From Devosia faecipullorum (GTDB lineage: Bacteria > Pseudomonadota > Alphaproteobacteria > Rhizobiales > Devosiaceae): a DNA stretch of 64,000 nucleotides. Below the pieces are notes generated by a model. The model had not been told where the DNA came from. It saw only the letters and a program-made list of their open reading frames with translations, and did no database searches. Below are positions 1 through 64,000 of this stretch, piece by piece. The stretch's first letter is position 1, and every line of letters starts with the position of its first letter. The DNA lies in assembly GCF_015158295.1 (NCBI RefSeq), contig NZ_JACDXV010000001.1:682001-746000 (forward strand), read 5' to 3'. The position numbers were made by a program, and so were the translations under genes.

Positions 1-1731
1 GAAGCGATAGGAACGCGTGATATTGCCCACGGTGACGACCAGGCTGTCGCCATTGCTCAGCATCAGGTCGGCCGGCAGGTTTTCCGGTGTGATGGCGCCA
101 TTGGCAATCGAGTTGTGCGGGCCTGCCCCCAGACCCAGCAGATCGCCCGTCAACACGCCGTTGCGCGTCGTGATGAAGGAAACTGGCTGGGTATTGGTCG
201 TGCCGGCAGAAATCTCCACCGCACCATTGCGCAGCATGGCCGTGACGGTGCTGTCGCCGGTCAGGGTGCGCAGCTCGTTCTGGATGGCCGACATCATGGA
301 ATTAATGTTGCCCAGCGCCGAAATGGCGGTTTCGCCTGCACTAGCCATTGTGTCTGCTGCACGCGCACCGGGCGGGTAGGTGATGCTGAGTTCGCCCGTG
401 CCGGCATTGTAATTGGCGATCGAGCCGGGGAAAGCAGTCTGGATTGCGCTCACCAGGCCGGCGCCATCGGGGTTAAGCGGCGCAGCAAAGGGAATTGTTG
501 TCTGCGTCGGATTGCCGATCTGGAATCCCCCAGCCGCGTGAATTGCGGCGAGGTCATTGGAACCGATCTGCAAAACCGTCGTTGCCGAACCCGTGACGAA
601 TCCCGGAAAGGCCGCATCGAAAGACACGCCTCCCGCGCCGGCAGCCGAGGCGGCGGGCGTCCAGGCAGTCGTGGAATAGGTGATGTCGAGATTGCCGGTG
701 ACCGGATTATAGACCGCCGAAGTACCGGCGGGCAAAGTATCCTCGACGGCCTGAATCAGGCCCGCCGCATCCGCCGAATAGCTGCCGTAGAACGGAATAG
801 GCATACCACCCACATTGAGATCGCCTACGCCATGCAGCGCCGCGAGATTGGCACTGGGGATATTGATGCGCATCGTGCTCGTAGCCGATCCGGCGGTCGC
901 GCCGCCAATGCCTACCGCCGGATTGGCGACGCCATTGGTATCGAACCGCAGGTTATAGGTCGCGCCGCCAATGGTGACGGTCAGCATGTCGGCATCGTTG
1001 ACCACGCTATTGGCCAGCGCCGTGCCCACCAGATTGGCGCCGGTAGCGCGCGCCGGAACAGTCATCGTATTATTGGGCGGAATTGCCTTGCCCGTCGTCG
1101 TATGCGGATAATAGGGCGCGCCAGCCACCGAACCATAAGACCACGGCCTCAGCAATTCGCTGTTCGGAGTGGTCGCATTATAGCTTGCCGTCTTGGGCAA
1201 TTGCGGCAAGTTGGCCTGGTAATTGATCGTCCGGGTGACGTTTGCAGGCAGGAAGGCGTTGGACAGCTTGATGACCTCAGGCACCGAGCCGGAAATATTG
1301 CCCGTGCCAGCATCGATCGGCAGGCCCTTGAGATAATAGCCGGCGCCATTGACCAACAGACCATCCTTGTCGATCTCGAAATCGCCACGGCGGGTGAAGA
1401 AGTTCGAGCCGGCAAAAACCGAATTACCGTCCGACTGACCGACCTTAGGCTCGACCACAAAGAAGCCGCCCGAATTGAGCGCGATATAGGTCTCGTTGGC
1501 ACTGGTCTGGATGTCGCCCTGGAGATTGTTGGTGGCGCGGGACTGCGCCAGAACGGCTCCCGGAACCTGCGACTTGAGCGGGGCGTCGGGAATGAGGTCG
1601 ACAAAGCTCGTTTCCATGCGCTTGTAGCCCACGGTCTGCGAGTTGGCGATATTGCCCGAAATATTCTCCAATGCATGCGCCTGCGCCCGCAGGCCGGTCA
1701 CCGCACTGGAAAGAGCCCCATAGATACCCAT
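1..1731 (-). CDS. flgE: Flagellar hook protein FlgE (3' end cut by window edge)
   Basis: The product would polymerise into the hook joining the flagellar rod to the filament, outside the cell. The minus-strand frame stays open from the ATG at 1731 to the window edge (577 codons seen). It starts MGIYGALSSAVTGLRAQAHA, followed by LENISGNIANSQTVGYKR, the N-terminal signature of rod/hook axial proteins, and then hook-type variable domains rich in Thr, Asn and Gly. A GGAG ribosome site lies about 6 nt upstream. The C-terminal axial helix is outside the window. The family call is firm; separation from other hook-basal body proteins rests on its length and the start sequence. Confidence 0.9.
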   Translation of the reverse strand, partial: MGIYGALSSAVTGLRAQAHALENISGNIANSQTVGYKRMETSFVDLIPDAPLKSQVPGAVLAQSRATNNLQGDIQTSANETYIALNSGGFFVVEPKVGQSDGNSVFAGSNFFTRRGDFEIDKDGLLVNGAGYYLKGLPIDAGTGNISGSVPEVIKLSNAFLPANVTRTINYQANLPQLPKTASYNATTPNSELLRPWSYGSVAGAPYYPHTTTGKAIPPNNTMTVPARATGANLVGTALANSVVNDADMLTVTIGGATYNLRFDTNGVANPAVGIGGATAGSATSTMRINIPSANLAALHGVGDLNVGGMPIPFYGSYSADAAGLIQAVEDTLPAGTSAVYNPVTGNLDITYSTTAWTPAASAAGAGGVSFDAAFPGFVTGSATTVLQIGSNDLAAIHAAGGFQIGNPTQTTIPFAAPLNPDGAGLVSAIQTAFPGSIANYNAGTGELSITYPPGARAADTMASAGETAISALGNINSMMSAIQNELRTLTGDSTVTAMLRNGAVEISAGTTNTQPVSFITTRNGVLTGDLLGLGAGPHNSIANGAITPENLPADLMLSNGDSLVVTVGNITRSYRF

Positions 1732-1969
1732 CTGTCACTCCATAAACCCGGTCGCGCCCAATGACGCATTCGCCAAATACCAATGCAAAGCCCGTACCAA
1801 CTTTCTTACGCATTGATTTTGTTGATATTTTTGTGGGTTGACCGACCAAATATGGCCGCAAGGCGGCAGAAGAGTCCGGGCGGGCGGGCAGATTTTGCCG
1901 CCTGCTTGTGAAACCCCTGCCATTCGCGTAAATCGGCTACTGACCCGAACCCGCACCGATCAGGCCACA
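1732..1969. promoter_or_regulatory. Divergent intergenic region, flgE / ATPase
   Basis: About 240 bases between two divergent starts. It is AT-richer than its surroundings around 1800-1850 (runs such as TTGTTGATATTTTTG), as expected of promoters. I could not assign a convincing sigma-28 or sigma-54 box by eye. Confidence 0.4.
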
Positions 1970-2836
1970 ATGCTGTTTTCCAGCGTCGATGAATTTGTCA
2001 AAGCGCCTAGCCGCGCCATCACCGTGTTCGGCATGGCCGGCGTCGGCAAGACGCGCCTGTCAAACATGCTGCGCGAGAACCATTGGTTCCACTATTCCGC
2101 CGATTATCGGATCGGTACGCGCTATATGGGCGAATTCATCGTCGATAATTTCAAGCGCGAAGCGATGAAAGTGCCGTTCCTGGCGCAACTTCTGCGCACG
2201 GATTCGATCTATATCTCGTCCAATATCACCTTCGACAATCTCGATCCGCTCTCGACCTATCTCGGCACGCCCGGCGATCCCAATCGCGGCGGCCTGCCCC
2301 TGGCCGAATATCAGCGCCGGCAGGAACAGCACCGTATCGCCGAAATCGCCGCCTTGGGCGACGTGCCCTATTTCATCGAGCGGGCCAAGGCGCTTTATGG
2401 TTACGACAATTTCATCGCCGATACCGGCGGTTCGCTGATCGAGGTTATCGATCCGACCAATCCCGATGATCCCGTGATCAAGACCCTCACGGAACACACC
2501 GCCCTCATCTATATTCGCGGCACCGAGGAGAATGCGGCCGATCTGGTCAGGCGCTTCAGGAAATCGCCCAAGCCGATGTATTATCGCCCCGAATTCCTCA
2601 TCGAGAAATGGGCCGAATACAAGCTGATCCAGGGCATACACGGTGACGACGACGTCGATCCCGCTGGCTTCGGCGCCTGGGGCTTCGAGGCCCTGCTGCA
2701 TGACCGCCTGCCGCGCTATCAGGCGCTGGCCGACAATTTCGGCTATGTGGTGGAAGCCTCCGACCTCGCCATTGTCCGCGACGGCGACGAATTCGTCGAT
2801 CTCGTCGCGGCAGCGATCGAAAAGCGAATGCGCTAG
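1970..2836 (+). CDS. P-loop ATPase of unknown role next to metA
   Basis: A 288-aa protein with a clear Walker A, GMAGVGKT, at residues 21-28, near the N-terminus as in small nucleoside-kinase-like ATPases. Motifs further on, such as YIRGTEENA and the C-terminal VVEASDLAIV, are recognisable as a conserved alphaproteobacterial family but give no known reaction. The frame extends upstream to 1838, but the added residues are low-complexity (GGRRVRAGG), so the ATG at 1970 is preferred; its ribosome site is weak. It sits 67 nt upstream of metA on the same strand and may be cotranscribed. No function is proposed beyond ATP or GTP binding. Confidence 0.7.
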   Translation: MLFSSVDEFVKAPSRAITVFGMAGVGKTRLSNMLRENHWFHYSADYRIGTRYMGEFIVDNFKREAMKVPFLAQLLRTDSIYISSNITFDNLDPLSTYLGTPGDPNRGGLPLAEYQRRQEQHRIAEIAALGDVPYFIERAKALYGYDNFIADTGGSLIEVIDPTNPDDPVIKTLTEHTALIYIRGTEENAADLVRRFRKSPKPMYYRPEFLIEKWAEYKLIQGIHGDDDVDPAGFGAWGFEALLHDRLPRYQALADNFGYVVEASDLAIVRDGDEFVDLVAAAIEKRMR

Positions 2837-2903
2837 CGCGCCCCTGCTCAGGGTCGCGCACAGCTTGAATCGCCTTCTCATCGCACCCAGCTAAGAGGCT
2901 GCC

Positions 2904-3815
2904 ATGCCTATTCGAATTCCCGACAACCTGCCCGCCAGAAAAACCCTCGAAGCCGAGGGCGTCTATGTGATGGATTCCAGCCGCGCCGCGCGGCAGGACA
3001 TTCGCCCGCTTGAATTCGGCCTGCTCAACCTGATGCCGAACAAGGAACGCACCGAGACCCAGTTCACCCGGCTGATCGGCGCGACCCCGCTGCAGATCAA
3101 TCTCAGCCTCGTGCGCATCACCGAGCACCAGTCCAAGCACACGTCCGAAGAATATCTCAACAGCTTCTACCAGACCTGGGAAGAGGTGAAGGAGCGCAAG
3201 TTCGACGGCTTCATCATCACCGGCGCGCCCATCGCCAATATTCCCTTCGAGGAAGTGCGCTACTGGCCCGAAATGCTCGAAATCATGGAATGGACGCGCA
3301 CCAATGTGCACCATACTATGTTCATCTGCTGGGGCGCGCAGGCGGCCCTCCATCATTTCCACGGCACTCGTCGCTATCGCATGGACAAGAAGGCGTTCGG
3401 CGTCTTCCGGCACCGGATCGTCAAACCCGGCTCGCCCTGGCTGCGAGGACTTTCGGACAATCCGATGATACCCGTCTCGCGCTATAACGACATCGATCGC
3501 ACCTCGCTGAGCGGCGATCTCGACGTGTTGGTCGACAATGACGAGCTGGGCCTCTGCATGCTGGAGCGCAGCGACGGGCGCGCGGTCTATTTCCTCAACC
3601 ATCTGGAATATGACAACCGCTCGCTGGCCGACGAATATGAGCGCGACATCGCCGCCGGTCTCGACACTCCGCCACCGGCCAATCTCTTCCCCGAAGACGA
3701 CACCAGCCGCGAGCCGGAAAACCGCTGGCGCAGCCACGCTCACCTGTTGTTCCAGAACTGGATCAACGAGATCTACCAGACCACGCCCTACCGGCTGGAC
3801 GAGATCGGACAATAA
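2904..3815 (+). CDS. metA: Homoserine O-acyltransferase MetA
   Basis: Acylates L-homoserine from acetyl- or succinyl-CoA, the first committed step of methionine synthesis, in the cytoplasm. The 303-aa length is standard for MetA. The catalytic Cys is C142 in FICWGAQAAL, and the His/Glu part is in YFLNHLEYD. The segment TGAPIANIPFEEV places Ala at residue 111, a position where family knowledge links Glu to acetyl-CoA use and Gly to succinyl-CoA use; Ala fits neither rule, so the donor cannot be read from sequence. The start follows an AGAGG site. A P-loop ATPase gene precedes it. Confidence 0.93.
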   Translation: MPIRIPDNLPARKTLEAEGVYVMDSSRAARQDIRPLEFGLLNLMPNKERTETQFTRLIGATPLQINLSLVRITEHQSKHTSEEYLNSFYQTWEEVKERKFDGFIITGAPIANIPFEEVRYWPEMLEIMEWTRTNVHHTMFICWGAQAALHHFHGTRRYRMDKKAFGVFRHRIVKPGSPWLRGLSDNPMIPVSRYNDIDRTSLSGDLDVLVDNDELGLCMLERSDGRAVYFLNHLEYDNRSLADEYERDIAAGLDTPPPANLFPEDDTSREPENRWRSHAHLLFQNWINEIYQTTPYRLDEIGQ

Positions 3816-3835
3816 GCCACCGACGATCCGGCTTT

Positions 3836-3906
3836 CGTCACCACCGGGCTTGTCCCGGTGGTCCATGCCGCCGGACTGGGTTGCCGGAACAAGTCCGGCA
3901 ATGGCG
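3836..3906. repeat. REP-like palindromic repeat, copy A
   Basis: Palindrome CACCGGGCTTGTCCCGGTG is followed by TCCATGC, then a second imperfect hairpin of GCCGGAACAAGTCCGGC type. Copies B (about 6945) and C (about 22457) share the CCCGG-centred palindrome and the trailing ATCCAT-like word, so this is a dispersed intergenic repeat and not a gene-specific element. Confidence 0.65.
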
Positions 3907-3992
3907 ACTAGCTTCAGGCATCGCTTCTGCCCCCGCCTCTTTCCAAACCGCCCGGCGCTCCCTACCTTGCTAGGAAATCTAGGGAAGCCACC

Positions 3993-5444
3993 TTGCCGCA
4001 GCCGCCGACCAATATCACCGACGAACTGGGCATTGCCCTGTCCAATCTGGCCGATAGCGCAACCGGTGTTTTCACGCCCACGCTGCGCCTCGGCGTCACC
4101 GGGCTCAGCCGCGCCGGCAAGACCATCTTCATCACCGCTCTGGTCCACAATCTGCTGACCCAGGGCCGCCTGCCGGGCTTCGCGCCGCTGGCCGAAGGCC
4201 GCTTCATCGGCGCCAGACTGGCCGAATATCCCGACGCCACCATTCCCCGCTTCGCCTATGAACAGCATATGGCGGCCCTTTCGGCCGGCACTCCGACCTG
4301 GCCCGAAAGCACGCGACGGATTTCCCAATTGCGGCTGGTGCTGAAATTCCAGTCGGCCAAGTGGTGGGCGGGCATGACCGGCCCCGCCATTCTCAATCTC
4401 GACATCGTCGATTATCCCGGCGAATGGCTGCTCGATCTGCCTTTGCTCGGCCTCTCCTTCGCCGAGTGGAGCGTCGAGGCGCTGGAGCGGGCCCGCCAGC
4501 CCGGCCATGAAGACGAAGCCGGAGAATTCCTGCGCGAGCTGGACAGCACCGACATCGCTAAGCCGGCCAATGATCCCGATGCCGAACGGCTGGCCGCCGC
4601 CTTCACCACCTATCTGCGCCGCTCGCGCGAGCATGGCGCGCTCTCCACGCTGCCGCCGGGCCGGTTCCTGCTGCCGGGCGACCTCGAAGGCTCGCCCGCC
4701 CTCACCTTCGCGCCCCTGCCGCGCCCGCAAGCGGCACAGCGCCATTCCAGCCTCTATGCCATGCTGGAAAACCGCTACGAAGCCTACAAGGCCCAGGTCG
4801 TCCGCCCCTTTTTCCGTGACCATTTCGCCCGGCTGGACCGACAGGTAGTGCTGGTCGATACGCTGCGCGCCCTCAATACCGGCCCCGCCGCCGTCAACGA
4901 CCTCGAAACCGCTCTCACCGCAGTTCTGGCCTATTTCCGTCAGGGCGAGGCCAATCCGCTGCTGCGGCCCTTTTCCCGCCGCATCGACCGCATTCTCTTT
5001 GCCGCCACCAAGGCCGACCATGTGCATCACACCAGTCATGACCGGCTGGAAGCCATCCTCAACCGGCTCGTGGCCAGCGCCAGCAAGCGCGCCCGCTTCG
5101 CCGGGGCCGAAACACGCTCCATCGCCATGGCCGGCATCCGCGCCACCAGCGAGGGCACGATCCGCGAAAACGGCGAAACCCTGCCCACATTGATCGGCAC
5201 GCCGCTCGAAGGCGAGGTGCTGGACGGCACACGCTATGACGGCAGGACCGAAATTGCGTTATTTCCCGGTGACTTACCCGAACGGCCGGATTCATTGTTC
5301 GAAGGCGGTAATCCGGTAGCGCTCAATTTTCTCCGTTTCGCGCCGCCGCAACATCTGGAGCGCAACGCGGCTGGCGATCCGGTCCTGCCCCATATCCGAC
5401 TCGACCGAGCCTTGGACTATCTCATCGGAGACTGGTTGGCATGA
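3993..5444 (+). CDS. YcjX-family P-loop GTPase/ATPase
   Basis: A DUF463/YcjX protein of 483 aa, usually paired with a YcjF membrane partner and tied to envelope stress in enterobacteria. Walker A is GLSRAGKT at residues 37-44; other visible blocks include the segment around IVDYPGEWLLDLPL and ATKADHVHH, which resembles a G4-type NKxD loop. The start is TTG at 3993, chosen because AGGGA lies 8 nt upstream and the conserved N-terminal helix begins right after it. Its last four bases overlap the start of the ycjF-like gene, so the two are probably translationally coupled. Confidence 0.88.
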   Translation: MPQPPTNITDELGIALSNLADSATGVFTPTLRLGVTGLSRAGKTIFITALVHNLLTQGRLPGFAPLAEGRFIGARLAEYPDATIPRFAYEQHMAALSAGTPTWPESTRRISQLRLVLKFQSAKWWAGMTGPAILNLDIVDYPGEWLLDLPLLGLSFAEWSVEALERARQPGHEDEAGEFLRELDSTDIAKPANDPDAERLAAAFTTYLRRSREHGALSTLPPGRFLLPGDLEGSPALTFAPLPRPQAAQRHSSLYAMLENRYEAYKAQVVRPFFRDHFARLDRQVVLVDTLRALNTGPAAVNDLETALTAVLAYFRQGEANPLLRPFSRRIDRILFAATKADHVHHTSHDRLEAILNRLVASASKRARFAGAETRSIAMAGIRATSEGTIRENGETLPTLIGTPLEGEVLDGTRYDGRTEIALFPGDLPERPDSLFEGGNPVALNFLRFAPPQHLERNAAGDPVLPHIRLDRALDYLIGDWLA

Positions 5445-6457
5445 AGCGTCCTGTTGCCCACACGATCACCCGTTCGGGGGACGAAGCCGAGCCGGGCCGA
5501 GTCCCCCGCGCCTTCACGCCCGATCGCGCCGAAATCGTCGAGATCGCCTTCGAGCCTGAGCCCGATCCGCAATTGGTGGCGCCCCCGCCGCCGCGCATGG
5601 GCTGGATCGGCAAGCTGGCCTGGACCAGTGGCAGCATTCTGGTCTCCGCCGGGCTCGGCCTCGCCGCCGACCGGCTGATCCGCGACCTTTTCGCCAGCAA
5701 TCCCTATCTGGGCTATATCGGCCTCGGCGTTCTCGGAGCGTTCATCGTCGCCATCGCCGTCCTGGTGCTGCGCGAAATGCTCGCCTTGCGCCGCCTGCGC
5801 GTGCTCGACGCGCTCAAGGCCGAGGCCGCCCGCGCCAGCGCCGACAATGACCGCAAGCGCGCCGACGCAGTGCTTGGCCAGCTCGATGGCGTCTATTCCC
5901 ATCGCGCCGACCTGGCCCGCGCCCGCGAGACGGTCAACCAGCATCTGCCCGACCTGTTCGATGGCACCGAGGTCATCGCGCTGGCGGAGCGCACATTGAT
6001 GGCCCCGCTCGACGCCCGCGCCAAGGCGCTGACCGCCGCCTCCGCCCGGCGCGTTGCCCTGGTGACGGCGATTTCGCCCCGCGCGCTGATCGACATCGCC
6101 TTCGTCATCTATGAAAGCATCCGCCTCGCCGGTTCCATCGCGGCGCTCTACGGCGCGCGACCGGGCTTTTTCGGCTTCTGGCGGCTGGCCGGGTCGGTGC
6201 TGGCGCATTTGGCCGTCACCGGCGGGCTGGTGCTCACCGATGGCGTGGTGGAACAACTTGTAGGCCAGGGCCTCGCCGCAAAGCTGTCGGCGCGGCTGGG
6301 CGAGGGCGTGGTCAACGGGCTGATGACCGTCCGTGTCGGCATCGCCGCCATGCGCGTGGTCCGCCCCCTGCCCTTCGAAACCCTGCCCCAACCCATGGTG
6401 CGCGATTACATTCCCGAACTGGTGAAGGTCACGCAGGACGCTGGAAAAAGCGCGTAG
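5441..6457 (+). CDS. YcjF-like membrane protein (TIGR01620/DUF697)
   Basis: Inner-membrane partner of the YcjX-type NTPase. The 338-aa protein has a Pro-rich cytoplasmic N-terminus (EPDPQLVAPPPP), two transmembrane helices at roughly residues 58-80 and 88-110, and a C-terminal DUF697 region with the typical ARRVALVTAISPRALIDIAFV block. Its ATG overlaps the ycjX stop by 4 nt. Family and pairing are clear; the biochemical role is not established. Confidence 0.85.
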   Translation: MKRPVAHTITRSGDEAEPGRVPRAFTPDRAEIVEIAFEPEPDPQLVAPPPPRMGWIGKLAWTSGSILVSAGLGLAADRLIRDLFASNPYLGYIGLGVLGAFIVAIAVLVLREMLALRRLRVLDALKAEAARASADNDRKRADAVLGQLDGVYSHRADLARARETVNQHLPDLFDGTEVIALAERTLMAPLDARAKALTAASARRVALVTAISPRALIDIAFVIYESIRLAGSIAALYGARPGFFGFWRLAGSVLAHLAVTGGLVLTDGVVEQLVGQGLAAKLSARLGEGVVNGLMTVRVGIAAMRVVRPLPFETLPQPMVRDYIPELVKVTQDAGKSA

Positions 6458-6555
6458 AGAGGCTTGCGGAGTGCCGGCTCCTGCGCCCCTCACTCCTCAG
6501 GGAAAGGGATTGGGTGAGGGGTGAAGGCACACGGCGTCCGCCGCAAGTGCGATGG

Positions 6556-6876
6556 TCAATCCTTGGCCGCGCTCGGCGCCAGGGTCAGTTTCAATCCGTC
6601 CAGCGCGTCCGAACAGAGGATCTGACAGGAAAGGCGCGAGTTCGACTTCACGTCGCCCACGCTGTCCAGCATGTCCTCTTCGTCCTCGCTCGGCGCGCCG
6701 ACAATGTCCAGCCAATCGCCGTCCACATAGCAATGACAGGTGGCACAACTCAGCGCGCCGCCGCATTCGGCTTTGATATTGAGGCCCCAGTCCCGAATGA
6801 CCTCCATCACGCGCCAGCCCTCGAGCCCTTCAAGCTCATGGGTTTCGCCATTCTGGTCGGTAACGATGATCTTCAT
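6556..6876 (-). CDS. [2Fe-2S] ferredoxin
   Basis: A 106-aa adrenodoxin/putidaredoxin-type ferredoxin. Cluster ligands are C38, C44 and C47 (C-x5-C-x2-C in AECGGALSCATC) and C84 in RLSCQI. It lies downstream of a TrxR-like FAD reductase and the sulfite reductase operon on the same strand, so a natural inference is that it carries electrons from that reductase to CysI. The partner assignment is inference from position only. A second, diverged ferredoxin gene lies at 13122-13442. Confidence 0.9.
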   Translation of the reverse strand: MKIIVTDQNGETHELEGLEGWRVMEVIRDWGLNIKAECGGALSCATCHCYVDGDWLDIVGAPSEDEEDMLDSVGDVKSNSRLSCQILCSDALDGLKLTLAPSAAKD

Positions 6877-6943
6877 GCAGCGCTCCTCAACAGCGCAGTG
6901 GGGATAACGTCAAGTTGCCAGAACAACAAGACTATCATTGATC

Positions 6944-7050
6944 GTCACCACCCGGCTTGCCCGGGTGATCCATGCCTCAGCAAGATGGATGGTACGGACA
7001 AGTTTATCCTCGGGCGCGAAGCAACCCGTGGGCCGGGCAATGACGGCGTA
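6944..7050. repeat. REP-like palindromic repeat, copy B
   Basis: CGTCACCACCCGGCTTGCCC with its complement GGGTGATCCATGCC forms the same palindrome and tail as copy A, followed by a longer tail ending GGGCCGGGCAATGACGGCG. It fills most of the 190-nt gap between the ferredoxin and reductase genes. Confidence 0.6.
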
Positions 7051-7066
7051 AGGAGCGTGTTGCGCC

Positions 7067-8212
<1,146 letters not shown>

Positions 8213-8241
8213 TCAAAGGCGACGAGTATGCTCCACTTATC

Positions 8242-9516
8242 TCACGATACGCGGCGAAGGAAGGGGCGAGTGCCCAGAGGCACTTCGCTGACGCCCACCG
8301 GCTGATAGAAGATCGCCACCCTGGGCAGACGATCCTCGATCAGCGCCTGGCGGCTTGGCTCATGTGTCACCACCAGCGCATTGATGCCGCAACGTTGCAT
8401 ATGCGGAATCTGATCCTGCAAGACATCGCCTACGGCCCTGATTTCACCGGCATATTTGTAGCGCTCCACCAGCAGCCGCGCCGTCGAATAGCCGCGACCA
8501 TCGGTAAAGGTCGGAAACGTGATGGCAATGGAAGCAAATCGCGACAGGTCATCCGCCGCGTCCTCGATCTTGTCTCCCGGCGACACCAACAGGCCGAGCG
8601 GGTGCGGATTGGCCATGAACGCGACCCGGTCGGCGAGAAAAACAGCAAGCGGAACATGTACATAGCGCGCCTGCGACGGATCGATGCCTTCTTCCCAATC
8701 CTTGAACGGATCAGCGATGAACGCATCGTCTTTCCAGAGATTGTGGCGGTTTGCGGCTTTCATCGGATTGGCGATTGCCCCGCTGAAATCGTAATGGATG
8801 CCGCATTCCTTCTTGTTGAGGCCCCGCCAGCGGCCGGCGCGCGGGTCTTCGCCCTCGGCCACGATCGAGGTGCAGGGCGCGCAACCAATGGACTTGTAGC
8901 CCTTGGCATAGAGCGGATGCTCCGGCAGGTCATGTCTGCGGCGATATGCGATGACATCTTCATCGGTGAAATAGGCCAGCGGATTGACTTTGATACGGTC
9001 ATCGCTGGTCAATTCGAAATGCGGCAACACGCCGCGCTCGCGGGTCTGGTAGCGCTTCCGCCCCGTCACCCAGCCGCCATATTGCTCGGTGATCGGCTCC
9101 AGCGGCTCGGTCTTGCGGATATGGCAGCAGGAATCGGGGTCGGTCTGCCACAACTCTCCATTGGGATCGAAACGCTGCACATCGTTGGGGGCGGGATGGA
9201 CGGCGCGCACATCCTTGAGCCCGAACTGCTTTTTCAGCAATTCCACATAGGCCAGCGTCTCGGGAAAATGCTTGCCGGTTTCGAGGAAGTAGACCGGCAT
9301 GGACGGGTCCACCTGCGCCACCATATGCAGCAGCACCGCGGAATCCGCCCCGAACGATGAGACGATGGCCAGATCTCCCGGCAAGACATCGCTCACCGCA
9401 TAACGCAGCACCCCGACCGCATCCATTTCGTCGAACATGCCATTGAGCGCCACAACGCCAAGGGCACGGAGTTTCTCCTGGGCGACAGGCCGCGCGGCGC
9501 GTTCAGACTGGGTCAT
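8242..9516 (-). CDS. cysH: CysH-DUF934 fusion: adenylyl-sulfate reductase with DUF934 tail
   Basis: Reduces activated sulfate (APS or PAPS) to sulfite in cysteine synthesis. Residues 1 to about 260 are CysH: PP-loop SSFGADSA at 53-60, CC at 130-131 and CxxC at 212/215 (the [4Fe-4S] ligands of the APS-reductase subtype), and catalytic Cys in ECGIH at 237-241. From about residue 265 to 424 the protein continues without a stop into a complete DUF934 domain (DGRGYSTARLLVERYKYAGE, QIPHMQRCG), which is usually a separate gene beside cysI. The start at 9516 follows CAGGAGAATT; the longer upstream frame is Arg-rich and unlikely. Confidence 0.92.
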   Translation of the reverse strand: MTQSERAARPVAQEKLRALGVVALNGMFDEMDAVGVLRYAVSDVLPGDLAIVSSFGADSAVLLHMVAQVDPSMPVYFLETGKHFPETLAYVELLKKQFGLKDVRAVHPAPNDVQRFDPNGELWQTDPDSCCHIRKTEPLEPITEQYGGWVTGRKRYQTRERGVLPHFELTSDDRIKVNPLAYFTDEDVIAYRRRHDLPEHPLYAKGYKSIGCAPCTSIVAEGEDPRAGRWRGLNKKECGIHYDFSGAIANPMKAANRHNLWKDDAFIADPFKDWEEGIDPSQARYVHVPLAVFLADRVAFMANPHPLGLLVSPGDKIEDAADDLSRFASIAITFPTFTDGRGYSTARLLVERYKYAGEIRAVGDVLQDQIPHMQRCGINALVVTHEPSRQALIEDRLPRVAIFYQPVGVSEVPLGTRPFLRRVS

Positions 9517-9611
9517 GAAATTCTCCTGTTTCGCAACGACGCAGCTCCTGCGCCCCCTCGCCCGGCGCCTCCGCATCGACCTCTCCCATCAGCAGAGAGG
9601 TAAAGACCCGA

Positions 9612-11282
9612 TCAGGCATTACCATAAAGCGCCTCCTTGAACGGGGCCTCGCCCAGCCGGCGGTAGGCCGCGAGAAAGCTCTCGTCCTCGCCCTGCCGCT
9701 GGGCAATATAGACATCGACCAGTTTCTCGATGGCACCGGGCACATCCTCGCCCCCAAATCCCGGCCCGATGATCTTGCCGACCACAGCGCTTTCTGTCGC
9801 GTCACCGCCCAGCGTGATCTGGTACAATTCGCCCCCCTTCTTCTCGACGCCCAGAATGCCGATATGGCCAACATGATGGTGCCCACAGGCATTGATGCAG
9901 CCGGAAATCTTGATCTTGAGTTCGCCGATCTGCTGCTGGCGCGCCGGCTCAGCAAAGGTTCTGGAAATTTCCTGCGCGATGGGGATCGAGCGCGCATTGG
10001 CCAGCGCGCAGAAATCGAGGCCGGGGCAGCAGATCATGTCGGTGATCTGATTATTATTCCCCTCCGCCAGGCCACTAGCCTCCAACGCCTCATAAACCGC
10101 CCGCAGGTCGGACACGGCGACATGGGGCAGGACCAGGTTCTGCTCATGCGTCACGCGCAATTCGTCATGGGAATAGCGCTCGGCCAGATCGGCCACCACG
10201 TCCATCTGGCGGTCCGTGGCGTCGCCCGGCGCGCCCCCGACCGGCTTCAGCGAAATGGTCACCGAGGCATAACCCGCCTGTCTGTGGGGATGAAGGTTGT
10301 TGTCCAGCCAGCGTCCATAGGCGGGGTCGATGATCGATTGATAGGCAACATCGACCCGATCGCCGGACCGGTCGACGAATGCCGGTGGCGCGAAATAGGT
10401 ATTGATGCGCTCCACTTCCTCCTGGGGCAATGTCAGTACGCCGCCGCGTATCTCGGCGAATTCCGCCTCGACCTGCCCCTTGATGCTTTCCAGCCCTTCC
10501 TCATGCACGAGGATCTTGATGCGCGCCTTGAACTTGTTGTCGCGCCTTCCATAGCGGTTATAGACCCGCAGGATGCTTTCCAGATAGGCGAGTAGATGCT
10601 CGTTGGGCACGAAGGCATTGATCAGCTTGGCGATCATCGGCGTCCGGCCGAGACCGCCGCCAACCCAGACCTCCCAGCCGATTTCGCCCGCCCCGTTTGC
10701 CGCCGCCTGCAATCCGATGTCGTGAAAGCGGATCGCGGCGCGATCATTGGGCGAGCCGGTAATGGCGATCTTGAACTTTCGCGGCAGATAGGAAAATTCG
10801 GCATGCAGGCTCGACCATTGCCGCAGGATTTCCGCCACCGGACGCGGATCGATGATCTCGTCGGCGGCGGCCCCGGCAAACTGGTCGGTGGTGACGTTGC
10901 GAATGCAATTGCCCGAGGTCTGGATCGAGTGCATTTCGACGCTCGCCAGTTCCTCCAGAATGGCCGGGACATCTTTGAGCCTGGGCCAGTTGAACTGGAT
11001 ATTCTGCCGAGTGGTGAAATGGCCATAACCGCGATCATAGGTGCGCGCGATATGGGCCAGCTTGCGCATCTGGCGGCTCGACAAGGTGCCATAGGGCACC
11101 GCGATGCGCAGCATATAGGCGTGCAATTGCAGATAGAGCCCGTTCATCAGCCGCAGGGGCCGGAACTGGTCTTCGGAAAGCTCGCCGGAAAGACGGCGCT
11201 TCACCTGATCTGAAAACTGCGCCGTGCGACCCGCTACGAAAGCGGCGTCGAATTCGTCATATCGATACATGCCCGTCGTCAC
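9612..11282 (-). CDS. cysI: Sulfite reductase (ferredoxin-type) hemoprotein CysI
   Basis: Six-electron reduction of sulfite to sulfide by a siroheme-[4Fe-4S] enzyme. The cluster/siroheme ligands are C419 and C425 (CCPGLDFC) and C462 and C466 (GCINACGHH). The duplicated ferredoxin-like halves contain TRQNIQFNW and THEQNLVLPHV. At 556 aa it matches the ferredoxin-dependent nitrite/sulfite reductase family. No sirBC or nitrate genes are near, and cysH, cysG and DUF934 are, so sulfite is favoured over nitrite. The start at 11282 overlaps the DUF2849 gene by 26 nt; an internal ATG at 11270 is possible. Confidence 0.92.
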   Translation of the reverse strand: MTTGMYRYDEFDAAFVAGRTAQFSDQVKRRLSGELSEDQFRPLRLMNGLYLQLHAYMLRIAVPYGTLSSRQMRKLAHIARTYDRGYGHFTTRQNIQFNWPRLKDVPAILEELASVEMHSIQTSGNCIRNVTTDQFAGAAADEIIDPRPVAEILRQWSSLHAEFSYLPRKFKIAITGSPNDRAAIRFHDIGLQAAANGAGEIGWEVWVGGGLGRTPMIAKLINAFVPNEHLLAYLESILRVYNRYGRRDNKFKARIKILVHEEGLESIKGQVEAEFAEIRGGVLTLPQEEVERINTYFAPPAFVDRSGDRVDVAYQSIIDPAYGRWLDNNLHPHRQAGYASVTISLKPVGGAPGDATDRQMDVVADLAERYSHDELRVTHEQNLVLPHVAVSDLRAVYEALEASGLAEGNNNQITDMICCPGLDFCALANARSIPIAQEISRTFAEPARQQQIGELKIKISGCINACGHHHVGHIGILGVEKKGGELYQITLGGDATESAVVGKIIGPGFGGEDVPGAIEKLVDVYIAQRQGEDESFLAAYRRLGEAPFKEALYGNA

Positions 11283-11580
11283 CTAAGTGCTGGCGTTCAT
11301 ACGCCCGCCCATTGAGAGAGAGGGGAGCGGTGGGGCCCGCCGCCCTGATGCGTTCGCGCAGGCGCCGGGGCACGATCTCTGAGCCCTCCTGCGAGATTTC
11401 CTCGATATCGAGACTGATGATCCGGCCACTCGCCCGGCTCGCCCCCAAAGCGGCGTCGCGCTCGGCGGCCTCGTCCGTGGAGAACAGCCGCGCCGCCTGC
11501 AGATCGGTGCTCCAGTTTCCGGAGCGGTCGAGATAGACGGTCGCGCCCGAGATCAGTTCGTTGCCGGTGAGAATTTCCAT
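11257..11580 (-). CDS. DUF2849 protein of the sulfur-assimilation operon
   Basis: A 107-aa protein, MEILTGNELISGATVYLDRS onward, of the DUF2849 family that sits between cysG and cysI in many alphaproteobacteria. No catalytic motif can be seen. The start at 11580 is 4 nt from the cysG stop codon (11585), and the end overlaps cysI, so all three are surely cotranscribed and coupled. Function unknown; conserved context suggests a small accessory of siroheme or sulfite reductase maturation (inference). Confidence 0.8.
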   Translation of the reverse strand: MEILTGNELISGATVYLDRSGNWSTDLQAARLFSTDEAAERDAALGASRASGRIISLDIEEISQEGSEIVPRRLRERIRAAGPTAPLSLNGRAYERQHLGDDGHVSI

Positions 11581-11584
11581 GGGA

Positions 11585-12946
11585 TCATGCTGCCTTGTAT
11601 GTGTTCGCCGCTGCATTGGCCGCATTGCGCCAATCGCCATGCGCCACGGCGTGGCCTACCAGGATGACCGCCGGACCATCGGCGAAGTCCACCGCGCCGC
11701 CAGCCAAGTCCCCCAACGTGCCCGCATAGGATGTGCTGTCGGGGCGCCCGGCATTGACGACGATGCCCAAAGGCAGGTCGGGCGCCGCGCCATGCGCCAG
11801 CAGCCGCCCCGCCGTCTCGGCCGCAATGGCCTTGCCCATATAGAGCGCCAGTGTCAGGCCGGACCCGGCCAATGCGGCCCAATGCGACAATTCGGAATCC
11901 TCGGCGCCATGAGCCGTTGCCATCACGATGCCGCTCGACACAGTCCTCAGAGTGACCGGCGTGGCCGTATCAGCGGCGGCGGCAAGGGCGGCGCTGACGC
12001 CCGGTACGATTTCATAGGCCAGCCCCGCCTTGCGCAAGGCGGCGATCTCCTCGCCGGCGCGCCCGAACACCAGCGGATCGCCGGATTTGAGCCGCACCAC
12101 TTTCTTGCCCTCGCCCGCCAGCCGCACCAGCAGCGCATTGATCTGCGCCTGCGAAAACGAATGATGCCCGCGCGCCTTGCCGACACAAATCTGCTCGGCG
12201 TCGCGGCGACCCATTTCGACCACCGAGGCGGGGACGAGTTGGTCATGCACGATTACATCGGCCTGCTGCAGCAAGCGCTGGGCGCGCAGGGTGAGCAGAT
12301 CTTCCGAACCCGGCCCGGCCCCGATCAGCCAGACCACGCCCGATCCCGCGCCATTGGCCACATGCTGTGCCAGCAGCGCCTCGGCATCAGCCTCTGGCCG
12401 CGTCAGCAGATCCTCATAGAACCGCCGCCGCGCCGCGCCATCCTGAATCAGGCTCTCAACCCGCTGCCTTAACCCACCAGCGAGACGGGCGATTTTGCCG
12501 ATCCCCGGCGCCAGCAGCGCCTCGATCTGCGCTCGCACCAGCCGCGCCAACACCGGCGCATCTCCCTCGGTCGAAATCGCCACGACCAGCGGCGCACGAT
12601 CCACGATGGAAGGGGTATAGAAATCGCATTCGCCCGGCACATCAACGACGTTAAGCGGAATATTGAGCCGCCGCGCCTCGGTCTTGGCCAGTTCGGCATC
12701 GGCGCCCTCTTCGGCGACGAAGACCAGAGCCGCGCCGGCAATATCCGCCGCGCGCAATGGCCGCGCCTTGAGCCTTACCGGGAATGCGGAGAAATCGGCA
12801 TCGATATGGCGGGCATAAATCTCTACAGAAGCAGTAGTCTTAGAAACCAGCCGCACCTTGTTGAGGGCTTCATCGCCGCCACCGACGATGATGATGCGTT
12901 TGCCCTTGACCTTGAAACTCAACGGAAATGTGTTGAGGGCGCCCAT
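11585..12946 (-). CDS. cysG: Siroheme synthase CysG
   Basis: Multifunctional enzyme making siroheme, the cofactor of CysI, from uroporphyrinogen III. N-terminal part (about 1-200): precorrin-2 dehydrogenase/ferrochelatase with the NAD motif IIIVGGGDEALNK at 19-30. C-terminal part: SUMT methyltransferase with VWLIGAGPGSEDLLTLRA, VVRLKSGDPLVFGRAGEE and EIVPGVSAALAAAA. The start ATG at 12946 has AGGAA 5 nt upstream; the upstream extension to 12991 lacks conserved sequence. It is the first gene of the leftward sulfur operon (cysG, DUF2849, cysI, cysH-DUF934, reductase). Confidence 0.94.
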   Translation of the reverse strand: MGALNTFPLSFKVKGKRIIIVGGGDEALNKVRLVSKTTASVEIYARHIDADFSAFPVRLKARPLRAADIAGAALVFVAEEGADAELAKTEARRLNIPLNVVDVPGECDFYTPSIVDRAPLVVAISTEGDAPVLARLVRAQIEALLAPGIGKIARLAGGLRQRVESLIQDGAARRRFYEDLLTRPEADAEALLAQHVANGAGSGVVWLIGAGPGSEDLLTLRAQRLLQQADVIVHDQLVPASVVEMGRRDAEQICVGKARGHHSFSQAQINALLVRLAGEGKKVVRLKSGDPLVFGRAGEEIAALRKAGLAYEIVPGVSAALAAAADTATPVTLRTVSSGIVMATAHGAEDSELSHWAALAGSGLTLALYMGKAIAAETAGRLLAHGAAPDLPLGIVVNAGRPDSTSYAGTLGDLAGGAVDFADGPAVILVGHAVAHGDWRNAANAAANTYKAA

Positions 12947-13055
12947 CTTGTTCCTGCTTGTAAGATGCCGGAAATTAATCCGAACCCCCACTTCGCAGCA
13001 AGATGTTGAAATCTAATAGCTTTTTTATTTCCCACCAACAGGCGGGATTGGAATG
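12947..13055 (-). promoter_or_regulatory. Probable promoter region of the sulfur operon
   Basis: Between the ferredoxin gene and cysG, the stretch 13008-13035 is markedly AT-rich (minus strand GGGAAATAAAAAAGCTATTA) in otherwise GC-rich DNA. It is the only obvious place for the cysG promoter and a LysR-type regulator site, but I could not fix -35 and -10 boxes. Confidence 0.45.
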
Positions 13056-13067
13056 GGCTATGCGGCT

Positions 13068-13114
13068 TTCGCGGCGCGCCGCCAAATGAATCTTCACTTC
13101 GGCGGCGCGGCGAA
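13068..13114 (-). terminator. GC-rich stem-loop after the second ferredoxin gene
   Basis: CGCGCCGCC and GGCGGCGCG form a 9-bp stem around a loop of about 20 nt, directly downstream of the leftward ferredoxin gene. No T-run follows on the minus strand, so it may be a weak or Rho-assisted terminator or an mRNA end-protecting hairpin. Confidence 0.4.
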
Positions 13115-13121
13115 ATTTTCC

Positions 13122-13442
13122 TCAGCCCTGCCGGGTCGGCACGTGCACGACCAGCCCGTCCAGTTCCGGGCGCACCTTGATCTGGCAGCTGAGGCGGCTC
13201 GAATCCTTCACCTCGAAGGCAAAATCGAGCATGTCCTCTTCCATGGTCGAAGGGCCGCCGACGGTTTCGCGCCAATCTTCATCGACATAGACGTGGCAGG
13301 TGGCGCAGGTGCAGGCGCCGCCGCATTCCGCGACAATGCCGGGAATGGCGTTCATGATCGCCGTTTCCATGACGGTCGCGCCGTTCTCGCCTTCGGTTTC
13401 GATGCGCTCACCCTGCGGGGTGACATAGGTAATCTTGGTCAT
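13122..13442 (-). CDS. [2Fe-2S] ferredoxin (second copy)
   Basis: A 106-aa adrenodoxin-type ferredoxin starting MTKITYVTPQGERIETE. Cluster ligands are C40, C46 and C49 (ECGGACTCATC) and C86 (SRLSCQI). It shares the fold and spacing of the ferredoxin at 6556-6876 but differs through most of the sequence, so the two are old paralogues and not a recent duplication. An ATG 12 nt upstream (13454) is possible; 13442 matches the usual N-terminus. Its electron partners are unknown; adjacency to cysG may be incidental. Confidence 0.88.
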   Translation of the reverse strand: MTKITYVTPQGERIETEGENGATVMETAIMNAIPGIVAECGGACTCATCHVYVDEDWRETVGGPSTMEEDMLDFAFEVKDSSRLSCQIKVRPELDGLVVHVPTRQG

Positions 13443-13465
13443 TGGGGCCTGCATTTCACACTGCT

Positions 13466-14634
13466 CTAGGGGGCGAGCAGAGTCTCCAGATAGTGCTTCT
13501 CGATCCCGAACATAGCCTTGACCGCCACGATCCGGTCAAGCGCCGCCTGCCGCGACCCAGCGCCGCCCTTCTGCGCCACGATCAAATTGTTCTTGGGCGT
13601 ATGGGCGTCGGAAACGAACTCGAACACCTTGGTGCGATAGCCATTGGCTTCCAGCAATAGCGCCCGCAGCCCGTCCGTGACCATCTCCGCCTGCTTTTCC
13701 AGGAACGTGCCATGGCGCAGCAGGAAGTCGAGATTGGCGTCAGGCCTCCCCGCCTCCATCTGCCGCCGGATCTGCTTGTGGCAGCACGGCGCGACGGCAA
13801 TCAGCCCGGCCCCGGCTTGGATGCCTTGATAGATCGCATCGTCCGTGGCCGTGTCGCAGGCATGGAGCGCGATCACCGCATCAGCGCCGCGCGCATCAAA
13901 ATCGAGAATGGTGCCGGGCTCGAAACGCAACCCGGAAAAACCGGAGGCGCGGGCATGTTCATTGCCATCCGCCACCAATTGCGGGCGCATTTCAACGCCA
14001 ATGATCTCGCATGCCTGCCCAAGGCCCGAGAGGTAATCGTAGAGCGCGAAATCGAGATAGCCCTTGCCCGCACCCATATCGAGAATGCGTGGATTCTTTG
14101 CATCAAGCGCCTGAATCAGCGGCGCAAATATTTCCACCATCCTGTTGATCTGGCGGAACTTATCCTGCGCGTCATTGCGCACTACGCCGTCCTTGCCGGT
14201 AATTCCCAGGGCATGCAGCCATGGCTTGCCGACCTGGCCTAGCGGCCGGTTTTTGGTCCGGTCGTGCCCGACGGAAACCGCCTCGCGCCCCGCAATCTCG
14301 GTGCGCTTGAGGCGCAATTTATCGCCTCCCGCTCGAATTGCAGGTCGAAGCCGGTGGTTTCCAGCCGCGCGCTGCGCCATTCGGCCAAGAGGCCCTGCCG
14401 CAGAAACGCCGATGCTTCGCCCAGCGTCAGGTTCTTGGTGATGTCCCGCGTCTTGTAGCGGAACACCAGGCTCAGCCGCTCGCCGGCCTTGAGCGAAACC
14501 TTGCGTGCCTCGGCCGATTTGAGCGCGACCTCCGCCCCATGATAGCCGCCCAGCTTGAGCCGGATCAGCGATCCGTCGCCAAAGGCTTCCGCTAGCGCTT
14601 CGGCAAATTCGCCTATGCGATCGGGCGCGTTCAA
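13466..14634 (-). pseudogene. SAM-dependent methyltransferase, interrupted by a 1-nt frameshift
   Basis: Methyltransf_32-like protein. The N-terminal part is read in one frame from a TTG at 14634 (which overlaps the prfC stop; AAGGAA upstream) through ...TTGFDLQFERE. The remainder continues in the next frame: GDKLRLKRTEIAGR, the SAM motif ILDMGAGKGYLDFALYDYL, and IAVAPCCHKQIRR. Adding one C to the TCCC run at 14327-14330 on the plus strand would restore a single frame of about 389 codons. Both halves are well conserved in character, so this is a recent mutation or a sequencing error in a G/C run. If real, the enzyme is broken, because the SAM domain lies after the shift. Confidence 0.8.
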
Positions 14635-16232
14635 TGCCGTTCCTTGGTGGTGAGAAAGCGGATTTTCGGCCAGTCCTGCTTGGCTCGGTCCGCCCACCAG
14701 CTGTTCTGTGCCAGAAACACCGGCGCATCGTTGCGGTCTTCCGCCATGTTCATTTTCTGGGCGGTGATGAAGCGTTTCAATTCGTCCGCATCGTCGCTTT
14801 CCACCCAGCGCGCTACTTCATAGCCCATGCTTTCAAAGCTGATCGGCACGCCATATTCCTTGGCGACACGGGCCGACAGCACTTCGAGCTGAAGCTGGCC
14901 CACCACGCCCACGATCCAGTCCGCCCCCACCATGCGGCGGAACACCTGCGTCACGCCTTCTTCGGACAAATCGGTCAGCGCCTTGGCCATCTGCTTGGAT
15001 TTCATGTGGTCCGTCAGCCGCACGCGGCGGATGATTTCCGGGGCGAAATTGGGAATGCCGGTCACATTGATATTGGCGCCCTCGGTCAGCGTGTCGCCCA
15101 CCGACAACGTACCGTGATTGGGAATGCCGACAATGTCGCCGGCCACGGCTTCCTCGGCCAATTCGCGATTATTGCCGAAGAAGAACATCGGGTTGGAGAC
15201 CGCCATGTCCTTGCCGGACCGGACATTTTTCAGCCGCATGCCGCGCTCGAACTTGCCCGAGCACAGCCGCACGAAGGCGATGCGGTCGCGGTGATTGGCG
15301 TCCATGTTCGCCTGCACCTTGAACACGAAGCCGGTGACCTTCTTCTCGTTCGGCGCGATAGGTGCCGGCAGCGCCGGCTGCGGGCGCGGCTCCGGCCCCC
15401 AATCACCGAGTGTACGCAACAATTCGGCCACCGAAACGCCCTTGAGCGCCGAGCCGAACAGCACCGGGCTCAGATGCCCCGCATGGAAGGTTGGAAGATC
15501 GAATTCCGGCAGCATGGCCTGCGCCATTTCCAGCGTTTCCAGCGCCGTCATGAACACCGGATTGTCGACCAGTTCCTCGACCTCGAGCAGGTCTTCGAGC
15601 GCCTCGAATTCGGCGATAATCTTGCCCTGCGGGTTGAGCACCCGCTTTTCCACCAGGTCGATATAGCCGCCGAAATCCACGCCCTGCCCGATCGGCCACA
15701 ATACCGGGGTCAGGTCCAGCGCCAGCTTGCCCTGGATTTCGTCGATCAGTTCCAGCGGCGCATGGCCTTCGCGGTCGATCTTGTTGATGAAGGTGATGAT
15801 CGGAATATCGCGCAACCGGCAGACTTCGAACAGCTTGAGCGTCTGGGCCTCGATGCCCTTGGCCGCGTCGATCACCATGATGGCGGCGTCCACCGCCGTC
15901 AGCGTCCGATAGGTATCCTCGGAAAAGTCCGAGTGGCCCGGCGTGTCCAGCAGGTTGAGCGTCAGCCCGTCATAATCGAAGGTCATCACCGAGGAGGTAA
16001 TGGAAATACCGCGCTGTTGCTCCATTTCCATCCAGTCCGAGCGCGTCGAACGCACGCCGGATTTACCCCGGACCAGTCCGGCCGACTGGATCGCGCCGGC
16101 CGCGGCCAGCAGCCGTTCGGTCAGCGTGGTTTTGCCCGCGTCAGGGTGCGAAATGATCGCAAAGGTGCGCCGCAGGCGGAAAGGTTCGGAAACGGGCCGG
16201 GCATTAGCCTCGGCGGCAGTGGATAAGGACAT
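14631..16232 (-). CDS. prfC: Peptide chain release factor 3
   Basis: Translational GTPase that recycles RF1/RF2 from the ribosome after termination. It has 533 aa: G1 SHPDAGKTT near residue 28, RGISITSS (G2), DTPGHSDF (G3), NKIDREG (G4), and the RF3-specific C-terminal domain with FFFGNNRELAEEA and VVGQLQLEVL. The start MSLSTAAEANARP at 16232 agrees with relatives; the upstream frame to 16277 looks non-coding. The stop TGA overlaps the TTG start of the methyltransferase gene. Confidence 0.94.
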   Translation of the reverse strand: MSLSTAAEANARPVSEPFRLRRTFAIISHPDAGKTTLTERLLAAAGAIQSAGLVRGKSGVRSTRSDWMEMEQQRGISITSSVMTFDYDGLTLNLLDTPGHSDFSEDTYRTLTAVDAAIMVIDAAKGIEAQTLKLFEVCRLRDIPIITFINKIDREGHAPLELIDEIQGKLALDLTPVLWPIGQGVDFGGYIDLVEKRVLNPQGKIIAEFEALEDLLEVEELVDNPVFMTALETLEMAQAMLPEFDLPTFHAGHLSPVLFGSALKGVSVAELLRTLGDWGPEPRPQPALPAPIAPNEKKVTGFVFKVQANMDANHRDRIAFVRLCSGKFERGMRLKNVRSGKDMAVSNPMFFFGNNRELAEEAVAGDIVGIPNHGTLSVGDTLTEGANINVTGIPNFAPEIIRRVRLTDHMKSKQMAKALTDLSEEGVTQVFRRMVGADWIVGVVGQLQLEVLSARVAKEYGVPISFESMGYEVARWVESDDADELKRFITAQKMNMAEDRNDAPVFLAQNSWWADRAKQDWPKIRFLTTKERH

Positions 16233-16350
16233 GAGCTCTGCTGGATGCTGGCTCGCGCTTGCGGCGCGGCGCGTCAAATTTGCTGCTCATATAGATTCTG
16301 GCGGCGGGAGGGTCAAATGCGCCCTTCCCTATCTCCGCCATCAGGACCGC

Positions 16351-16743
16351 TCAGGGCCCCTCCTTGTCCGCCAGCATGCGGGCGATGAAATCGCGCGTTT
16401 CTTCCACCACCATGGCCAGATCTTCGATCCGCTCATGCCGCAGCGGACGACCATCGCGCAATTCCGTTTCCAGCGCCGCCGCCAGCTCGGACACGCCCCA
16501 GGCGCCGACCCCGGCTGCCGCGCCCTTGATGGCGTGGAGATTGATGGCCAGATCGTCAAAGCTGCTCGCCAGCGTCAGCCGCTGAAAATAGGTCGCGAGC
16601 GTGGTATCGAACAGGCGCAGGATTTCCAGTTCGAGATTTTCATCGCCCAGGCATTGCCGCGCGAGGTGGACCAGGTCCACCGGCCGCATCGGTCGACCCT
16701 GTGCGGAGAGTTCCGTCGTTTCGACGAAAGCACGCTGCGCCAT
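16351..16743 (-). CDS. Hpt-domain phosphotransfer protein
   Basis: A stand-alone histidine phosphotransfer domain of 130 aa. The phospho-accepting His is H70 in LHAIKGAAAGVGAWGVS, matching HxxKG with the downstream small-residue turn, within an all-helical protein. It would relay phosphate between a hybrid kinase and a response regulator; no kinase or regulator lies in this window. The start at 16743 is set by a perfect AGGAGGT 7 nt upstream; the longer frame to 16809 has no such site. Confidence 0.85.
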   Translation of the reverse strand: MAQRAFVETTELSAQGRPMRPVDLVHLARQCLGDENLELEILRLFDTTLATYFQRLTLASSFDDLAINLHAIKGAAAGVGAWGVSELAAALETELRDGRPLRHERIEDLAMVVEETRDFIARMLADKEGP

Positions 16744-17109
16744 TCCGGCACCTCCTGAACGCGACGGATACGCGCGCCTGACAGCCAGGCCAATTCCATC
16801 ACCATCCACACTAGGATTGCCGGGTGAACAGGTGATTAAGCCACATCTTCGCCTTGGTTTGCCGTTTCATTCCTTAACGTTTCCCACTCGAAAATTAACC
16901 TTTGAGTAAGAAAACGTTCGGTTTGCATAAAATTGAATGTATGTATGGACTTTGAACCAGCGCGCGGCGGCGAGGGTTGGGGGGACGATGCGGGGCATTT
17001 GCATCGAATTGTTCCAAAATGGCTTTGGCCCCTGAAAGGGCTATTGCGTCATGACAATTCCCGAAGTCCGCCTTGTCGCTGATATGCCGACGCGAGAGTT
17101 GTAAAGAGT
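16744..17109. promoter_or_regulatory. Divergent intergenic region, Hpt / giant coiled-coil gene
   Basis: A 366-nt gap between divergent genes. An AT-rich core at about 16,870-16,945 holds two TTAAC half-sites (near 16,876 and 16,898), similar to CtrA half-sites but not at the TTAA-N7-TTAA spacing. No small gene was found. The start at 17110 is preceded by AAAGAG. Confidence 0.4.
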
Positions 17110-20100
17110 ATGGCGAAGAACCCGACCCCACAGAACGATCCCGCCGCCCTGGCCTTTTCGGCCGTAGAGGACGCTCTCAAGGAATCCGTGTTCAGCCTCG
17201 ACGCTGCCGCCCAGTCCGCCCCGGAGCGCAAGCCCGCCGAACCCTCGCGCTCGGAGCGCCTGCGCGCCGCCGACAAGATCGCCCAGCAGGCCGGTGCCGT
17301 CGCCAATGACGACCGCATCTCCGCCTCCAAGCTGCTCTATGGCCTGCAAACCCGTTCCTCCTCGACGCCGACATGGCTGGCCCTGCTGCTCTCCATCGTC
17401 TGGATCGTCGCCACCGGCCTCGTCGCCGGGCTGCGTCTGGGCCCGCAAATGGCCGATTTCGGCACCTTCGCCGGCTCCATCGAATTCGTCGCCCTCTTGG
17501 CGATCATGATCCTGCCGGTGCTGGGCTTCTTCGCCGTGGCGACGCTGTTCCGCCGCGCGGCCGATCTGCGCAATGCCGCCTCCTCGATCACCCAGGCCGC
17601 CATCCGCCTCGCCGAGCCGGAAGTCACCGCTGCCGACAAGGTCGCCTCGGTAGGTCAGGCTGTGCGCCGCGAGGTCAATGCTTTGGGCGACGGCCTTGAG
17701 CGCGCCCTGTCCCGCGCCGGCGAACTCGAAGTGATGATCCACAATGAGGTCACCGCGCTCGAACGCACCTATTCGGACAATGAATCGCGCATGCGCGCAT
17801 TGATCGCCGAACTGGCCAGCCAGCGCGAAAGCGTTCTCACCAATACCGAGCGGGTCCGCGAGGCCATCACCGAGAGCCATACCGGCCTGGTCTTCGACCT
17901 CGACATGATCAGCCAGCGCATTGCCGGCACCATCGTGGAAAGCGGCGGCAACCTGACCCGTGCGCTGGAAACAGCGGGCAATACCCTCAATTCCGGTTTC
18001 AACGAACGTGCCGACAGCTTTGTCGGCCTCGTGGAAAACCGCACTACGGATTTCCTCGGCGTGCTTGATCAGCGCTCCGACCGTCTGGCACTGGGTTTTG
18101 AGGAACAGAGCGCCGCCATGGAGCGCGCGCTGGACGCCCGCGCCGCCCAGCTCAATTCCGGCATCGAGGAGCGGATCGCCATTCTGGGCGACGCGCTTGA
18201 CGCTCATGCCGGCAGCATTGCCGCTTCCATCGAGAGCCGCACCCGCCAGATCGCCGACCGCACCGATGCGGTTACGGCCAGCTTTGAAGATCGTTCGCGC
18301 ACCATTGCCGGGCTGATTGAATCGCGCACCGGCGATCTCGCATCGGCGCTGGACGAGCGCACCCTGACGCTTGCCAACCTGCTCACCGATGGCGGCGCTT
18401 CGCTGCTCGATCAATTGCACAATCGTGGCGATCAGGTCAGTGCCGCGCTGGCCGACATCGGCGGCCGCGTCGCCGGCGACATTTCCAGCCGCGCCACCGA
18501 AGCCGAATTGCTGCTGGCGACCATGACCCGCCAGCTCGATGAATCCGTGTCCATCCAGCTCAACGCCCTCGACAGCCGCCTGCAATCGGCGATCATCGAG
18601 ATCAATGGTGCTCTGGACGACACTTCCGAGCGCGCGCGCCTCACCCTTTCCACTGCCGGTCAGGAATCGCTGGGCCTGTTCGATACCCGCCTCACCGAGA
18701 TTACCGGCCTTCTGGACGAGAAGCTGCACGCCCTCGACAATGTCATCGGTGACAAGGGCGAGCACCTGATTTCCCGTCTCGATGAACAGGGCACCAGCTT
18801 TGCCGCGCGCGCCAATGTCCTGGAAATGGCGCTCAACGAAGAATCCGGCCGTTTCAACGACATCGTCAGCGAACGCACCCGCGAACTCTCCGAAGTTCTG
18901 GGCGCCAAGACCAAGTCCATCGCCGAAACCGTGGACCATCGCACCCGCGAAATCGCCGATACGCTCGATAGCCATGCCGGCCTGATCGCGGAAACCTTCG
19001 ACAGCCGCGCCGGCCGCATCGACGAAATTCTGGCCAGCCGCGCCAGCGAAGTCACCGAGGCCATCAGCAGCCGGACCAGCGAACTCGACCAGACGCTCGC
19101 CGCCCGGTCGAGCGAGATCGCCAGCGCCATCGGCGCCCGCTCCGAGCAGATGCAGCAGACCCTTGGCTCGACCGCCAGCGAGATCGCTGACACCATTGCC
19201 TCGCGTTCCGAAGAGCTTCAGCAGGCCCTTGCCGCCCGGTCCACCGAGATGAACGAAGCGATCCGCACGCGGTCGCAGGAGCTCGGCCAGACCCTCGGCG
19301 CCGGCACGCAGGCCTTTGATCAGGCCATTGCCGGCCGCACCCAGCGGCTCGCCGATACCCTCTCCGAACAGACCAATGCGCTGTCGCTGGAGATCGAAAC
19401 CCGCACCAATGACCTGTCCGGGCAGATCGACGAGCGCGCCATCACCCTGGTGAACCGCCTGGACGAGCGCACCCGCGCCCTTTCCGACACGCTCTCGACC
19501 CACACCACCTCCATCGGCGAGACCATCGGCCTTCATACCAGCGAACTGGCCGAAACGCTTGACCAGCACGGTGCCAGCGCCCGCGACAGCATCGACGCCT
19601 CCCTGCGTCAGGTCACCAGCACCATGGAATCGCGCCTCACCGAAATGTCGAGCCTGGTCTCGTCCAAGGTGGCGGAGGTCAATTCCAGCCTTGGCGATGG
19701 CCTGGACAACGCCATTATCCGCATCTCCGACGCCGAAAAGGGCGTTGCCGCCAGCATCGAACATGCCAGCCAGAGCGTCGGCGAAAGCGCCCGTCAGGCC
19801 GCCGCGCTCATTGAAAGCGGTGTCACCTCGGCCCGCAACGCCATTGCCGAAATGGTCGATCAGCGTCTGGGCACCCTGCCCGAGGCCATCACCGCGCGCG
19901 CCGACATCACCGCCGAGCGGCTGTCCGCGCTCAATGCCTCCATCAGCACCTCGATCACTCAGTCCATGGCCGATCTCGAAGCCGGTGCCGACCGGATCGA
20001 GGAGACCATCGCCACCCGCATCACCGCCGCCACTCAGGCGATCACCCAGAATGTGGAGAGCACCGCCAATCGCATGGACGTGTCCGTGCGCGACGCGCTC

Positions 20101-22239
20101 GACCAGATCCGTCTGGCTGCTGCCAATATCGACCAGATCGTTTCCATCAAGGCCGTGGGCGCGGTGGACGCTATTGAGGGCCGCCTGACCGACATCAACC
20201 GCAATGTCGAGGAGAAGACCAGCCATTTCGCCGATCTGGTGACCCAGCGCTCGGCCGAGCTGGAACATGCCCTGGCCAGCCACGGCAACCTGCTGCGCGA
20301 CGCCTTGGCGGAAAATTCCCGCGAGGCCGAGCAGATCATGTCGGTCTCGACCACCCGCATTCTCAGCGACGTCACCAACGCGCTCAACAAGCTCAACGAT
20401 TCCAACCTGCTGCTGCAGCGCGTCCTCGATGCTTCGACGGCGAACCTGGCCAGCCTCGAATCCAGCGTTGCCCAGCAGACCGCCAATTATTCCAGCACCA
20501 TGCGCGAAGCCATGGGCCAGACCGAACAGGCCGGCACCATGGTCACCCAGCATGTGGGCGCGCTGCAGAACACCATTCGCGGCATGGTCGAGCAATTCTC
20601 GACCATTCTGGGCAAGCTCGATGCCGAGGCCGTCGGTCTCACCCACGCCTCCCAGGCGCTGGAATCCAGCAGCAGCACCGCATTGGAAAACCTCGAAGAC
20701 CGCCGCGGCGCCATGGATGCGCTGGCGCAGAGCTTTGCCTCCCGCGCCGACGACATCGATGGACGGATGCGTCTCTTCGCCCAGACCATTGCCGATACCG
20801 TCAACGACACCGAACGCCGCCTGATTTCGGCGCGCCGGGCCATGGACGATGCCTTGCAGGCCACGTCGCATTCGGTCCACGAAGTGCTCGAAGGCACGAC
20901 CAACGCCATTACCAGCGCATTGGAAAGCAATTCGAGCGCCGTTACCGGTGCCCTGGAGAGCAATTCCAACGCCGTCAGCAATGCGCTCTATGCCACCAAT
21001 GAGCGCTTCTCCGGCCAGCTCAACGCCAATGTGGCGCAGATGGACAATGCGGTTCGCCGCGCTGCCGATGCCGCAGCCTTGGCGCTTGAAGACAATGCCT
21101 CCAAGGTCAGCGACGTGCTGACTTCCACGGCAAGCACCGTCACCGACGTGCTCACCTCCACCACCAGCACCCTGGCCGACACCATTTCGGACTCCACCAG
21201 TTCGGTGCGCAACGCCATTGCCTCCAATACCGGCCAATTGCGCCGCGCGCTCGACGAGACCAGCGGCGAAGTCACCGGCAAGCTGGGCGAGTTCCATTCG
21301 GTTGCCGATGGCGAAAGCCGCCGCGCCAGCGCCGCCCTGCAGGACGCTCATCAGCGCATGGTCTCTGAAGTCCAGCGCGCCATCGAGGACGCCACCCAGC
21401 GCTTCGCCGACACGGCGCGGGCCATGCGTGAAACCGCCCGCGAAGTGGGCGGCGAACTCGAAGCCACCCGCGCCGAACTGGCGCGCGGCGTCAACGAACT
21501 GCCCGAGGAGACCCGCGCCAGCGCCGCCGCCATGCGCCGGGTCGTGGCCGAGCAGATCGAGGCATTGAGCGAGTTGAACGCCATCGTGCGCTCCCAGCCG
21601 GCCAGCCATGACCTGACCGACCGGCGAGCGCCGCAGCGGGCTCCCCGCCAGCCCGAACCGCCGGCCTTTCAGAAGCCGCGTCAGCCGGAGCCGCGCGAAT
21701 CCTATCGCGCCGAGCCCGCCCCTGCCCGCGCGCCGCTGGCGGATCCGATCCGCTCCAATGTGATGGAACAGCCGGCGCCGATCCCCGCGCCTGCTCCTGC
21801 CCAGCCTGCACCTGTCCAGCCTGCACCGCAGCAGGCCGAAGGCGGCTGGCTGCGCGACGTGCTGCGCAACGCCTCGGCCAATCAGGCCGGCGCCGCCGCG
21901 CCGCAGGGCCTGTCCGGCCTCAGCGAGGAAATCGTGCGCTCCATCGATGACGGTGCGCTGGCCGAAGCCTGGTCCCGCTATCAGGCCGGCGAGTCCAACG
22001 TCTTCACGCGGCGCATCTATACCCTGACCGGTCAGGGCACCTATGACGAAGTCCGCAAGCGCGTTCAGCGCGACGCCGACTTCGCCCGTACCGCCCAGGC
22101 CTATATGAGCGAGTTCGAGCAGCTCCTGAAGCGCGCCGCAGCCGGCCCCAACCCGGCCGCCGAAACCCGCGATTACCTGCTCTCGGATCGTGGCAAGGTC
22201 TACACCACCCTCGCCCATGCCAGCGGCCGGTTGAACTGA
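17110..22239 (+). CDS. Giant membrane-anchored coiled-coil protein, Growth Pole Ring (GPR)-like
   Basis: A 1709-aa protein. A short cytoplasmic N-terminus is followed by two transmembrane helices (about 88-110 and 125-147). Next are about 1300 residues of nearly proline-free helical repeats with a period near 14-15 residues (units of the type R-S-x-E-[IL]-x-x-x-[IL]), a Pro/Gln/Ala-rich linker (about 1500-1580), and a conserved C-terminal domain (GLSEEIVRSIDDGALAEAW, FTRRIYTLTGQGTYDEV). This order matches the apolipoprotein-like GPR proteins that organise polar growth in Agrobacterium and relatives, and loosely Caulobacter TipN. The family call is by architecture; orthology needs a search. 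A strong terminator follows. Confidence 0.75.
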   Translation: MAKNPTPQNDPAALAFSAVEDALKESVFSLDAAAQSAPERKPAEPSRSERLRAADKIAQQAGAVANDDRISASKLLYGLQTRSSSTPTWLALLLSIVWIVATGLVAGLRLGPQMADFGTFAGSIEFVALLAIMILPVLGFFAVATLFRRAADLRNAASSITQAAIRLAEPEVTAADKVASVGQAVRREVNALGDGLERALSRAGELEVMIHNEVTALERTYSDNESRMRALIAELASQRESVLTNTERVREAITESHTGLVFDLDMISQRIAGTIVESGGNLTRALETAGNTLNSGFNERADSFVGLVENRTTDFLGVLDQRSDRLALGFEEQSAAMERALDARAAQLNSGIEERIAILGDALDAHAGSIAASIESRTRQIADRTDAVTASFEDRSRTIAGLIESRTGDLASALDERTLTLANLLTDGGASLLDQLHNRGDQVSAALADIGGRVAGDISSRATEAELLLATMTRQLDESVSIQLNALDSRLQSAIIEINGALDDTSERARLTLSTAGQESLGLFDTRLTEITGLLDEKLHALDNVIGDKGEHLISRLDEQGTSFAARANVLEMALNEESGRFNDIVSERTRELSEVLGAKTKSIAETVDHRTREIADTLDSHAGLIAETFDSRAGRIDEILASRASEVTEAISSRTSELDQTLAARSSEIASAIGARSEQMQQTLGSTASEIADTIASRSEELQQALAARSTEMNEAIRTRSQELGQTLGAGTQAFDQAIAGRTQRLADTLSEQTNALSLEIETRTNDLSGQIDERAITLVNRLDERTRALSDTLSTHTTSIGETIGLHTSELAETLDQHGASARDSIDASLRQVTSTMESRLTEMSSLVSSKVAEVNSSLGDGLDNAIIRISDAEKGVAASIEHASQSVGESARQAAALIESGVTSARNAIAEMVDQRLGTLPEAITARADITAERLSALNASISTSITQSMADLEAGADRIEETIATRITAATQAITQNVESTANRMDVSVRDALDQIRLAAANIDQIVSIKAVGAVDAIEGRLTDINRNVEEKTSHFADLVTQRSAELEHALASHGNLLRDALAENSREAEQIMSVSTTRILSDVTNALNKLNDSNLLLQRVLDASTANLASLESSVAQQTANYSSTMREAMGQTEQAGTMVTQHVGALQNTIRGMVEQFSTILGKLDAEAVGLTHASQALESSSSTALENLEDRRGAMDALAQSFASRADDIDGRMRLFAQTIADTVNDTERRLISARRAMDDALQATSHSVHEVLEGTTNAITSALESNSSAVTGALESNSNAVSNALYATNERFSGQLNANVAQMDNAVRRAADAAALALEDNASKVSDVLTSTASTVTDVLTSTTSTLADTISDSTSSVRNAIASNTGQLRRALDETSGEVTGKLGEFHSVADGESRRASAALQDAHQRMVSEVQRAIEDATQRFADTARAMRETAREVGGELEATRAELARGVNELPEETRASAAAMRRVVAEQIEALSELNAIVRSQPASHDLTDRRAPQRAPRQPEPPAFQKPRQPEPRESYRAEPAPARAPLADPIRSNVMEQPAPIPAPAPAQPAPVQPAPQQAEGGWLRDVLRNASANQAGAAAPQGLSGLSEEIVRSIDDGALAEAWSRYQAGESNVFTRRIYTLTGQGTYDEVRKRVQRDADFARTAQAYMSEFEQLLKRAAAGPNPAAETRDYLLSDRGKVYTTLAHASGRLN

Positions 22240-22255
22240 CCGACAGCCAAAACAC

Positions 22256-22288
22256 AAAAGCCCCGGATCGCTCCGGGGCTTTTTTTTT
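22256..22288 (+). terminator. Strong intrinsic terminator of the giant coiled-coil gene
   Basis: Stem GCCCCGGA / TCCGGGGC with loop TCGC, preceded by AAAA and followed by nine T, starting 17 nt after the stop codon. Confidence 0.93.
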
Positions 22289-22454
22289 GTGGGCCAGCTA
22301 AAGCAACGGACCTAAAAGTGTACTTGCGGTTTTCGCATAGTCAGATGCGCAAACAGGGGATCAGAGCGGCAATTCTCGTTCGATAGAACGCATGCCTTTC
22401 TGATGAAAGGCGCGCCGCCGAACCCAGCGCCGGCCCCGCCGATCCCCTCCCCTC

Positions 22455-22505
22455 CATCGTCATTGCCCGGCTCGTCCGGGCAATCCATCCACGAGGAGCA
22501 TCGGC
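22455..22505. repeat. REP-like palindromic repeat, copy C
   Basis: CGTCATTGCCCGGCTCGTCC with its complement GGGCAATCCATCC matches the palindrome and tail of copies A and B. It sits in the gap of about 290 nt between the giant gene's terminator and the first MFS gene; the rest of that gap shows no gene. Confidence 0.6.
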
Positions 22506-22526
22506 CATGCGGACGGCAACAAAGCC

Positions 22527-23705
22527 CTAGACTGGCTTCGGAGCCTGCAACCGTATCGACAGCCAGATGCACAGCGCGCCGATCAGTGCGAAGGCCGACG
22601 CCACGAAATAGGCCTCTGCGCCCATGGATGGGATCAACAGCCCGAACCCGGTCACCGCGATAATCGACAGCAATTGCTGCCCCACCACGAACAGGCTCTG
22701 CGTTTCGGCGGCGATGCTTTCATCGGTCCAGTTGGCGATGAAATGTACGCAGCCGAGAAAGCCGAGTGCGAAGGTGATGCCATGGGTCATTTGCAGCAGC
22801 ACCAGGACCGGAACGCCCGGTTCGAACCCCATGATACCCCAGCGGACCACCGCCGCCAGCGCCGAAATGACGATGAGATGACGGGCGCTGACCCTGCTGC
22901 CGAAGCGACGCCAGACGAACATCATCAGCGCCTCCGAGGCCGAGCCGAGTGCGATCAGCGGGCCGATGATCTGCTCGGACACACCCTGCTGCTTCCAGAG
23001 CAGCGCCCCAAAGGCATTGAGGACGAAATGGGTTCCGAACACCATGCAGAAGCCGAATAGCGGCAGGATGAACCACGGCTTGGCGACGGCGCGCAAGCCT
23101 CCTGCCGGTGACTGCACCGGCACCGCAGCGAGAACCTTTTGCTCATCGGGCGCGCGGAACAGCGGCAATTGCAGGGACACCAGCGCCCGCAGGATCACCA
23201 GTCCGACGAATAGCGGCACGAATACCGCCGAGCCGAACCAGACGACGAGAAATCCGGTAAAGCCGTTGAAGAACATATAGCCCAGCGTCCCGAAGGCGCG
23301 CATGAAGCCGTAGTCGCTGCCATTGCGCCGGGCCAGCCGCATCGCCGCCGCGTCGAGAACCGGTCCAACTGCGCCACCCGGCATCGAGGCCAGGGTCCAG
23401 AACAGCAATATCCCCCAGAACTCATTGACGAAAAACAGCCCGATAGGGACGATGCCGCCGATCAGCGCACCGATGACGATCACCTGCCGCCAATCCCGGG
23501 CCCGGTCGGCGAGCCGGCCGATCACCAGGTTCAGTGTCAGGATCGCAAAGATCGGCACGGCATTGATGAGGCCAATCTGTTCTGGTGAAATACCCTTCTC
23601 GCTCAGCCAGATGGGCAGGAACATCACCGCCGCCCCCGGCCCCATATAGAAGGTGAGGTAGAAGGCCGTGACCCGCGTTTCGGGCTTGGTGGAGAGCAGC
23701 GCCAT
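22527..23705 (-). CDS. MFS transporter (MFS_1-like), tandem copy 1
   Basis: A 392-aa inner-membrane transporter with about 12 hydrophobic helices. After helix 2 comes GRLADRARDWRQ, the loop 2-3 motif of the major facilitator family. Shared blocks with its neighbour include EKGISPEQIGLINAVPIF, RRNGSDYGFMRAFGTLGY, MFVWRRFGSRVSARHL and VHFIANWTDE. It resembles the HcaT/NupG-like group; the substrate cannot be read. The start is 3 nt from the stop codon of the upstream copy, so the two form one leftward transcript. Confidence 0.85.
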   Translation of the reverse strand: MALLSTKPETRVTAFYLTFYMGPGAAVMFLPIWLSEKGISPEQIGLINAVPIFAILTLNLVIGRLADRARDWRQVIVIGALIGGIVPIGLFFVNEFWGILLFWTLASMPGGAVGPVLDAAAMRLARRNGSDYGFMRAFGTLGYMFFNGFTGFLVVWFGSAVFVPLFVGLVILRALVSLQLPLFRAPDEQKVLAAVPVQSPAGGLRAVAKPWFILPLFGFCMVFGTHFVLNAFGALLWKQQGVSEQIIGPLIALGSASEALMMFVWRRFGSRVSARHLIVISALAAVVRWGIMGFEPGVPVLVLLQMTHGITFALGFLGCVHFIANWTDESIAAETQSLFVVGQQLLSIIAVTGFGLLIPSMGAEAYFVASAFALIGALCIWLSIRLQAPKPV

Positions 23706-23708
23706 GGA

Positions 23709-24902
23709 TCATGCGGCCTTTGGCGGCCGCAATTTCAGCGACCACAACACGCACAGTATCGCCAGCGCCGAGGTGATGGTGGAATAGAAGAAGGCATAGC
23801 TGCCGAAATGCTCGACCAATATGCCGAACAGGATCAGCGCCACCATGGACGCGCCCATGCCGAGCATGTTGGCAAAGCCCTGGGCTTCGGCGGCATTTGC
23901 CTCGTTGGTCCAGTTGGCGATGAAATGCACCACGCCGAAATAGCCCATGCCGAAGCTGAAAGCATGCAGCAATTGGGTGAAGAACAGCACTTCCACCGGC
24001 GGATTGAAAGCCATGATGGTGAAGCGCACCAGCCCGGCGATCGCCCCGACAAGGATCATGTTGCGCGCCGTCACCTTGCCGCCGAAGCGGCGCCAGGCAA
24101 ACATCAGAATGGCCTCGCCTACCGCCGCGACACCCAGCAAGGGGCCGAGGAAATAGCCCGGTATTCCGTTTTCATGCCAGAGCAGCGCGGCGAAACTGCC
24201 GATCACCGAATTGGAGGAATTGACCAGCGCAAAGGACAGCAAAGGCAATATGAACCAGAGCTTGAGGCTATCCTTGAGCCGGCTGACCGGCTGGGCCGCC
24301 TCCGGTGAAGCACTCGCCAGGGTCACCTGCGGCGCCGGCGTGCGGAAGCGGGGCAAGAGGAAGGCCAGGGCCGCCCGCGCCACCACCATAGCCACATAGA
24401 GCGTGACGAAAATTTCCGAGCCCAGCAGGTTGAGAAACAATCCCAGCCCACCAGCCGCGAACACATAGCCCACCGTCGCCCAGGCGCGGATCGCGCCGAA
24501 ATCGGTGCCGTTGCGGCGCGTCATGCGCACGGTGGCCGCGTCGATCACCGGCGCGACCAGACCATTGCTGGCGGCGGTCAGCGCCCAGATCGTCAGGATG
24601 CCCCAGAATTCGGAGACGAAATATAGCGGCAGCGGCGCCAGCGCCGAGACGATGGAAATGACGATGAGCGCCGTCCGCCAGTCATCGGCCTTGTCGGCAA
24701 TGCGCCCCACGATGATGTTGAGCAGCAGCAGACAAAGCGTCGGCAATGCATTGATCAGGCCGATCTGGTCGGCGGGAATGCCGTGATCGCTGAGCCAGAT
24801 TCCGAAAAACACGGAAGCGACGCCACCGGGGATATAGACGGTGAACTGATACAATGTTGCGCGCAGCTCGGGCGTATCCAAGCGCGATAGTAACGATGTC
24901 AT
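23709..24902 (-). CDS. MFS transporter (MFS_1-like), tandem copy 2
   Basis: A 397-aa paralogue of the next gene with the same landmarks: DHGIPADQIGLINALPTL, GRIADKADDWRT, RRNGTDFGAIRAWATVGY, FAWRRFGGKVTARNM and VHFIANWTNE. Divergence over the full length argues for an old duplication, not a recent repeat. The start at 24902 (MTSLLSRLDTPE) has GGAG upstream; the frame open to 25082 before it lacks membrane character. The pair may form a heterodimer or handle related sugars or nucleosides (speculation). Confidence 0.85.
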   Translation of the reverse strand: MTSLLSRLDTPELRATLYQFTVYIPGGVASVFFGIWLSDHGIPADQIGLINALPTLCLLLLNIIVGRIADKADDWRTALIVISIVSALAPLPLYFVSEFWGILTIWALTAASNGLVAPVIDAATVRMTRRNGTDFGAIRAWATVGYVFAAGGLGLFLNLLGSEIFVTLYVAMVVARAALAFLLPRFRTPAPQVTLASASPEAAQPVSRLKDSLKLWFILPLLSFALVNSSNSVIGSFAALLWHENGIPGYFLGPLLGVAAVGEAILMFAWRRFGGKVTARNMILVGAIAGLVRFTIMAFNPPVEVLFFTQLLHAFSFGMGYFGVVHFIANWTNEANAAEAQGFANMLGMGASMVALILFGILVEHFGSYAFFYSTITSALAILCVLWSLKLRPPKAA

Positions 24903-25038
24903 GGAGAAAAGAACTCCGGGCGCACAACTGCGCCGCGTGTCGTTTCGTGCCTTGTAAATCGTTGCAATGCAAGGGGGCTGCGACGGGACGGGATTGCTTT
25001 TGTCCGCAACGCCATCAACCGGGCGCGGCGGAAGAAAA

Positions 25039-25839
25039 TTATTGCTCGCTAACCCGCCGCGCACGCGTCTTGCGCGATTCACCGGTGACCATTTCGGTCC
25101 ACTTGATCAGCTCGAATCCGCCGTCATGGGCTTCCACGATGGCAGTGCAGCTTTCCACCCAATCGCCGGTATTGATATATTGGATGCCCAGCCGGTCATG
25201 AATGTCGGCAAAATGGATATGGCCGCAGATGACGCCATCGACGCCCGATTCCTTGGCCTCATGCACCAGCGCTTCCTCGAAGCGGCCGATCACGGATACC
25301 GCGTTCTTGACCTTCTGCTTGGCCCAGGCGCTCAGCGACCAATATTGCAGGCCCAGCCGGCGGCGCACCCAATTTATGGCGATATTGACGCGCAAAGCCG
25401 CGTTGTAGGCCCAGTCCCCCACATGGGCCAGCCATTTGGCGTTCATCACCACGACGTCGAACTGATCGCCATGGATCACCAGATACGTCTTGCCGGTGGC
25501 CGAGGTGTGGATGGTGCGGTCCACCAGCTCGATCTCGCCGAAATATGTGCCGAGATATTCGCGCAGGAATTCGTCGTGATTGCCGGGCAGATAGACGATG
25601 CGGGTGCCCGCATTGGCCTTGGCGAGCAGCAGATCGATGAGGATGTTGTATTCCGCCGGCCAGTGCCATTGCTTGGACAGCCGCCAGCCGTCGAGAATGT
25701 CGCCGACCAGATAGATCGTCTCGGCATCATGGGCGCGCAGGAATTCGATCAGCTGTTTGCTGCGGATCGGCTTCATGCCCAGATGCACGTCGGACAGGAA
25801 CAGCGCCCGGACATGCCGGATTTCGCGGTCTTCCGCCAT
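25039..25839 (-). CDS. LpxH-like metallophosphoesterase
   Basis: A calcineurin-type phosphoesterase of 266 aa with the full metal set: SDVHLG (D17, H19), GDILDGW, GNHDEFL, HGDQFD and GHIHFADIH. The family includes UDP-2,3-diacylglucosamine hydrolases of lipid A synthesis; this subgroup (YSLSAWAKQKVKNAV-type cap helices) is the alphaproteobacterial set whose lipid A role is assumed and not proven. It starts MAEDREIRHVRALFLSD. It lies between the MFS genes and the glycosidase, all leftward. Confidence 0.82.
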   Translation of the reverse strand: MAEDREIRHVRALFLSDVHLGMKPIRSKQLIEFLRAHDAETIYLVGDILDGWRLSKQWHWPAEYNILIDLLLAKANAGTRIVYLPGNHDEFLREYLGTYFGEIELVDRTIHTSATGKTYLVIHGDQFDVVVMNAKWLAHVGDWAYNAALRVNIAINWVRRRLGLQYWSLSAWAKQKVKNAVSVIGRFEEALVHEAKESGVDGVICGHIHFADIHDRLGIQYINTGDWVESCTAIVEAHDGGFELIKWTEMVTGESRKTRARRVSEQ

Positions 25840-25940
25840 CAGCCCTTGGCCTCCTGCTGGTTCGGCGGCACATTACAAGCTGGCGGTGCCGGTGCAAACA
25901 CGCGCCGCGAGAAAGACGGGGAAAGTGCGCCCGGCCCCGC

Positions 25941-27122
25941 TTATTTCACCCGCGCTTTCAGCGCCACGATGCGCGCATAGCTCTGTTCGATCCGCCGTGC
26001 GAAGTCCGGGTCTGCCGCTGCTTCGGCAAGCAGGATGTCGAGAATTTCCTGCGACAGGCCGGGCCGGTATTTCGCCGTATTGGAAAACAGCAGCACATCC
26101 ATGCCCGCGCGCACCGCCTTGATCACGGTCTCTTCCAGCGTGAAATGATCGCGAATCGCGCCCATTTCCAGATCGTCGCTGATCACCACGCCGTCAAAGC
26201 CCAGTTCGTCCCGCAATATTCCATCGATCCAGCGCGGGGATAGGGACGAAGGCGTCTCCCCGTCATCATCGGCATAATCGGCGTGATAAAGGTGCCCGAT
26301 CATGACCATGTCGGCCAGCCCCTCCCCGATCAGCGCCCGATAGGGTTCCAGCTCCTCGGGCGTCCAGGTCTGGGTAATGTCGACGAAGCCCTCATGGCTG
26401 TCCGCCGTTGAGGAACCGTGGCCGGGGAAATGCTTGAGCGCGGTGATCAGGCCCGCCGCGTGGTGGGCCCGGATGAAAGCCGCATCATAGGCGATCACCG
26501 TCTCCGGGTCGGCCGAAAAGGCCCGACCGAACCGCGCGATGACCTGATTGTCGGGATTGAGATTGAGGTCGGCCACCGGCCCGAAATTGACGCTGAAGCC
26601 TTCGGCGGCGATCCCGTCGGCCATCGCCCGATAGATGTCCTCGGCCTCCTGCGGGGTTTTTCGGGCCGCGATGCTGGCGGCATTGGGGATTTCCGAAAAA
26701 CCCACCTCCCCGGTCAACCGTTCCACCGCCCCGCCTTCCTGATCAAGCGTGATGAATGGCGGCAGATCGGGCGTCGCGGCGCGGAAAAGGGCATTCATCT
26801 CTCGCACCATGGGCAGGTCGGTGACGTTCTTCTTGAGATACATCACCCCGCCCAGCCGCCCCTCGCGCAATTCCTCCGCTACCGCTTCCACCCCATCGGC
26901 ATCGGCGCTGGCTCCCTCGAAGCCGACGATGATCATCTGCCCGGCCATCTGCTCCAGGCTGGCGGCGACTACGGGGAGGCCCGAGAGGAGCAGAGCGAAG
27001 ACGGCGGCTAGGAAACGGAACAAGAGAACACCGGAGGCATGAATCGGGAACACCAGAATGAATGCCAAAAACGGGCAAGACAATGTTCGCCCCCCATGTT
27101 TGGGGGATGCGAACAAAGCCAT
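25941..27122 (-). CDS. Glycoside hydrolase family 3, NagZ-like beta-N-acetylhexosaminidase, exported
   Basis: Hydrolyses beta-linked N-acetylhexosamine, probably in the periplasm. Visible motifs: LDQEGGAVERL, GPVADLN, KHFPGHGSSTADSHEG (the acid/base His loop of the NagZ clade) and the nucleophile Asp in VVISDDLEMGAI. A hydrophobic signal segment (LLFRFLAAVFALLLSGLPVVAA) precedes the mature start LEQMAGQMI, unlike cytoplasmic NagZ. The start is uncertain: ATG 27122 leaves about 33 residues before the signal and would include a strong inverted repeat (27084-27115), so a later non-ATG start (TTG 27023 or GTG 27053) may be the true one. Confidence 0.8.
   Translation of the reverse strand: MALFASPKHGGRTLSCPFLAFILVFPIHASGVLLFRFLAAVFALLLSGLPVVAASLEQMAGQMIIVGFEGASADADGVEAVAEELREGRLGGVMYLKKNVTDLPMVREMNALFRAATPDLPPFITLDQEGGAVERLTGEVGFSEIPNAASIAARKTPQEAEDIYRAMADGIAAEGFSVNFGPVADLNLNPDNQVIARFGRAFSADPETVIAYDAAFIRAHHAAGLITALKHFPGHGSSTADSHEGFVDITQTWTPEELEPYRALIGEGLADMVMIGHLYHADYADDDGETPSSLSPRWIDGILRDELGFDGVVISDDLEMGAIRDHFTLEETVIKAVRAGMDVLLFSNTAKYRPGLSQEILDILLAEAAADPDFARRIEQSYARIVALKARVK
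27084..27115. repeat. Long inverted repeat before the GH3 gene
   Basis: TGTTCGC then CCCCC, loop ATGTTT, GGGGG, an AT bulge, then GCGAACA: 12 paired bases with one bulge. It lies at or just inside the 5' end of the GH3 gene and could be an operator or a 5'-UTR hairpin. Confidence 0.6.
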
Positions 27123-27195
27123 GAAGCCGCATTCTTTCCTCTGGTGGACCAAGGTCCGGGGACTTCAACCTTCCTTCCGGGCAGCCACCAAACTG

Positions 27196-27231
27196 ATCGG
27201 GCGGCGGCCTTGCGACCACCGCCCGATTTTT
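27196..27231 (+). terminator. Stem-loop with plus-strand T-run downstream of acsA
   Basis: Perfect 9-bp stem ATCGGGCGG / CCGCCCGAT with a 14-nt loop, followed on the plus strand by a five-T run (27227-27231) that begins with the last base of the stem. It lies 23 nt beyond the stop of the leftward acsA and may terminate it, but the T-run favours a plus-strand transcript, for which no gene is seen. Confidence 0.65.
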
Positions 27232-27253
27232 AAGTTCCGCCTAGGCCGACCTG

Positions 27254-29206
27254 TCAGGCCGGCTTGTGCTGCCGATTGGCGATCAGGTCTTCGACCACGG
27301 CCGGATCGGCCAGTGTCGACGTATCGCCCAGTGCGCCGAAATCGTTCTCCGCCACCTTGCGCAGGATACGGCGCATGATCTTGCCGGAGCGCGTCTTGGG
27401 CAGGCCGGGCGCCCATTGGATATAATCGGGCGAAGCGATCGGGCCGATTTCCTTGCGCACCCAGCTGCGCAACTCGTTACGCAATTCGTCAGTATATTCC
27501 TCGCCGGACATCAGCGTGACATAGCAATAAATGCCCTGCCCCTTGATGTCGTGCGGGAACCCGACCACCGCGGCCTCGGAGACCTTGGGATGGGCGACCA
27601 GCGCGCTTTCCACCTCGGCGGTACCGAGACGATGGCCAGAAACGTTGAGCACGTCATCGACGCGGCCGGTAATCCAGTAATAGCCGTCCTCGTCGCGGCG
27701 ACAGCCGTCGCCGGTGAAATAGCGGCCCTTATAGGTCTCGAAATAGGTCGAGACAAACCGCCCGTGATCGCCCCAGATGGTGCGCGCCTGGCTCGGCCAG
27801 CTATCGTCGATGGCGAGCACGCCTTCGGCCTTGGTCTGTTCCTGCAACTTGCCTTCCGGCGACAGCACCGATGGCTTGATGCCGAAGAAGGGCTTGGTCG
27901 CCGAACCCGGCTTGGTCGCCGTCGCGCCGGGGAACGGGCAGATCATGTGCCCGCCGGTCTCGGTCTGCCACCAGGCGTCGAGCACTTCGCAGCGCCCCTT
28001 GCCCACCTTGTTATAATACCAGAGCCAGGCTTCCGGGTTGATCGGCTCGCCCACCGTACCGAGCAGGCGCAGGCTGGGCATGTCGAATTTCTCGACGAAT
28101 TCGGGGCCGGCGCCCATCAGCGCGCGGATGGCGGTCGGCGCAGTGTGGAAGATATTGACCTTGTGCCGCTCGACCACCTGCCAGAAGCGGCTGGCGTCGG
28201 GCCAGGAGGGGATGCCCTCGAACATCAGGGTCGTCGCGCCATTGGCCAGTGGACCGTATAGAATATAGGAATGGCCGGTGATCCAGCCCACGTCCGCCGT
28301 GCACCAGAACACTTCGCCGCGCTTGTAGTCGAAGCTCAACTCATGGGTCAGCGAGGTGAAGGCGAGATAGCCACCCTGGGTATGCACCACGCCCTTGGGC
28401 TTGCCCGTCGAGCCGGACGTATAAAGGATGAACAGCGGATCTTCCGCATTCATCGGCTCGGGTTCGTTGAACGGCTCGACGCCGGCGGCGGCCTCATGCC
28501 ACCACACGTCGCGGCTGCCCTTCATCGGCACGTCGGCGCCGGTATTGTGCACCACCAGCACCTTGCTGACGCCGGGGCAGTCTTCGAGCGCCTTGTCCAC
28601 ATTGGCCTTGAGCGCCACGGTCTTGCCGCCGCGACGGCCTTCGTCGGCGGTGATCACCACGGCCGAATCGCAGTCATTGATGCGGCCGGCGAGCGAATCG
28701 GGAGAGAAGCCGCCGAACACCACCGAATGCACCGCCCCGATACGGGCGCAGGCCAGCATGGCATAGGCGGCCTGAGGGATCATCGGCAGGTAGATGGTGA
28801 CGCGGTCGCCCTTCTTGACGCCCAGCGATTTCAGCACATTGGCGCAGCGGCAGACTTTTTCGTGCAGCGTGCGATAGGTGATATATTCGGCCTGGTCATC
28901 GGGATTGTCGGGCTCCCAGATGATGGCGACATCGTCGCCCCGCTCCGCCAGATGGCGGTCGATGCAATTGGCCGCGACGTTGAGCACCCCGTCCTCGAAC
29001 CATTTGATCGAGATATCGGGATATTCGAACGTGGTGTTCTTGATCTTGGTGGGAAAGGTCATCCAGTCGAGCCGCTTGGCCTGTTCGGCCCAGAACCCGT
29101 TGGGGTCGCTGATCGAACGCGCGTAAAGCTCGTCGTACTGTTCTTTCGTCGTGTGGGTGCGTGCGACGGCAGCCGCACTTGGCTGGAACAAGAGCTGGTC
29201 GCTCAT
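27254..29206 (-). CDS. acsA: Acetyl-CoA synthetase
   Basis: Activates acetate to acetyl-CoA through acetyl-AMP in the cytoplasm. It has 650 aa. The adenylate-forming P-loop is [12 protein letters not shown]; other motifs are [43 protein letters not shown] and the C-terminal [10 protein letters not shown], whose Lys is the site of inhibitory acetylation in this family. The start at 29206 follows GGGAGGA; the longer frame to 29275 is not conserved in type. It is divergent from the GNAT-like gene across about 255 nt. Confidence 0.95.
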
Positions 29207-29461
29207 CGTCTTCCTCCCTAAGTCTCTCCCGAGAATTGTTCTAATGAGCGGACCCGCCAGCGGCAAGGGCCACATGCCGCGACTTAATCGCTATTTCAGC
29301 ATGGGTATATGCCGAAAAGGCACTTGTACCCCATGTTAACCGTCCTGCCCCATATTGAGCCGGCTTTTCTGTGCCGGTCATTCGCGTGATGGCGCCGGTT
29401 CGAAGAGCCGGAACGCGGCGGGCAATCTGTCCGGCCGCGACGCGCTTCATGAGGAGCTGCC

Positions 29462-30028
29462 ATGGCCGAGATGACCATCCGCGCCGCCGACAATGCGGAT
29501 ATCGACCTCATTCACCGCGAACTGGTCGATGTCATCATGACCTCGCCGCATTACAGCGACCATTTCAAGCGGCACGAAGCGGCCCGGCTGGACAAGAATT
29601 TCCTGCGCGGCCTCATCGCCATCGATCCCTGGCATATCATGATCATGTGCGCCGACGGCGTGCCGGGCGGCGCCATGGTTTCCGGTCCCGAATGCGGCGC
29701 CATCTTCCGCTATTGGAGCTGGGTCTTTCCCTCCCACCGCCAGACGCGCCTGGGCATGTTCGGCATGCGCGCCTTCGACGAACACTGGGACAATTCCCGC
29801 TTCCACAAGGCGTTCACCTTTGTGCGCCCCGACAACGAAGTCGCCCGCATGCTGCTCAAGCGCTACGGCTATCGCGAAACCGTGCTGCTCCAACAACACA
29901 TTTTCGGCGAGGATTATCTGCTCATCGAAAAATTCTACACCCGCCAGGATGTCCCCTATGACCAAGGCGCCGTCCCCGGCCGCTTCGGTCGCCTGAAACG
30001 GCGCTTGCAGGGCCTGACGGGCTCCTGA
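29462..30028 (+). CDS. GNAT-like acetyltransferase family protein
   Basis: A 188-aa protein starting MAEMTIRAADNADIDLIHRE, a GNAT-type first strand and helix. The C-terminal half has VRPDNEVARMLLKRYGYRETVLLQQH, which fits the acetyl-CoA fold's last strand and helix (N-x-x-x-x-x-[LM]-Y-x-x-x-G-[FY]), but the central Q/RxxGxG/A acetyl-CoA loop is not obvious. AGGAG lies 7 nt before the start. The substrate is unknown; the next genes (flippase and FemAB protein, opposite strand) hint at a cell-surface role only by proximity. Confidence 0.6.
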   Translation: MAEMTIRAADNADIDLIHRELVDVIMTSPHYSDHFKRHEAARLDKNFLRGLIAIDPWHIMIMCADGVPGGAMVSGPECGAIFRYWSWVFPSHRQTRLGMFGMRAFDEHWDNSRFHKAFTFVRPDNEVARMLLKRYGYRETVLLQQHIFGEDYLLIEKFYTRQDVPYDQGAVPGRFGRLKRRLQGLTGS

Positions 30029-30044
30029 GCCAGATCGGGTAGAC

Positions 30045-31370
30045 CTATTCCGCCGCTGCCAGCGCCCGTCGGGCCCGGAACCATTGCAGGATCGACACAT
30101 CGATCCGCGCCGTGCGCAGCGCGATCACCCACAGCGCCACCGACCAGGCGGCAATGCCGATCAATGCCGCCATGGCCGCGCCGACAAGGTGGAACATCGG
30201 AACCAGCACGATATTGCCGAAGACCAACGTGCCCATGCCCAGGATCACCGCCGGCAGGCTGGCCCATGGGCGGTCATGGATCGACAGCACCATCGAGGCC
30301 GGCCCCATGGCCGAGCGCACCACCAGCGCCAGGCACAGTATCGCCAGCGGCACCGCGCCCGCGCCAAATCCCTCGCCGAACAGCAGCAATGCGAAATTGC
30401 CGCCAATGGCGACCAGCACGAACAGGGTCAGCGAGACGAGCGTGGCGACCAGATTGGCCTCGCCCACCTTGCGATGGAAGGCGGCGCGATCCTGTTGCGC
30501 CTCGCTCTCGAACATGTCGGGCAGCGTCACTGCATAGACGGCGGCCACTCCGAACGACACCAGCGAGAAAATGCGCGTGCAGACCCCGAAAATGGCCAGC
30601 TCTTCCTTGCCGAGCAAATTGGCCAGGAGCAGCAGGTCGATGTCGAAGAAAAAGTCCGTGGCCAGCGTGATCAACACCCATGGCGCAGCGAAGCGCCACC
30701 AGCGCGGCCATTCGCTCTGCCTGATCTCCGCCTTGCCTTCGACGCGCCCAACCGTCGCGACAACGAAGCCTAAATGCACCAGCGCGATCACCACATAGCC
30801 GATGGCAATCACCCAGAGCATGGCCGAAAACCCTTCGGCGGGCTGTTCGAACGCGGTGACGCAGATCACAAACGTGCCCAGCACCACCATGGGGCGAAAC
30901 ACCCCATCGGCGAAAAAGCCGGCAAAGGGGCGCTTGAGCCCCACCAGCACGCCGCCACTGACATAGACCAGCGCCGTCGCCAGCGCCAACAGCAGCACAG
31001 GCAGGAAATGGGCGGCAATCGTGCTTGCCCCCTGCCCCAGCGTGTTCACCAGGGATGGCCCGGCAACCAGCAGCAAGACGAAGGCCAGCGCCACATGGCC
31101 ATAGGCGCGCCGGAGAAAGGCGATCAATTGCCCCCTTTCACCCAGCGCCCGATATTCGGCGGCAAAATATGTCCCCACCGTCTGGAAGCCCAGCGGCATG
31201 GCCACGGCGATGAGGTTCACCGCCGCGATGATGAGCAGATATTCCCCCAGGATCGCCGCGCCCCAGAAGCGGGCAATGAAGGCCTGGACCAGAAAAATCA
31301 GCCCCGCACCGAACAGGCGTCCCCCGAAAATGATGCTGGATTGCGAGGCGAGCCGGCGCGCGAGACTCAT
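30045..31370 (-). CDS. Polysaccharide flippase / Wzx-like MATE-fold membrane protein
   Basis: A 441-aa polytopic membrane protein with 12-14 hydrophobic helices and the N-terminal pattern of oligosaccharide-lipid flippases (RLASQSSIIFGGRLFGAGLIFLVQ, with IARFWGAAILGEYLLI). It would move lipid-linked glycan units across the inner membrane. The start ATG at 31370 overlaps the stop of the FemAB-type gene by 4 nt, so both are translated from one leftward mRNA and probably act on the same surface polymer. Confidence 0.8.
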   Translation of the reverse strand: MSLARRLASQSSIIFGGRLFGAGLIFLVQAFIARFWGAAILGEYLLIIAAVNLIAVAMPLGFQTVGTYFAAEYRALGERGQLIAFLRRAYGHVALAFVLLLVAGPSLVNTLGQGASTIAAHFLPVLLLALATALVYVSGGVLVGLKRPFAGFFADGVFRPMVVLGTFVICVTAFEQPAEGFSAMLWVIAIGYVVIALVHLGFVVATVGRVEGKAEIRQSEWPRWWRFAAPWVLITLATDFFFDIDLLLLANLLGKEELAIFGVCTRIFSLVSFGVAAVYAVTLPDMFESEAQQDRAAFHRKVGEANLVATLVSLTLFVLVAIGGNFALLLFGEGFGAGAVPLAILCLALVVRSAMGPASMVLSIHDRPWASLPAVILGMGTLVFGNIVLVPMFHLVGAAMAALIGIAAWSVALWVIALRTARIDVSILQWFRARRALAAAE

Positions 31371-32539
31371 TTCAGGTAATCGTCCAGCTCCGGCGGCGCC
31401 TGATCGGGCCGGGCCACGCCGGAGCGCAGGTGAAGCAGGTGTTGCTTGAGCCGGTTCACGCTGTCGCGGGCGGCAAAGGCGGAAGCGCCGAGCCAATAGG
31501 CGAACGGCGTGGCGGCGTAGTTGACGACGGGCGGCACCGGCTTGATATGCCCCGCCTCGCCCACCATGCCCTTCTTGAACTGGTGCAGTCCCTGAAAGCC
31601 GTCTGTGCCTCCCAGGTCATACCAGCTTGCCCGCGTATAATCGCGCAGCCAGCGGATGATATGCCAATGCAGGAAATAACCGGCGCGCAGCGGCAGTGCC
31701 CTCTCATTGGTCGCGCCATAGAGATAGACCGCGCGGTCGCCCGCCTTGAAGATCAGCGCTCCGGCAACGATCTCGCCTTCGTGCCGCACGAAGAACAATT
31801 CGGGCCGCAAGGCTTCGTCCATCGCCATCAGCACGTCGAGCGTGTCATAGGCCGAATAATCGGGAAATTGCTTGCGGTCGGACATCGCCTCGTAGAGCGT
31901 CTTGAACTCGCCCAGACGCTCCGCTCCGGCATGTTCGAAATGCAGGTCCGATTTTTCCGCCTTGTGTAATTGCCGCCGCCAGGTCTGGTGGAAGCTCTTG
32001 CGCTGTTCGGCATCATCGAGTCGCAGATTGACCATGTAGCGGTGCGGATAGCCCAGCGCCGAACCGCGCCGGAACCCGCGCGCCCGCAGCGCCAGATAAT
32101 CCGCATTGACCGGCGCTGGCGAGGCATGAGGGAGGATGGACAGCATCATGCCGCGCTGTTCGGCATAATTGGCCACCATGGCCTCGACCATGCCCGCATG
32201 GATCGCCGACGCATCGGCGGCCTTCATGTCGGCCAGCATCGGCCCCCACTTCACCACGGCAATTTGGCCCAGACGCAGCGGCAGCTTCTGCACCATGACC
32301 AGCGCGCCGCCGACGATCCGGCCATGTCGCTCGAAGAGGTTCGCCTCCAGCGTCACGCCGGGCCAGCGGATCGCGGCAAAGCCGTGCAATTGCTCCTGGC
32401 AGATGCCGTCGAAACCGGCGGCGATCTCGTCCCAGCGCGCGCCGTCCACGCGCCGCATCACCAGCGCTGGCGACAGGCGCGACGTCTCGCGGTCGGATGC
32501 GATATCGGATTGGGGGACCAGATCGGCAATTGCGGACAT
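31367..32539 (-). CDS. FemAB-type GNAT acyl/aminoacyltransferase
   Basis: A 390-aa protein of the FemX/BioF2-like (Acetyltransf_6) family with two tandem GNAT folds. Typical blocks are TWRRQLHKAEKSDLHFE, YEAMSDRKQFPDY, ELFFVRHEGEIVAGALIFKA, YLYGATNERALPLRAGYFLH and WYDLGGTDGFQGLHQFKKGM. In alphaproteobacteria such genes often sit in exopolysaccharide or peptidoglycan loci; coupling to a flippase supports a surface-glycan modification role (inference). Confidence 0.8.
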   Translation of the reverse strand: MSAIADLVPQSDIASDRETSRLSPALVMRRVDGARWDEIAAGFDGICQEQLHGFAAIRWPGVTLEANLFERHGRIVGGALVMVQKLPLRLGQIAVVKWGPMLADMKAADASAIHAGMVEAMVANYAEQRGMMLSILPHASPAPVNADYLALRARGFRRGSALGYPHRYMVNLRLDDAEQRKSFHQTWRRQLHKAEKSDLHFEHAGAERLGEFKTLYEAMSDRKQFPDYSAYDTLDVLMAMDEALRPELFFVRHEGEIVAGALIFKAGDRAVYLYGATNERALPLRAGYFLHWHIIRWLRDYTRASWYDLGGTDGFQGLHQFKKGMVGEAGHIKPVPPVVNYAATPFAYWLGASAFAARDSVNRLKQHLLHLRSGVARPDQAPPELDDYLK

Positions 32540-32649
32540 GGCGAATTTCCGGCTCTCGTTCGTTCAGCCGGAAATTAGCGCCGATGAATGTGCAAAGTCC
32601 TATTGGCATGCGGCAAATGCCGCAAACCTTCGCCCTTGGTTACCAAAAA

Positions 32650-33345
32650 CTAATGCGCGACGGCAGCGGCCGCATGCGGAGTATAGAGCAGCGGAATCTC
32701 GGGAATGGCGACGAATGCGCCCAGCCCTTCGAGCCCCATGCGCAGGGCGACGAACAGGATCATGACAAGGCCGATCCAGGCGATCCAACGGAAGCGATGC
32801 AGCAGCCGGGCGATAAAGGTCGCCGCCACGCCCATCAGCACCACCGACAGGGCCAGTCCGAAAATCAGGGCCTCGAAATGGTGCTGCGCCGCGCCGGCCA
32901 CCGCCAGAACGTTGTCGAGCGACATGGACACGTCGGCAATGATGATCTGGGTGACGGCTTGCCGCAGCGTCTTCTTCGGTGCCTTGGCGGCAATGCTGCC
33001 ATCGGCATTGAGATCGGCATCGGCAAGGGCTTCGGTCGCTTCGTGCTCCTCGTCATGGGAGACGGTCAGCTCGCGATACATCTTCCAGCAGACCCAGAGC
33101 AGCAGCACGCCACCGGCGATGAGCAACCCGCCGCCCAGCGACAGCAATTGCGTGGTGATCAGCGCGAAGAAAATGCGCAGGACCGTCGCCGCGATGATAC
33201 CGATCAGGATGGCCTTGCGCCGCAATTCGGCGGGCAAACCAGCCGCCGCCAGGCCAATGACCACCGCATTGTCCCCCGCCAGCACCAGATCGATCAGAAT
33301 GACCTGAAACAGAGACGAGAAGAAACTCGGATCAAAACCGAACAT
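32650..33345 (-). CDS. TerC-family integral membrane protein (YjbE-like)
   Basis: A 231-aa protein with seven or so membrane helices and the two acidic TerC signatures: LIDLVLAGDNAVVIGLA in helix 1 and IIIADVSMSLDNVLAVAGAA after the hydrophilic loop (HDEEHEATEALADADLNADG). TerC proteins are linked to metal, mainly manganese, export or metalation. The start MFGFDPSFFSSLFQ at 33345 begins directly before helix 1; longer starts are Arg-rich and improbable. Confidence 0.88.
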   Translation of the reverse strand: MFGFDPSFFSSLFQVILIDLVLAGDNAVVIGLAAAGLPAELRRKAILIGIIAATVLRIFFALITTQLLSLGGGLLIAGGVLLLWVCWKMYRELTVSHDEEHEATEALADADLNADGSIAAKAPKKTLRQAVTQIIIADVSMSLDNVLAVAGAAQHHFEALIFGLALSVVLMGVAATFIARLLHRFRWIAWIGLVMILFVALRMGLEGLGAFVAIPEIPLLYTPHAAAAVAH

Positions 33346-33679
33346 GACATATCCTTGCGGAAATGGGCAGGAAGACGCTTGAGCAGCTACTCCTCCCTCA
33401 CCCTCTCTGCAAGGCCGCACCCGCCGAATCCCGCAGAAAACGTCATATTTCCGTGATGAACCGGCCTTGCTGACAGGTCGGTGACAGAAATCCCTATCAG
33501 CGAACAAAAAAGACGTCCGGCGGCGTCTTCTTGATTGTCATTTCGCCGCGGCGGCATTCCGCCCAGTTCACCACAAGGCGGATTACCCAACACCTGAGTG
33601 GCCATGGACGAGCCTTCAACGCCCGACAAATTCAGCACGGGGGCGAGGCGGGATTTTTTCTAATTTCAGGGAGAAACTT
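33346..33679. other. Gap between the TerC gene and the attachment site
   Basis: Holds the TerC upstream region and, at 33505-33530, the likely tRNA-Lys terminator. No open frame in it looks coding. One stretch (33400-33470) is rich in CCGCACCCGCC-type words without clear repeats. Confidence 0.5.
33505..33530 (-). terminator. Intrinsic terminator, probably of the original tRNA-Lys gene
   Basis: Stem AAGACG / CGTCTT with an 8-nt loop; on the minus strand it is followed by TTTTTTG. It lies about 150 nt beyond the 3' end of the tRNA-Lys remnant and in its direction, with no other minus-strand gene between. Confidence 0.7.
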
Positions 33680-33729
33680 TGGTGGGTGCACAAGGGATCG
33701 AACCTTGGACCCGCTGATTAAGAGTCAGT
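33680..33729 (-). tRNA. 3' half of tRNA-Lys(CTT): prophage left attachment site (attL)
   Basis: Read on the minus strand: anticodon loop CTCTTAA (anticodon CTT at 33720-33722) with flanking CTGA/TCAG, variable loop, T-arm CAAGG-TTCGATC-CCTTG, then TGCACCCACCA including encoded CCA. The sequence that should form the D-arm and 5' acceptor (about 33730-33755) cannot pair with TGCACCC and lacks the D-loop consensus. So the gene has been split, as happens when an integrase recombines into a tRNA 3' half. The intact tRNA should be rebuilt at the right prophage end, outside the window. Confidence 0.85.
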
Positions 33730-33800
33730 ATCCCGTGCCACTCCAGCGCCGCCCCCGTTAACCTTTCGACCCCATTTTCTGCGGGTTTCAAGGGTTCCTC

Positions 33801-35357
33801 TTGCATAGCACCGGCGTGGCTGATTTTTTCGACGCCGTCCCAATCCCGTCCCAGCATCGATTCGTAGTGCCCAAGACCACCATCACACAGCAGACCATCG
33901 CCAAGGCCCGGCGCGACGCCGCCGACGCCAAGGCCAGATTCGAGATCCCCGACGTGCAGGCGCCGGGCCTGATCCTGCGCGCAGGTCCAACGGGCTTGCT
34001 GTGGCAGTTCCGGTTCGAGATGCACGGCAGAGGCACCCGCCTCGTCCTTGGCAACGTGGACGAGTGGTCAATCGCCGAGGCTCGGTCCCTGGTCCTCGAA
34101 GGCCGCAAAATGATCGCCGGTCGGATCCGGCGCCCCGATGATGAATGGGTGCACGAAATGCGGGTATCCATGGGGAAGGCGGCGGCCGCGCCCGTCACTG
34201 TCGCTCACCGGCATTCGACGTTCTGGACCTACAAGCAAGCCGTCACGGCGTACTTGGAACATGTGAAGCGCACGAAATCGCCGGCCACGTATCGCGACTA
34301 TCGACAGTCCCTCGGCAATGCCGACCTCGCCGTGCTCGCGAAGCGACCGGTGCCATCGATCACCCGCCCCGACCTGTCGAAGATCATTGCTGGCGTTGCG
34401 GCTTCTGGCCGTGAATCCACGGCCGAGGGAATGGTTCGCAAGCTAAAGCCATTCTGGGCGTGGATGTCGGAGGATGCCCAGCGTGGCGACACTGGCATTG
34501 ATCACGGCGTCATGGCCGGCTTGAAGGCCCCTCCCCGGTCTCGCCTGTCCGAGGACCAGTTCGAGGAGGCAGAAGCTGCGATGCGCTATGTGCCGCCGAT
34601 GCACGAAGTCGGGCGCATCCTCGCCATCGCCCGGTCCGGCGCCCTCGACGAGATCGTAGGACTGGCGGTCGAGCTGCTGGTGTTCGCGCCTCAGCGCCGT
34701 CGTGCCATCGCCACCGCCCGCGTGGACAAAATGCGGGCTATCGGCTCAACTGAGGGCCTGTGGCGCATCCCAGCACCGCACCGCAAGACAGCGATCATGC
34801 GAGGGGAATTCTCCGAGCTCGTTATTCCCCTGCCCGCGCCGGCTTGGAGTGCCGTCAAGAAGGCAATGGAATTGGGTGACCCGACCGACGAGCGCAGGGT
34901 GTTCTTCCAACGACGGCCACGCCGTGCCGGCGACGAGATGGATCACATCGATCCGTCCACCCTGACCCACACTCTCTCCTATATGCCGGGCGTCATCGCG
35001 TCGCCCCACGATCTACGGCGGGCGTTGGCAACGCATGGCGAGAACGACTTGGGCCTGAGCCGCTTCGACACCAAGACCGTGCTCGACCACAGCCGCGGAC
35101 AGGCCCCCGGAGATGTGACCGCGACCAGCTACGCCCTGTCGGACGGCACACATTACACATGGCGCATCATGCGGGCATGGGCCGAGCACGTCGAGAAAGC
35201 CTATCGCAACGCGATCGAATTTGACGATCGCCTGCGCGACGTCGAATGGATCAGGCAGCGAATCTATGAAGCCCGCGAGCGGTCCAAGGGACGTGGAAAG
35301 CCCGTGAGTTTGGTGAAGGCGTCGACGGCGAACATGTGGACGGAGGCTGGGAGCTGA
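33801..35357 (+). CDS. int: Tyrosine-type phage integrase
   Basis: Catalyses site-specific recombination at the tRNA-Lys attachment site. Up to 518 aa. The N-terminus resembles the arm-binding/DUF4102-like region (GLILRAGPTGLLWQFRFE) and a core-binding SAM-like domain is near residues 145-225. The catalytic residues sit in QRRRAIATARVDKM (first Arg), HDLRRALATH (HxxR), LDHSRG (His) and the Tyr in TATSYALSDG. The start is uncertain: TTG 33801 has AGGG upstream, and GTG 33867 (VPKTTITQQTIAKA) fits integrase N-termini better. It points away from attL into the phage. Confidence 0.9.
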   Translation: MHSTGVADFFDAVPIPSQHRFVVPKTTITQQTIAKARRDAADAKARFEIPDVQAPGLILRAGPTGLLWQFRFEMHGRGTRLVLGNVDEWSIAEARSLVLEGRKMIAGRIRRPDDEWVHEMRVSMGKAAAAPVTVAHRHSTFWTYKQAVTAYLEHVKRTKSPATYRDYRQSLGNADLAVLAKRPVPSITRPDLSKIIAGVAASGRESTAEGMVRKLKPFWAWMSEDAQRGDTGIDHGVMAGLKAPPRSRLSEDQFEEAEAAMRYVPPMHEVGRILAIARSGALDEIVGLAVELLVFAPQRRRAIATARVDKMRAIGSTEGLWRIPAPHRKTAIMRGEFSELVIPLPAPAWSAVKKAMELGDPTDERRVFFQRRPRRAGDEMDHIDPSTLTHTLSYMPGVIASPHDLRRALATHGENDLGLSRFDTKTVLDHSRGQAPGDVTATSYALSDGTHYTWRIMRAWAEHVEKAYRNAIEFDDRLRDVEWIRQRIYEARERSKGRGKPVSLVKASTANMWTEAGS

Positions 35358-35636
35358 TCACTCCATGTCCGGCACATCGCCGTGCTGCCACAGCACCTCG
35401 GGCTCCCCAAATTCGCCTTCATCTGGCCTCGCTGGCCGCCTCCATGCGATGACGCCGGCATAGGCCCTGCTCATAAGCTTCGCGCGCTGGATAGCGCTGT
35501 GCTCGCTAGGCATCTGCTGGGCCTCGAATGCTGGACGCAGCTCGCCGTCCTCGCCGCGTTCGAATGCCGCCAGCACGATTAAGGTCGTCGATTTCTGGAC
35601 CGGCGCCTGGCCCGTCGATTGCTGCTGCAGTCTCAT
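35358..35636 (-). CDS. Small phage protein of unknown function
   Basis: A 92-aa product starting MRLQQQSTGQAPVQKSTTLI, then VLAAFERGEDGELRPAFEA, QRAKLMSRAYAGVIAWRR, and an acidic end. A single compact domain with no known motif. The start at 35636 has GGGAGCG upstream; earlier in-frame ATGs lack one. It is convergent with the integrase (its stop codon is adjacent to the integrase stop) and divergent from the zinc-ribbon gene. Confidence 0.6.
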   Translation of the reverse strand: MRLQQQSTGQAPVQKSTTLIVLAAFERGEDGELRPAFEAQQMPSEHSAIQRAKLMSRAYAGVIAWRRPARPDEGEFGEPEVLWQHGDVPDME

Positions 35637-35694
35637 CGTGATCGCTCCCACGCTTGCCATTCTCGATCGCTCGAAAGTAGAACAAAACAAGAAC

Positions 35695-36060
35695 ATGCAG
35701 CAATGGGATTCGATGACCAATTCACCGCCATCATCGGAATTCTATCGCCCCCGGCTCGGCCAGGCTGCGGACAAGGGATTGTTGCTGGTGGCCAAGTGCA
35801 ACATGTGCCGGCGCAGCCGGGCTTACCTCGCTAGCGATCTGCTCCAGATCTACCACCGCGACACATACCTCGATGACCTGTTCGACGGGTGTTGCCCGCG
35901 ATGCGGTCGGTCCGATTTCTGGCGGGTGCGGCAGCGGTATCCGTCGAACAACGACGTCGGCATGCTCGTCGTGCGGCGGCTGGCTGGCACGCGGACGACG
36001 CACCTGTGGCGCGACGAGCTCTACAGCGCGCCGGCAACCAACGAAGGGAATTCAGCGTAG
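35695..36060 (+). CDS. Small protein with zinc-ribbon-like Cys pairs
   Basis: About 121 aa. Two Cys clusters, CNMC and CCPRCG, are spaced about 30 residues apart, as in a zinc ribbon (CxxC...CxxC), separated by a Tyr-rich helix (YLASDLLQIYHRDTYLDDLFDG). The second half is basic and may bind nucleic acid. The start could be 35638, 35695 or 35713; GGGA precedes the last. Its stop overlaps the convergent secreted-protein gene by 9 nt. No function is assigned. Confidence 0.6.
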   Translation: MQQWDSMTNSPPSSEFYRPRLGQAADKGLLLVAKCNMCRRSRAYLASDLLQIYHRDTYLDDLFDGCCPRCGRSDFWRVRQRYPSNNDVGMLVVRRLAGTRTTHLWRDELYSAPATNEGNSA

Positions 36061-36420
36061 TAGCAGCGGCATGCAAAGGCTCTGGAAAAGCGCGGCCATG
36101 ACATCTGGTGCGGAATCGTCCTCGGAAATGTTCTTGAACTCGGTCTCGAAGACGCCAGACATATACGCCAGCGCCAGCATTAAGGCATTGCCGTTCTGCG
36201 TATACCGCTCAGTCTGAGAGAGCAGGCTGCGGCGCGGCTCCTGAAGGCCCACTTTTCCCGCGATGTCGATGCAGGCCAGCACATTCCTGCTCTCCCCGGG
36301 CTCTACCAGCCGATACATCTCTTCCAGATCCGCGATGTAGGTCTCAGCCGAGAATTGAGCAAAGCTCGGCTGGGCCCACAGCGCAATTATCATCGCCATC
36401 AAGATCCTGATCACAGCCAC
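36052..36420 (-). CDS. Small exported protein of unknown function
   Basis: A 122-aa product with a classical signal peptide (MAVIRILMAMIIALWAQPSFA, cut likely after FAQ). The mature part of about 100 residues is helical, with two Cys (LACIDIAG, SLCMPLLLR) that could form a disulfide in the periplasm. No family recognised. Its position among accessory genes between the integrase and the regulator chain makes it a candidate lysogenic-conversion gene (inference). Confidence 0.6.
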   Translation of the reverse strand: MAVIRILMAMIIALWAQPSFAQFSAETYIADLEEMYRLVEPGESRNVLACIDIAGKVGLQEPRRSLLSQTERYTQNGNALMLALAYMSGVFETEFKNISEDDSAPDVMAALFQSLCMPLLLR

Positions 36421-36462
36421 CCCTCCAGTCCTCTTCGGAACAACCTAGTCCATTCGATCCCG

Positions 36463-37023
36463 TCAACACCAGAATTCCCTGCCATTCGGCCACCGCCGAG
36501 CCAGCCCTTCTGCAATCAGGATATCACCCACATCGCGGCCACCGATCCGGATCGTGGCCAACGTCCGATCATAGCGATCCTGCCCATGGGTCTCGACGGT
36601 GAACGCATTGCCATTCAGCAGTTCGAGCAACCGCGCGCTGGCCCGATGCGCCAGCGCCACCTCGGTCTGCCCGCCACAGATGTCATTATAGGGCTCGGGC
36701 GTATCATACGATTCCAGCCTGAGATTCTGGCCCTCGAGCCAGATGGTGTCTCCGTCTACGATGCACGTGTGGCGGTTGCTGCCGCACATGCGGAAGCTCA
36801 CGCGCCATTCGCCCGGGGACGATCTTGCCATCGCCGTCGAGATCGCCGGCGCAGCCGTCCTGGTCGATGGCGACTGCCCGTTGCCGCCGACCATGGCGGC
36901 GATGCCGCCGATGAGGAGGACGCCGACAACCAGAGGCCCCGACCGCATGCGCGATCGGCGCGGTCTGAATGGATTGCGCGGCAGCAGGCGGGGTGGGCGT
37001 GGTGTGAATCGTCTTCTGGCCAT
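36463..37023 (-). CDS. Thermonuclease (SNase)-family protein, membrane-anchored
   Basis: A 186-aa protein with an Arg-rich N-terminus, one hydrophobic anchor or signal (PLVVGVLLIGGIAAMVGG) and a staphylococcal-nuclease fold: CIVDGDTIW, LRLESYDTPEPYND, ETEVALAHRA-like helix, VETHGQDRYDRTLATIRIGGRDVGDILIAEGLARRW. The catalytic Arg/Glu/Arg equivalents appear as R in LRLESYD, then DRYDRTLA. It would cut DNA or RNA outside the cytoplasm. Extra Cys (MCGSNRHTC, DICGG, FWC) suggest disulfides. Confidence 0.8.
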   Translation of the reverse strand: MARRRFTPRPPRLLPRNPFRPRRSRMRSGPLVVGVLLIGGIAAMVGGNGQSPSTRTAAPAISTAMARSSPGEWRVSFRMCGSNRHTCIVDGDTIWLEGQNLRLESYDTPEPYNDICGGQTEVALAHRASARLLELLNGNAFTVETHGQDRYDRTLATIRIGGRDVGDILIAEGLARRWPNGREFWC

Positions 37024-37055
37024 GCCGGCACTATGCCGGGCGCTGGCGATATCGT

Positions 37056-37886
37056 CTACGGCACCCGCGGCTTCGGCGCCGGCTCGCCGATCTCGACGAC
37101 GAGCTGCGGGTTGAAGCCGTGCCGGTTCTCAAGGCGGTAGCCCTTGGGGTTGGTCATCACTCGAGTGTTCCCGACGTTGTAGTCAAAGGATTCATGCACG
37201 TGCCCGTGGTACCACAACGCCGGCTGATACTTGGCGATCAGCGGCTCGAGATTCGAGATGTACGCGGCGGTCAAGCTGTCGTTTTTGTACCGCTCGCCGA
37301 TAGATCCGCGGGCTGGCCCATGGTGCGTGACGACGATGGTTTCGCCATTGAAGGGCGTGGACAGAACTGACTCTATATATGCCACCGATTTGCGATGGAT
37401 TTCGCGGGCGTGCTGCGGAATGAAGGGCCGCGAGCTGCTGTCGACAAGCCGGATCAGCCGGTGGTCGTTCAGGCCGCTGCGCGCGACATACATGTGGCTG
37501 TCGAGAAGGATCGGATCGGCGTTTGGATTGAAAAGCATGTAGTCCGTCCAGAGCGTCGCCCCCACGAAACGCACGCCGCCGGTTGTCCAGGTCATGTCGT
37601 CGAGAACGCGCACGTCGCCCCATGCCGCAGCTCTGCCGGCTGCGAGGCGCTCGGATTCAATGCTCGAACGATAGAATTCGTGGTTCCCGAGGACGCTGAC
37701 GACGCCGCTGCGCGTATGCGGCGCGATGTTTTCCTGCAGCCAAGTGACATGCTCTTTGCCGCCCCGGGCAATGTCACCGGCGCAGAGGGCAAAGTCGACG
37801 TCGTCGGGCACACCGAAATGGGCGACGTTGTGGTATTCGACCTCCGTGTGGAGGTCGGACATCAACCAGATTCTCACAGCTTCCAC
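37056..37886 (-). CDS. Metallophosphoesterase, phage accessory copy 1
   Basis: A 276-aa calcineurin-like phosphatase: SDLHTEVEY, CAGDIARGGKEH, VLGNHEFY, VVTHHGPARGS and YHGHVHESFDY supply the five metal-binding blocks. Such enzymes occur in many temperate phages and may act on nucleotides or RNA ends; the substrate is unknown. Its start overlaps the end of the next phosphoesterase gene by 13 nt, so both come from one leftward mRNA. Confidence 0.82.
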   Translation of the reverse strand: MEAVRIWLMSDLHTEVEYHNVAHFGVPDDVDFALCAGDIARGGKEHVTWLQENIAPHTRSGVVSVLGNHEFYRSSIESERLAAGRAAAWGDVRVLDDMTWTTGGVRFVGATLWTDYMLFNPNADPILLDSHMYVARSGLNDHRLIRLVDSSSRPFIPQHAREIHRKSVAYIESVLSTPFNGETIVVTHHGPARGSIGERYKNDSLTAAYISNLEPLIAKYQPALWYHGHVHESFDYNVGNTRVMTNPKGYRLENRHGFNPQLVVEIGEPAPKPRVP

Positions 37887-38494
37887 CCGTCACCGTGGTC
37901 GCTATCAAGCTCATTCGGATCGATCGGCGCTGGGATGACTTCCGGCTCGAAGACCTCGTCGTCGCGATCGCTGAAGGTGATCGGCGGCAGCGTGTCGAGA
38001 TGCGACCGGATCTCATCGAGAGTGACAGGCCTATACTGGAACGCATCGACGCCGACGTCGCAGCTCTGGGCATTGCCGGCGAGATTGGTGTGGCTGTGGC
38101 CGAACAGCATGTAGACGCCCCGGCGCATCGCTGGCCAAACCCTCATGGCATAGTGAGACAGGATGAGCCTGCGACCGTCGACAACGATGTCGGCCATGTG
38201 CTCGACGCTGTTCCACGGAAGTTTTTCGCGGACGAACGGTCGATCGTGATTTCCGATGATTAGATTTTTGACACCGTTTAGCCTGTCGAAGTTCTTGGCG
38301 AGACGGGCGTTGTCTCCCCTGTAACCAAAATCGCCCAGATGCCAAACGACGTCGCCTGGACGCACGGCAGCATTCCAGTTGGCGATCAGGACCTCGTCAT
38401 GCTCGTCGATGTCGCGGAACGGCCGATTGCAGAAACGGATGATGTTCTGGTGACCGAAGTGGGTATCGGCGGTGAAGAGAACGCGCTGGCTCAT
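37874..38494 (-). CDS. Metallophosphoesterase, phage accessory copy 2
   Basis: A 206-aa protein with TADTHFGHQNII, HLGDFGYRG, IIGNHDR, LILSHYAMRVW and GHSHTNL, the short phage phosphoesterase type (DxH, GD, GNH, H, GHxH). It starts MSQRVLFTADTHF at 38494 with GGGAG 6 nt upstream. It is a different subfamily from its neighbour, so the pair did not arise by a recent tandem duplication. Confidence 0.82.
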   Translation of the reverse strand: MSQRVLFTADTHFGHQNIIRFCNRPFRDIDEHDEVLIANWNAAVRPGDVVWHLGDFGYRGDNARLAKNFDRLNGVKNLIIGNHDRPFVREKLPWNSVEHMADIVVDGRRLILSHYAMRVWPAMRRGVYMLFGHSHTNLAGNAQSCDVGVDAFQYRPVTLDEIRSHLDTLPPITFSDRDDEVFEPEVIPAPIDPNELDSDHGDGWKL

Positions 38495-38556
38495 TGGTGT
38501 CTCCCGTTGATGACCAGCTTCTGCCCCGGGACTTAGCAAGGCACACGCACTTTCTT

Positions 38557-39033
38557 TCAGGACGCCGCCACGCTGTCAGTCTGTACGCCTGACGGCCCGT
38601 CCCATGCCCTTTGCCGGCGCTCGGATCTTGGTGCCTTCGGCTTCACCTGGTCGTCGTCGAGGGGCGTATACAGCGTGCGGCCGACCGCCACCTTCCGCAG
38701 TCCCAGATATCCAAGCACCGCCGGACCCGGCTCTCGGCGCCCGGACATGACGTCTGCCAATGCCTGCCGGGTGATGCCGATCTGGCGTGCGAGAGCGGCG
38801 TCACTGCCAGCTTTCGCCGAGGCGGCAAGCAGCCGGCGGTGAACCTCGATGGCGTCCAGCTGCAGCGGGCCCTGTCGCAGCGATTCCAGTGCGCGGAACA
38901 TGTGGTGCCGCAGGTCGGCGGCACTGTAGTGCTCGCCGTCGAGGTCGAAGCCCTGGCTGTCGATGTCGGCCTCGGCCACGAATTCGATGAGATGCTGCGC
39001 GAGCCGAAGGGCATGGGTGGCGGTGGCGGTCAT
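38557..39033 (-). CDS. Phage helix-turn-helix protein (XRE/Cro-like), last gene of the overlap chain
   Basis: A 158-aa protein. The middle holds a Cro/C1-type HTH: DAALARQIGITRQALADVMSGRREPGPAVLGYLGL. The N-terminal part is helical and the C-terminal tail basic. A DNA-binding role is likely; it is one candidate for the prophage repressor or an auxiliary regulator. The ATG at 39033 overlaps the upstream stop as ATGA. Confidence 0.7.
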   Translation of the reverse strand: MTATATHALRLAQHLIEFVAEADIDSQGFDLDGEHYSAADLRHHMFRALESLRQGPLQLDAIEVHRRLLAASAKAGSDAALARQIGITRQALADVMSGRREPGPAVLGYLGLRKVAVGRTLYTPLDDDQVKPKAPRSERRQRAWDGPSGVQTDSVAAS

Positions 39034-39392
39034 GCTGCAGGTCTCCATTCGTACGGTCGGGCCATGAGCTCGGGATTGGCTTCTTTGACGACATTGCCGG
39101 CGGCATCGACGTGCCAGATGCCCTCGCGGATAGCCCACAAGCAGGCATTCTCGATGCACTTGCCGACGCTCCATTCGTCGATGCCATCAGCGACGAGCGA
39201 CGCGAACGCCGGATCCTTTTCCGGCTTCCATGTGCAGTGTTCTGGAAGCGGCGCCGGGTCGGGCTGCGGATCGATCTTGCGGGCGATCAGCACGTCGTCG
39301 AGTTCGTCGATCGTGCATTCCAGTTCGACGGCGACATCGCTCGGCCGGCGCCGGCGCAGCATGCCCATCAGCTTGACCTCAGGCGTACTCAT
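39030..39392 (-). CDS. Small phage protein of unknown function
   Basis: A 120-aa protein with an N-terminal basic helix (LMGMLRRRRPSDVAVELEC), a Trp-containing middle (EHCTWKPEKDPAFASLVADG), and a conserved-looking block WSVGKCIENACLWAIREGIWH. No family recognised. It overlaps the upstream multi-HTH gene by 14 nt and the downstream HTH gene by 4 nt. Confidence 0.6.
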   Translation of the reverse strand: MSTPEVKLMGMLRRRRPSDVAVELECTIDELDDVLIARKIDPQPDPAPLPEHCTWKPEKDPAFASLVADGIDEWSVGKCIENACLWAIREGIWHVDAAGNVVKEANPELMARPYEWRPAA

Positions 39393-40251
39393 GAGCCGCT
39401 CCTTCCGCTGCCGCGAGGCGAAAGCTAGTGTCCGCGTGGGCCACCTCCTCGACTGCTTTGATCGGCTGCTGGACGCCGAGACGCTTGCCCTCAGCGATCA
39501 CCGCGGTGATAGAGACGCCGTGGTCGAATGCGATCGACGACCACTGCTTCGACGACAGCATCTCGCGCAGCTCGACGTCGGAGTAGTCCGTCAGCGACTG
39601 ACGCTCGACGACCTCGACCGGCTCCGACTTCGCGGCGCGCCCGTCGATGCCGAGACGCTTGCGGTGCTGGTAGATCGTAGCCAAGGAGACATCCCACTCC
39701 TTCGCCAGAAATGGAGCAGGCATCGTCGAGATCTTCTCGCGGAGATATGCGTCGCCGTAGCGGGAGAGCTTGCCTTTCCTGCGACGCTTTTGCGCGGTCG
39801 CAGGGGAATGGGCTGCCTTCTCTGGCACTGCTGCTATGCCCAGGCGACCGCGGTACTCTTCGATCAACGACGCCGACACACCGAATTCGAAGGCAGCCTC
39901 ATCAACGGTCAGCGTCGACAGCCGCTCGCGCAGTTCGTCATAGGTGAAGCTCGTCAGCTTGCCGACCTCTTCTCGCCGGCTGTCTTCTATGTCGACGGCA
40001 GTGGGAGCGGTGGCCCGGGGACGAACAAGAGTGTGCCTTGGCTCTGGTGTCGGCTCAGTGACCACTGCAGGCACCGGTGCCGGCTCGACCTTGGCAACGA
40101 CAGGATTGATCGCAGCGCCACCAAGGATCAGCTCTGCAATCCTGTCGCGGGGCAGCTCCAGGGTGATCCCGATCGGCTGCTCGATTTGTACGCCAGCGAA
40201 TTCGAGCTTGGCGACCCCGAGGTCGATGCGGACGGAGATATTGTCGCTCAT
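39379..40251 (-). CDS. Protein with three tandem helix-turn-helix modules
   Basis: A 290-aa protein. After an N-terminal beta-type segment and a Pro/Thr linker come three related modules of about 40-60 residues: YDELRERLSTLTVDEAAFEF then GVSASLIEEYRGRLGI; DAYLREKISTMPAPFLAKEW then DVSLATIYQHRKRLGI; DVELREMLSSKQWSSIAFDH then GVSITAVIAEGKRLGV. Each reads as helix, helix, turn (GVS/DVS), recognition helix, ending in RLG-I/V. Three sites in one chain suggest binding to repeated DNA sites or bridging. Role unknown; the repeat structure is directly visible. Confidence 0.7.
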   Translation of the reverse strand: MSDNISVRIDLGVAKLEFAGVQIEQPIGITLELPRDRIAELILGGAAINPVVAKVEPAPVPAVVTEPTPEPRHTLVRPRATAPTAVDIEDSRREEVGKLTSFTYDELRERLSTLTVDEAAFEFGVSASLIEEYRGRLGIAAVPEKAAHSPATAQKRRRKGKLSRYGDAYLREKISTMPAPFLAKEWDVSLATIYQHRKRLGIDGRAAKSEPVEVVERQSLTDYSDVELREMLSSKQWSSIAFDHGVSITAVIAEGKRLGVQQPIKAVEEVAHADTSFRLAAAEGAAHEYA

Positions 40252-40724
40252 GCTGCGATCCCTTCCTTGGCCATTGCCGCCAAAATCCGCGCGGCGACGG
40301 CGTTAAACCCCACGACATCACCAACGTGGTCGACGTGGGCGTAGAGGCTAGCCAGCCGACCATTCTTGACGATGACCCGGTTCTCATAGCTGTCGCCGCG
40401 CAGCGAACGCCCTCGCGGTTCTTCGAGGAAGCGAGCCTCGTCGGCCATGGCGAAATGGAAGCAGGGGATCAGCCTGTCGGTGGCGCCCTGCGCGCCGATA
40501 ACGGAAAGGTCCTGATAGTGGTCACGACGGTCGGGCGCGTAGAACGACGGCACGATGGCGACGACGATGTATCGACGATATTCCGTGAGTAGGACGGTCC
40601 CCGGCTTCACCAGATCGGGCACCGTGGTCGCGGCGGGTGCGGTCGAACGGATGTTAGGCAGCCATTCGCGCGCTGCAGGGGCGGCGAACATATCGAGCTG
40701 GGCAGGATTGGATTTCCGTCTCAT
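40248..40724 (-). CDS. Small phage protein of unknown function
   Basis: A 158-aa protein starting MRRKSNPAQLDMFAAPAARE, with a clamp-binding-like QLDMF motif (consensus QLxLF for the replication sliding clamp) at residues 9-13, then beta-rich sequence (PGTVLLTEYRRYIVVAIVPS). The QLDMF peptide makes contact with the DNA polymerase III beta clamp plausible, but this is inference from a short motif. Starts and stops overlap both neighbours by 4 nt (ATGA). Confidence 0.55.
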   Translation of the reverse strand: MRRKSNPAQLDMFAAPAAREWLPNIRSTAPAATTVPDLVKPGTVLLTEYRRYIVVAIVPSFYAPDRRDHYQDLSVIGAQGATDRLIPCFHFAMADEARFLEEPRGRSLRGDSYENRVIVKNGRLASLYAHVDHVGDVVGFNAVAARILAAMAKEGIAA

Positions 40725-41470
40725 ATCGCGAAGCCCTCCAGTGCCGAGATGTCGGCCGGCGCCAACACGGTGGCCTTGGGCAGATGCCGAACGGTGGCGA
40801 ACAGGTTCTTGAGCGCCATGGTCGTCATGTAGGGTTCGCCCGACTCCATGCTGTCGATGGAATCGAGGATCAGCTGCTGGCACGACCCGGCGTCATCGAA
40901 GCCGGCGATGGCATACTTCTCCAGCCGGCCTATCAGCTTGGTCTCCGGCGCGCGATCGACGATCGCATCGAGCAGCATCTTGATCTGCGGACCGAACTCA
41001 GCGATCTCGCGCAGCCGGGCGCGCTCACGCCTGCCGAGCTCGCGCTTCCAGAGCTTGGCCGCGACGACCGCTTCGCCGTCATCGACGTGACCGCGCACGC
41101 GGAGAGAGCGCTCCTTCCGGTGCCCGCCGATGATTTCGAACTGGCACTCCGGTTCGAGCAACCGCCAAACTTGCCCTCCGGGTACGCGCTCGACGATGCC
41201 CATCTCGACGGCCCAGCCAAGGGATTCCCCGATCTTGAGGGCACAGAACTGGTCAGACCACTCGGGGTGCTGCTCGGACATGTGTGCGATCAGCTCGGAG
41301 CTGGTGCGCTCCGTCTTGCCGCCGAAGCCGTGGAGGACCTCGCGATTCCTGATGGCGTCCGCGCACGGGCCGAGCGGATAGCGCTGGTGACCGCGGCGCG
41401 AGGCGATGTCGATGACCTCGAGCGGCATGTAGTCGAAGAGCGATTTGCCGGCGAGAAGGATCTTAGCCAT
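40721..41470 (-). CDS. Phage protein of unknown function, overlap chain
   Basis: A 249-aa protein. The N-terminal half carries a winged-helix-like pattern (TSSELIAHMSEQHPEWSDQF, then CALKIGESLGWAVEMGIVER and VPGGQVWRL), then a charged segment RRERARLREIAEFGPQIKML and a helical C-terminus. DNA binding is plausible but not shown by a recognised motif. Overlaps neighbours by 4 and 8 nt. Confidence 0.6.
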   Translation of the reverse strand: MAKILLAGKSLFDYMPLEVIDIASRRGHQRYPLGPCADAIRNREVLHGFGGKTERTSSELIAHMSEQHPEWSDQFCALKIGESLGWAVEMGIVERVPGGQVWRLLEPECQFEIIGGHRKERSLRVRGHVDDGEAVVAAKLWKRELGRRERARLREIAEFGPQIKMLLDAIVDRAPETKLIGRLEKYAIAGFDDAGSCQQLILDSIDSMESGEPYMTTMALKNLFATVRHLPKATVLAPADISALEGFAI

Positions 41471-41798
41471 GGCTGATCCTCCTCAGCAGAAGCCCGCCCA
41501 TCTTGACGTGGGTGGCCTCGCCGTCGCTCAGGCCGTCGAGGGTGTCGGGCCGATACCATTCGAACTCGGCGGCGACCGATTGGTCGAACACGCGATACAT
41601 GCTCGACCGCATGTGGCCCTCGCAGCCGGCGGTGGCTTTGCAGCCGATCATGAAAGGCGTCACGCCGTAGTCGCGGTCTCGGGTGATGACGTGACCCTTG
41701 CAGATGTCGCACACGTAGATGTTGCGGCGCTCAGGCGGGGTCCGGCGTGCGTGGTCGTCGATGAAAGACTGCACGTCTTTGGGGAGCTGCAGGCTCAT
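41463..41798 (-). CDS. Small Cys-rich phage protein, possible zinc site
   Basis: A 111-aa protein, MSLQLPKDVQSFIDDHARRT, then YVCDICKGHVITRD and GCKATAGCEGHMRSSMYR: CxxC plus CxxxxxC about 22 residues later suggests one zinc ion. The C-terminus is FEWYRPDTLDGLSDGEATH. The family is unknown. A ribosome site (GGAGGG) lies inside the preceding 30-codon gene. Confidence 0.6.
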   Translation of the reverse strand: MSLQLPKDVQSFIDDHARRTPPERRNIYVCDICKGHVITRDRDYGVTPFMIGCKATAGCEGHMRSSMYRVFDQSVAAEFEWYRPDTLDGLSDGEATHVKMGGLLLRRISHG

Positions 41799-41887
41799 GG
41801 TGTCCCTCCAAGGGTGACGAAAAGGGTGAATGCCGCTGCCGAAATCAGGCCCGCGAGCGCGGCTATGCGCGGGCCTATGCCGGTCAT
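41795..41887 (-). CDS. 30-aa single-helix membrane peptide
   Basis: MTGIGPRIAALAGLISAAAF then TLFVTLGGTP: one hydrophobic helix and almost nothing else. Both ends overlap neighbouring genes as ATGA, which fixes the frame and supports translation by coupling. Function unknown; similar peptides in phages include modulators of membrane enzymes and small holin-like proteins. Confidence 0.5.
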   Translation of the reverse strand: MTGIGPRIAALAGLISAAAFTLFVTLGGTP

Positions 41888-42030
41888 GACGACCGGCTCC
41901 ATGCTGTGATTGCGCTGGCCAGCAAGAGGCCGATGGCGGTGTTGCCGATGCCGAAGTGCACGGCGCTGGCGATGAGCATGCCGGCGACGGCGATGGTGGT
42001 GATGGCGACGATGGCGTTAGGGCGGGTCAT
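41884..42030 (-). CDS. 48-aa small membrane protein
   Basis: MTRPNAIVAITTIAVAGMLI then ASAVHFGIGNTAIGLLLASA and ITAWSRSS: one long or two short membrane helices. It overlaps the genes on both sides by 4 nt. With the 30-aa gene it makes an adjacent pair of tiny membrane products in an otherwise cytoplasmic regulatory chain. Function unknown. Confidence 0.55.
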   Translation of the reverse strand: MTRPNAIVAITTIAVAGMLIASAVHFGIGNTAIGLLLASAITAWSRSS

Positions 42031-42848
42031 GCTGCTTCCCGCCCGAGCTGGGTGACGGAGTATTTGCCGACGAGTACGCGACCGAGCTTGATGCCGGCAG
42101 CGCGCTTGGCCGGATCGCCGGAACCAATCATCGCGGCGCACCAGTGCCCCGGGCTGCTGTCCGGGCGGTTCCAGCCGATGTCGTTGTCGAACAAGGCCAT
42201 GTCGCCGTCGCGTCCGGTCAGCTTGAGCACGGCGTCGACGACTTCATCCTCGGGCCAGTCGACGGCGGCTTTGTCGACGCTGGCGACATGGCGAAGCATG
42301 CTGTCGGACTTGGAATCGGTATCAGCAACGGCAGCCCGCAGATCCGCCAGCGACGCCTCGCCGAGCGGCCAAGGCGCATCGGGGTTCTCCGAATTGGAGA
42401 TGATCTCACGGACGCGCTTCTTGTTGACAGTGAACTCGCCATAGGTCGCCAGGCACTGGCGAGCAGCCGCGATGGCCTTCGGCAGCTCCGCGGCGAGCAT
42501 TGCTTCCTGCTCTGCCTTCTTGGCGGCGCGCCGGGCGGCAATCTCGGCCTCGAACTCCGCTCGGCGGCGCTGGGCCTCGTCGCGCTCGGCGGCGGTGTCC
42601 CGGAAGCGCTGCAGGAGAAGGTCGACGCACTGCTGCACATTCGCCGGCGCGAAGCGGGCCGTGTAGACGACGCGCCACTGGTCATGATCGACGGCTTCGA
42701 CCTTCAGCCCGATGCGGAACAGTCCATTCTTGTTGGCGCGATAAAGGGGCCAGAATTCCTCGGTCGGGGGTGCCTTCCAGACGCCATTGCCGGCGTCGGT
42801 GAAGATGAGGCCGCAGAGGCTGGGCGGGGGAACGTAGGTCTGCATCAC
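42027..42848 (-). CDS. Phage protein with central charged coiled coil
   Basis: A 273-aa protein. The N-terminus is Trp/Pro-rich (AGNGVWKAPPTEEFWPLYRA), followed by a highly charged helix (RDTAAERDEAQRRRAEFEAE onward, with ARRAAKKAEQEAML), then a C-terminal globular part with NKKRVREIISNSENPDAPW and VGKYSVTQLGREAA. No family recognised. Overlaps neighbours by 4 nt each. Confidence 0.6.
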   Translation of the reverse strand: MMQTYVPPPSLCGLIFTDAGNGVWKAPPTEEFWPLYRANKNGLFRIGLKVEAVDHDQWRVVYTARFAPANVQQCVDLLLQRFRDTAAERDEAQRRRAEFEAEIAARRAAKKAEQEAMLAAELPKAIAAARQCLATYGEFTVNKKRVREIISNSENPDAPWPLGEASLADLRAAVADTDSKSDSMLRHVASVDKAAVDWPEDEVVDAVLKLTGRDGDMALFDNDIGWNRPDSSPGHWCAAMIGSGDPAKRAAGIKLGRVLVGKYSVTQLGREAA

Positions 42849-43357
42849 GCATACTCCGAGCGGAAAAAGGTCTTGCTGCCGATCGCGTGCCCCGGAGGAC
42901 AGCGCGTTATCCTGCCCGCGGCGATGGCTTCGTCGGCGAGCCGGCGCATCTCGGCGCGGTCGCGGTCGGACAGCGGCTTCTGCTTGCCGAACAGGCCGCG
43001 CATGGAAGAGCGGACGGTGGCCTGCTGGGGCTTGGGCGTCCGGATGCGGACGTGAAGGTGGATGCCGCGCTCATCGCAGAAGCGCTGGATCGCCCGCTCG
43101 CTGCAGCCGATCTCGCGGGCAATGGCGAAGGCCGACGTGTTCGCCGCCGCCATGGTTTCGATGCGACCGCGCTGGGCTTCCAGGCGCTCGACTTTGGCCT
43201 GCGGCGAATCCCCCATGCGGATGTTGGCGCGGGAAAAAGCGCCGGCGATGACGCCTTTGGTGGTGCCGAGGTCGCGGGCGACTTCGGCCATGCTGCGGTG
43301 ATCGGGGCGCTTCATTTCGAGGCGCAGCTCTTCGATGATGGATTTCGACAGGGCCAT
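42845..43357 (-). CDS. Phage protein with two helix-turn-helix modules
   Basis: A 170-aa protein starting MALSKSIIEELRLEMKRPDH. Two HTH-like units: SMAEVARDLGTTKGVIAGAF and SAFAIAREIGCSERAIQRFC (then DERGIHLHVRIR), the latter resembling resolvase/Hin-type HTH. A Cys/His-containing C-terminus (ITRCPPGHAIGSKTFF) follows. The start has AAGGAG 9 nt upstream, located inside the preceding 33-codon gene. Likely DNA-binding; target unknown. Confidence 0.65.
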   Translation of the reverse strand: MALSKSIIEELRLEMKRPDHRSMAEVARDLGTTKGVIAGAFSRANIRMGDSPQAKVERLEAQRGRIETMAAANTSAFAIAREIGCSERAIQRFCDERGIHLHVRIRTPKPQQATVRSSMRGLFGKQKPLSDRDRAEMRRLADEAIAAGRITRCPPGHAIGSKTFFRSEYA

Positions 43358-43458
43358 CAGTTGGCTCCTTTCCATGCGCGGTCGAGCTCGTCGAGCAGGT
43401 CGTCGAGGATGACTTCCGACAGCCAACAATCGAGCCAGTGATAGATGTCTGGTGCCAT
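43357..43458 (-). CDS. 33-aa acidic peptide
   Basis: MAPDIYHWLDCWLSEVILDD then LLDELDRAWKGAN: an amphipathic, acidic helix. Both its start and its stop overlap neighbours as TGATG (1 nt), the signature of stop-restart translation, and its 3' end carries the ribosome site of the next gene. It may be a real peptide or a leader-like coupling device. Confidence 0.5.
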   Translation of the reverse strand: MAPDIYHWLDCWLSEVILDDLLDELDRAWKGAN

Positions 43459-43907
43459 CAGTCCTGCCCTCCGAGGCCATGGCCCGGCCGGAGCTGGAAC
43501 ATGAAATCGGGGAAGCCGTAGCGTCCGGGGCGACGAGTGCGCTTGGGAGTACTCCCCTCGCGGATTTCGCGGGCAGACAGGCCTTCGCGCTGCAGAGCGG
43601 TGTGGACGGCCGAAGGGGTTACGCCGGCTTCAGCCGCGATCGTGCTGGGATGCTCGCCGGCCTCAATGCGGCGCACGATCTCGCGAACGGCCGGCAGCTT
43701 GCGATGAGTGCCCCGCACGATCGGAAAGCGGTAATGATCGCGCACTTCCATGCCGCGGCGGCTGAGGGCCCGATAGACGGCAGTGACGGTCACGCCGTGG
43801 GCAGCGGCGATGATCTTGGGATGTTCGCCGCGCTCGAGGCGAGCGACGATCTCGATGACCGGCGGCAGCTTGGGCGCTGCGCCACGGCGCTTCGTGATCT
43901 TTTCCAT
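43458..43907 (-). CDS. Phage protein with two repeated helix-turn-helix modules
   Basis: A 149-aa protein with an internal duplication: PPVIEIVARLERGEHPKIIA then AAHGVTVTAVYRALSRRGM, and LPAVREIVRRIEAGEHPSTI then AAEAGVTPSAVHTALQREGL. The two units align over about 38 residues with the same ERGEHP/EAGEHP turn. The tail is basic (STPKRTRRPGRYGF). A DNA-binding protein reading a repeated or dyad site is likely. Overlaps both neighbours as TGATG. Confidence 0.7.
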   Translation of the reverse strand: MEKITKRRGAAPKLPPVIEIVARLERGEHPKIIAAAHGVTVTAVYRALSRRGMEVRDHYRFPIVRGTHRKLPAVREIVRRIEAGEHPSTIAAEAGVTPSAVHTALQREGLSAREIREGSTPKRTRRPGRYGFPDFMFQLRPGHGLGGQD

Positions 43908-44251
43908 CAGCGTGTCCTCGCGGCAAGCTTGGCGATGGCAATGCCTTCGGGCGAGCGGTCGTTCACGACCGTCGCCTTGGCGATCGTCATCAGCATCGCA
44001 TGGGCGCTGATCAGATCGGCCAAACCGGGATACTCGATGTGCGGTCTGGCCGAGGCCTTCAGCAACAGCTCGGCCAGCAGCACGGGGGAAGACTGCTTGT
44101 ACTGCCACCCCATGCTTTCGCGCACGGCCTCAGCAATGAGCTCGGCAGCGGCGACGATGCCGTCCCGGTGGACGGTGATGAGGGGGGCTTGGCCGTGCTT
44201 CAGGGCGAGCGATTCCGTGGCGCTGTCGTGCGCGTTTTTTGCGGTTTTCAT
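43907..44251 (-). CDS. First gene of the leftward overlap chain, unknown function
   Basis: A 114-aa mostly helical protein, MKTAKNAHDSATESLALKHG onward, with IVAAAELIAEAVRESMGWQY and LADLISAHAMLMTIAKATVV. No motif recognised. It begins just left of the operator-like region, so it is the promoter-proximal gene of the 13-gene chain; ribosome site GGGA about 9 nt upstream. Confidence 0.6.
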   Translation of the reverse strand: MKTAKNAHDSATESLALKHGQAPLITVHRDGIVAAAELIAEAVRESMGWQYKQSSPVLLAELLLKASARPHIEYPGLADLISAHAMLMTIAKATVVNDRSPEGIAIAKLAARTR

Positions 44252-44270
44252 GATATGGTCCCGGTGGCGT

Positions 44271-44302
44271 CAGTCTGTTCAAAAGCCGCAAGTCAAGACT
44301 TG
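44271..44302 (-). promoter_or_regulatory. Operator-like half-site and palindrome before the leftward chain
   Basis: Minus strand TGAACAGACTG (44281-44271) repeats 11 nt of the rightward palindrome, 20 nt from the start at 44251; the CAAGTC/GACTTG dyad adjoins it. Confidence 0.5.
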
Positions 44303-44529
44303 TATCGTGACCGGCGTCATGCATAGGAGCCTGGAGAAGTCGCCTGAGAAAATCAAACGTTAATTTTCACCCCAATATCACTTCAGTGCGCTAGATGCGT
44401 AAGATTTTAAAGTGAAGTTAGAGGGGCTTAGCTACAATTACGGGAGTCACGCCCCAGTGTTTTCAAGGGCTGTCGAGGGGTGGAATAGGAACCCAGAATC
44501 ATCGTTAACGGCCTGTTGTTCGCTACTAT

Positions 44530-44544
44530 TGAACAGACTGTTCA
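44530..44544. promoter_or_regulatory. Operator-like palindrome
   Basis: TGAACAG-A-CTGTTCA, perfect 7-bp arms, 76 nt before the rightward gene. GAAC-N5-GTTC is close to known LexA-type dyads but not at the alphaproteobacterial spacing (GTTC-N7-GTTC). Confidence 0.55.
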
Positions 44545-44619
44545 CAGTCGATTCTGGAGGGTGGATGGTCTCTTGCATGCCTCAGCGGCATGCTTTCGGC
44601 ATCGAAAAGGAGACCTTTG

Positions 44620-45102
44620 ATGCTGAAAACGTTGCTGAGATCGATTCGCGCCATGCTCGCCGCTCTGCCCCGATTCGTGACTGAGCGAGTGTGGGATGGC
44701 GTGAGGTGGATGAGCAGGCTGGTGGCGATGCCGGCGCCGGCGATGGAGCCGGATCCCGTCGACGAAGACAGACAGGTGCTGGCTGCGGAAGAAGCCGCTC
44801 ACATGGACGCGCTGCGGACGGTCGCGGCACATCTTGCTGCCGATGGCATGCCGCCGGAAGCCGCGCTCGATGCGCTGCGCGAATTCGATATCGAATGGCT
44901 TACGGCGATGGACCGGCCGATGTTGTGCCGGATCGCCACCGCCAGCGATGCGGCTCTCAAAGCCCACATCAGGAGAACGGAGAACATCCGTGGCGTGCTC
45001 GCGCATGATCGGGTCGCGGTCGCCGAGTATCGCGCAGCGCGGCGCCGGCGGCAGGAACGAGAGGACGAGGAGCTGGGGCTGGTGCCCGCGATGGTGATGT
45101 AG
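44620..45102 (+). CDS. Rightward early phage protein of unknown function
   Basis: A 160-aa protein. Amphipathic or weakly hydrophobic N-terminus (MLKTLLRSIRAMLAALPRFV), acidic middle (EPDPVDEDRQVLAAEEAAHM), helical body and Arg-rich end (AAHRRR-type: EYRAARRRRQEREDEELG). The start is fixed by AGGAG 8 nt upstream. It is the first gene right of the operator region, so it may be the Cro-position gene, but no HTH is visible. Confidence 0.65.
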   Translation: MLKTLLRSIRAMLAALPRFVTERVWDGVRWMSRLVAMPAPAMEPDPVDEDRQVLAAEEAAHMDALRTVAAHLAADGMPPEAALDALREFDIEWLTAMDRPMLCRIATASDAALKAHIRRTENIRGVLAHDRVAVAEYRAARRRRQEREDEELGLVPAMVM

Positions 45103-45103
45103 A

Positions 45104-45124
45104 AAGGGGGCCGCGAGGCCCCCT
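45104..45124. terminator. Bidirectional hairpin between convergent genes
   Basis: AAGGGGGCC-GCGA-GGCCCCCTT: perfect 9-bp arms, 2 nt after the stop of the rightward gene and just beyond the stop of the leftward 72-aa gene. Short T/A runs on both sides. Confidence 0.75.
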
Positions 45125-45146
45125 TCGTCATTCTGGCGTCGCCGGC

Positions 45147-45365
45147 TCAATGCCGGGTCAGATAGTCCATGATTGCCTGCCGGTGGCGAGCCGTGCGCTC
45201 AGCTACCAGTTCTCTGTTCTGGCGCTGGACATGGCCGAGCTGGCGATATGCGCGGCGGCTTGCAGCGGCATGGCGATCGACAACCTGCTGAGCATCGGCG
45301 ACGGTCTGCTTCATGTTGGCGGCGCAGGCTTGGGCGATGGCAACGCTTTCCCAGCTATCTAACAT
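45147..45365 (-). CDS. 72-aa helical protein of unknown function
   Basis: MLDSWESVAIAQACAANMKQ onward; a single long, charged, Gln/Arg-rich helix (AYRQLGHVQRQNRELVAERT) able to form a coiled coil. The start has AAGGAG 9 nt upstream. No homologue recognised. Confidence 0.6.
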   Translation of the reverse strand: MLDSWESVAIAQACAANMKQTVADAQQVVDRHAAASRRAYRQLGHVQRQNRELVAERTARHRQAIMDYLTRH

Positions 45366-45437
45366 GGGTTGATCTCCTTGGTTGCCTTGGTGATAGCACG
45401 AAGGTCCTGGTGAAGTCCGGAGGGGATGGCCAGCATT

Positions 45438-46304
45438 TTATCGAAGCGCTGGATCATCGCCCCGCCGGTGTTTTGTCCGGTGGTATTCTGCTCTCGCCGC
45501 TGTGAAGTCATTGAGCTCCTTCAGCGTGGCGCGCTTCGGCCTCGGCCCGAACACGATGTCCACCCTCTTCCACGCCCGCCCCCTGCCCGCCTCTGCAGGC
45601 TTTACCTGGTCGATGCCGATGAGCATGTCGTCGACGTTTCGCTGGATGTCGACGACACCCGGTTCGAGCAGCACCCGCGTAACCCTCGACAGCGAGATGG
45701 TCTCGCTTGTTTCGCCGGTCGCCAGCGTCTTCTTGCTCTTGGCGGCTTGGCAATATTGGCCGAGCGCACCGAACACGTCTTCGATCGCCCACCGGATCGA
45801 GTGCTCGGTGGCATTAGGGCTGGCAGCTATCAGGGCTTTGCAGCGCAGGTAGAGCAAGATCCCGGGGACCGTGGAAAGCCGGCGAAACTCGGAGATGGGG
45901 ACAGGCACGGTGCCTGACCACCGCAGATCAGCAACGACGGCCATGGCCTCGGGCGACAGCTGCGCGACGAACCGGCCGGCAAGCTTCTTGCGCTCGCCTG
46001 GCACGAACTCGATGGAATCGAACCATGGCAGCCCCGACAGCTCAGGCTCAGCCGGGATGTCGATGAGCGTGGTCCTGAGAGGCTCGACATAGCGGTGCCC
46101 GGCATCGATCCGCACCGACGCCTGCTCTTCGAGGTGGGGCTTCAGGATGTCGATGACACCATCCTTGCCGACGCTGGCCAGCATTACGGCGAAGACCCTC
46201 AGCATTGGCGCTGTCAGGCCTGATGGCAGCACGCCCATCGCAAGGCCACGAAAGGCCCGAAAATCAAGGCCTGTCGGTCGGTCATGGTCTGCTCTGGCGG
46301 TCAT
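45438..46304 (-). CDS. Possible replication initiator-like protein
   Basis: A 288-aa protein starting MTARADHDRPTGLDFRAFRG. Sequence such as LSGLPWFDSIEFVPGERKKL, FVAQLSPEAMAVVADLRWSG and PGILLYLRCKALIAASPNAT, followed by a helical wing region and KRVDIVFGPRPKR, gives a loose resemblance to winged-helix Rep proteins of plasmids and phages. The similarity is by pattern only and the call is weak. It is leftward, with a GAGGG ribosome site, from a promoter in the 46.3-46.5 kb region, and is isolated from the other leftward genes. Confidence 0.45.
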   Translation of the reverse strand: MTARADHDRPTGLDFRAFRGLAMGVLPSGLTAPMLRVFAVMLASVGKDGVIDILKPHLEEQASVRIDAGHRYVEPLRTTLIDIPAEPELSGLPWFDSIEFVPGERKKLAGRFVAQLSPEAMAVVADLRWSGTVPVPISEFRRLSTVPGILLYLRCKALIAASPNATEHSIRWAIEDVFGALGQYCQAAKSKKTLATGETSETISLSRVTRVLLEPGVVDIQRNVDDMLIGIDQVKPAEAGRGRAWKRVDIVFGPRPKRATLKELNDFTAARAEYHRTKHRRGDDPALR

Positions 46305-46832
46305 CGGTAAACCCTCTAAAACTGCAACCAAGATGTGGACTTGTCCGGCGAGTGTCAAGAGGCAAGGCCGACGATGCATGGGCAAGGGCCGGTTACGGAC
46401 CGCAATAGAAGCAGTACGGTTGGGTTACCTATTTAGAGATAGCATATATAGTAGTTTGCTAACTATCGCGCGCACGCGCGCGTGAGGCAGCGTTGGCTTG
46501 CAGGGCCGCTGGCCCTGCTTCGCACTCGGGTGTGTCTCGCTATCGGGGCATGACGATAACGCGCCTCTCCGAGGCGCTGGAGGTCACGCCGACAGCCAAG
46601 ATGATTCTGATTTTAAGATGGGCCGATCCCTCGCTCCGCGAGGGGAAGGGATGGCATTGCGCTGACTATGTCGATGATGCGCTAGCGCTGCTGCCGCAGC
46701 ACCCCGCCTTACACCAGCGAAGCGTGGCGGCCTTAACTCACCTGCCGCTGGTGCCCGGACACGTCCGCGGATTGTCCTTGTGCCTTGCTGCTGCGGTGGA
46801 CATTTTCGGTCCATCGAATCGGAGGGCTGCTC
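46305..46832. promoter_or_regulatory. Long control region with palindromes
   Basis: AT-rich core at 46,425-46,465 (GATAGCATATATAGTAGTTT, dyad TAGTT-TGCT-AACTA), an alternating purine-pyrimidine tract CGCGCGCACGCGCGCG (46,468-46,483, a possible Z-DNA former), and one copy of the GGACACGTCCGCG operator-like word (46,757). It could contain a replication origin for the neighbouring Rep-like gene. A weak open frame lies inside. Confidence 0.5.
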
Positions 46833-46852
46833 ATGCCACGCACAATCGCTGA
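46550..46852 (+). CDS. Doubtful small ORF in the control region
   Basis: About 100 codons, MTITRLSEALEVTPTAKMIL onward. It has GGGG at -6 and a plausible acidic middle (HCADYVDDALALLPQHP), but its 3' end overlaps the better-supported gene at 46833 in another frame and its tail looks random. Kept only as a possibility. Confidence 0.25.
   Translation: MTITRLSEALEVTPTAKMILILRWADPSLREGKGWHCADYVDDALALLPQHPALHQRSVAALTHLPLVPGHVRGLSLCLAAAVDIFGPSNRRAAHATHNR
46757..46769 (+). repeat. GGAC(A/G)CGTCCGCG operator-like site, copy 1
   Basis: GGACACGTCCGCG, 64 nt before the gene at 46833. One mismatch from copies 2 and 3. Confidence 0.55.
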
Positions 46853-47213
46853 GATCCGTCGTCACGACCGTGAGCGTAAGCGCCAGCAGCGTGCCGCCGC
46901 GGCTGCTGCAGGCATTCCCAACAGCGCCCAGGTGCACAATGCCATTGCCGAGGCATTGGCTTTTGCCGCGGCGTCGGATGTCAACATTGAAGCAGCCAAG
47001 GCTGGCCAGCAGCCGGCAATCGAGGTTCGGCATGTCTTGAGCGCAGCGCATAAGATCTTGGCTGTGCGGCTGGGCTTCGATGGCGAGGCATCCCACAAGG
47101 CGCTGCTCAAGGCGTTGGCGCCGAGGCCCGAGCATCGTTGGCCTTCGTACATTCCTTCGCGCTACGCGGGGCCGATGCCGCTGACGGATACCCCCATAGG
47201 TGCCCACGATTGA
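46833..47213 (+). CDS. Phage protein of unknown function
   Basis: A 126-aa protein with a very basic N-terminal helix (MPRTIAEIRRHDRERKRQQR), a poly-Ala linker, and a helical body (SAAHKILAVRLGFDGEASHK). GGAGGG lies 6 nt before the ATG, fixing the start. Possibly nucleic-acid binding by charge; no family recognised. Confidence 0.6.
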   Translation: MPRTIAEIRRHDRERKRQQRAAAAAAGIPNSAQVHNAIAEALAFAAASDVNIEAAKAGQQPAIEVRHVLSAAHKILAVRLGFDGEASHKALLKALAPRPEHRWPSYIPSRYAGPMPLTDTPIGAHD

Positions 47214-47288
47214 TTTTGCGGGCATGAAAGCTGCGAGATCGACCCGTGGCCCATTGCTGGCATTTTGCCCCTGCCAGCGTCGATCCTA

Positions 47289-47301
47289 GGACGCGTCCGC
47301 G
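47289..47301 (+). repeat. GGAC(A/G)CGTCCGCG operator-like site, copy 2
   Basis: GGACGCGTCCGCG; its core GGACGCGTCC is a perfect 10-bp palindrome. Confidence 0.6.
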
Positions 47302-47333
47302 ATGCACATGACGACAGCCCCGTTACTCCCTCA

Positions 47334-47346
47334 GGACGCGTCCGCG
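47334..47346 (+). repeat. GGAC(A/G)CGTCCGCG operator-like site, copy 3
   Basis: GGACGCGTCCGCG, identical to copy 2 and 45 nt downstream of it. Confidence 0.6.
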
Positions 47347-47476
47347 GCAATAACACTTTTCTAGAAATCGCGGGGACTCTTGTCGCATGCTTGTGTCCAG
47401 CGTATATTGCGAGGGTCCGCGATCGTCAGTCGCAGAATTCCGAGGCCGCTCTGTTCCAGCAGGCGGCCTCACCTAT

Positions 47477-47496
47477 TTCGGCATAGTCCGATGCAT
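47477..47496 (+). repeat. Six-fold phage motif, site 1
   Basis: TTCGGCATAGTCCGATGCAT, intergenic, 94 nt before the GTG start at 47590. Confidence 0.75.
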
Positions 47497-47589
47497 GGCC
47501 ACCCCCCAGTCTCCCCATGCTGTCCAAGGGGCAGCGGTCGCGATTGCGACCTGATAGGCGCCCGCGGGCGTCGCTTCAGGAGGCCCGCC

Positions 47590-47820
47590 GTGAAGGTCGA
47601 ATTCCGCATCAAGAAAATCGAGCGCTATATCGTCACCCGCTTTGAGCAGGGCTTTGCCACGGATGGTGAGGCCGTGGTGGCAACGTTCGGGACTTATGAC
47701 AATGCCGATCAAGCCCACCACGTGGCCATGGCCTTGGCCAGAGATCAGGCCAATCGCCTCGGTATACCGCTCAATCATCCGTCCATCGTGTACCCCAGAA
47801 AGCCATCTAATCGGGCCTGA
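47590..47820 (+). CDS. Small phage protein, GTG start
   Basis: A 76-aa protein, VKVEFRIKKIERYIVTRFEQ, then GFATDGEAVVATFGTYDNAD and HHVAMALARDQANRLGI. The GTG at 47590 has a perfect AGGAGG 7 nt upstream and marks where protein-like sequence begins. It looks like a small alpha/beta domain; no family recognised. It is flanked by sites 1 and 2 of the six-fold motif. Confidence 0.65.
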   Translation: MKVEFRIKKIERYIVTRFEQGFATDGEAVVATFGTYDNADQAHHVAMALARDQANRLGIPLNHPSIVYPRKPSNRA

Positions 47821-47825
47821 TGCAG

Positions 47826-47845
47826 ATCGGCATAGTTCGATGCAA
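47826..47845 (+). repeat. Six-fold phage motif, site 2
   Basis: ATCGGCATAGTTCGATGCAA, 6 nt after the stop of the 76-aa gene. Confidence 0.75.
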
Positions 47846-47914
47846 ACGCCCCTGTCATTCTCACCCTGCCCTCCCGGTGTTGGGCCTGCTGTTGGACCGA
47901 GAGATCCATGAACC

Positions 47915-48030
47915 CAGCGGGTCCTCCCCCGGGGGGTGGGTAGCCCGGCAGGTTTCCCGACCCCGGGGGTCCGGTAGCTACAGGGATTTTTTTTGGGTTC
48001 GCACCCCTCCTGTGGTTCGCACCCACGGGA
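47915..48030. other. Candidate cos region
   Basis: Very GC-rich stretch before the terminase genes. It contains the self-complementary CCCCCGGGGG (centre about 47,934), the dyad GACCCC-G-GGGTC-like arms near 47,970, a T8 run, and two 11-nt direct repeats GGTTCGCACCC at 47,996 and 48,014 (18 nt apart). Lambda-type cos sites combine a nicking dyad with repeated small-terminase binding sites just upstream of terminase. The exact cut cannot be read. Confidence 0.4.
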
Positions 48031-48037
48031 GTGCAAG

Positions 48038-48262
48038 ATGACCAGACGAAACCAAAATCCAATCGTCGTTTTCTCCAACAACGTCACAGAAATCTTTCCA
48101 GGTGAAACCGTCATCCTCGTCGCGGACTCCAACGGACACGGGGGTGTCTGGCTAAAAACAGCCGTTGGCAACTCACTAGATGAAGCCCTCGCCGAGCTCC
48201 GCGAGCTGAACGAGTTCATCGCCGAAAATCCCCCCGCGAACCCCGCGCACCATTCGTCGTGA
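48038..48262 (+). CDS. Small phage protein of unknown function
   Basis: A 74-aa protein, MTRRNQNPIVVFSNNVTEIF, then PGETVILVADSNGHGGVW and LDEALAELRELNEFI: a small beta-beta-alpha domain by pattern. GGGAG lies 7 nt upstream. It precedes the ParB-like gene by 10 nt. Confidence 0.6.
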   Translation: MTRRNQNPIVVFSNNVTEIFPGETVILVADSNGHGGVWLKTAVGNSLDEALAELRELNEFIAENPPANPAHHSS

Positions 48263-48272
48263 GGTACGCACT

Positions 48273-49010
48273 ATGCGAACCCCTGACGATTTCATGCGTC
48301 ATCAGACGCTAGAGCGCGTACCCGTCGCCGATCTGCACGGATACGATCGTAATGCGCGCACTCACAGCGCCGCGCAGGTCGCGCAGATCGTCGCGTCCAT
48401 CCGCGCCTTCGGCTTCACCAATCCGCTGCTGATCGACGAATCCAACATGATCGTCGCCGGTCATGGCCGCTTCGCCGCGGCGCGAGAGCTGGGCTTCGAC
48501 GAGGTGCCATGCATACGGCTGCGCGGCCTGTCGCCGGAAAAAGTCCGCGCCCTCATTCTGGCCGACAACCAGCTGGCATTGAACGCCGGCTGGGACGAGA
48601 AGATGTTGGCCGAGGAGATCGCCGCCATTGATTTCTCGATCGGCGAGCTGGAGCTGGACTTTGACATCGGCGTCCTCGGCTTCTCCGAACTGCAGCGCGG
48701 GGAGCTCGCGCAGCTGCTCGTCGAGGCAGAGCCCGAAGACGCGCCGGCGACCATTGAGATGGAAGCCGAACCAGCCGTCGCCAAGACCGGCGAGACCTGG
48801 TGCCTCGGCCCGCACCGCCTCACTGTCGGCGGCAGCCAGGCTGCGCGCGATGTCGATGCGCTCATCCTCGCTTGGCAGCGAGACCATAAGGGCGAAGACG
48901 CCCGGCTGTCCAACAGCTCCGAGACCTTCAATGCCCGGGCGCAGGCCTTGGGCATTGAGTTCGTGCGACCGAAAGCCAAGAGCCAGAAGGCGCGTAGGAA
49001 GGCCGGCTGA
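48273..49010 (+). CDS. ParB-like nuclease-domain protein; remnant of a ParB-methyltransferase fusion
   Basis: A 245-aa protein. Residues 15-110 form a ParB/sulfiredoxin-like domain (VPVADLHGYDRNARTHSAAQ, NPLLIDESNMIVAGHGRFAA). Next comes GETWCLGPHRLTVGG, the conserved lead-in to the phage ParB-DNA methyltransferase family. The methyltransferase core (SAM site, DPPY) is absent, and the sequence goes straight to ARDVDALILAWQRDHKGEDA, the tail normally found after the methylase. This looks like an in-frame internal deletion. The DNA-binding part probably survives as a packaging or partition-type helper. Its stop overlaps the small terminase start. Confidence 0.75.
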   Translation: MRTPDDFMRHQTLERVPVADLHGYDRNARTHSAAQVAQIVASIRAFGFTNPLLIDESNMIVAGHGRFAAARELGFDEVPCIRLRGLSPEKVRALILADNQLALNAGWDEKMLAEEIAAIDFSIGELELDFDIGVLGFSELQRGELAQLLVEAEPEDAPATIEMEAEPAVAKTGETWCLGPHRLTVGGSQAARDVDALILAWQRDHKGEDARLSNSSETFNARAQALGIEFVRPKAKSQKARRKAG

Positions 49011-49618
49011 TGGGTCTCTCGCGCCGCGCCTATGCCGACCATCGCAAGCGGCTTGGACTGTCAGGCACGTCGGAGGCGGCCGTCCGGAAGGCGCTGCTCG
49101 CCGGTCGCATCACCGCGCTCGCCGATGGCACCATCGATGCTGCTGCCGCCGATCGCGACTGGGGTGGTTCGACGAGCGAGGCCAAGGTCAGGTCAGGCCG
49201 GCCCATCGAGGCAGACAGCTATCGGCTCGACGAGGACGATCAGGAACGTCCGATCATCATCGCCTCGCCCACGGCCGGGATGGATCAGAAGTCCGCGGCC
49301 ACCTTGAACCAAGTCAAGATCGCGCAGGAGAAGCTGAAGCTCGACGAGGCGCTCGACAAGCGCAAGCTTCGCAAGGGTGAGCTGATGCTCAGGCAGCCGG
49401 CTCGAAAATTCGTCTTCGCCCTCGGCAAGCTCTTCTCGACTGGCTTGCGCTCCCATCATTCGGTTGCTGGCGCTGCCTTGGCCGCGCGGTTCGGCATCCG
49501 CGAGCACGACATGATCCAAGCCTTGCGCGAGGAATATGCCCCCTTCTTGGAGGCCTTGTCGAAGGAGGACGACGACCTCGACCACGCCGCCGGCAAGGAC
49601 AAGGCCAATGCTGCATAA
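49010..49618 (+). CDS. Terminase small subunit
   Basis: A 202-aa protein with an N-terminal winged-helix-like DNA-binding segment (RRAYADHRKRLGLSGTSEAA then VRKALLAGRITALADGTID), a linker, and a helical C-terminus (LDEALDKRKLRKGELMLRQP; ARFGIREHDMIQALREEYAP). It would recognise the packaging site and recruit the large subunit. Position directly before the large subunit and overlap on both sides support the call. Confidence 0.78.
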   Translation: MGLSRRAYADHRKRLGLSGTSEAAVRKALLAGRITALADGTIDAAAADRDWGGSTSEAKVRSGRPIEADSYRLDEDDQERPIIIASPTAGMDQKSAATLNQVKIAQEKLKLDEALDKRKLRKGELMLRQPARKFVFALGKLFSTGLRSHHSVAGAALAARFGIREHDMIQALREEYAPFLEALSKEDDDLDHAAGKDKANAA

Positions 49619-51848
49619 CCTCTACGTGGACATGATGGGCGAGATCGAACCGTTCGACGGTCTCGAGGACCTGCTGTCGAATTTCATGAAGGGCTTGGCC
49701 CCGCCACCAGATCTGACGGTCTCGCAGTGGGCGGACAGCTCCCGCATCCTCGACAAGCCCTTCACTAAGAACCGCATGAGGTGGCGCACTGACTATGTGC
49801 CCTACACGCGCGAGATCATGGATTGCCTGTCGCCATCGTCGCCTGTGAAGCGCGTGGCATGGCTCAAGTCGGCACAGGTGGCCGGGTCCGAAACGGGCAA
49901 CAACTGGCTGGGCTACACCATCGCCCACCATCCCGGCCTGCTCATGCTTGTCAACCCGACCAAGTCGATGGTCAAGCGCATGTCGCACCGCGTGCAGGCA
50001 CTCATCGATTCCAGCGATGGCCTCAGCGACCTGGTGCTTCCGGCCCGCGTGCGGGACAGCAAGAACACCCGGGAGATGAAGCAATTCCCCGGCGGCATGA
50101 TCCTGTTCGTCGGTGCCAATAGCGGCCCCGATCTGCGATCGTATGCCTGCCCGTTCCTGTTCTTCGACGAAGTGGACGGCATGCCCAACGACGTCGACAA
50201 CGAGGGACACCCCGTCGCCGTCGCCGAGGCCCGAACCTTCGGTCAGGGCGAGGAATACAAGATCTACCTGAACAGCACCCCCAAGATCGAGCAGACCAGC
50301 CAGATCTGGAAGGAGTGGCTCCGCGGGGACCAGCGGCTCTACATGATGCGCTGCCCCCATTCCGACCTGTTGATCGACTGGCAGTTCAAGCACCTGCAGC
50401 TCGAGGAGATCGGTCGACCCGACAGCGTCTTCTACCAATGTCCATGCGGATGCGGGAAACGGATCGTCGAAGGGCTGAGCAAGACCGCTATGCTGCGCGA
50501 CGGCCTCTGGGTGCCCAAGATAATCCGCACCGACGAGGACATGTTCGATCGGCTCAATGTCGATGGCGACATGTATGAGCTGAAGCAGTTCAACGCGCAG
50601 TCGCTCGAGCGCAGCTACGCCATCAATGCCCTGTATTCGCCGATCGGCATGATGTCGTGGAAACGCATCATGGAGCAATGGGAGCAGGCGCAGGGCGTCT
50701 ATCCCTTGCTGAAGGCCTTCCGCAACACCGTCGAGGGCTTGCCGTGGAAAGAGATCGGCGACGCCCCGGACGCCGAGGTAATCTGGAATCGCCGGTCTCG
50801 CGTCAACAGAATGCGGGTGGTGCCGTCCGAGGTGGTGATGCTGACGGCCGGCGCCGACATCGGGCAGGACCATATCGAAATCTCGGTCTATGGCTGGGGC
50901 CGTCGCCGGCAGCGCTGGCTGATCGAGCACATCCGCATCGATGGTGCCTACAACGACAAGAAGACTTGGGACCGGCTGACCGACATCCTCGAGCGCCGCT
51001 ATCAGCATGCCAGCGGTGCCATCATGGCGATCCGTCGCCTTTGCATCGACCGCGGCAAGTGGACAGATACCGTCGACGGCTGGGTGAATACCCAGAACGA
51101 GCGTCGCGTCACGGCCATCAAGGGCTATGACAAGCTGGAGGCCCCATTCCGCTGGGCTGGCCAGAAGAAGCAGCACGCGGACGGCACCCAGTCCCAGCGC
51201 AAATATTCCATCAAGTGGGCCATGGTCGGCGTGAGCTATTTGAAGCTCGAGCTGCTCGGCAATCTCAATCTCGCCCGCGAGGACGAGGACACCTTCCCGC
51301 CGGGCTGGCTGCACCTCCCAGAGGATGTCACCCTCGACTGGATCAAGCAGCTGACAGGCGAACGTCGGGTCTACACCACCGAGAAGAAGACCGGCGTGGT
51401 GAAGGCGTACTGGGAGAAGATCTCCGACCGTGTGGAGGCTCTCGACTGCACGAACTATGCGCGCGCTGCGGCGGCTATGGAAGGCTGGGACGACTGGACC
51501 GACGTGGAGTTCCAGCGTGAGGAGCAACACCTGCGCGAGGCAGCCGAGGACCGGCGCATCAAGCTCTATGAGTATCAGCAGAGGAATGGCGGCATGGGCA
51601 CGATCTACGACGTGGTACCGGGGCTGGTGCTGCCGATCGAGGCACCCGATTTCAGCAAGCCCGATGCCGGTGCCATGGCACTGAACGCGCCGGCCCCTGC
51701 CCCTGCAGCGCCACCGCAGCCGTTAGTCAACGCGCCTGACAAACCCATGGTCACTACCCCCGCTCCCGAGATCGGCATTGTCGGATGCAAGCCGGCGATG
51801 AAATCCATACCGATGCCGAACTTCGGCTCGGATGAGGATGATGACTGA
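49608..51848 (+). CDS. Terminase large subunit, GpA family
   Basis: ATP-driven DNA packaging motor and headful/cos nuclease, 746 aa. The ATPase domain has the GpA-type Walker A variant KSAQVAGSETGNNW and Walker B FLFFDEVDGMP; a Cys motif CPCGCG is in mid-protein. The nuclease domain shows TAGADIGQDHIEISVYGWG and LCIDRGKWTDTV with acidic residues. The last 70 residues form a Pro/Ala-rich tail that includes PEIGIVGCKPAMK, the translation of motif site 3. The start at 49608 overlaps the small subunit stop. Confidence 0.92.
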   Translation: MLHNLYVDMMGEIEPFDGLEDLLSNFMKGLAPPPDLTVSQWADSSRILDKPFTKNRMRWRTDYVPYTREIMDCLSPSSPVKRVAWLKSAQVAGSETGNNWLGYTIAHHPGLLMLVNPTKSMVKRMSHRVQALIDSSDGLSDLVLPARVRDSKNTREMKQFPGGMILFVGANSGPDLRSYACPFLFFDEVDGMPNDVDNEGHPVAVAEARTFGQGEEYKIYLNSTPKIEQTSQIWKEWLRGDQRLYMMRCPHSDLLIDWQFKHLQLEEIGRPDSVFYQCPCGCGKRIVEGLSKTAMLRDGLWVPKIIRTDEDMFDRLNVDGDMYELKQFNAQSLERSYAINALYSPIGMMSWKRIMEQWEQAQGVYPLLKAFRNTVEGLPWKEIGDAPDAEVIWNRRSRVNRMRVVPSEVVMLTAGADIGQDHIEISVYGWGRRRQRWLIEHIRIDGAYNDKKTWDRLTDILERRYQHASGAIMAIRRLCIDRGKWTDTVDGWVNTQNERRVTAIKGYDKLEAPFRWAGQKKQHADGTQSQRKYSIKWAMVGVSYLKLELLGNLNLAREDEDTFPPGWLHLPEDVTLDWIKQLTGERRVYTTEKKTGVVKAYWEKISDRVEALDCTNYARAAAAMEGWDDWTDVEFQREEQHLREAAEDRRIKLYEYQQRNGGMGTIYDVVPGLVLPIEAPDFSKPDAGAMALNAPAPAPAAPPQPLVNAPDKPMVTTPAPEIGIVGCKPAMKSIPMPNFGSDEDDD
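51771..51790 (+). repeat. Six-fold phage motif, site 3
   Basis: ATCGGCATTGTCGGATGCAA, inside the terminase tail (read as IGIVGC), 51 nt before the gpW start. Identical over 20 nt to site 5. Confidence 0.8.
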
Positions 51849-52071
51849 TCTCGCAACGCTGAAATCGCGACTGGCCGAGGCCGAGGCGCAATACCACCAG
51901 GTGAGCCTCAAGGGGTCCATCACGCAGACGGCGTTCTCGCTCGGGGGTCAGAACGCGGTGCAGCGCGCTGCCGTCGATCCGGTCAAGCTGCAGGCATACA
52001 TCCAAGATCTCAAGATGCAGATCGCCCGCCAAGAAGGCGGTGCCGGTCGTATGCGGCAGGTGACGTGGTAA
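51841..52071 (+). CDS. gpW-like head-tail joining protein
   Basis: A 76-aa protein, MTDLATLKSRLAEAEAQYHQ, then VDPVKLQAYIQDLKMQIARQ: two helices around a short hairpin, as in lambda gpW, which plugs the portal and connects the tail. The ATG overlaps the terminase stop; two earlier in-frame ATGs (51832, 51838) exist. It ends in TAATG, coupling it to the portal gene. Confidence 0.82.
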   Translation: MTDLATLKSRLAEAEAQYHQVSLKGSITQTAFSLGGQNAVQRAAVDPVKLQAYIQDLKMQIARQEGGAGRMRQVTW

Positions 52072-53642
52072 TGGCAGACAACCTCCCGATGATCCTCGAC
52101 GCCCGCGGCAACCCCATCCAGCGTCATGCCGGGTTCGGTGGCGACAGCCAGTACGATGCCGCCAGCTTCAAGGGCGAGCTCAAGAACTGGTCGCCGTTCC
52201 CCGGGTCGGCTGACACCGACATCCTGCCCGAGCTCGGCGATATCATCAGCCGCGCCCGCGATGCCGACCGTAACCAGCCGGTTGCGAAAGCCACGATCAG
52301 CACGATGGTGCAGCAGGTCGTCGGCGATGGCCTGCGCGTGGTGCCCACGCCGAATTATCGCGCGCTCGGCAAGACCAAGGAATGGGCCGACGATTGGGCG
52401 CAGGCCGTCCAGTCCGAGGCTGATGCATATTTCGGTTCGACGGACTGCGATCTCGCCGGGATCGAGGATTTCTCCAGCATGACGGCGCTGGTGTTCCAGT
52501 CCACGCTGATGAATGGCGGCACCCTCGCCCTGCCCCATTGGCGCGCCCGATCGGCCCCGCACCGCATGACCGAGTATCGGACCGCGTTCCGGCTCGTCGA
52601 GATCGATCGGCTCGAGAACCCGAACGGCATGATGGACACCGAATTCCAGCGTGGCGGCATCGACTTCGACGAAGATGGGGAGCCGATCGGCTACAACATC
52701 CTGCGCCATCACCCTGGCGATGCCATCATGGGATTCACGCGCGAATGGGACCACGTGCCGGCATGGACGGAATGGGGTCGGCAGCGCGTCGTTCACGTGT
52801 TCTCGCGCGATCGCATCGATCAGCACCGCGGCGTCCCCGTCCTCGCCACGGTCTTGCCCGATCTTAAGGTCGCCGACGACTACAAATCCGCTGAGCTGCA
52901 TGCCGCGGTGGCCAACGCCTTGGTGGCGCTGGTGGCCGAATCCCCCATGGGGCCGGAATTCATCCGCGACCTGTTTGGTGATGCCGAGACTTACTTGCAG
53001 ATGCGCGCCAAGAATTCCCCAAAATTCAAGTCGGGCATGATGGCGGCGCTGTTCCCGGGCGACAAGCTCGCCGGGTTCACCCCTGCCCGCCCGAACGCCA
53101 ACTACGGCGGCTTCATGGAATCGGTGCTGCGCCCGGTGTCGGCGGCGTCGGGCATGCCGCTCGAGCTGGTGATGAGGAACTTCACCACCATGAATTACAG
53201 CTCCCTCAGAGGCATGATGGTCGAGGTCAAGCGCGCCGCGTCGACGATGCGGTCGTGGCTCACCCGCCGGTGGTGCAACCCTGCCTATGCCCTCTGGTTC
53301 GAAGAGGCGGTCGACCGCGGGCGCGTCCCCGACTGCACCCTCGACGACCTCTATGAGAACTGGAGCGCGTGGACCAAGAGCCGCTGGCTCGGTTCGGGAT
53401 CAGGCTGGGTAGACCCCAACAAGGAGGCCGACGCGGCGCACTACCGCGTCGCCTACGGCCTTGGAACGCTCGAGTCGGAATGCGCCGATCAGGGCGAGAA
53501 CTGGCGCGACATCGCCGACCAGCAGGCCACCGAGCGCAAGTACTACGCCTCGCGCGGCATGGCCTATCCCGGCGACGCCAATGTCGGCAAGCCCGCCCCT
53601 GCCCTGAAGCAGGCAGACGAGGAGAAGACCAATGCCCGGTAA
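52071..53642 (+). CDS. Portal protein, lambda gpB family
   Basis: A 523-aa protein forming the twelve-fold DNA entry ring at one capsid vertex. Family blocks: RARDADRNQPVAKATISTMV, ADDWAQAVQSEADAYFGSTD, FRLVEIDRLENPNGMMDTEF, HVFSRDRIDQHRGVPVLATV, ASGMPLELVMRNFTTMNYSS and MMVEVKRAASTMRSWLTRRW. The start at 52071 shares bases with the gpW stop; AGGTG is upstream. The last 11 nt overlap the protease gene. Confidence 0.92.
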   Translation: MADNLPMILDARGNPIQRHAGFGGDSQYDAASFKGELKNWSPFPGSADTDILPELGDIISRARDADRNQPVAKATISTMVQQVVGDGLRVVPTPNYRALGKTKEWADDWAQAVQSEADAYFGSTDCDLAGIEDFSSMTALVFQSTLMNGGTLALPHWRARSAPHRMTEYRTAFRLVEIDRLENPNGMMDTEFQRGGIDFDEDGEPIGYNILRHHPGDAIMGFTREWDHVPAWTEWGRQRVVHVFSRDRIDQHRGVPVLATVLPDLKVADDYKSAELHAAVANALVALVAESPMGPEFIRDLFGDAETYLQMRAKNSPKFKSGMMAALFPGDKLAGFTPARPNANYGGFMESVLRPVSAASGMPLELVMRNFTTMNYSSLRGMMVEVKRAASTMRSWLTRRWCNPAYALWFEEAVDRGRVPDCTLDDLYENWSAWTKSRWLGSGSGWVDPNKEADAAHYRVAYGLGTLESECADQGENWRDIADQQATERKYYASRGMAYPGDANVGKPAPALKQADEEKTNAR

Positions 53643-54498
53643 GCGCATCCCCCGCCGTACGCTGTCGGCGATTCAGGAAACCCGCTGGGCAATGACGCCC
53701 GATCAGCTCGAGACCATGATCGCCATCGCCAATCGCGAGGACCTCGGCGCGCTGGCAGCCAGCCGACCCGAATACCTGCAGGACGACGACGCCGATGCCG
53801 TCCTCAAGGTCTACAACGAGGGCCGCACCGCGGTCATCGAGGTCGTCGGTGCCTGCTTCCGCTATGCGAACCTGTTCACGGAATTCTGCGGCGGTGCCGT
53901 CTATGAGGACCTCGCCCTGCAGCTGGCGGTCGCCGAGGAGACCCAGCAGATCGAGAACGCCGTGCTGCTGCTCGACACGCCCGGCGGCATGGTGACAGGC
54001 TGCGCCGAGTGGGTCGGCATGATCGAGAAGTTCAGCAAGCCCATCGTCGCTTATGTCGATGGCGATGCCTGCAGTGCCGGATACTGGATGGGCGCGGCAT
54101 GCGACTACATCGTCGCCAGCAGGACCTCTCAGCTCGGCTGCCTCGGCGTCGTGGCGGTCTACACGGACAACAAGAAGCAGCTCGAGATGGAAGGGCTGCG
54201 CGAATACGAACTGGTGTCGACGCTAACACCGAACAAGCGTCCGGACGTGACAAGCAGCGATGGCCGCGCCGAGATCATGCGCTCGATCGACGACACCGCC
54301 GAGATCTTCCTCGGTGACGTCGCCCGCTTCCGCGGCTTCAAGGGCGGTGCCAAGGGCGTGGCCAAGGCCACCAATGGTGGCGGCATTTATGTCGGCCAGA
54401 AGGCCGTCGACATCGGCCTTGCCGACGAGATCGGCACTTTCGCCGACGTCATCGAGACCCTCGCACCGGCCAAGAAGAGCCTTTCTCGCGCTGTCTGA
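53632..54498 (+). CDS. S49-family capsid maturation protease
   Basis: A ClpP-fold serine protease of 288 aa that processes scaffold and head proteins. LLLDTPGGMVTG and the catalytic Ser in DACSAGYWMGAACD are visible, followed by LGCLGVVAVYTDNKKQLEME and the Lys-containing GGGIYVGQKAVDIGLADEIG. Unlike many relatives, it ends right after the protease domain; the scaffold part is a separate gene at 54588. GGAG precedes the start. Confidence 0.88.
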   Translation: MPGKRIPRRTLSAIQETRWAMTPDQLETMIAIANREDLGALAASRPEYLQDDDADAVLKVYNEGRTAVIEVVGACFRYANLFTEFCGGAVYEDLALQLAVAEETQQIENAVLLLDTPGGMVTGCAEWVGMIEKFSKPIVAYVDGDACSAGYWMGAACDYIVASRTSQLGCLGVVAVYTDNKKQLEMEGLREYELVSTLTPNKRPDVTSSDGRAEIMRSIDDTAEIFLGDVARFRGFKGGAKGVAKATNGGGIYVGQKAVDIGLADEIGTFADVIETLAPAKKSLSRAV

Positions 54499-54510
54499 GG
54501 CGGTCTGCAA

Positions 54511-54530
54511 TTCGGCATTGTTGGATGCAA
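54511..54530 (+). repeat. Six-fold phage motif, site 4
   Basis: TTCGGCATTGTTGGATGCAA, intergenic, 13 nt after the protease stop and 58 nt before the scaffold start. Confidence 0.78.
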
Positions 54531-54587
54531 GGACGCCCCTGATCCTCCCGTAAATCCTGAACTTTTCACGGATCACGGGAAACAGAC

Positions 54588-55367
54588 ATGCCGCGTCTCA
54601 AGAGACTGAATCACTCGCTGCTCCGCAGCGTCTCCCGCGCCGCCCTTGGCGCCGATGCACCCGCCGACGACCCGAACGCCGAGGACGAGGACATCGACGG
54701 CGAAGAGGAGGATACCCCTCCTGCAGGTCGTCGCGGACGCAAGTCTAAGAAGGCCGGCAAGCGTTCGCGCCGTTCTCAGGAAGACGAGAACGCCGAGGAC
54801 GACGAAACCGCTGAGGATGAGGAAGCCGAGGACGAGGAGGCCGATGAGGACCCCGACGCCGAGGACGATCTCGATCCGGATGCGGAGGACGAGGACGAGG
54901 ACCTCGACGGCGAGGACGATGAATCGGCTGAGGACGAAGATCCTGATGCCGAGGACGAAGAAGCCGAGGATGAGGACATGGAGGACGAAGATCCCCCGGC
55001 CTCGCGTCGCGGCAAGAAGTCCCGCAAGTCCAAGGCCACCGGTCGCACCTCACGCACCGCAGGTCGTCGCACCAGCCGCACGGCAGGTGGTGGCGAACGC
55101 GCTCGCATCGCCGCGATCACCCGCAGCAAGCTCGCCGCGGGCCGTGAGGGCCTTGCCGAGTACCTGGCGTTCGACACGGGTCTCAGCACCCGCACTGCGC
55201 TGGGCATCCTGAAGCACTCGCCGAAGGCCCGCACCACCACCAGCCTGCGCTCGCGCATGGCTTCCGTCGACAACCCCCGCACCAAGGCCGGCAGCGGTCG
55301 CACCGTCAATGACGACGACAGGATCGTCGCTTCGGCGGTCAAGACTGTCCAGTCCTTCGGCTTCTAA
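54588..55367 (+). CDS. Acidic-repeat scaffold-like head protein
   Basis: A 259-aa protein. Residues 22-140 are almost entirely Asp/Glu/Ala (units like EDEEAEDEEADEDPDAEDD), interrupted by a basic patch RRGRKSKKAGKRSRR. Next is a Lys/Arg/Thr-rich stretch (SRRGKKSRKSKATGRTSRTA), then a C-terminal helix-rich end ERARIAAITRSKLAAGREGL with AEYLAFDTGLSTRTALGIL. That end matches the C-terminal part that S49 capsid proteases of this type usually carry as a fused scaffold. It is probably the separate scaffold, removed by the protease before packaging. Confidence 0.7.
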   Translation: MPRLKRLNHSLLRSVSRAALGADAPADDPNAEDEDIDGEEEDTPPAGRRGRKSKKAGKRSRRSQEDENAEDDETAEDEEAEDEEADEDPDAEDDLDPDAEDEDEDLDGEDDESAEDEDPDAEDEEAEDEDMEDEDPPASRRGKKSRKSKATGRTSRTAGRRTSRTAGGGERARIAAITRSKLAAGREGLAEYLAFDTGLSTRTALGILKHSPKARTTTSLRSRMASVDNPRTKAGSGRTVNDDDRIVASAVKTVQSFGF

Positions 55368-55378
55368 GGAGACCAGCC

Positions 55379-55789
55379 ATGGCTGAGTACGAACCCACTT
55401 ACGGCGCTTCGCCGAGCTACTCGTCCTACGAAACCTCGTACGACGAGATCGACACCGGGCAGATCCCTCTGATCTCCGAGCCGATCACGATCCTCGCCGG
55501 TGCCGGAAAGCTCCCTCGCGGCGCGGTGCTGGGCAAGGTCACGCTGACCGGCAAGTACGTGCTTTCGAAAGCGTCAGTCGGCGGTGTCGCTGTCGCAGAC
55601 GGCTCTCAAGTGCCAGCAGTTGTGCTCGCGCACGGTGTCGATGCCTCCGGCGCAGCTGACATCAAGAGCGCTGGATACGTGCACGGCCAGTTTATCTGGC
55701 AGGGCCTGACGGTCGGCGAAGGGCATGACTTCGACACGCTCAAAGCCGCCTGGGCTGGCACCACTCGATTCCTCGTCAAGGCCGCTTAA
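55379..55789 (+). CDS. Head decoration protein (lambda gpD-like)
   Basis: A 136-aa trimeric capsid-cementing protein by family: a Tyr/Ser-rich flexible N-terminus (TYGASPSYSSYETSYDEIDT), then IPLISEPITILAGAGKLPRG then AVLGKVTLTGKY, and a C-terminal GQFIWQGLTVGEGHDFDTLK. AAGGAG lies 7 nt before the start. It lies immediately before the major capsid gene, as in lambda. Confidence 0.85.
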   Translation: MAEYEPTYGASPSYSSYETSYDEIDTGQIPLISEPITILAGAGKLPRGAVLGKVTLTGKYVLSKASVGGVAVADGSQVPAVVLAHGVDASGAADIKSAGYVHGQFIWQGLTVGEGHDFDTLKAAWAGTTRFLVKAA

Positions 55790-55815
55790 CCGCGGCCTTC
55801 GGCTTCCCTTCGACG

Positions 55816-55830
55816 GCGGGGCTGCCCCGC
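55816..55830 (+). other. Stem-loop before the major capsid gene
   Basis: GCGGGG-CTG-CCCCGC, 22 nt before the capsid ATG. No T-run; more likely an mRNA-processing or stability hairpin than a terminator. Confidence 0.5.
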
Positions 55831-55851
55831 TAAGCAAACTGGAGATGCTCC

Positions 55852-56892
55852 ATGAACCGCCTTTATACGACTACCGCGCTGCTGGGCGTTCTCCGCTCGC
55901 TTCTGCAGCCCCAGTCGTTCCTGATCGACCGGTACTTCACCGGCATCGTCGAGAGCGACAAGGAAGAAATCGCCTTCGACATCGAGCTGCACGACGAGCA
56001 GCTTGCCCCCTTCGTGGCTCCCACGGTCGAGGGCAAGATCGTCCGTGAGCTCGGCTTCAAGACCGACGTCTTCACCCCTGCTTACATCAAGCAGAAGACC
56101 CCGCTGGCTCCCTACAAGTCCATCAAGCGCACGATCGGCGAGCGCATTGGTGGTGGCGAGATCACCGCGCAGCAGCGTCAGGAGATCCGCGTCGCCTACA
56201 CCCTGACCCGCCATCAGCAGCGCATCACCCGCCGGCTTGAGGCCATGGGTTCCGAAGCCCTGCGCGAAGGCCAGGTGACCGTCGCCGGCGAGGACTACGA
56301 AACCAAGGTCGTCAACTTCGGCCGCGATCCGTCTCTCCGCATCACCCTTGCCGGCGCTCAGCGCTGGGATCAGGCCGATGCCGATCCGATCAAGGATCTC
56401 GAGGATTGGGCGCAGCGCGTGTTCGACGTCTCCGGTGCCGTTGTCACCGAGGTCGTGTTCGGAGCCAAGGCGTGGAACGCCTTCCGCAACAACGACAAGG
56501 TGAAGGCGCTGCTGGACATCCGTCGCGCTGATGGTGCCGGCCCGATCAATATCGGCCCTGCCACCGCCACCCCGACCGGTGCTCAGTTCGTCGGCTCCTT
56601 GGGCGGCTTCATGCTGTTCAAGTATGCCGGCAGCTACAAGGACGCCGCTGGCCAGCGCCATCGCTTCGTGCCGGACAACGGCGTCATGGGCGTCGACCCC
56701 CAGAACTATCAGGGCGTCCGCTACTTTGGCGCCATCATGGACGAAGAGGCCGGCCTCAAGCCATGGGCCTTCTTCCCGAAGAGCTGGCTCCAGCCGGATC
56801 CCTCGGTTCGCATGATGATGACCCAGTGCGCCCCGCTGCTGGTGCCGGGTCGGAAGGACGCGAACTACTACGCCGAGGTCCTGACCCTCTAA
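55852..56892 (+). CDS. Major capsid protein, lambda gpE family
   Basis: A 346-aa HK97-fold shell protein. Family blocks: MNRLYTTTALLGVLRSLLQP, FLIDRYFTGIVESDKEEIAF, LAPFVAPTVEGKIVRELGFK, YIKQKTPLAPYKSIKRTIGE, QRQEIRVAYTLTRHQQRITR (the coiled gpE region), and C-terminal GVRYFGAIMDEEAGLKPWAF. GGAG precedes the start. Hairpins on both sides may protect this mRNA segment. Confidence 0.93.
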   Translation: MNRLYTTTALLGVLRSLLQPQSFLIDRYFTGIVESDKEEIAFDIELHDEQLAPFVAPTVEGKIVRELGFKTDVFTPAYIKQKTPLAPYKSIKRTIGERIGGGEITAQQRQEIRVAYTLTRHQQRITRRLEAMGSEALREGQVTVAGEDYETKVVNFGRDPSLRITLAGAQRWDQADADPIKDLEDWAQRVFDVSGAVVTEVVFGAKAWNAFRNNDKVKALLDIRRADGAGPINIGPATATPTGAQFVGSLGGFMLFKYAGSYKDAAGQRHRFVPDNGVMGVDPQNYQGVRYFGAIMDEEAGLKPWAFFPKSWLQPDPSVRMMMTQCAPLLVPGRKDANYYAEVLTL

Positions 56893-56910
56893 GGCCAGAA
56901 CGACGCCAAC

Positions 56911-56942
56911 GCCCCGCGCCCACCAGCGCGGGGCTTAGCCCC
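56911..56942 (+). other. Alternative hairpins after the major capsid gene
   Basis: GCCCCGCGC-CCACCA-GCGCGGGGC forms a 9-bp stem; its right-hand GGGGC can instead pair with the next GCCCC (GGGGC-TTA-GCCCC). Mutually exclusive stems 24 nt before the next start resemble an attenuator. No T-run. Confidence 0.5.
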
Positions 56943-56965
56943 TGAGAAACCCGGGAGATTCCGTC

Positions 56966-57532
56966 ATGTCGAACCAGTCCAGAGCCGAGCGTCGCGCCGC
57001 TGCAATCGCAGCCCAGAAGGCCAAGCAGGACGCCGCCACATCCGCATTGCAGACCACCACCGCATCGGCAACGCCACCGGCCAACGATCCGGCTCCTGCT
57101 CCGCAGACCGATCCCGCCACCAATTCCGCGCCGGCGAACGACGCTGCAAACGCTCCGCAAACCGGTAGCGAAACGGTGACCAATTCGACGGAGCCGACCA
57201 CTGCCGAACCCAGCAATTCTGGGGCGTCAGGCAATTCGACTGACACCAAGACCGACGACAAGGACGGCGCGAAAAACGCTGGTGGAAATGATGGCGCGAA
57301 CGCCACCACGACCGACAGCGAAACCGCTGGCCAGAACGATGGTCAGGACGGCGGCAATGACGGCAACGATGATGGTGCCGATACCGTCGTCGAGGACGGC
57401 GACACGATCGACATTGTGACCGTCCACGCTCTCAAGTTCACTGCCGACTACACCGAGCCGGGCACGCCGATGACGCTCGGGCGAGAGATGGCCCTGCAGC
57501 TGCTCGCCTCCGGCGCCGTGAAGAGGGCCTGA
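56966..57532 (+). CDS. Disordered head protein with small C-terminal domain
   Basis: A 188-aa protein. Basic N-terminus (MSNQSRAERRAAAIAAQKAK), then about 110 residues of Thr/Asn/Asp/Gly/Ala low complexity, then VVEDGDTIDIVTVHALKFTA and MTLGREMALQLLASGAVKRA. The position after the capsid matches lambda gpFI, a disordered packaging helper; similarity is by position and composition only. Confidence 0.6.
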   Translation: MSNQSRAERRAAAIAAQKAKQDAATSALQTTTASATPPANDPAPAPQTDPATNSAPANDAANAPQTGSETVTNSTEPTTAEPSNSGASGNSTDTKTDDKDGAKNAGGNDGANATTTDSETAGQNDGQDGGNDGNDDGADTVVEDGDTIDIVTVHALKFTADYTEPGTPMTLGREMALQLLASGAVKRA

Positions 57533-57535
57533 TCG

Positions 57536-57910
57536 ATGTCGGGCGGCTTGAAGACCCCATGGACCCGGCCATTCGGCGATCCTGAAGCGCTGCCGATCAT
57601 GTCTGCGCGCGTCGCAGACATTGTGCGCGTCCCGGACGCCGACGTGGCTGCGGACAGGTGGGAATTCGAGCTGCCGTCCGGCACCCTGGCGTTCGAGCTC
57701 ACGGCATTGAACGCCGGCGATGATACGGCCCGCATCACATACTGGGCCGGTCCTGACCTGCACAGCGCGATCGGCGGCATTATCCGGCCCGTGCCCGCGG
57801 GCGGCGCGCTTGTCGAATTCCGGCACGCGATCGCCGGCGACATCGTGGTCGTCGAAGATGGCGGCAACGACGCCCTCGAGGTCGTCGTCCACGCTCATAT
57901 CGGGGGCTGA
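57536..57910 (+). CDS. Possible capsid fibre base protein
   Basis: A 124-aa beta-rich protein with VRVPDADVAADRWEFELPSG, then TLAFELTALNAGDDTARITY and HAIAGDIVVVEDGGNDALEV. It begins 3 nt after the previous stop and ends 2 nt before the next gene. Together with the two following genes it forms an extra module between capsid and head-tail genes, typical of capsid fibres or spikes. No known family. Confidence 0.5.
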   Translation: MSGGLKTPWTRPFGDPEALPIMSARVADIVRVPDADVAADRWEFELPSGTLAFELTALNAGDDTARITYWAGPDLHSAIGGIIRPVPAGGALVEFRHAIAGDIVVVEDGGNDALEVVVHAHIGG

Positions 57911-57912
57911 CG

Positions 57913-58122
57913 ATGCTTGGACCCAAGATCATCGGCCAATCCGGCGGCAAGGCCCAGCAAATCACCGTGGAGGTGATCGACGAGATCACCGGTGAAGTCA
58001 CGAAGCGCACGCTCGACGTGGTGCTCACCGAGCTGGAGACGATCGGTGGCCCCCTGCTCGGACGCGCCATCGACGGGCCGACCAGCGCCCTGAACACACC
58101 AATCGATTCCCCGGAGAACTGA
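57913..58122 (+). CDS. 69-aa protein of the capsid fibre module
   Basis: MLGPKIIGQSGGKAQQITVE, then VIDEITGEVTKRTLDVVLTE and LLGRAIDGPTSALNTPID. It may be a trimerisation or linker element for the following fibre gene. GGGG precedes the start; 1 nt separates it from the next ATG. Confidence 0.5.
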   Translation: MLGPKIIGQSGGKAQQITVEVIDEITGEVTKRTLDVVLTELETIGGPLLGRAIDGPTSALNTPIDSPEN

Positions 58123-58123
58123 C

Positions 58124-59434
58124 ATGCAGACGATCAACAAAGGGGACGGAACCGGCACTGGCGACAGCGTCAAGCAAGCGCTGGCGAAGACCGCCGACAA
58201 TTTCGCGGAAGTGTCCGACCGCTTGGACGACATCGAGGCCCGTGGCTTTCCCCGCAAGCTCAGAGGATGGGCCGGTCCCGTGCCGGGCTTTCCGCAGCCA
58301 CCCAGTGCCAAAGGCAGCGCATGGACCGGAGCGACGAGGAAAGGTTCGCATCAGTTCGCTGCTGGCTCCCTGACAAACGCTTGTCTTCTGCACATGCCGA
58401 GCGGCAAGCTCCTCGCGCTCGGGATACTGTCCAGCGCGCTCTACGCGCAGATCTACACTGTCGAAGCCAATGGTGCTTTGACTGCCCTTGGCGGCGTTGT
58501 GCAGCTCCAGAGCGGCGTAGCGACTGGCCAGATTCAAGCGATGTCGATTGGGCCTGATCTCGCCGTTCTGCTGACCTCGTCGTCGTCCAACGGTTCCGGC
58601 GCCCGCCGCATTGTGCTCGATTTCAGCACCGGGGCGATCGTCGTCTCGAGCGACACCGCACTGCCGAGCAATAGATTCACGACGGCATTCGCCTCATACA
58701 ATGTTCGCGGCCTCCGGTCATCGAACGCGGTGTTCGGCATGATGACAGAATACGCCTCGTCGAACGGCTATCCCGTAGGCGCTATGACGCGACAAATGTC
58801 AGCCCTGTCCGCTGACAACTACTGCCGGGATCTTAGCTTGAGCTGGATGTCGAACAGCGGCCAGTACGCGTACACCACTCATGACAACTTGGGAACCGAT
58901 AGCGCCGTCGTTGTGACCACGCGCTCGAATTTCGACGGCAATCTCTCGGCCATGGCGCTGCTGGTCGCTGTCAATGATGACGGCGCAAATGTCATCGACC
59001 GCATCGCGCTTGGTTCTGGTGCCACGCCGAATCCATCCGTTATCGCGTTGTCGCCAAGCCGAGCACTTGTCCGTCCTTCAGTAGCTGCGGGCGCCTTCAC
59101 GCTCGATGTCGTCGACGGCGAGCTGCAGTTGCTCACTACCGACGTCCAGACGTCAGGCGTACTGGGCAGGCTCTGGCGAGCCGTATGTGCTCAGGACAGC
59201 AATCGGGCCGTTGTGTTCGAGCAGTATCAGGACGCCACCGTGCCAACGATCCTGCAGATCGACGAAGCGACTGGCGCAATCACGGAAGCCGGCACGATCC
59301 CGCTTGTTTTCGGCACCTCTGGAAGTGCCCTGCCGCACGACGCACTCAAGATCGGACCGGACCGCATCGCCATCATCGGTCGCCACGCCAGCGCCTCGCC
59401 CCAGTGTCTCGTCGAAGTCTGGGATCTGACCTGA
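58124..59434 (+). CDS. Probable capsid-fibre protein with beta-propeller-like body
   Basis: A 436-aa protein. The N-terminus MQTINKGDGTGTGDSVKQAL then AKTADNFAEVSDRLDDIEAR matches phage fibre/spike attachment segments. The rest has repeated strands with hydrophobic-Gly-Ser patterns (LLHMPSGKLLALGILSSALY, AMSIGPDLAVLLTSSSSNGS, IALGSGATPNPSVIALSPSR, DALKIGPDRIAIIGRHAS), about every 45-60 residues, suggesting a beta-propeller. GGAG precedes the start. It is surface-exposed by inference, perhaps host- or matrix-binding. Confidence 0.55.
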   Translation: MQTINKGDGTGTGDSVKQALAKTADNFAEVSDRLDDIEARGFPRKLRGWAGPVPGFPQPPSAKGSAWTGATRKGSHQFAAGSLTNACLLHMPSGKLLALGILSSALYAQIYTVEANGALTALGGVVQLQSGVATGQIQAMSIGPDLAVLLTSSSSNGSGARRIVLDFSTGAIVVSSDTALPSNRFTTAFASYNVRGLRSSNAVFGMMTEYASSNGYPVGAMTRQMSALSADNYCRDLSLSWMSNSGQYAYTTHDNLGTDSAVVVTTRSNFDGNLSAMALLVAVNDDGANVIDRIALGSGATPNPSVIALSPSRALVRPSVAAGAFTLDVVDGELQLLTTDVQTSGVLGRLWRAVCAQDSNRAVVFEQYQDATVPTILQIDEATGAITEAGTIPLVFGTSGSALPHDALKIGPDRIAIIGRHASASPQCLVEVWDLT

Positions 59435-59452
59435 CCTGCACACGACCTGCTG

Positions 59453-59472
59453 GTGACCTGCTGGCAGGTCAC
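59453..59472 (+). other. Perfect hairpin after the fibre-like gene
   Basis: GTGACCTG-CTGG-CAGGTCAC, 8-bp arms, 18 nt after the stop. GACCTGCTGG is also directly repeated just upstream. No T-run. Confidence 0.5.
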
Positions 59473-59519
59473 AAACCGCCAGCATCCAGAATTCGCTATC
59501 AAATTCCGAGGGTTACCGA

Positions 59520-59852
59520 ATGGACTGGGAAGCCGAAATCGCAGGACCCGCTCTCGAAGAAGACGGCGTGCCGGCACGGTACCGCAGCGCCGTCGATGGC
59601 GAGCCCGATGGCGTGATTGATCGCGAGCTGACCGTCCTCTTCCACGAAGGCTATGTCGAGAAGGTGGTCCAAGGCGCAGCGGTCGCCGGCGATGAGGTGG
59701 CTGCGCTCGCACCCAGATCGGCATTGTCGGATGCAAAGACCGGCGGCCTACTCACGGTCGACGGCAGGGTTTTTGTCGTCCGGTCGAAGCCCGAAAACGA
59801 CGGCCGTGTGTGGATCAAGCTGAAGCTGGAGTTCGTCGACGTTGCTGGCTGA
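59520..59852 (+). CDS. Head-tail joining protein (gpFII/Gifsy-2-like)
   Basis: A 110-aa protein that would cap the head-proximal connector. Typical ending: GGLLTVDGRVFVVRSKPEND, then GRVWIKLKLEFVD, the beta-barrel core of lambda gpFII relatives. GAGGG lies 6 nt before the ATG. Motif site 5 is embedded in its coding sequence (read SALSDAK). Confidence 0.72.
   Translation: MDWEAEIAGPALEEDGVPARYRSAVDGEPDGVIDRELTVLFHEGYVEKVVQGAAVAGDEVAALAPRSALSDAKTGGLLTVDGRVFVVRSKPENDGRVWIKLKLEFVDVAG
59718..59737 (+). repeat. Six-fold phage motif, site 5
   Basis: ATCGGCATTGTCGGATGCAA inside the joining gene, in a reading frame different from that at site 3; 105 nt before the next start. Confidence 0.8.
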
Positions 59853-60348
59853 TATCGAAATCGGAACAGACGATCTGGTGACCGTGGCTGTGGCCGCGGC
59901 TCGAGATCTGCTGTCCGGCATCGAGATCGACGGCAAACCCATCCCCGTCAGGATGGGTCAGGTCTATCCCGAGGCTGTCGAGGATCTGCCGGTGCTGCAG
60001 GTGTTCTCGACGTCCGAGGGCTACCAGTACGGCGCCGGTCGGGTCGGTCATCGCATGGTCCGCATCGACGCCACGATCACCGTCGCTTTGCTCTTCGCGC
60101 TGCCGATCATCAAGCTCGAAGAGCTCGATCGCAAGATAGGTCGCGTCCGCGGCCAGATCAAAGCCCGCATCGCCGCCGATCCGCACCTCAAGATCGACGG
60201 CAAGGTCTGGGCAACCGACCTCGAGATCCAGTCCATCCAGAAGGGCTTGGCCGGTGCCGGCAAGGCCACGCTGGCGATCAATCAGCTGCAGCTCGGCTGC
60301 AGCATCACCCATCGCGAGGGATCCCTGATCCCCGCTCACTACAACTAA
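59842..60348 (+). CDS. Tail terminator-like protein, TTG start
   Basis: A 168-aa protein, LLADIEIGTDDLVTVAVAAA onward, with PEAVEDLPVLQVFSTSEGYQ and a C-terminal alpha/beta domain (IKARIAADPHLKIDGKVWAT). Position between the joining and tube genes matches the gpU/gpZ slot. The TTG start is supported by GGAG 9 nt upstream and by overlap with the joining gene. Confidence 0.65.
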   Translation: MLADIEIGTDDLVTVAVAAARDLLSGIEIDGKPIPVRMGQVYPEAVEDLPVLQVFSTSEGYQYGAGRVGHRMVRIDATITVALLFALPIIKLEELDRKIGRVRGQIKARIAADPHLKIDGKVWATDLEIQSIQKGLAGAGKATLAINQLQLGCSITHREGSLIPAHYN

Positions 60349-60358
60349 GGAGGCTCTC

Positions 60359-61150
60359 ATGCCCGCTATCGCCGATTATGGGGATCTGAGCCCCGGTCTG
60401 TACCAGATCCAGAACTGCGAGATCCTCGCCCGCAAGCCGGGAGAGGAGCATTTCGTGCAGTTCGCCGAGTGCAACACTGCTCGCATCAACATCACGGGCA
60501 CGTCGATCAAGCGGAAGGCCAAGAACAAGCGCACCCGCTATGTCGTGGTCGAGCACAATATCGACACCGAGGCCACCCTCGATCTCGAGGCCATGACCTT
60601 CACCCGTATCGTCAACGAGCTGCGCCTGCAGGGCGATGGCGAGGACCTCGTCCAGGCTGCTGGCGCGTGGACCTTCAACATCAAGCACGCCCAGATCGGT
60701 GGCATCTACAACGTCGGCAAGCACAACATCGCCGCGATCGTCACCGGGACCGAGAACGTCTACGACGAGAACACCGACACCTACACACCCGGTGCCGCGC
60801 TCGCTGGCCTTCAGTACAAGGTCGTCGACGAGGCCGATGGCAACGTGCAGCTGCTGGGTGGCTTCGCCAATGGCGATTGCATCCAGATCGCCGGCAACGC
60901 CACCGAGATCACCGCCGCCGAGGCCCTGCTGGGCGTCGACTTCGGATCGAACCTCAATCAGGAGCTGGAGCTTCGCGTCCGCGGCCTGTCCGAGATCGGC
61001 ACCCCGTTCGTGTTCTACGACCTGTTCTGGAAGGGCAAGCCGAACGGCATGGACCTGATCGGCGGCGACGACTACTCGGCCCAGAACTTCACCGGCACCC
61101 TGACGGGTCGCAATGGCCGCATCGGACGCTGGCAGCAGCTGAGCGTCTGA
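60359..61150 (+). CDS. Major tail tube protein
   Basis: A 263-aa tail tube protein of the gpV-like group. Blocks: LSPGLYQIQNCEILARKPGE, FAECNTARINITGTSIKRKA, DTEATLDLEAMTFTRIVNEL, ENVYDENTDTYTPGAALAGL, PNGMDLIGGDDYSAQNFTGT. AAGGAGG before the ATG is among the strongest ribosome sites in the window, fitting a high-copy structural protein. Confidence 0.88.
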   Translation: MPAIADYGDLSPGLYQIQNCEILARKPGEEHFVQFAECNTARINITGTSIKRKAKNKRTRYVVVEHNIDTEATLDLEAMTFTRIVNELRLQGDGEDLVQAAGAWTFNIKHAQIGGIYNVGKHNIAAIVTGTENVYDENTDTYTPGAALAGLQYKVVDEADGNVQLLGGFANGDCIQIAGNATEITAAEALLGVDFGSNLNQELELRVRGLSEIGTPFVFYDLFWKGKPNGMDLIGGDDYSAQNFTGTLTGRNGRIGRWQQLSV

Positions 61151-61156
61151 TCATAG

Positions 61157-61176
61157 GCGGGGGCAGCCGCCCCCGC
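61157..61176 (+). other. Hairpin after the tail tube gene
   Basis: GCGGGGGC-AGCC-GCCCCCGC, 8-bp arms, 6 nt after the stop. Probably attenuates transcription or protects the tube mRNA, so that the chaperones are made in smaller amounts. Confidence 0.55.
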
Positions 61177-61198
61177 TCTCATTCCCCGGGAGAACATC

Positions 61199-61816
61199 AT
61201 GAGCCGTTTTGAGAAGGCCGTTCCGACCGCCACGTTCGAGGTCGCCGGCGTCGCCTACCCCAACCGCAAGATGGGCCACGTCGCCATCTTCGACACCGTG
61301 TGCCAGTACGATGGCGTCGGCCCATTCATCGAGGAGTTCCTCGACGGCCTGATCGACATGAACGACGTCCGCAAGTGGATCGCCGGTCGTGTCGCCAAGG
61401 GCGAGACCGAGCTGACCAAGGACGAGATCAAGATCGCCCAGGTGCTCGCCACCAAGGTGCTTGCTCGCATCGAAGCCATGGATCTCACGATCGGAGGCGT
61501 CGTCTGGACCATCATCTACAAGTTCCCCGGGCTGATCGCCGAGCTGCTGCTCCGCTGCGCGGTGTTGAACGAGGACGAGGGCGACACCGAGGACAAGTTC
61601 CTCGCATTCATCGACGCCCGCTCCCTGCCCGAGATGTTCGACCTGTGCCTGCAGTGGTACCGGTTCCAGCTGGAGGACGACCTGCGCCCTTTCGTGGAGA
61701 AGGCGAAGGCAAAGGCCGTCGCCGCAGCCGCTTCGGTGAAGGACGCGGCCAAGCCCGACAGCAAGCCGGCAAAGGCCCCAAGCAGGACGGCAAGCAAGAG
61801 ACGGGCCCGCGGCTGA
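61199..61816 (+). CDS. Tail assembly chaperone G
   Basis: A 205-aa helical protein, MSRFEKAVPTATFEVAGVAY onward, with ETELTKDEIKIAQVLATKVL and a Lys/Ala-rich end (KAKAKAVAAAASVKDAAKPD). In lambda-like phages the G product chaperones the tape measure. GGGAG precedes the start. A -1 frameshift extends it into the GT product. Confidence 0.8.
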   Translation: MSRFEKAVPTATFEVAGVAYPNRKMGHVAIFDTVCQYDGVGPFIEEFLDGLIDMNDVRKWIAGRVAKGETELTKDEIKIAQVLATKVLARIEAMDLTIGGVVWTIIYKFPGLIAELLLRCAVLNEDEGDTEDKFLAFIDARSLPEMFDLCLQWYRFQLEDDLRPFVEKAKAKAVAAAASVKDAAKPDSKPAKAPSRTASKRRARG

Positions 61817-62166
61817 AGCTGTTCGACAGCTGGAAGCTCATGGCCTTCGAGCTCATGACCGAGGGGGGGCTTCATCCAGATTGGGTGGCGAACCTGTCCC
61901 CGGGCGAGCTCAGGGCCAACTACAACGAGTTGGTGCGCCAGCGCGCCGCCCGCCAGAAAGAGCAGCTCCACATTCAGGTCTCGGCTGCTGCCGTCGTCGC
62001 GGACGGTGGCAAGATGGCGAAGGCGCAAGAAACGGCATTGTCCGATGCAGCCTCACGCACGACCGTTCGCTCCGAACCTGCGGGATCGGAGAGACCAAAG
62101 ACCTTGGATGAAGCCGCCAAGGTCCAACGCGACTTCGACGAGACCGCCCATCTCTGGAAGAGCTGA
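61199..62166 (+). CDS. Tail assembly chaperone GT (programmed -1 frameshift product)
   Basis: The -1 frame is open from upstream to 62166 and contains a conserved-looking T domain: LFDSWKLMAFELMTEGGLHP, then DWVANLSPGELRANYNELVR and QKEQLHIQVS. Candidate slip sites in the G frame are C-CCT-TTC at 61687-61693 (a textbook X-XXY-YYZ heptamer) and G-GCA-AAG at 61708-61714 and 61768-61774 (one base from lambda's GGGAAAG). The later site leaves the more natural fusion protein. Motif site 6 lies inside the T part (read TALSDAA). Confidence 0.75.
62031..62050 (+). repeat. Six-fold phage motif, site 6
   Basis: AACGGCATTGTCCGATGCAG inside the GT reading frame, 116 nt before the tape measure start. Confidence 0.75.
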
Positions 62167-64000
62167 TGGCCGTCAACATGTCCAAGACCCCGACGATCTC
62201 CGCGCGCATGCGCGTGCGGGGCACGGAAGAGGTCAACAAGAGCTTCGATGACGTCAAGGCCAAAGGCGAACAGACCTTCGGTGCCCTCCGTCGTTCCGCT
62301 CAGACCGTGGGCACGGCCGTCCAGCAGACGGCCGATGTTGCCGTCAACACCACCAAAATAGCTGTCAGCACCGCCACCACGGGCGTGTCCGTCATCAGCA
62401 GCGTCCTATCCGGCCTCGCTGGCGCGGCGACCTTCGTCGTCAACGCCGTGCTCGGCATTGCCGGCGCCATCGCCAAGGGCGCGACGCTCGTTGCTGGTGC
62501 CGCCGTTGGTGCCTATGTCGCTGCGCGGTCGTGGGTGACCTCGATCGCCGAGGGCAATGACGAGGTGGCGCGCCAGGCACAAGCCATCGGCATGTCCGTG
62601 GAATCCTTGTCCCGCTGGCAGGCTGCCATCCGGATCGCTGGCGGCGACAGCAAGGCCGTCGTCAGCGCCTTCGAATCCGTCCGCAACAAGATGCTGGAAG
62701 TGGCGAAGGGCACGCAGGGCGCCGACACCGCTTTCCGGCAGCTCGACATCCGCGTCCGCAACAGCAACGGATCCCTGAAAAACAGCGAGGAGCTGTTCGA
62801 CGAGGCCATCGATCAGCTCGCCAAGATTTCGGACGAAGGCATCAGGTCCTCGGCGGCATACGACCTGTTCGGCAGCGCCGCCACCAGCCTGCTGCCGGTG
62901 CTTCGCCGTGGCAGCGCTGGCCTGAAGGAGCTGCAGCGGGACGCGGAGCGGTATGGCACCGCGCTGACGACGGCGCAGGCAGCCGAGAACAATGCGCTAC
63001 TGGAGAAGAAGCGGCGCATGGACGAGGCGCTGCGCGGTGCCAGCAATCGCATCTCCGACGCCTTCCTGCCGATCTTCACCGCGTCGGCCACCTCGATCGC
63101 GAATTGGCTGGAGGCCAACGGCGGCGCCATCGAGACATGGGCCAACAAAGCGGCGATCACGCTCAGCACCTTCCTCGACGACGTGAAGTCGCTGTTCGGC
63201 GATCCGTCCGCGCGCGAGCTGACCCATACGTGGCTGGCCGACCTGCAGGGGCCGGCTCAGGTCATGAAGGGGCTTATCCTCGACATCATCGACAGCATGG
63301 CCGGCCGCGGCGTGTCCAGGACACCGTGGCTGTACGACTTCATTGACACGATCGGCGAGGCCTACAACGCCAGCAAGTCGCTGGTGTTCATGTGGTCTGA
63401 GATGATGGGCATCCTCGACGAGGACTTCGACCTCGCCCAAAATCTGCGCGACGCGACTGCCGCTTTGATGGGCTTCCAGCAGGGCCTTGCCGGCGGCGAT
63501 AGCGATGTCCTGTGGGCGTCCAACCTCGGCCAGACCGTTGCCTTGCTATCGGTTGGCGTCGGCGCTCTGGCCGGCACGGTCGCGGACAACAAAGAACAGA
63601 TCACCGCATTCGCCATCGACGTCAGCTCGGCATTCGCCGATCTCGCCGATGCGATCCGGGGCATCCTGAATGGTGGTGGCGTCGCCGAGGGCAACTCGTT
63701 CGCTTGGCTGGAGCCGGTCGTGGCTCAGGTCATCGCCCTGTTCGAGCAAGTCAAAGCCGTGGGCGTCGAAGTCTGGTCCGAGATCGTTCGCAACTGGGAC
63801 ACGCTGCAGGCGGTCGGTCAGGGCATCATCGACGTCATGGACGGCATCGCCAAGGCCCTCGGTCTCGGCGACTGGAAGACGCTCGGCATCATCCTCGTCA
63901 TCGCCCAGCTCACCGGCGCGCTGAAGCTGGTGTCGACGCTTGCGGTCTTGTTCGGTGGTTTGGCGACGGTCGTCAACAATGCGATCGGCATCATCGCCGG
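62166..64000 (+). CDS. Tape measure protein (3' end cut by window edge)
   Basis: Sets tail length and is injected with DNA. At least 611 residues are visible, from MAVNMSKTPTISARMRVRGT. Long helical and hydrophobic stretches follow (TTGVSVISSVLSGLAGAATF, VVNAVLGIAGAIAKGATLVA), then a conserved tape-measure block NDEVARQAQAIGMSVESLSR, then WQAAIRIAGGDSKAVVSAFE and SAAYDLFGSAATSLLPVLRR. Its ATG shares one base with the GT stop (TGATG). Confidence 0.88.
   Translation, partial: MAVNMSKTPTISARMRVRGTEEVNKSFDDVKAKGEQTFGALRRSAQTVGTAVQQTADVAVNTTKIAVSTATTGVSVISSVLSGLAGAATFVVNAVLGIAGAIAKGATLVAGAAVGAYVAARSWVTSIAEGNDEVARQAQAIGMSVESLSRWQAAIRIAGGDSKAVVSAFESVRNKMLEVAKGTQGADTAFRQLDIRVRNSNGSLKNSEELFDEAIDQLAKISDEGIRSSAAYDLFGSAATSLLPVLRRGSAGLKELQRDAERYGTALTTAQAAENNALLEKKRRMDEALRGASNRISDAFLPIFTASATSIANWLEANGGAIETWANKAAITLSTFLDDVKSLFGDPSARELTHTWLADLQGPAQVMKGLILDIIDSMAGRGVSRTPWLYDFIDTIGEAYNASKSLVFMWSEMMGILDEDFDLAQNLRDATAALMGFQQGLAGGDSDVLWASNLGQTVALLSVGVGALAGTVADNKEQITAFAIDVSSAFADLADAIRGILNGGGVAEGNSFAWLEPVVAQVIALFEQVKAVGVEVWSEIVRNWDTLQAVGQGIIDVMDGIAKALGLGDWKTLGIILVIAQLTGALKLVSTLAVLFGGLATVVNNAIGIIA

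Follow-up and report, generated by a model that had tools for sequence, protein, structure and literature searches.

An oriented repeated element in a Devosia prophage looks like a set of activator-dependent late promoters

Introduction

Phages Mu and P2 have several late promoters with non-consensus -10 and -35 boxes that are served by a single phage activator, the C protein in Mu and Ogr in P2. In Mu, the C gene is located just before the lysis promoter. In lambda, CII recognises the half-sites TTGC-N6-TTGC, which flank the -35 box of P_RE six bases apart, while the late genes controlled by Q follow another arrangement (P_R'-t_R'), in which the Q gene is directly followed by a late promoter, a short leader and a hairpin. 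Passages of PMC4461284 place the C site of the Mu promoter Pmom over the -35 box, and the abstract and passages of PMC9986795 give for YdaT of CP-933P the inverted repeat TTGATT-N6-AATCAA, with half-sites that flank the -35 box, six bases apart. According to passages of PMC9283540, the stoperators of L5-type mycobacteriophages are asymmetric, oriented sites scattered over the genome close to the borders of genes, and they also act as promoter operators. They are 13-mers with more than 20 copies, some of them at early operators.

Here, we describe an 18-nt word repeated in the late region of a Devosia prophage of about 50 kb, which appears to be a further case of an established mode of phage gene timing. 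As in Mu and P2, it would mark several late promoters with non-consensus boxes and one phage activator, for which there is a candidate whose gene is placed before the lysis copy as the C gene is before the lysis promoter; in contrast to these phages, the site has another sequence and occurs eight times rather than four, in three cases within a gene. The half-sites found here (GCAT-N6-ATGC) flank the -35 box like those of CII and YdaT, but their homology extends over 4 bp only, and CII and YdaT act in lysogeny, on a single promoter or a small number of them, whereas the function proposed here concerns late lytic genes. The L5 stoperators share asymmetry, orientation and position, but here the 18-nt word is accompanied by a -10-like box and none of the eight copies is early. 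A literature search with the literal word gave no relevant paper among the matches listed, and we found no study, among the matches listed, of late control in this temperate Devosia phage lineage, for which the analysis provides a testable map of late transcription with a named candidate activator.

The repeated word and its genomic context

A pattern scan of the window (the whole stretch of 64 kb that was analysed) gave six copies of CGGCATWGTYSGATGCA with no mismatches, all on the plus strand, with the first C at 47479, 47828, 51773, 54513, 59719 and 62033. Loosening the pattern to at most three mismatches yielded the same six only. The same loosened search gave on average 1.67 matches in 100 shuffled windows and six in one of them, but the real matches are all exact. 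The whole 3.4 Mb genome has seven exact matches on the forward strand, all inside the prophage, none on the reverse strand and none to the pattern read backwards; leaving position 7 free and allowing one mismatch adds a single isolated match on another contig. Two copies are located past the end of the window (extended coordinates start at window position 1 and continue beyond 64000):

G000:C1:756892, plus strand: seventh exact copy, from the genome scan; predicted start at extended 74932
extended 69973, minus strand: eighth copy, two mismatches, directly before a minus-strand late gene; predicted start at extended 69949

A copy with three mismatches at extended 68615, on the minus strand and antisense to a plus-strand gene, scored 19.8 in a PWM scan whose reversed control also held true sequence and was left unused; it was not counted.

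These results bear out what a sequence-only reading of this DNA had noticed, namely a six-copy plus-strand motif, not seen by eye in the host half, with sites 3 and 5 identical over 20 nt (the identity extends over at least 20 nt) and with three sites in gaps and three in genes coding for differing peptides. The intergenic sites are 47479, 47828 and 54513, whereas the others are in different reading frames: IGIVGC at 51773 in the terminase tail, SALSDA at 59719, and TALSDA at 62033 in what is presumably the frame-shifted T part, ahead of the tape-measure gene. Each of the eight sites of this prophage, the minus-strand copy among them, points at the gene that follows on its own strand, and a stop codon lies 1-14 nt ahead of the word at four of them. 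Two copies are found at early/late borders within one direction, between the helicase and a minor tail gene and between the gene of a 120-aa protein and a lysis gene. The early region of the prophage (33.7-47.4 kb) has no copy with up to three mismatches.

A longer element with the register of a promoter

We aligned these eight sites with seven from the prophages of relatives (14 intact sites and one decayed), numbering the C of CGGCAT as position 1, and found the word to form the upstream portion of a longer element. An unbiased column scan of the eight sites revealed that A30 and T34 are conserved downstream at a fixed distance, each in 7/8 sites; in random draws, the probability of at least one such column was 0.0047 and two or more were obtained in 0/20,000. 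If the TTG or TAG at positions 6-8 is assumed to open a -35 box followed by a 17-nt spacer, A30 and T34 coincide with the -11 A and the -7 T expected in a -10 box for sigma70, and the aligned sites show the sigma70 pattern (TTG, 16-18 nt, A(-11), T(-7)). Over the 15 sites, T6 and G8 are present in all (15/15), T7 in 10/15, A30 in 12/15 and T34 in 13/15. The top A/T columns of the six intact sites of relatives are T34 (6/6), A30 (5/6) and A at position 41 (5/6), counts that are not independent because the sites are partly orthologues. The A at position 41, found in 9/15 sites, is consistent, and only consistent, with a start about 7 nt after the -10 box. The predicted elements in the window are:

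Site 1, 47478..47512, plus strand: word 47478-47495, -35 TAGTCC 47484-47489, -10-like CAGTCT 47507-47512, predicted start ~47519; between genes 46833-47213 and 47590-47820
Site 2, 47827..47861, plus strand: -35 TAGTTC 47833-47838, -10-like CATTCT 47856-47861, predicted start ~47868; 7 nt past the upstream gene
Site 3, 51772..51806, plus strand: -35 TTGTCG 51778-51783, -10-like AAATCC 51801-51806 (T34 lost), predicted start ~51813; inside the large terminase gene, at its 3' end, 28 nt ahead of gene 51841
Site 4, 54512..54546, plus strand: -35 TTGTTG 54518-54523, -10-like GATCCT 54541-54546, predicted start ~54553; 35 nt ahead of gene 54588
Site 5, 59718..59752, plus strand: -35 TTGTCG 59724-59729, -10-like CCTACT 59747-59752 (A30 lost), predicted start ~59759; within gene 59520-59852
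Site 6, 62032..62066, plus strand: -35 TTGTCC 62038-62043, -10-like GACCGT 62061-62066, predicted start ~62073; in the presumed T frame, ahead of the tape-measure gene 62166

The sites combine poor predicted core promoters (e.g., CAGTCT, GATCCT and GACCGT as -10 boxes) with conserved blocks resembling a protein site around the -35 box (positions 0-6 and 12-17), and the poor match to TATAAT is why an activator is argued for. The half-blocks form GCAT-N6-ATGC, a 4-bp dyad that is not significant alone. In all three lysis copies, the predicted start separates CCTCC on its upstream side from a GGAGG ribosome site downstream, and the ATG of the minor tail gene is found at +41 in 3/3 orthologues.

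On this evidence, which is that of sequence comparison, we consider it fairly probable that the sites are co-directional late promoters of sigma70 type that have a poor -10 box and depend on the binding of a phage activator across the -35 box (TCGGCAT...ATGCA). The -35 box would be positions 6-11 (TTGTYS), the 17-nt spacer positions 12-28 and the -10 box positions 29-34 (xAnnCT), poor and retaining A(-11) and T(-7), with transcription starting near position 41. A dimeric activator would straddle the -35 box by means of the flanking blocks TCGGCAT and GATGCA (GCAT-N6-ATGC, 10 bp centre to centre) and compensate for the weak -10 box. The eight promoters may then fire together, late in infection: those of the plus strand before the late small genes and the ParB-like/terminase, joining/portal, head, tail and tape-measure genes, the lysis promoter after the gene of the 120-aa protein and before the lysis genes, and the minus-strand promoter between the helicase-primase gene and the minor tail gene, with a predicted start at the A of the ATG. 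Some of these predicted late promoters are embedded in coding sequence and were recognised only through the repetition of the word.

Alternative explanations

The same promoters might have -35 blocks that serve as the operator of a phage repressor silencing late genes in the lysogen. This is unlikely in our view: the blocks do overlap the -35 box and the prophage has several early genes of HTH type, but promoters with such a poor -10 (xAnnCT) should be weak unaided, the early region lacks copies even at three mismatches, and the prophage of genome G033 retains perfect sites with no match to the products of genes 38557, 39379, 42845 and 43458, the other putative regulators of this prophage. The sequence-only reading had preferred a parallel with stoperators, the repressor-bound oriented sites that halt elongation in L5-type lysogens. 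An asymmetric, multi-copy word that follows transcription at every site, often just behind a stop codon, is indeed expected of them, and the L5 sites are likewise asymmetric and oriented in the passages of PMC9283540. The parallel weakens because the conserved element extends beyond the 18-nt word, has an A-N3-T resembling a -10 box at the right distance from the TTG, a fixed 12 nt that a stoperator does not need, and lacks a copy at an early promoter, which makes it very improbable. The phage promoters that the same reading had listed among its alternatives are favoured by the evidence.

The very strong conservation of 18 nt would also suit an alternative sigma factor or a single-subunit phage polymerase reading the whole word, an option we hold to be quite improbable, as no such gene was recognised among the ~30 prophage proteins scanned and the register suits sigma70; with a T7-like enzyme, moreover, the start would have to precede GAGG (29-32) for the minor tail mRNA to carry it. 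The sigma54 consensus is GG-N10-GC, whereas that of the word has GG (2-3)-N11-GC (15-16), and this type of promoter fits less well. Conservation at the RNA level, also proposed earlier, could reflect a nut/put-like hairpin, a processing site or translation control, through a hairpin GCAU-WGUYSG-AUGC or one over the ribosome site. Orientation follows transcription, as an RNA element requires, and CCUCC...GGAGG can pair ahead of three lysis genes, but the GCAU/AUGC stem, the only one possible, is altered on one side in 3/14 intact sites and compensated in none, the seven leaders of this prophage that were folded give unlike structures, there is no Rfam match within the window, and CCTCC is accounted for as the -10 region; we regard this reading as very improbable. 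Masking of the ribosome site by a CCUCC/GGAGG hairpin was discarded, CCTCC being untranscribed if the sites are promoters. The earlier suggestion of a partition site for the ParB-like protein finds no support either, since the element is oriented and non-palindromic, unlike parS, and nothing in the regions of the four motif-bearing relatives matches the ParB-like gene (48273-49010).

Relatives and wider searches

The seven further sites, one of them decayed, come from the prophages of four other Devosia genomes and are oriented as the homologous neighbour gene is. The place of site 1 is also occupied in G040, G045 and, decayed, in G054. Exact words were matched in 4/136 genomes of the family (including G019, which was left out of the follow-up). 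The head-tail module has no relative among the motif-bearing prophages, and therefore five of the eight sites (47828-62033) are without orthologous comparison. For G033 and G054, a PWM scan found no strong copies in the head-tail region (here also, the reversed control held true sequence and was unused), which suggests that some related phages manage their head genes without such a promoter; the other PWM scan had a valid reversed-sequence control. De novo repeat searches in the relatives were uninformative, as codon-biased repeats formed families of comparable size in real and reversed sequence (14 against 15 in this prophage), so a diverged form of the motif might escape notice in prophages that are more distant.

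Among viral contigs, 30 stretches match the exact word and a dispersed set was found only in IMGVR_UViG_2920538802_000001 (seven exact copies), which is this phage (helicase 100%); the helicase alignment gave one genome-contig locus and one viral locus. Another contig with two copies was set aside as unrelated, their context recurring in other contigs, and a 19-nt pattern gave three further viral contigs, none matching proteins of this prophage.

A candidate activator

By its place and co-occurrence, the first candidate for the activator is the 120-aa protein:

extended 74525-74887: gene of the 120-aa protein, directly upstream of the lysis copy

Its family is present in 6/136 genomes of the family, five of which are the five motif-bearing ones (the gene is partial in G040 and G045); the sixth member is weak (G014, 33%, E 8e-4) and has no motif beside it. 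In the order, it is found in 3/397 genomes, with a stop inside in G343 and G489 and no motif in the part of G343 examined, and in the viral collection at one locus, which is this phage. Neither Pfam nor PHROG gives a match to the protein, and no sequence relation to C or Ogr was found. Its structure model is poor (pLDDT 55) and gave an empty fold search at E 0.001; an HTH may be read in it by eye.

A predicted consensus-like late promoter ahead of site 1

Site 1 is directly behind the leader hairpin of another predicted promoter, P_late, which shares the -35/spacer/-10 register of the repeated sites:

46833..47213, plus strand: gene of a 126-aa Arg-rich protein, in the Q place of lambda-like phages
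47380..47408, plus strand: P_late, consensus-like predicted late promoter, TTGTCG-17-TATATT (9/12)
47442..47470, plus strand: hairpin (GAGGCCGC...GCGGCCTC), terminator-like by comparison with relatives

P_late occurs at the corresponding position in relatives and scores only modestly above shuffled sequences, which give 0.5 such matches on average. In five sequences the hairpin stem covaries, with both sides changed in 6/11 pairs, while the T run of this copy is weak and a terminator scan did not flag it. Searches of the phage and plasmid collections with the late-leader DNA gave no match. The arrangement resembles that of lambda P_R'-t_R' with Q, from which it differs by a 126-aa protein without fold match and by a leader that is also present in prophages lacking the repeated word. 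The 126-aa protein is a candidate regulator of P_late. One regulator family, with this protein as prototype, might even control two classes of late promoters via a shared TTGT-N4-TGC core, as a Q-like antiterminator at P_late (good -10 box, then a terminator) and as an initiation activator at the eight promoters of the repeated set, which have a poor -10 box and an extra TCGGCA block, but we find this quite improbable. The protein has no PHROG or Pfam match and its model, of good quality (pLDDT 83), no PDB fold match at E 0.001; its family is present in 16/136 genomes of the bacterial family.

Orientation and location of the repeated elements

The sequence-only reading had described six copies of CGGCAT(A/T)GT(C/T)(C/G)GATGCA on the plus strand, and a sequence check of the window found all six exact and confined to that strand. 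The whole 3.4 Mb genome holds 7 copies, all forward, against 0 for the control. Lengthening the window to 116 kb for the analysis (extended coordinates continue its numbering past 64000) placed the seventh exact copy at extended 74892 and revealed a minus-strand copy with two mismatches at extended 69973. The prophage is bounded by tRNA-Lys copies, and the positions of a 31-bp direct repeat (33698 and 83762) make it about 50 kb long; its products include ParB-like, large terminase, portal, head protease, tape measure, minor tail and AAA proteins.

Using gene coordinates from a simple gene finder made for the present analysis, the plus-strand sites precede gene starts 47590, 48038, 51841, 54588, 59842, 62166 and 74947, and the minus-strand site precedes 69949 (-), so that site direction equals that of the next gene in 8/8 cases. 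Two locations tell most; at each, a non-structural gene borders on a late gene of the same strand:

69973, minus strand: between the helicase-primase gene and the minor tail gene
74892 (extended coordinate): between the 120-aa gene (74525-74887) and a lysis-type gene

The primase/helicase-like protein (1397 aa, extended 69991-74184, outside the window) carries primase and DEAD-helicase traces, with weak family matches only, and has relatives in 17/136 family genomes. At 61199-62166, a second frame overlaps the end of a tail gene and runs up to the start codon of the tape-measure gene, a layout resembling the lambda G/GT-like frameshift; site 6 lies in this second frame. At the right end (extended 77902-80094), a DNA cytosine methyltransferase-like gene adjoins another gene, and the pair looks by eye like restriction-modification cargo.

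Predicted promoter structure

Clustered, oriented late promoters under a single phage activator are already known. A literature search at listing level returned no earlier description of this promoter set, site or candidate activator, which are undescribed as far as those listings go. We traced prophages in four related Devosia genomes (G033, G040, G045, G054) via the helicase and the 120-aa protein, and found these sites:

G033 C1:1367300, minus strand: before lysis
G033 1372796, plus strand: before the minor tail gene
G040 1578540, plus strand: before the minor tail gene
G040 1578944, minus strand: after the 46833 homologue
G045 C9:666938, minus strand: after a 46833-like gene (30% identical)
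G054 2545744, plus strand: before lysis
G054 2520731, plus strand: decayed, after the 46833 homologue

An ungapped alignment of the 15 sites (8 own, 7 from relatives) revealed conserved columns past the word (numbered from its first C): C22 (13/15), A30 (12/15), C33 (12/15), T34 (13/15) and A41 (9/15). When only the 8 own sites are counted, A30 and T34 each reach 7/8. When eight random windows were drawn 20,000 times from extended 44.6-83 kb, and A or T columns were counted among 60, at least one column reached 7/8 in 0.47% of draws and at least two in 0 of 20,000. The six intact relatives' sites, partly orthologous to our own, have T34 in 6/6, A30 in 5/6 and A41 in 5/6.

Positions 6-11 would form a -35 box, TTGTYS (TAGTYC at two own sites), and a 17-nt spacer would then put the -10 box at 29-34, with A30 as the -11 base and T34 as the -7 base. 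These are the two most important bases of a -10 box. The own -10-like boxes read CAGTCT, CATTCT, AAATCC, GATCCT, CCTACT, GACCGT, GAGGCT and GACCCT, and the intragenic sites 51773 and 59719 each lack one of A30/T34. Transcription would start at position 41, giving leaders of 0 to 170 nt up to the next gene. In all three minor tail orthologues the predicted start coincides with the A of the ATG, and the mRNA is therefore predicted to be leaderless; in the three lysis leaders, GGAGG falls within the predicted mRNA.

The own head-tail genes have no relatives in the G033, G040, G045 and G054 regions, except for a 48038 match in G054 (30% over 57 residues). The G040 prophage has lost its head-tail genes, and no strong motif copies were found in the head-tail regions of G033 and G054. 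These comparisons speak against the element serving as a late promoter throughout the lineage, and for that reason our confidence that the repeated elements are activator-dependent late promoters is moderate.

Candidate activators

Blocks 0-6 and 12-17, on either side of the -35 box, carry GCAT-N6-ATGC, a putative activator site. The arrangement resembles that of lambda CII, whose half-sites have comparable geometry around the -35. Passages of PMC9986795 give the YdaT site, TTGATT-N6-AATCAA, a comparable geometry, and in passages of PMC4461284 Mu C protein binding at Pmom spans the -35.

The 120-aa protein is our first candidate because its gene lies directly upstream of the lysis copy, its family co-occurs with the motif (6/136 family genomes, five of them the motif-bearing ones) and it is present with the motif in the G033 prophage, where the own 38557, 39379, 42845, 43458, 45438 and 46833 products have no match. 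It is only partial in G040 and G045, and the motif-free genomes G062 and G051 hold weak traces (29-38% over 42 residues). Its helix-turn-helix (HTH) look, judged by eye, found no confirmation from libraries or structure models. We rank the 79-aa protein 77047 second, as a less specific candidate.

Early minus-strand proteins at 39379-40251, 42845-43357 and 43458-43907 show by eye 2-3 tandem HTH-like repeats; those starting at 39379 and 42845 match PHROG 323 ('transcriptional regulator, D5-like').

The late leader

A separate consensus-like promoter, P_late (TTGTCG-17-TATATT at 47380; shuffles average 0.5), lies just upstream of site 1. The family of the preceding gene (46833-47213) occurs in 16/136 family and 15/382 order genomes, and the promoter pattern was matched in 13/34 of its loci. 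This pattern itself fixes TTG, TA and T; among the columns it leaves free, T9 (10/13), T14 (10/13), G15 (9/13) and C16 (13/13) are conserved, and P_late and the repeated promoters therefore have TTGT-N4-TGC in common, which may reflect shared descent or a shared factor.

The stem of a hairpin at 47442-47470 covaries across five prophages, with both sides changed in 6/11 pairs. For lack of a T run, it went unflagged in the terminator scan; a T run follows the corresponding hairpin in several relatives.

The leader (46833-47510) runs from the Arg-rich 126-aa gene, whose product found no match in a fold search, through the CCCGTTACTCC element and the TTGT-N4-TGC promoter with TATATT to the covarying hairpin, arranged like lambda P_R'/t_R'. 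Many prophages of Devosiaceae share this leader without the repeated word, and several of them have true T-run terminators. Beside it on the minus strand (45438-46205), a 255-aa protein without PHROG, Pfam or PDB match is kept in G054 and G040, and has by eye the look of a plasmid replication initiator.
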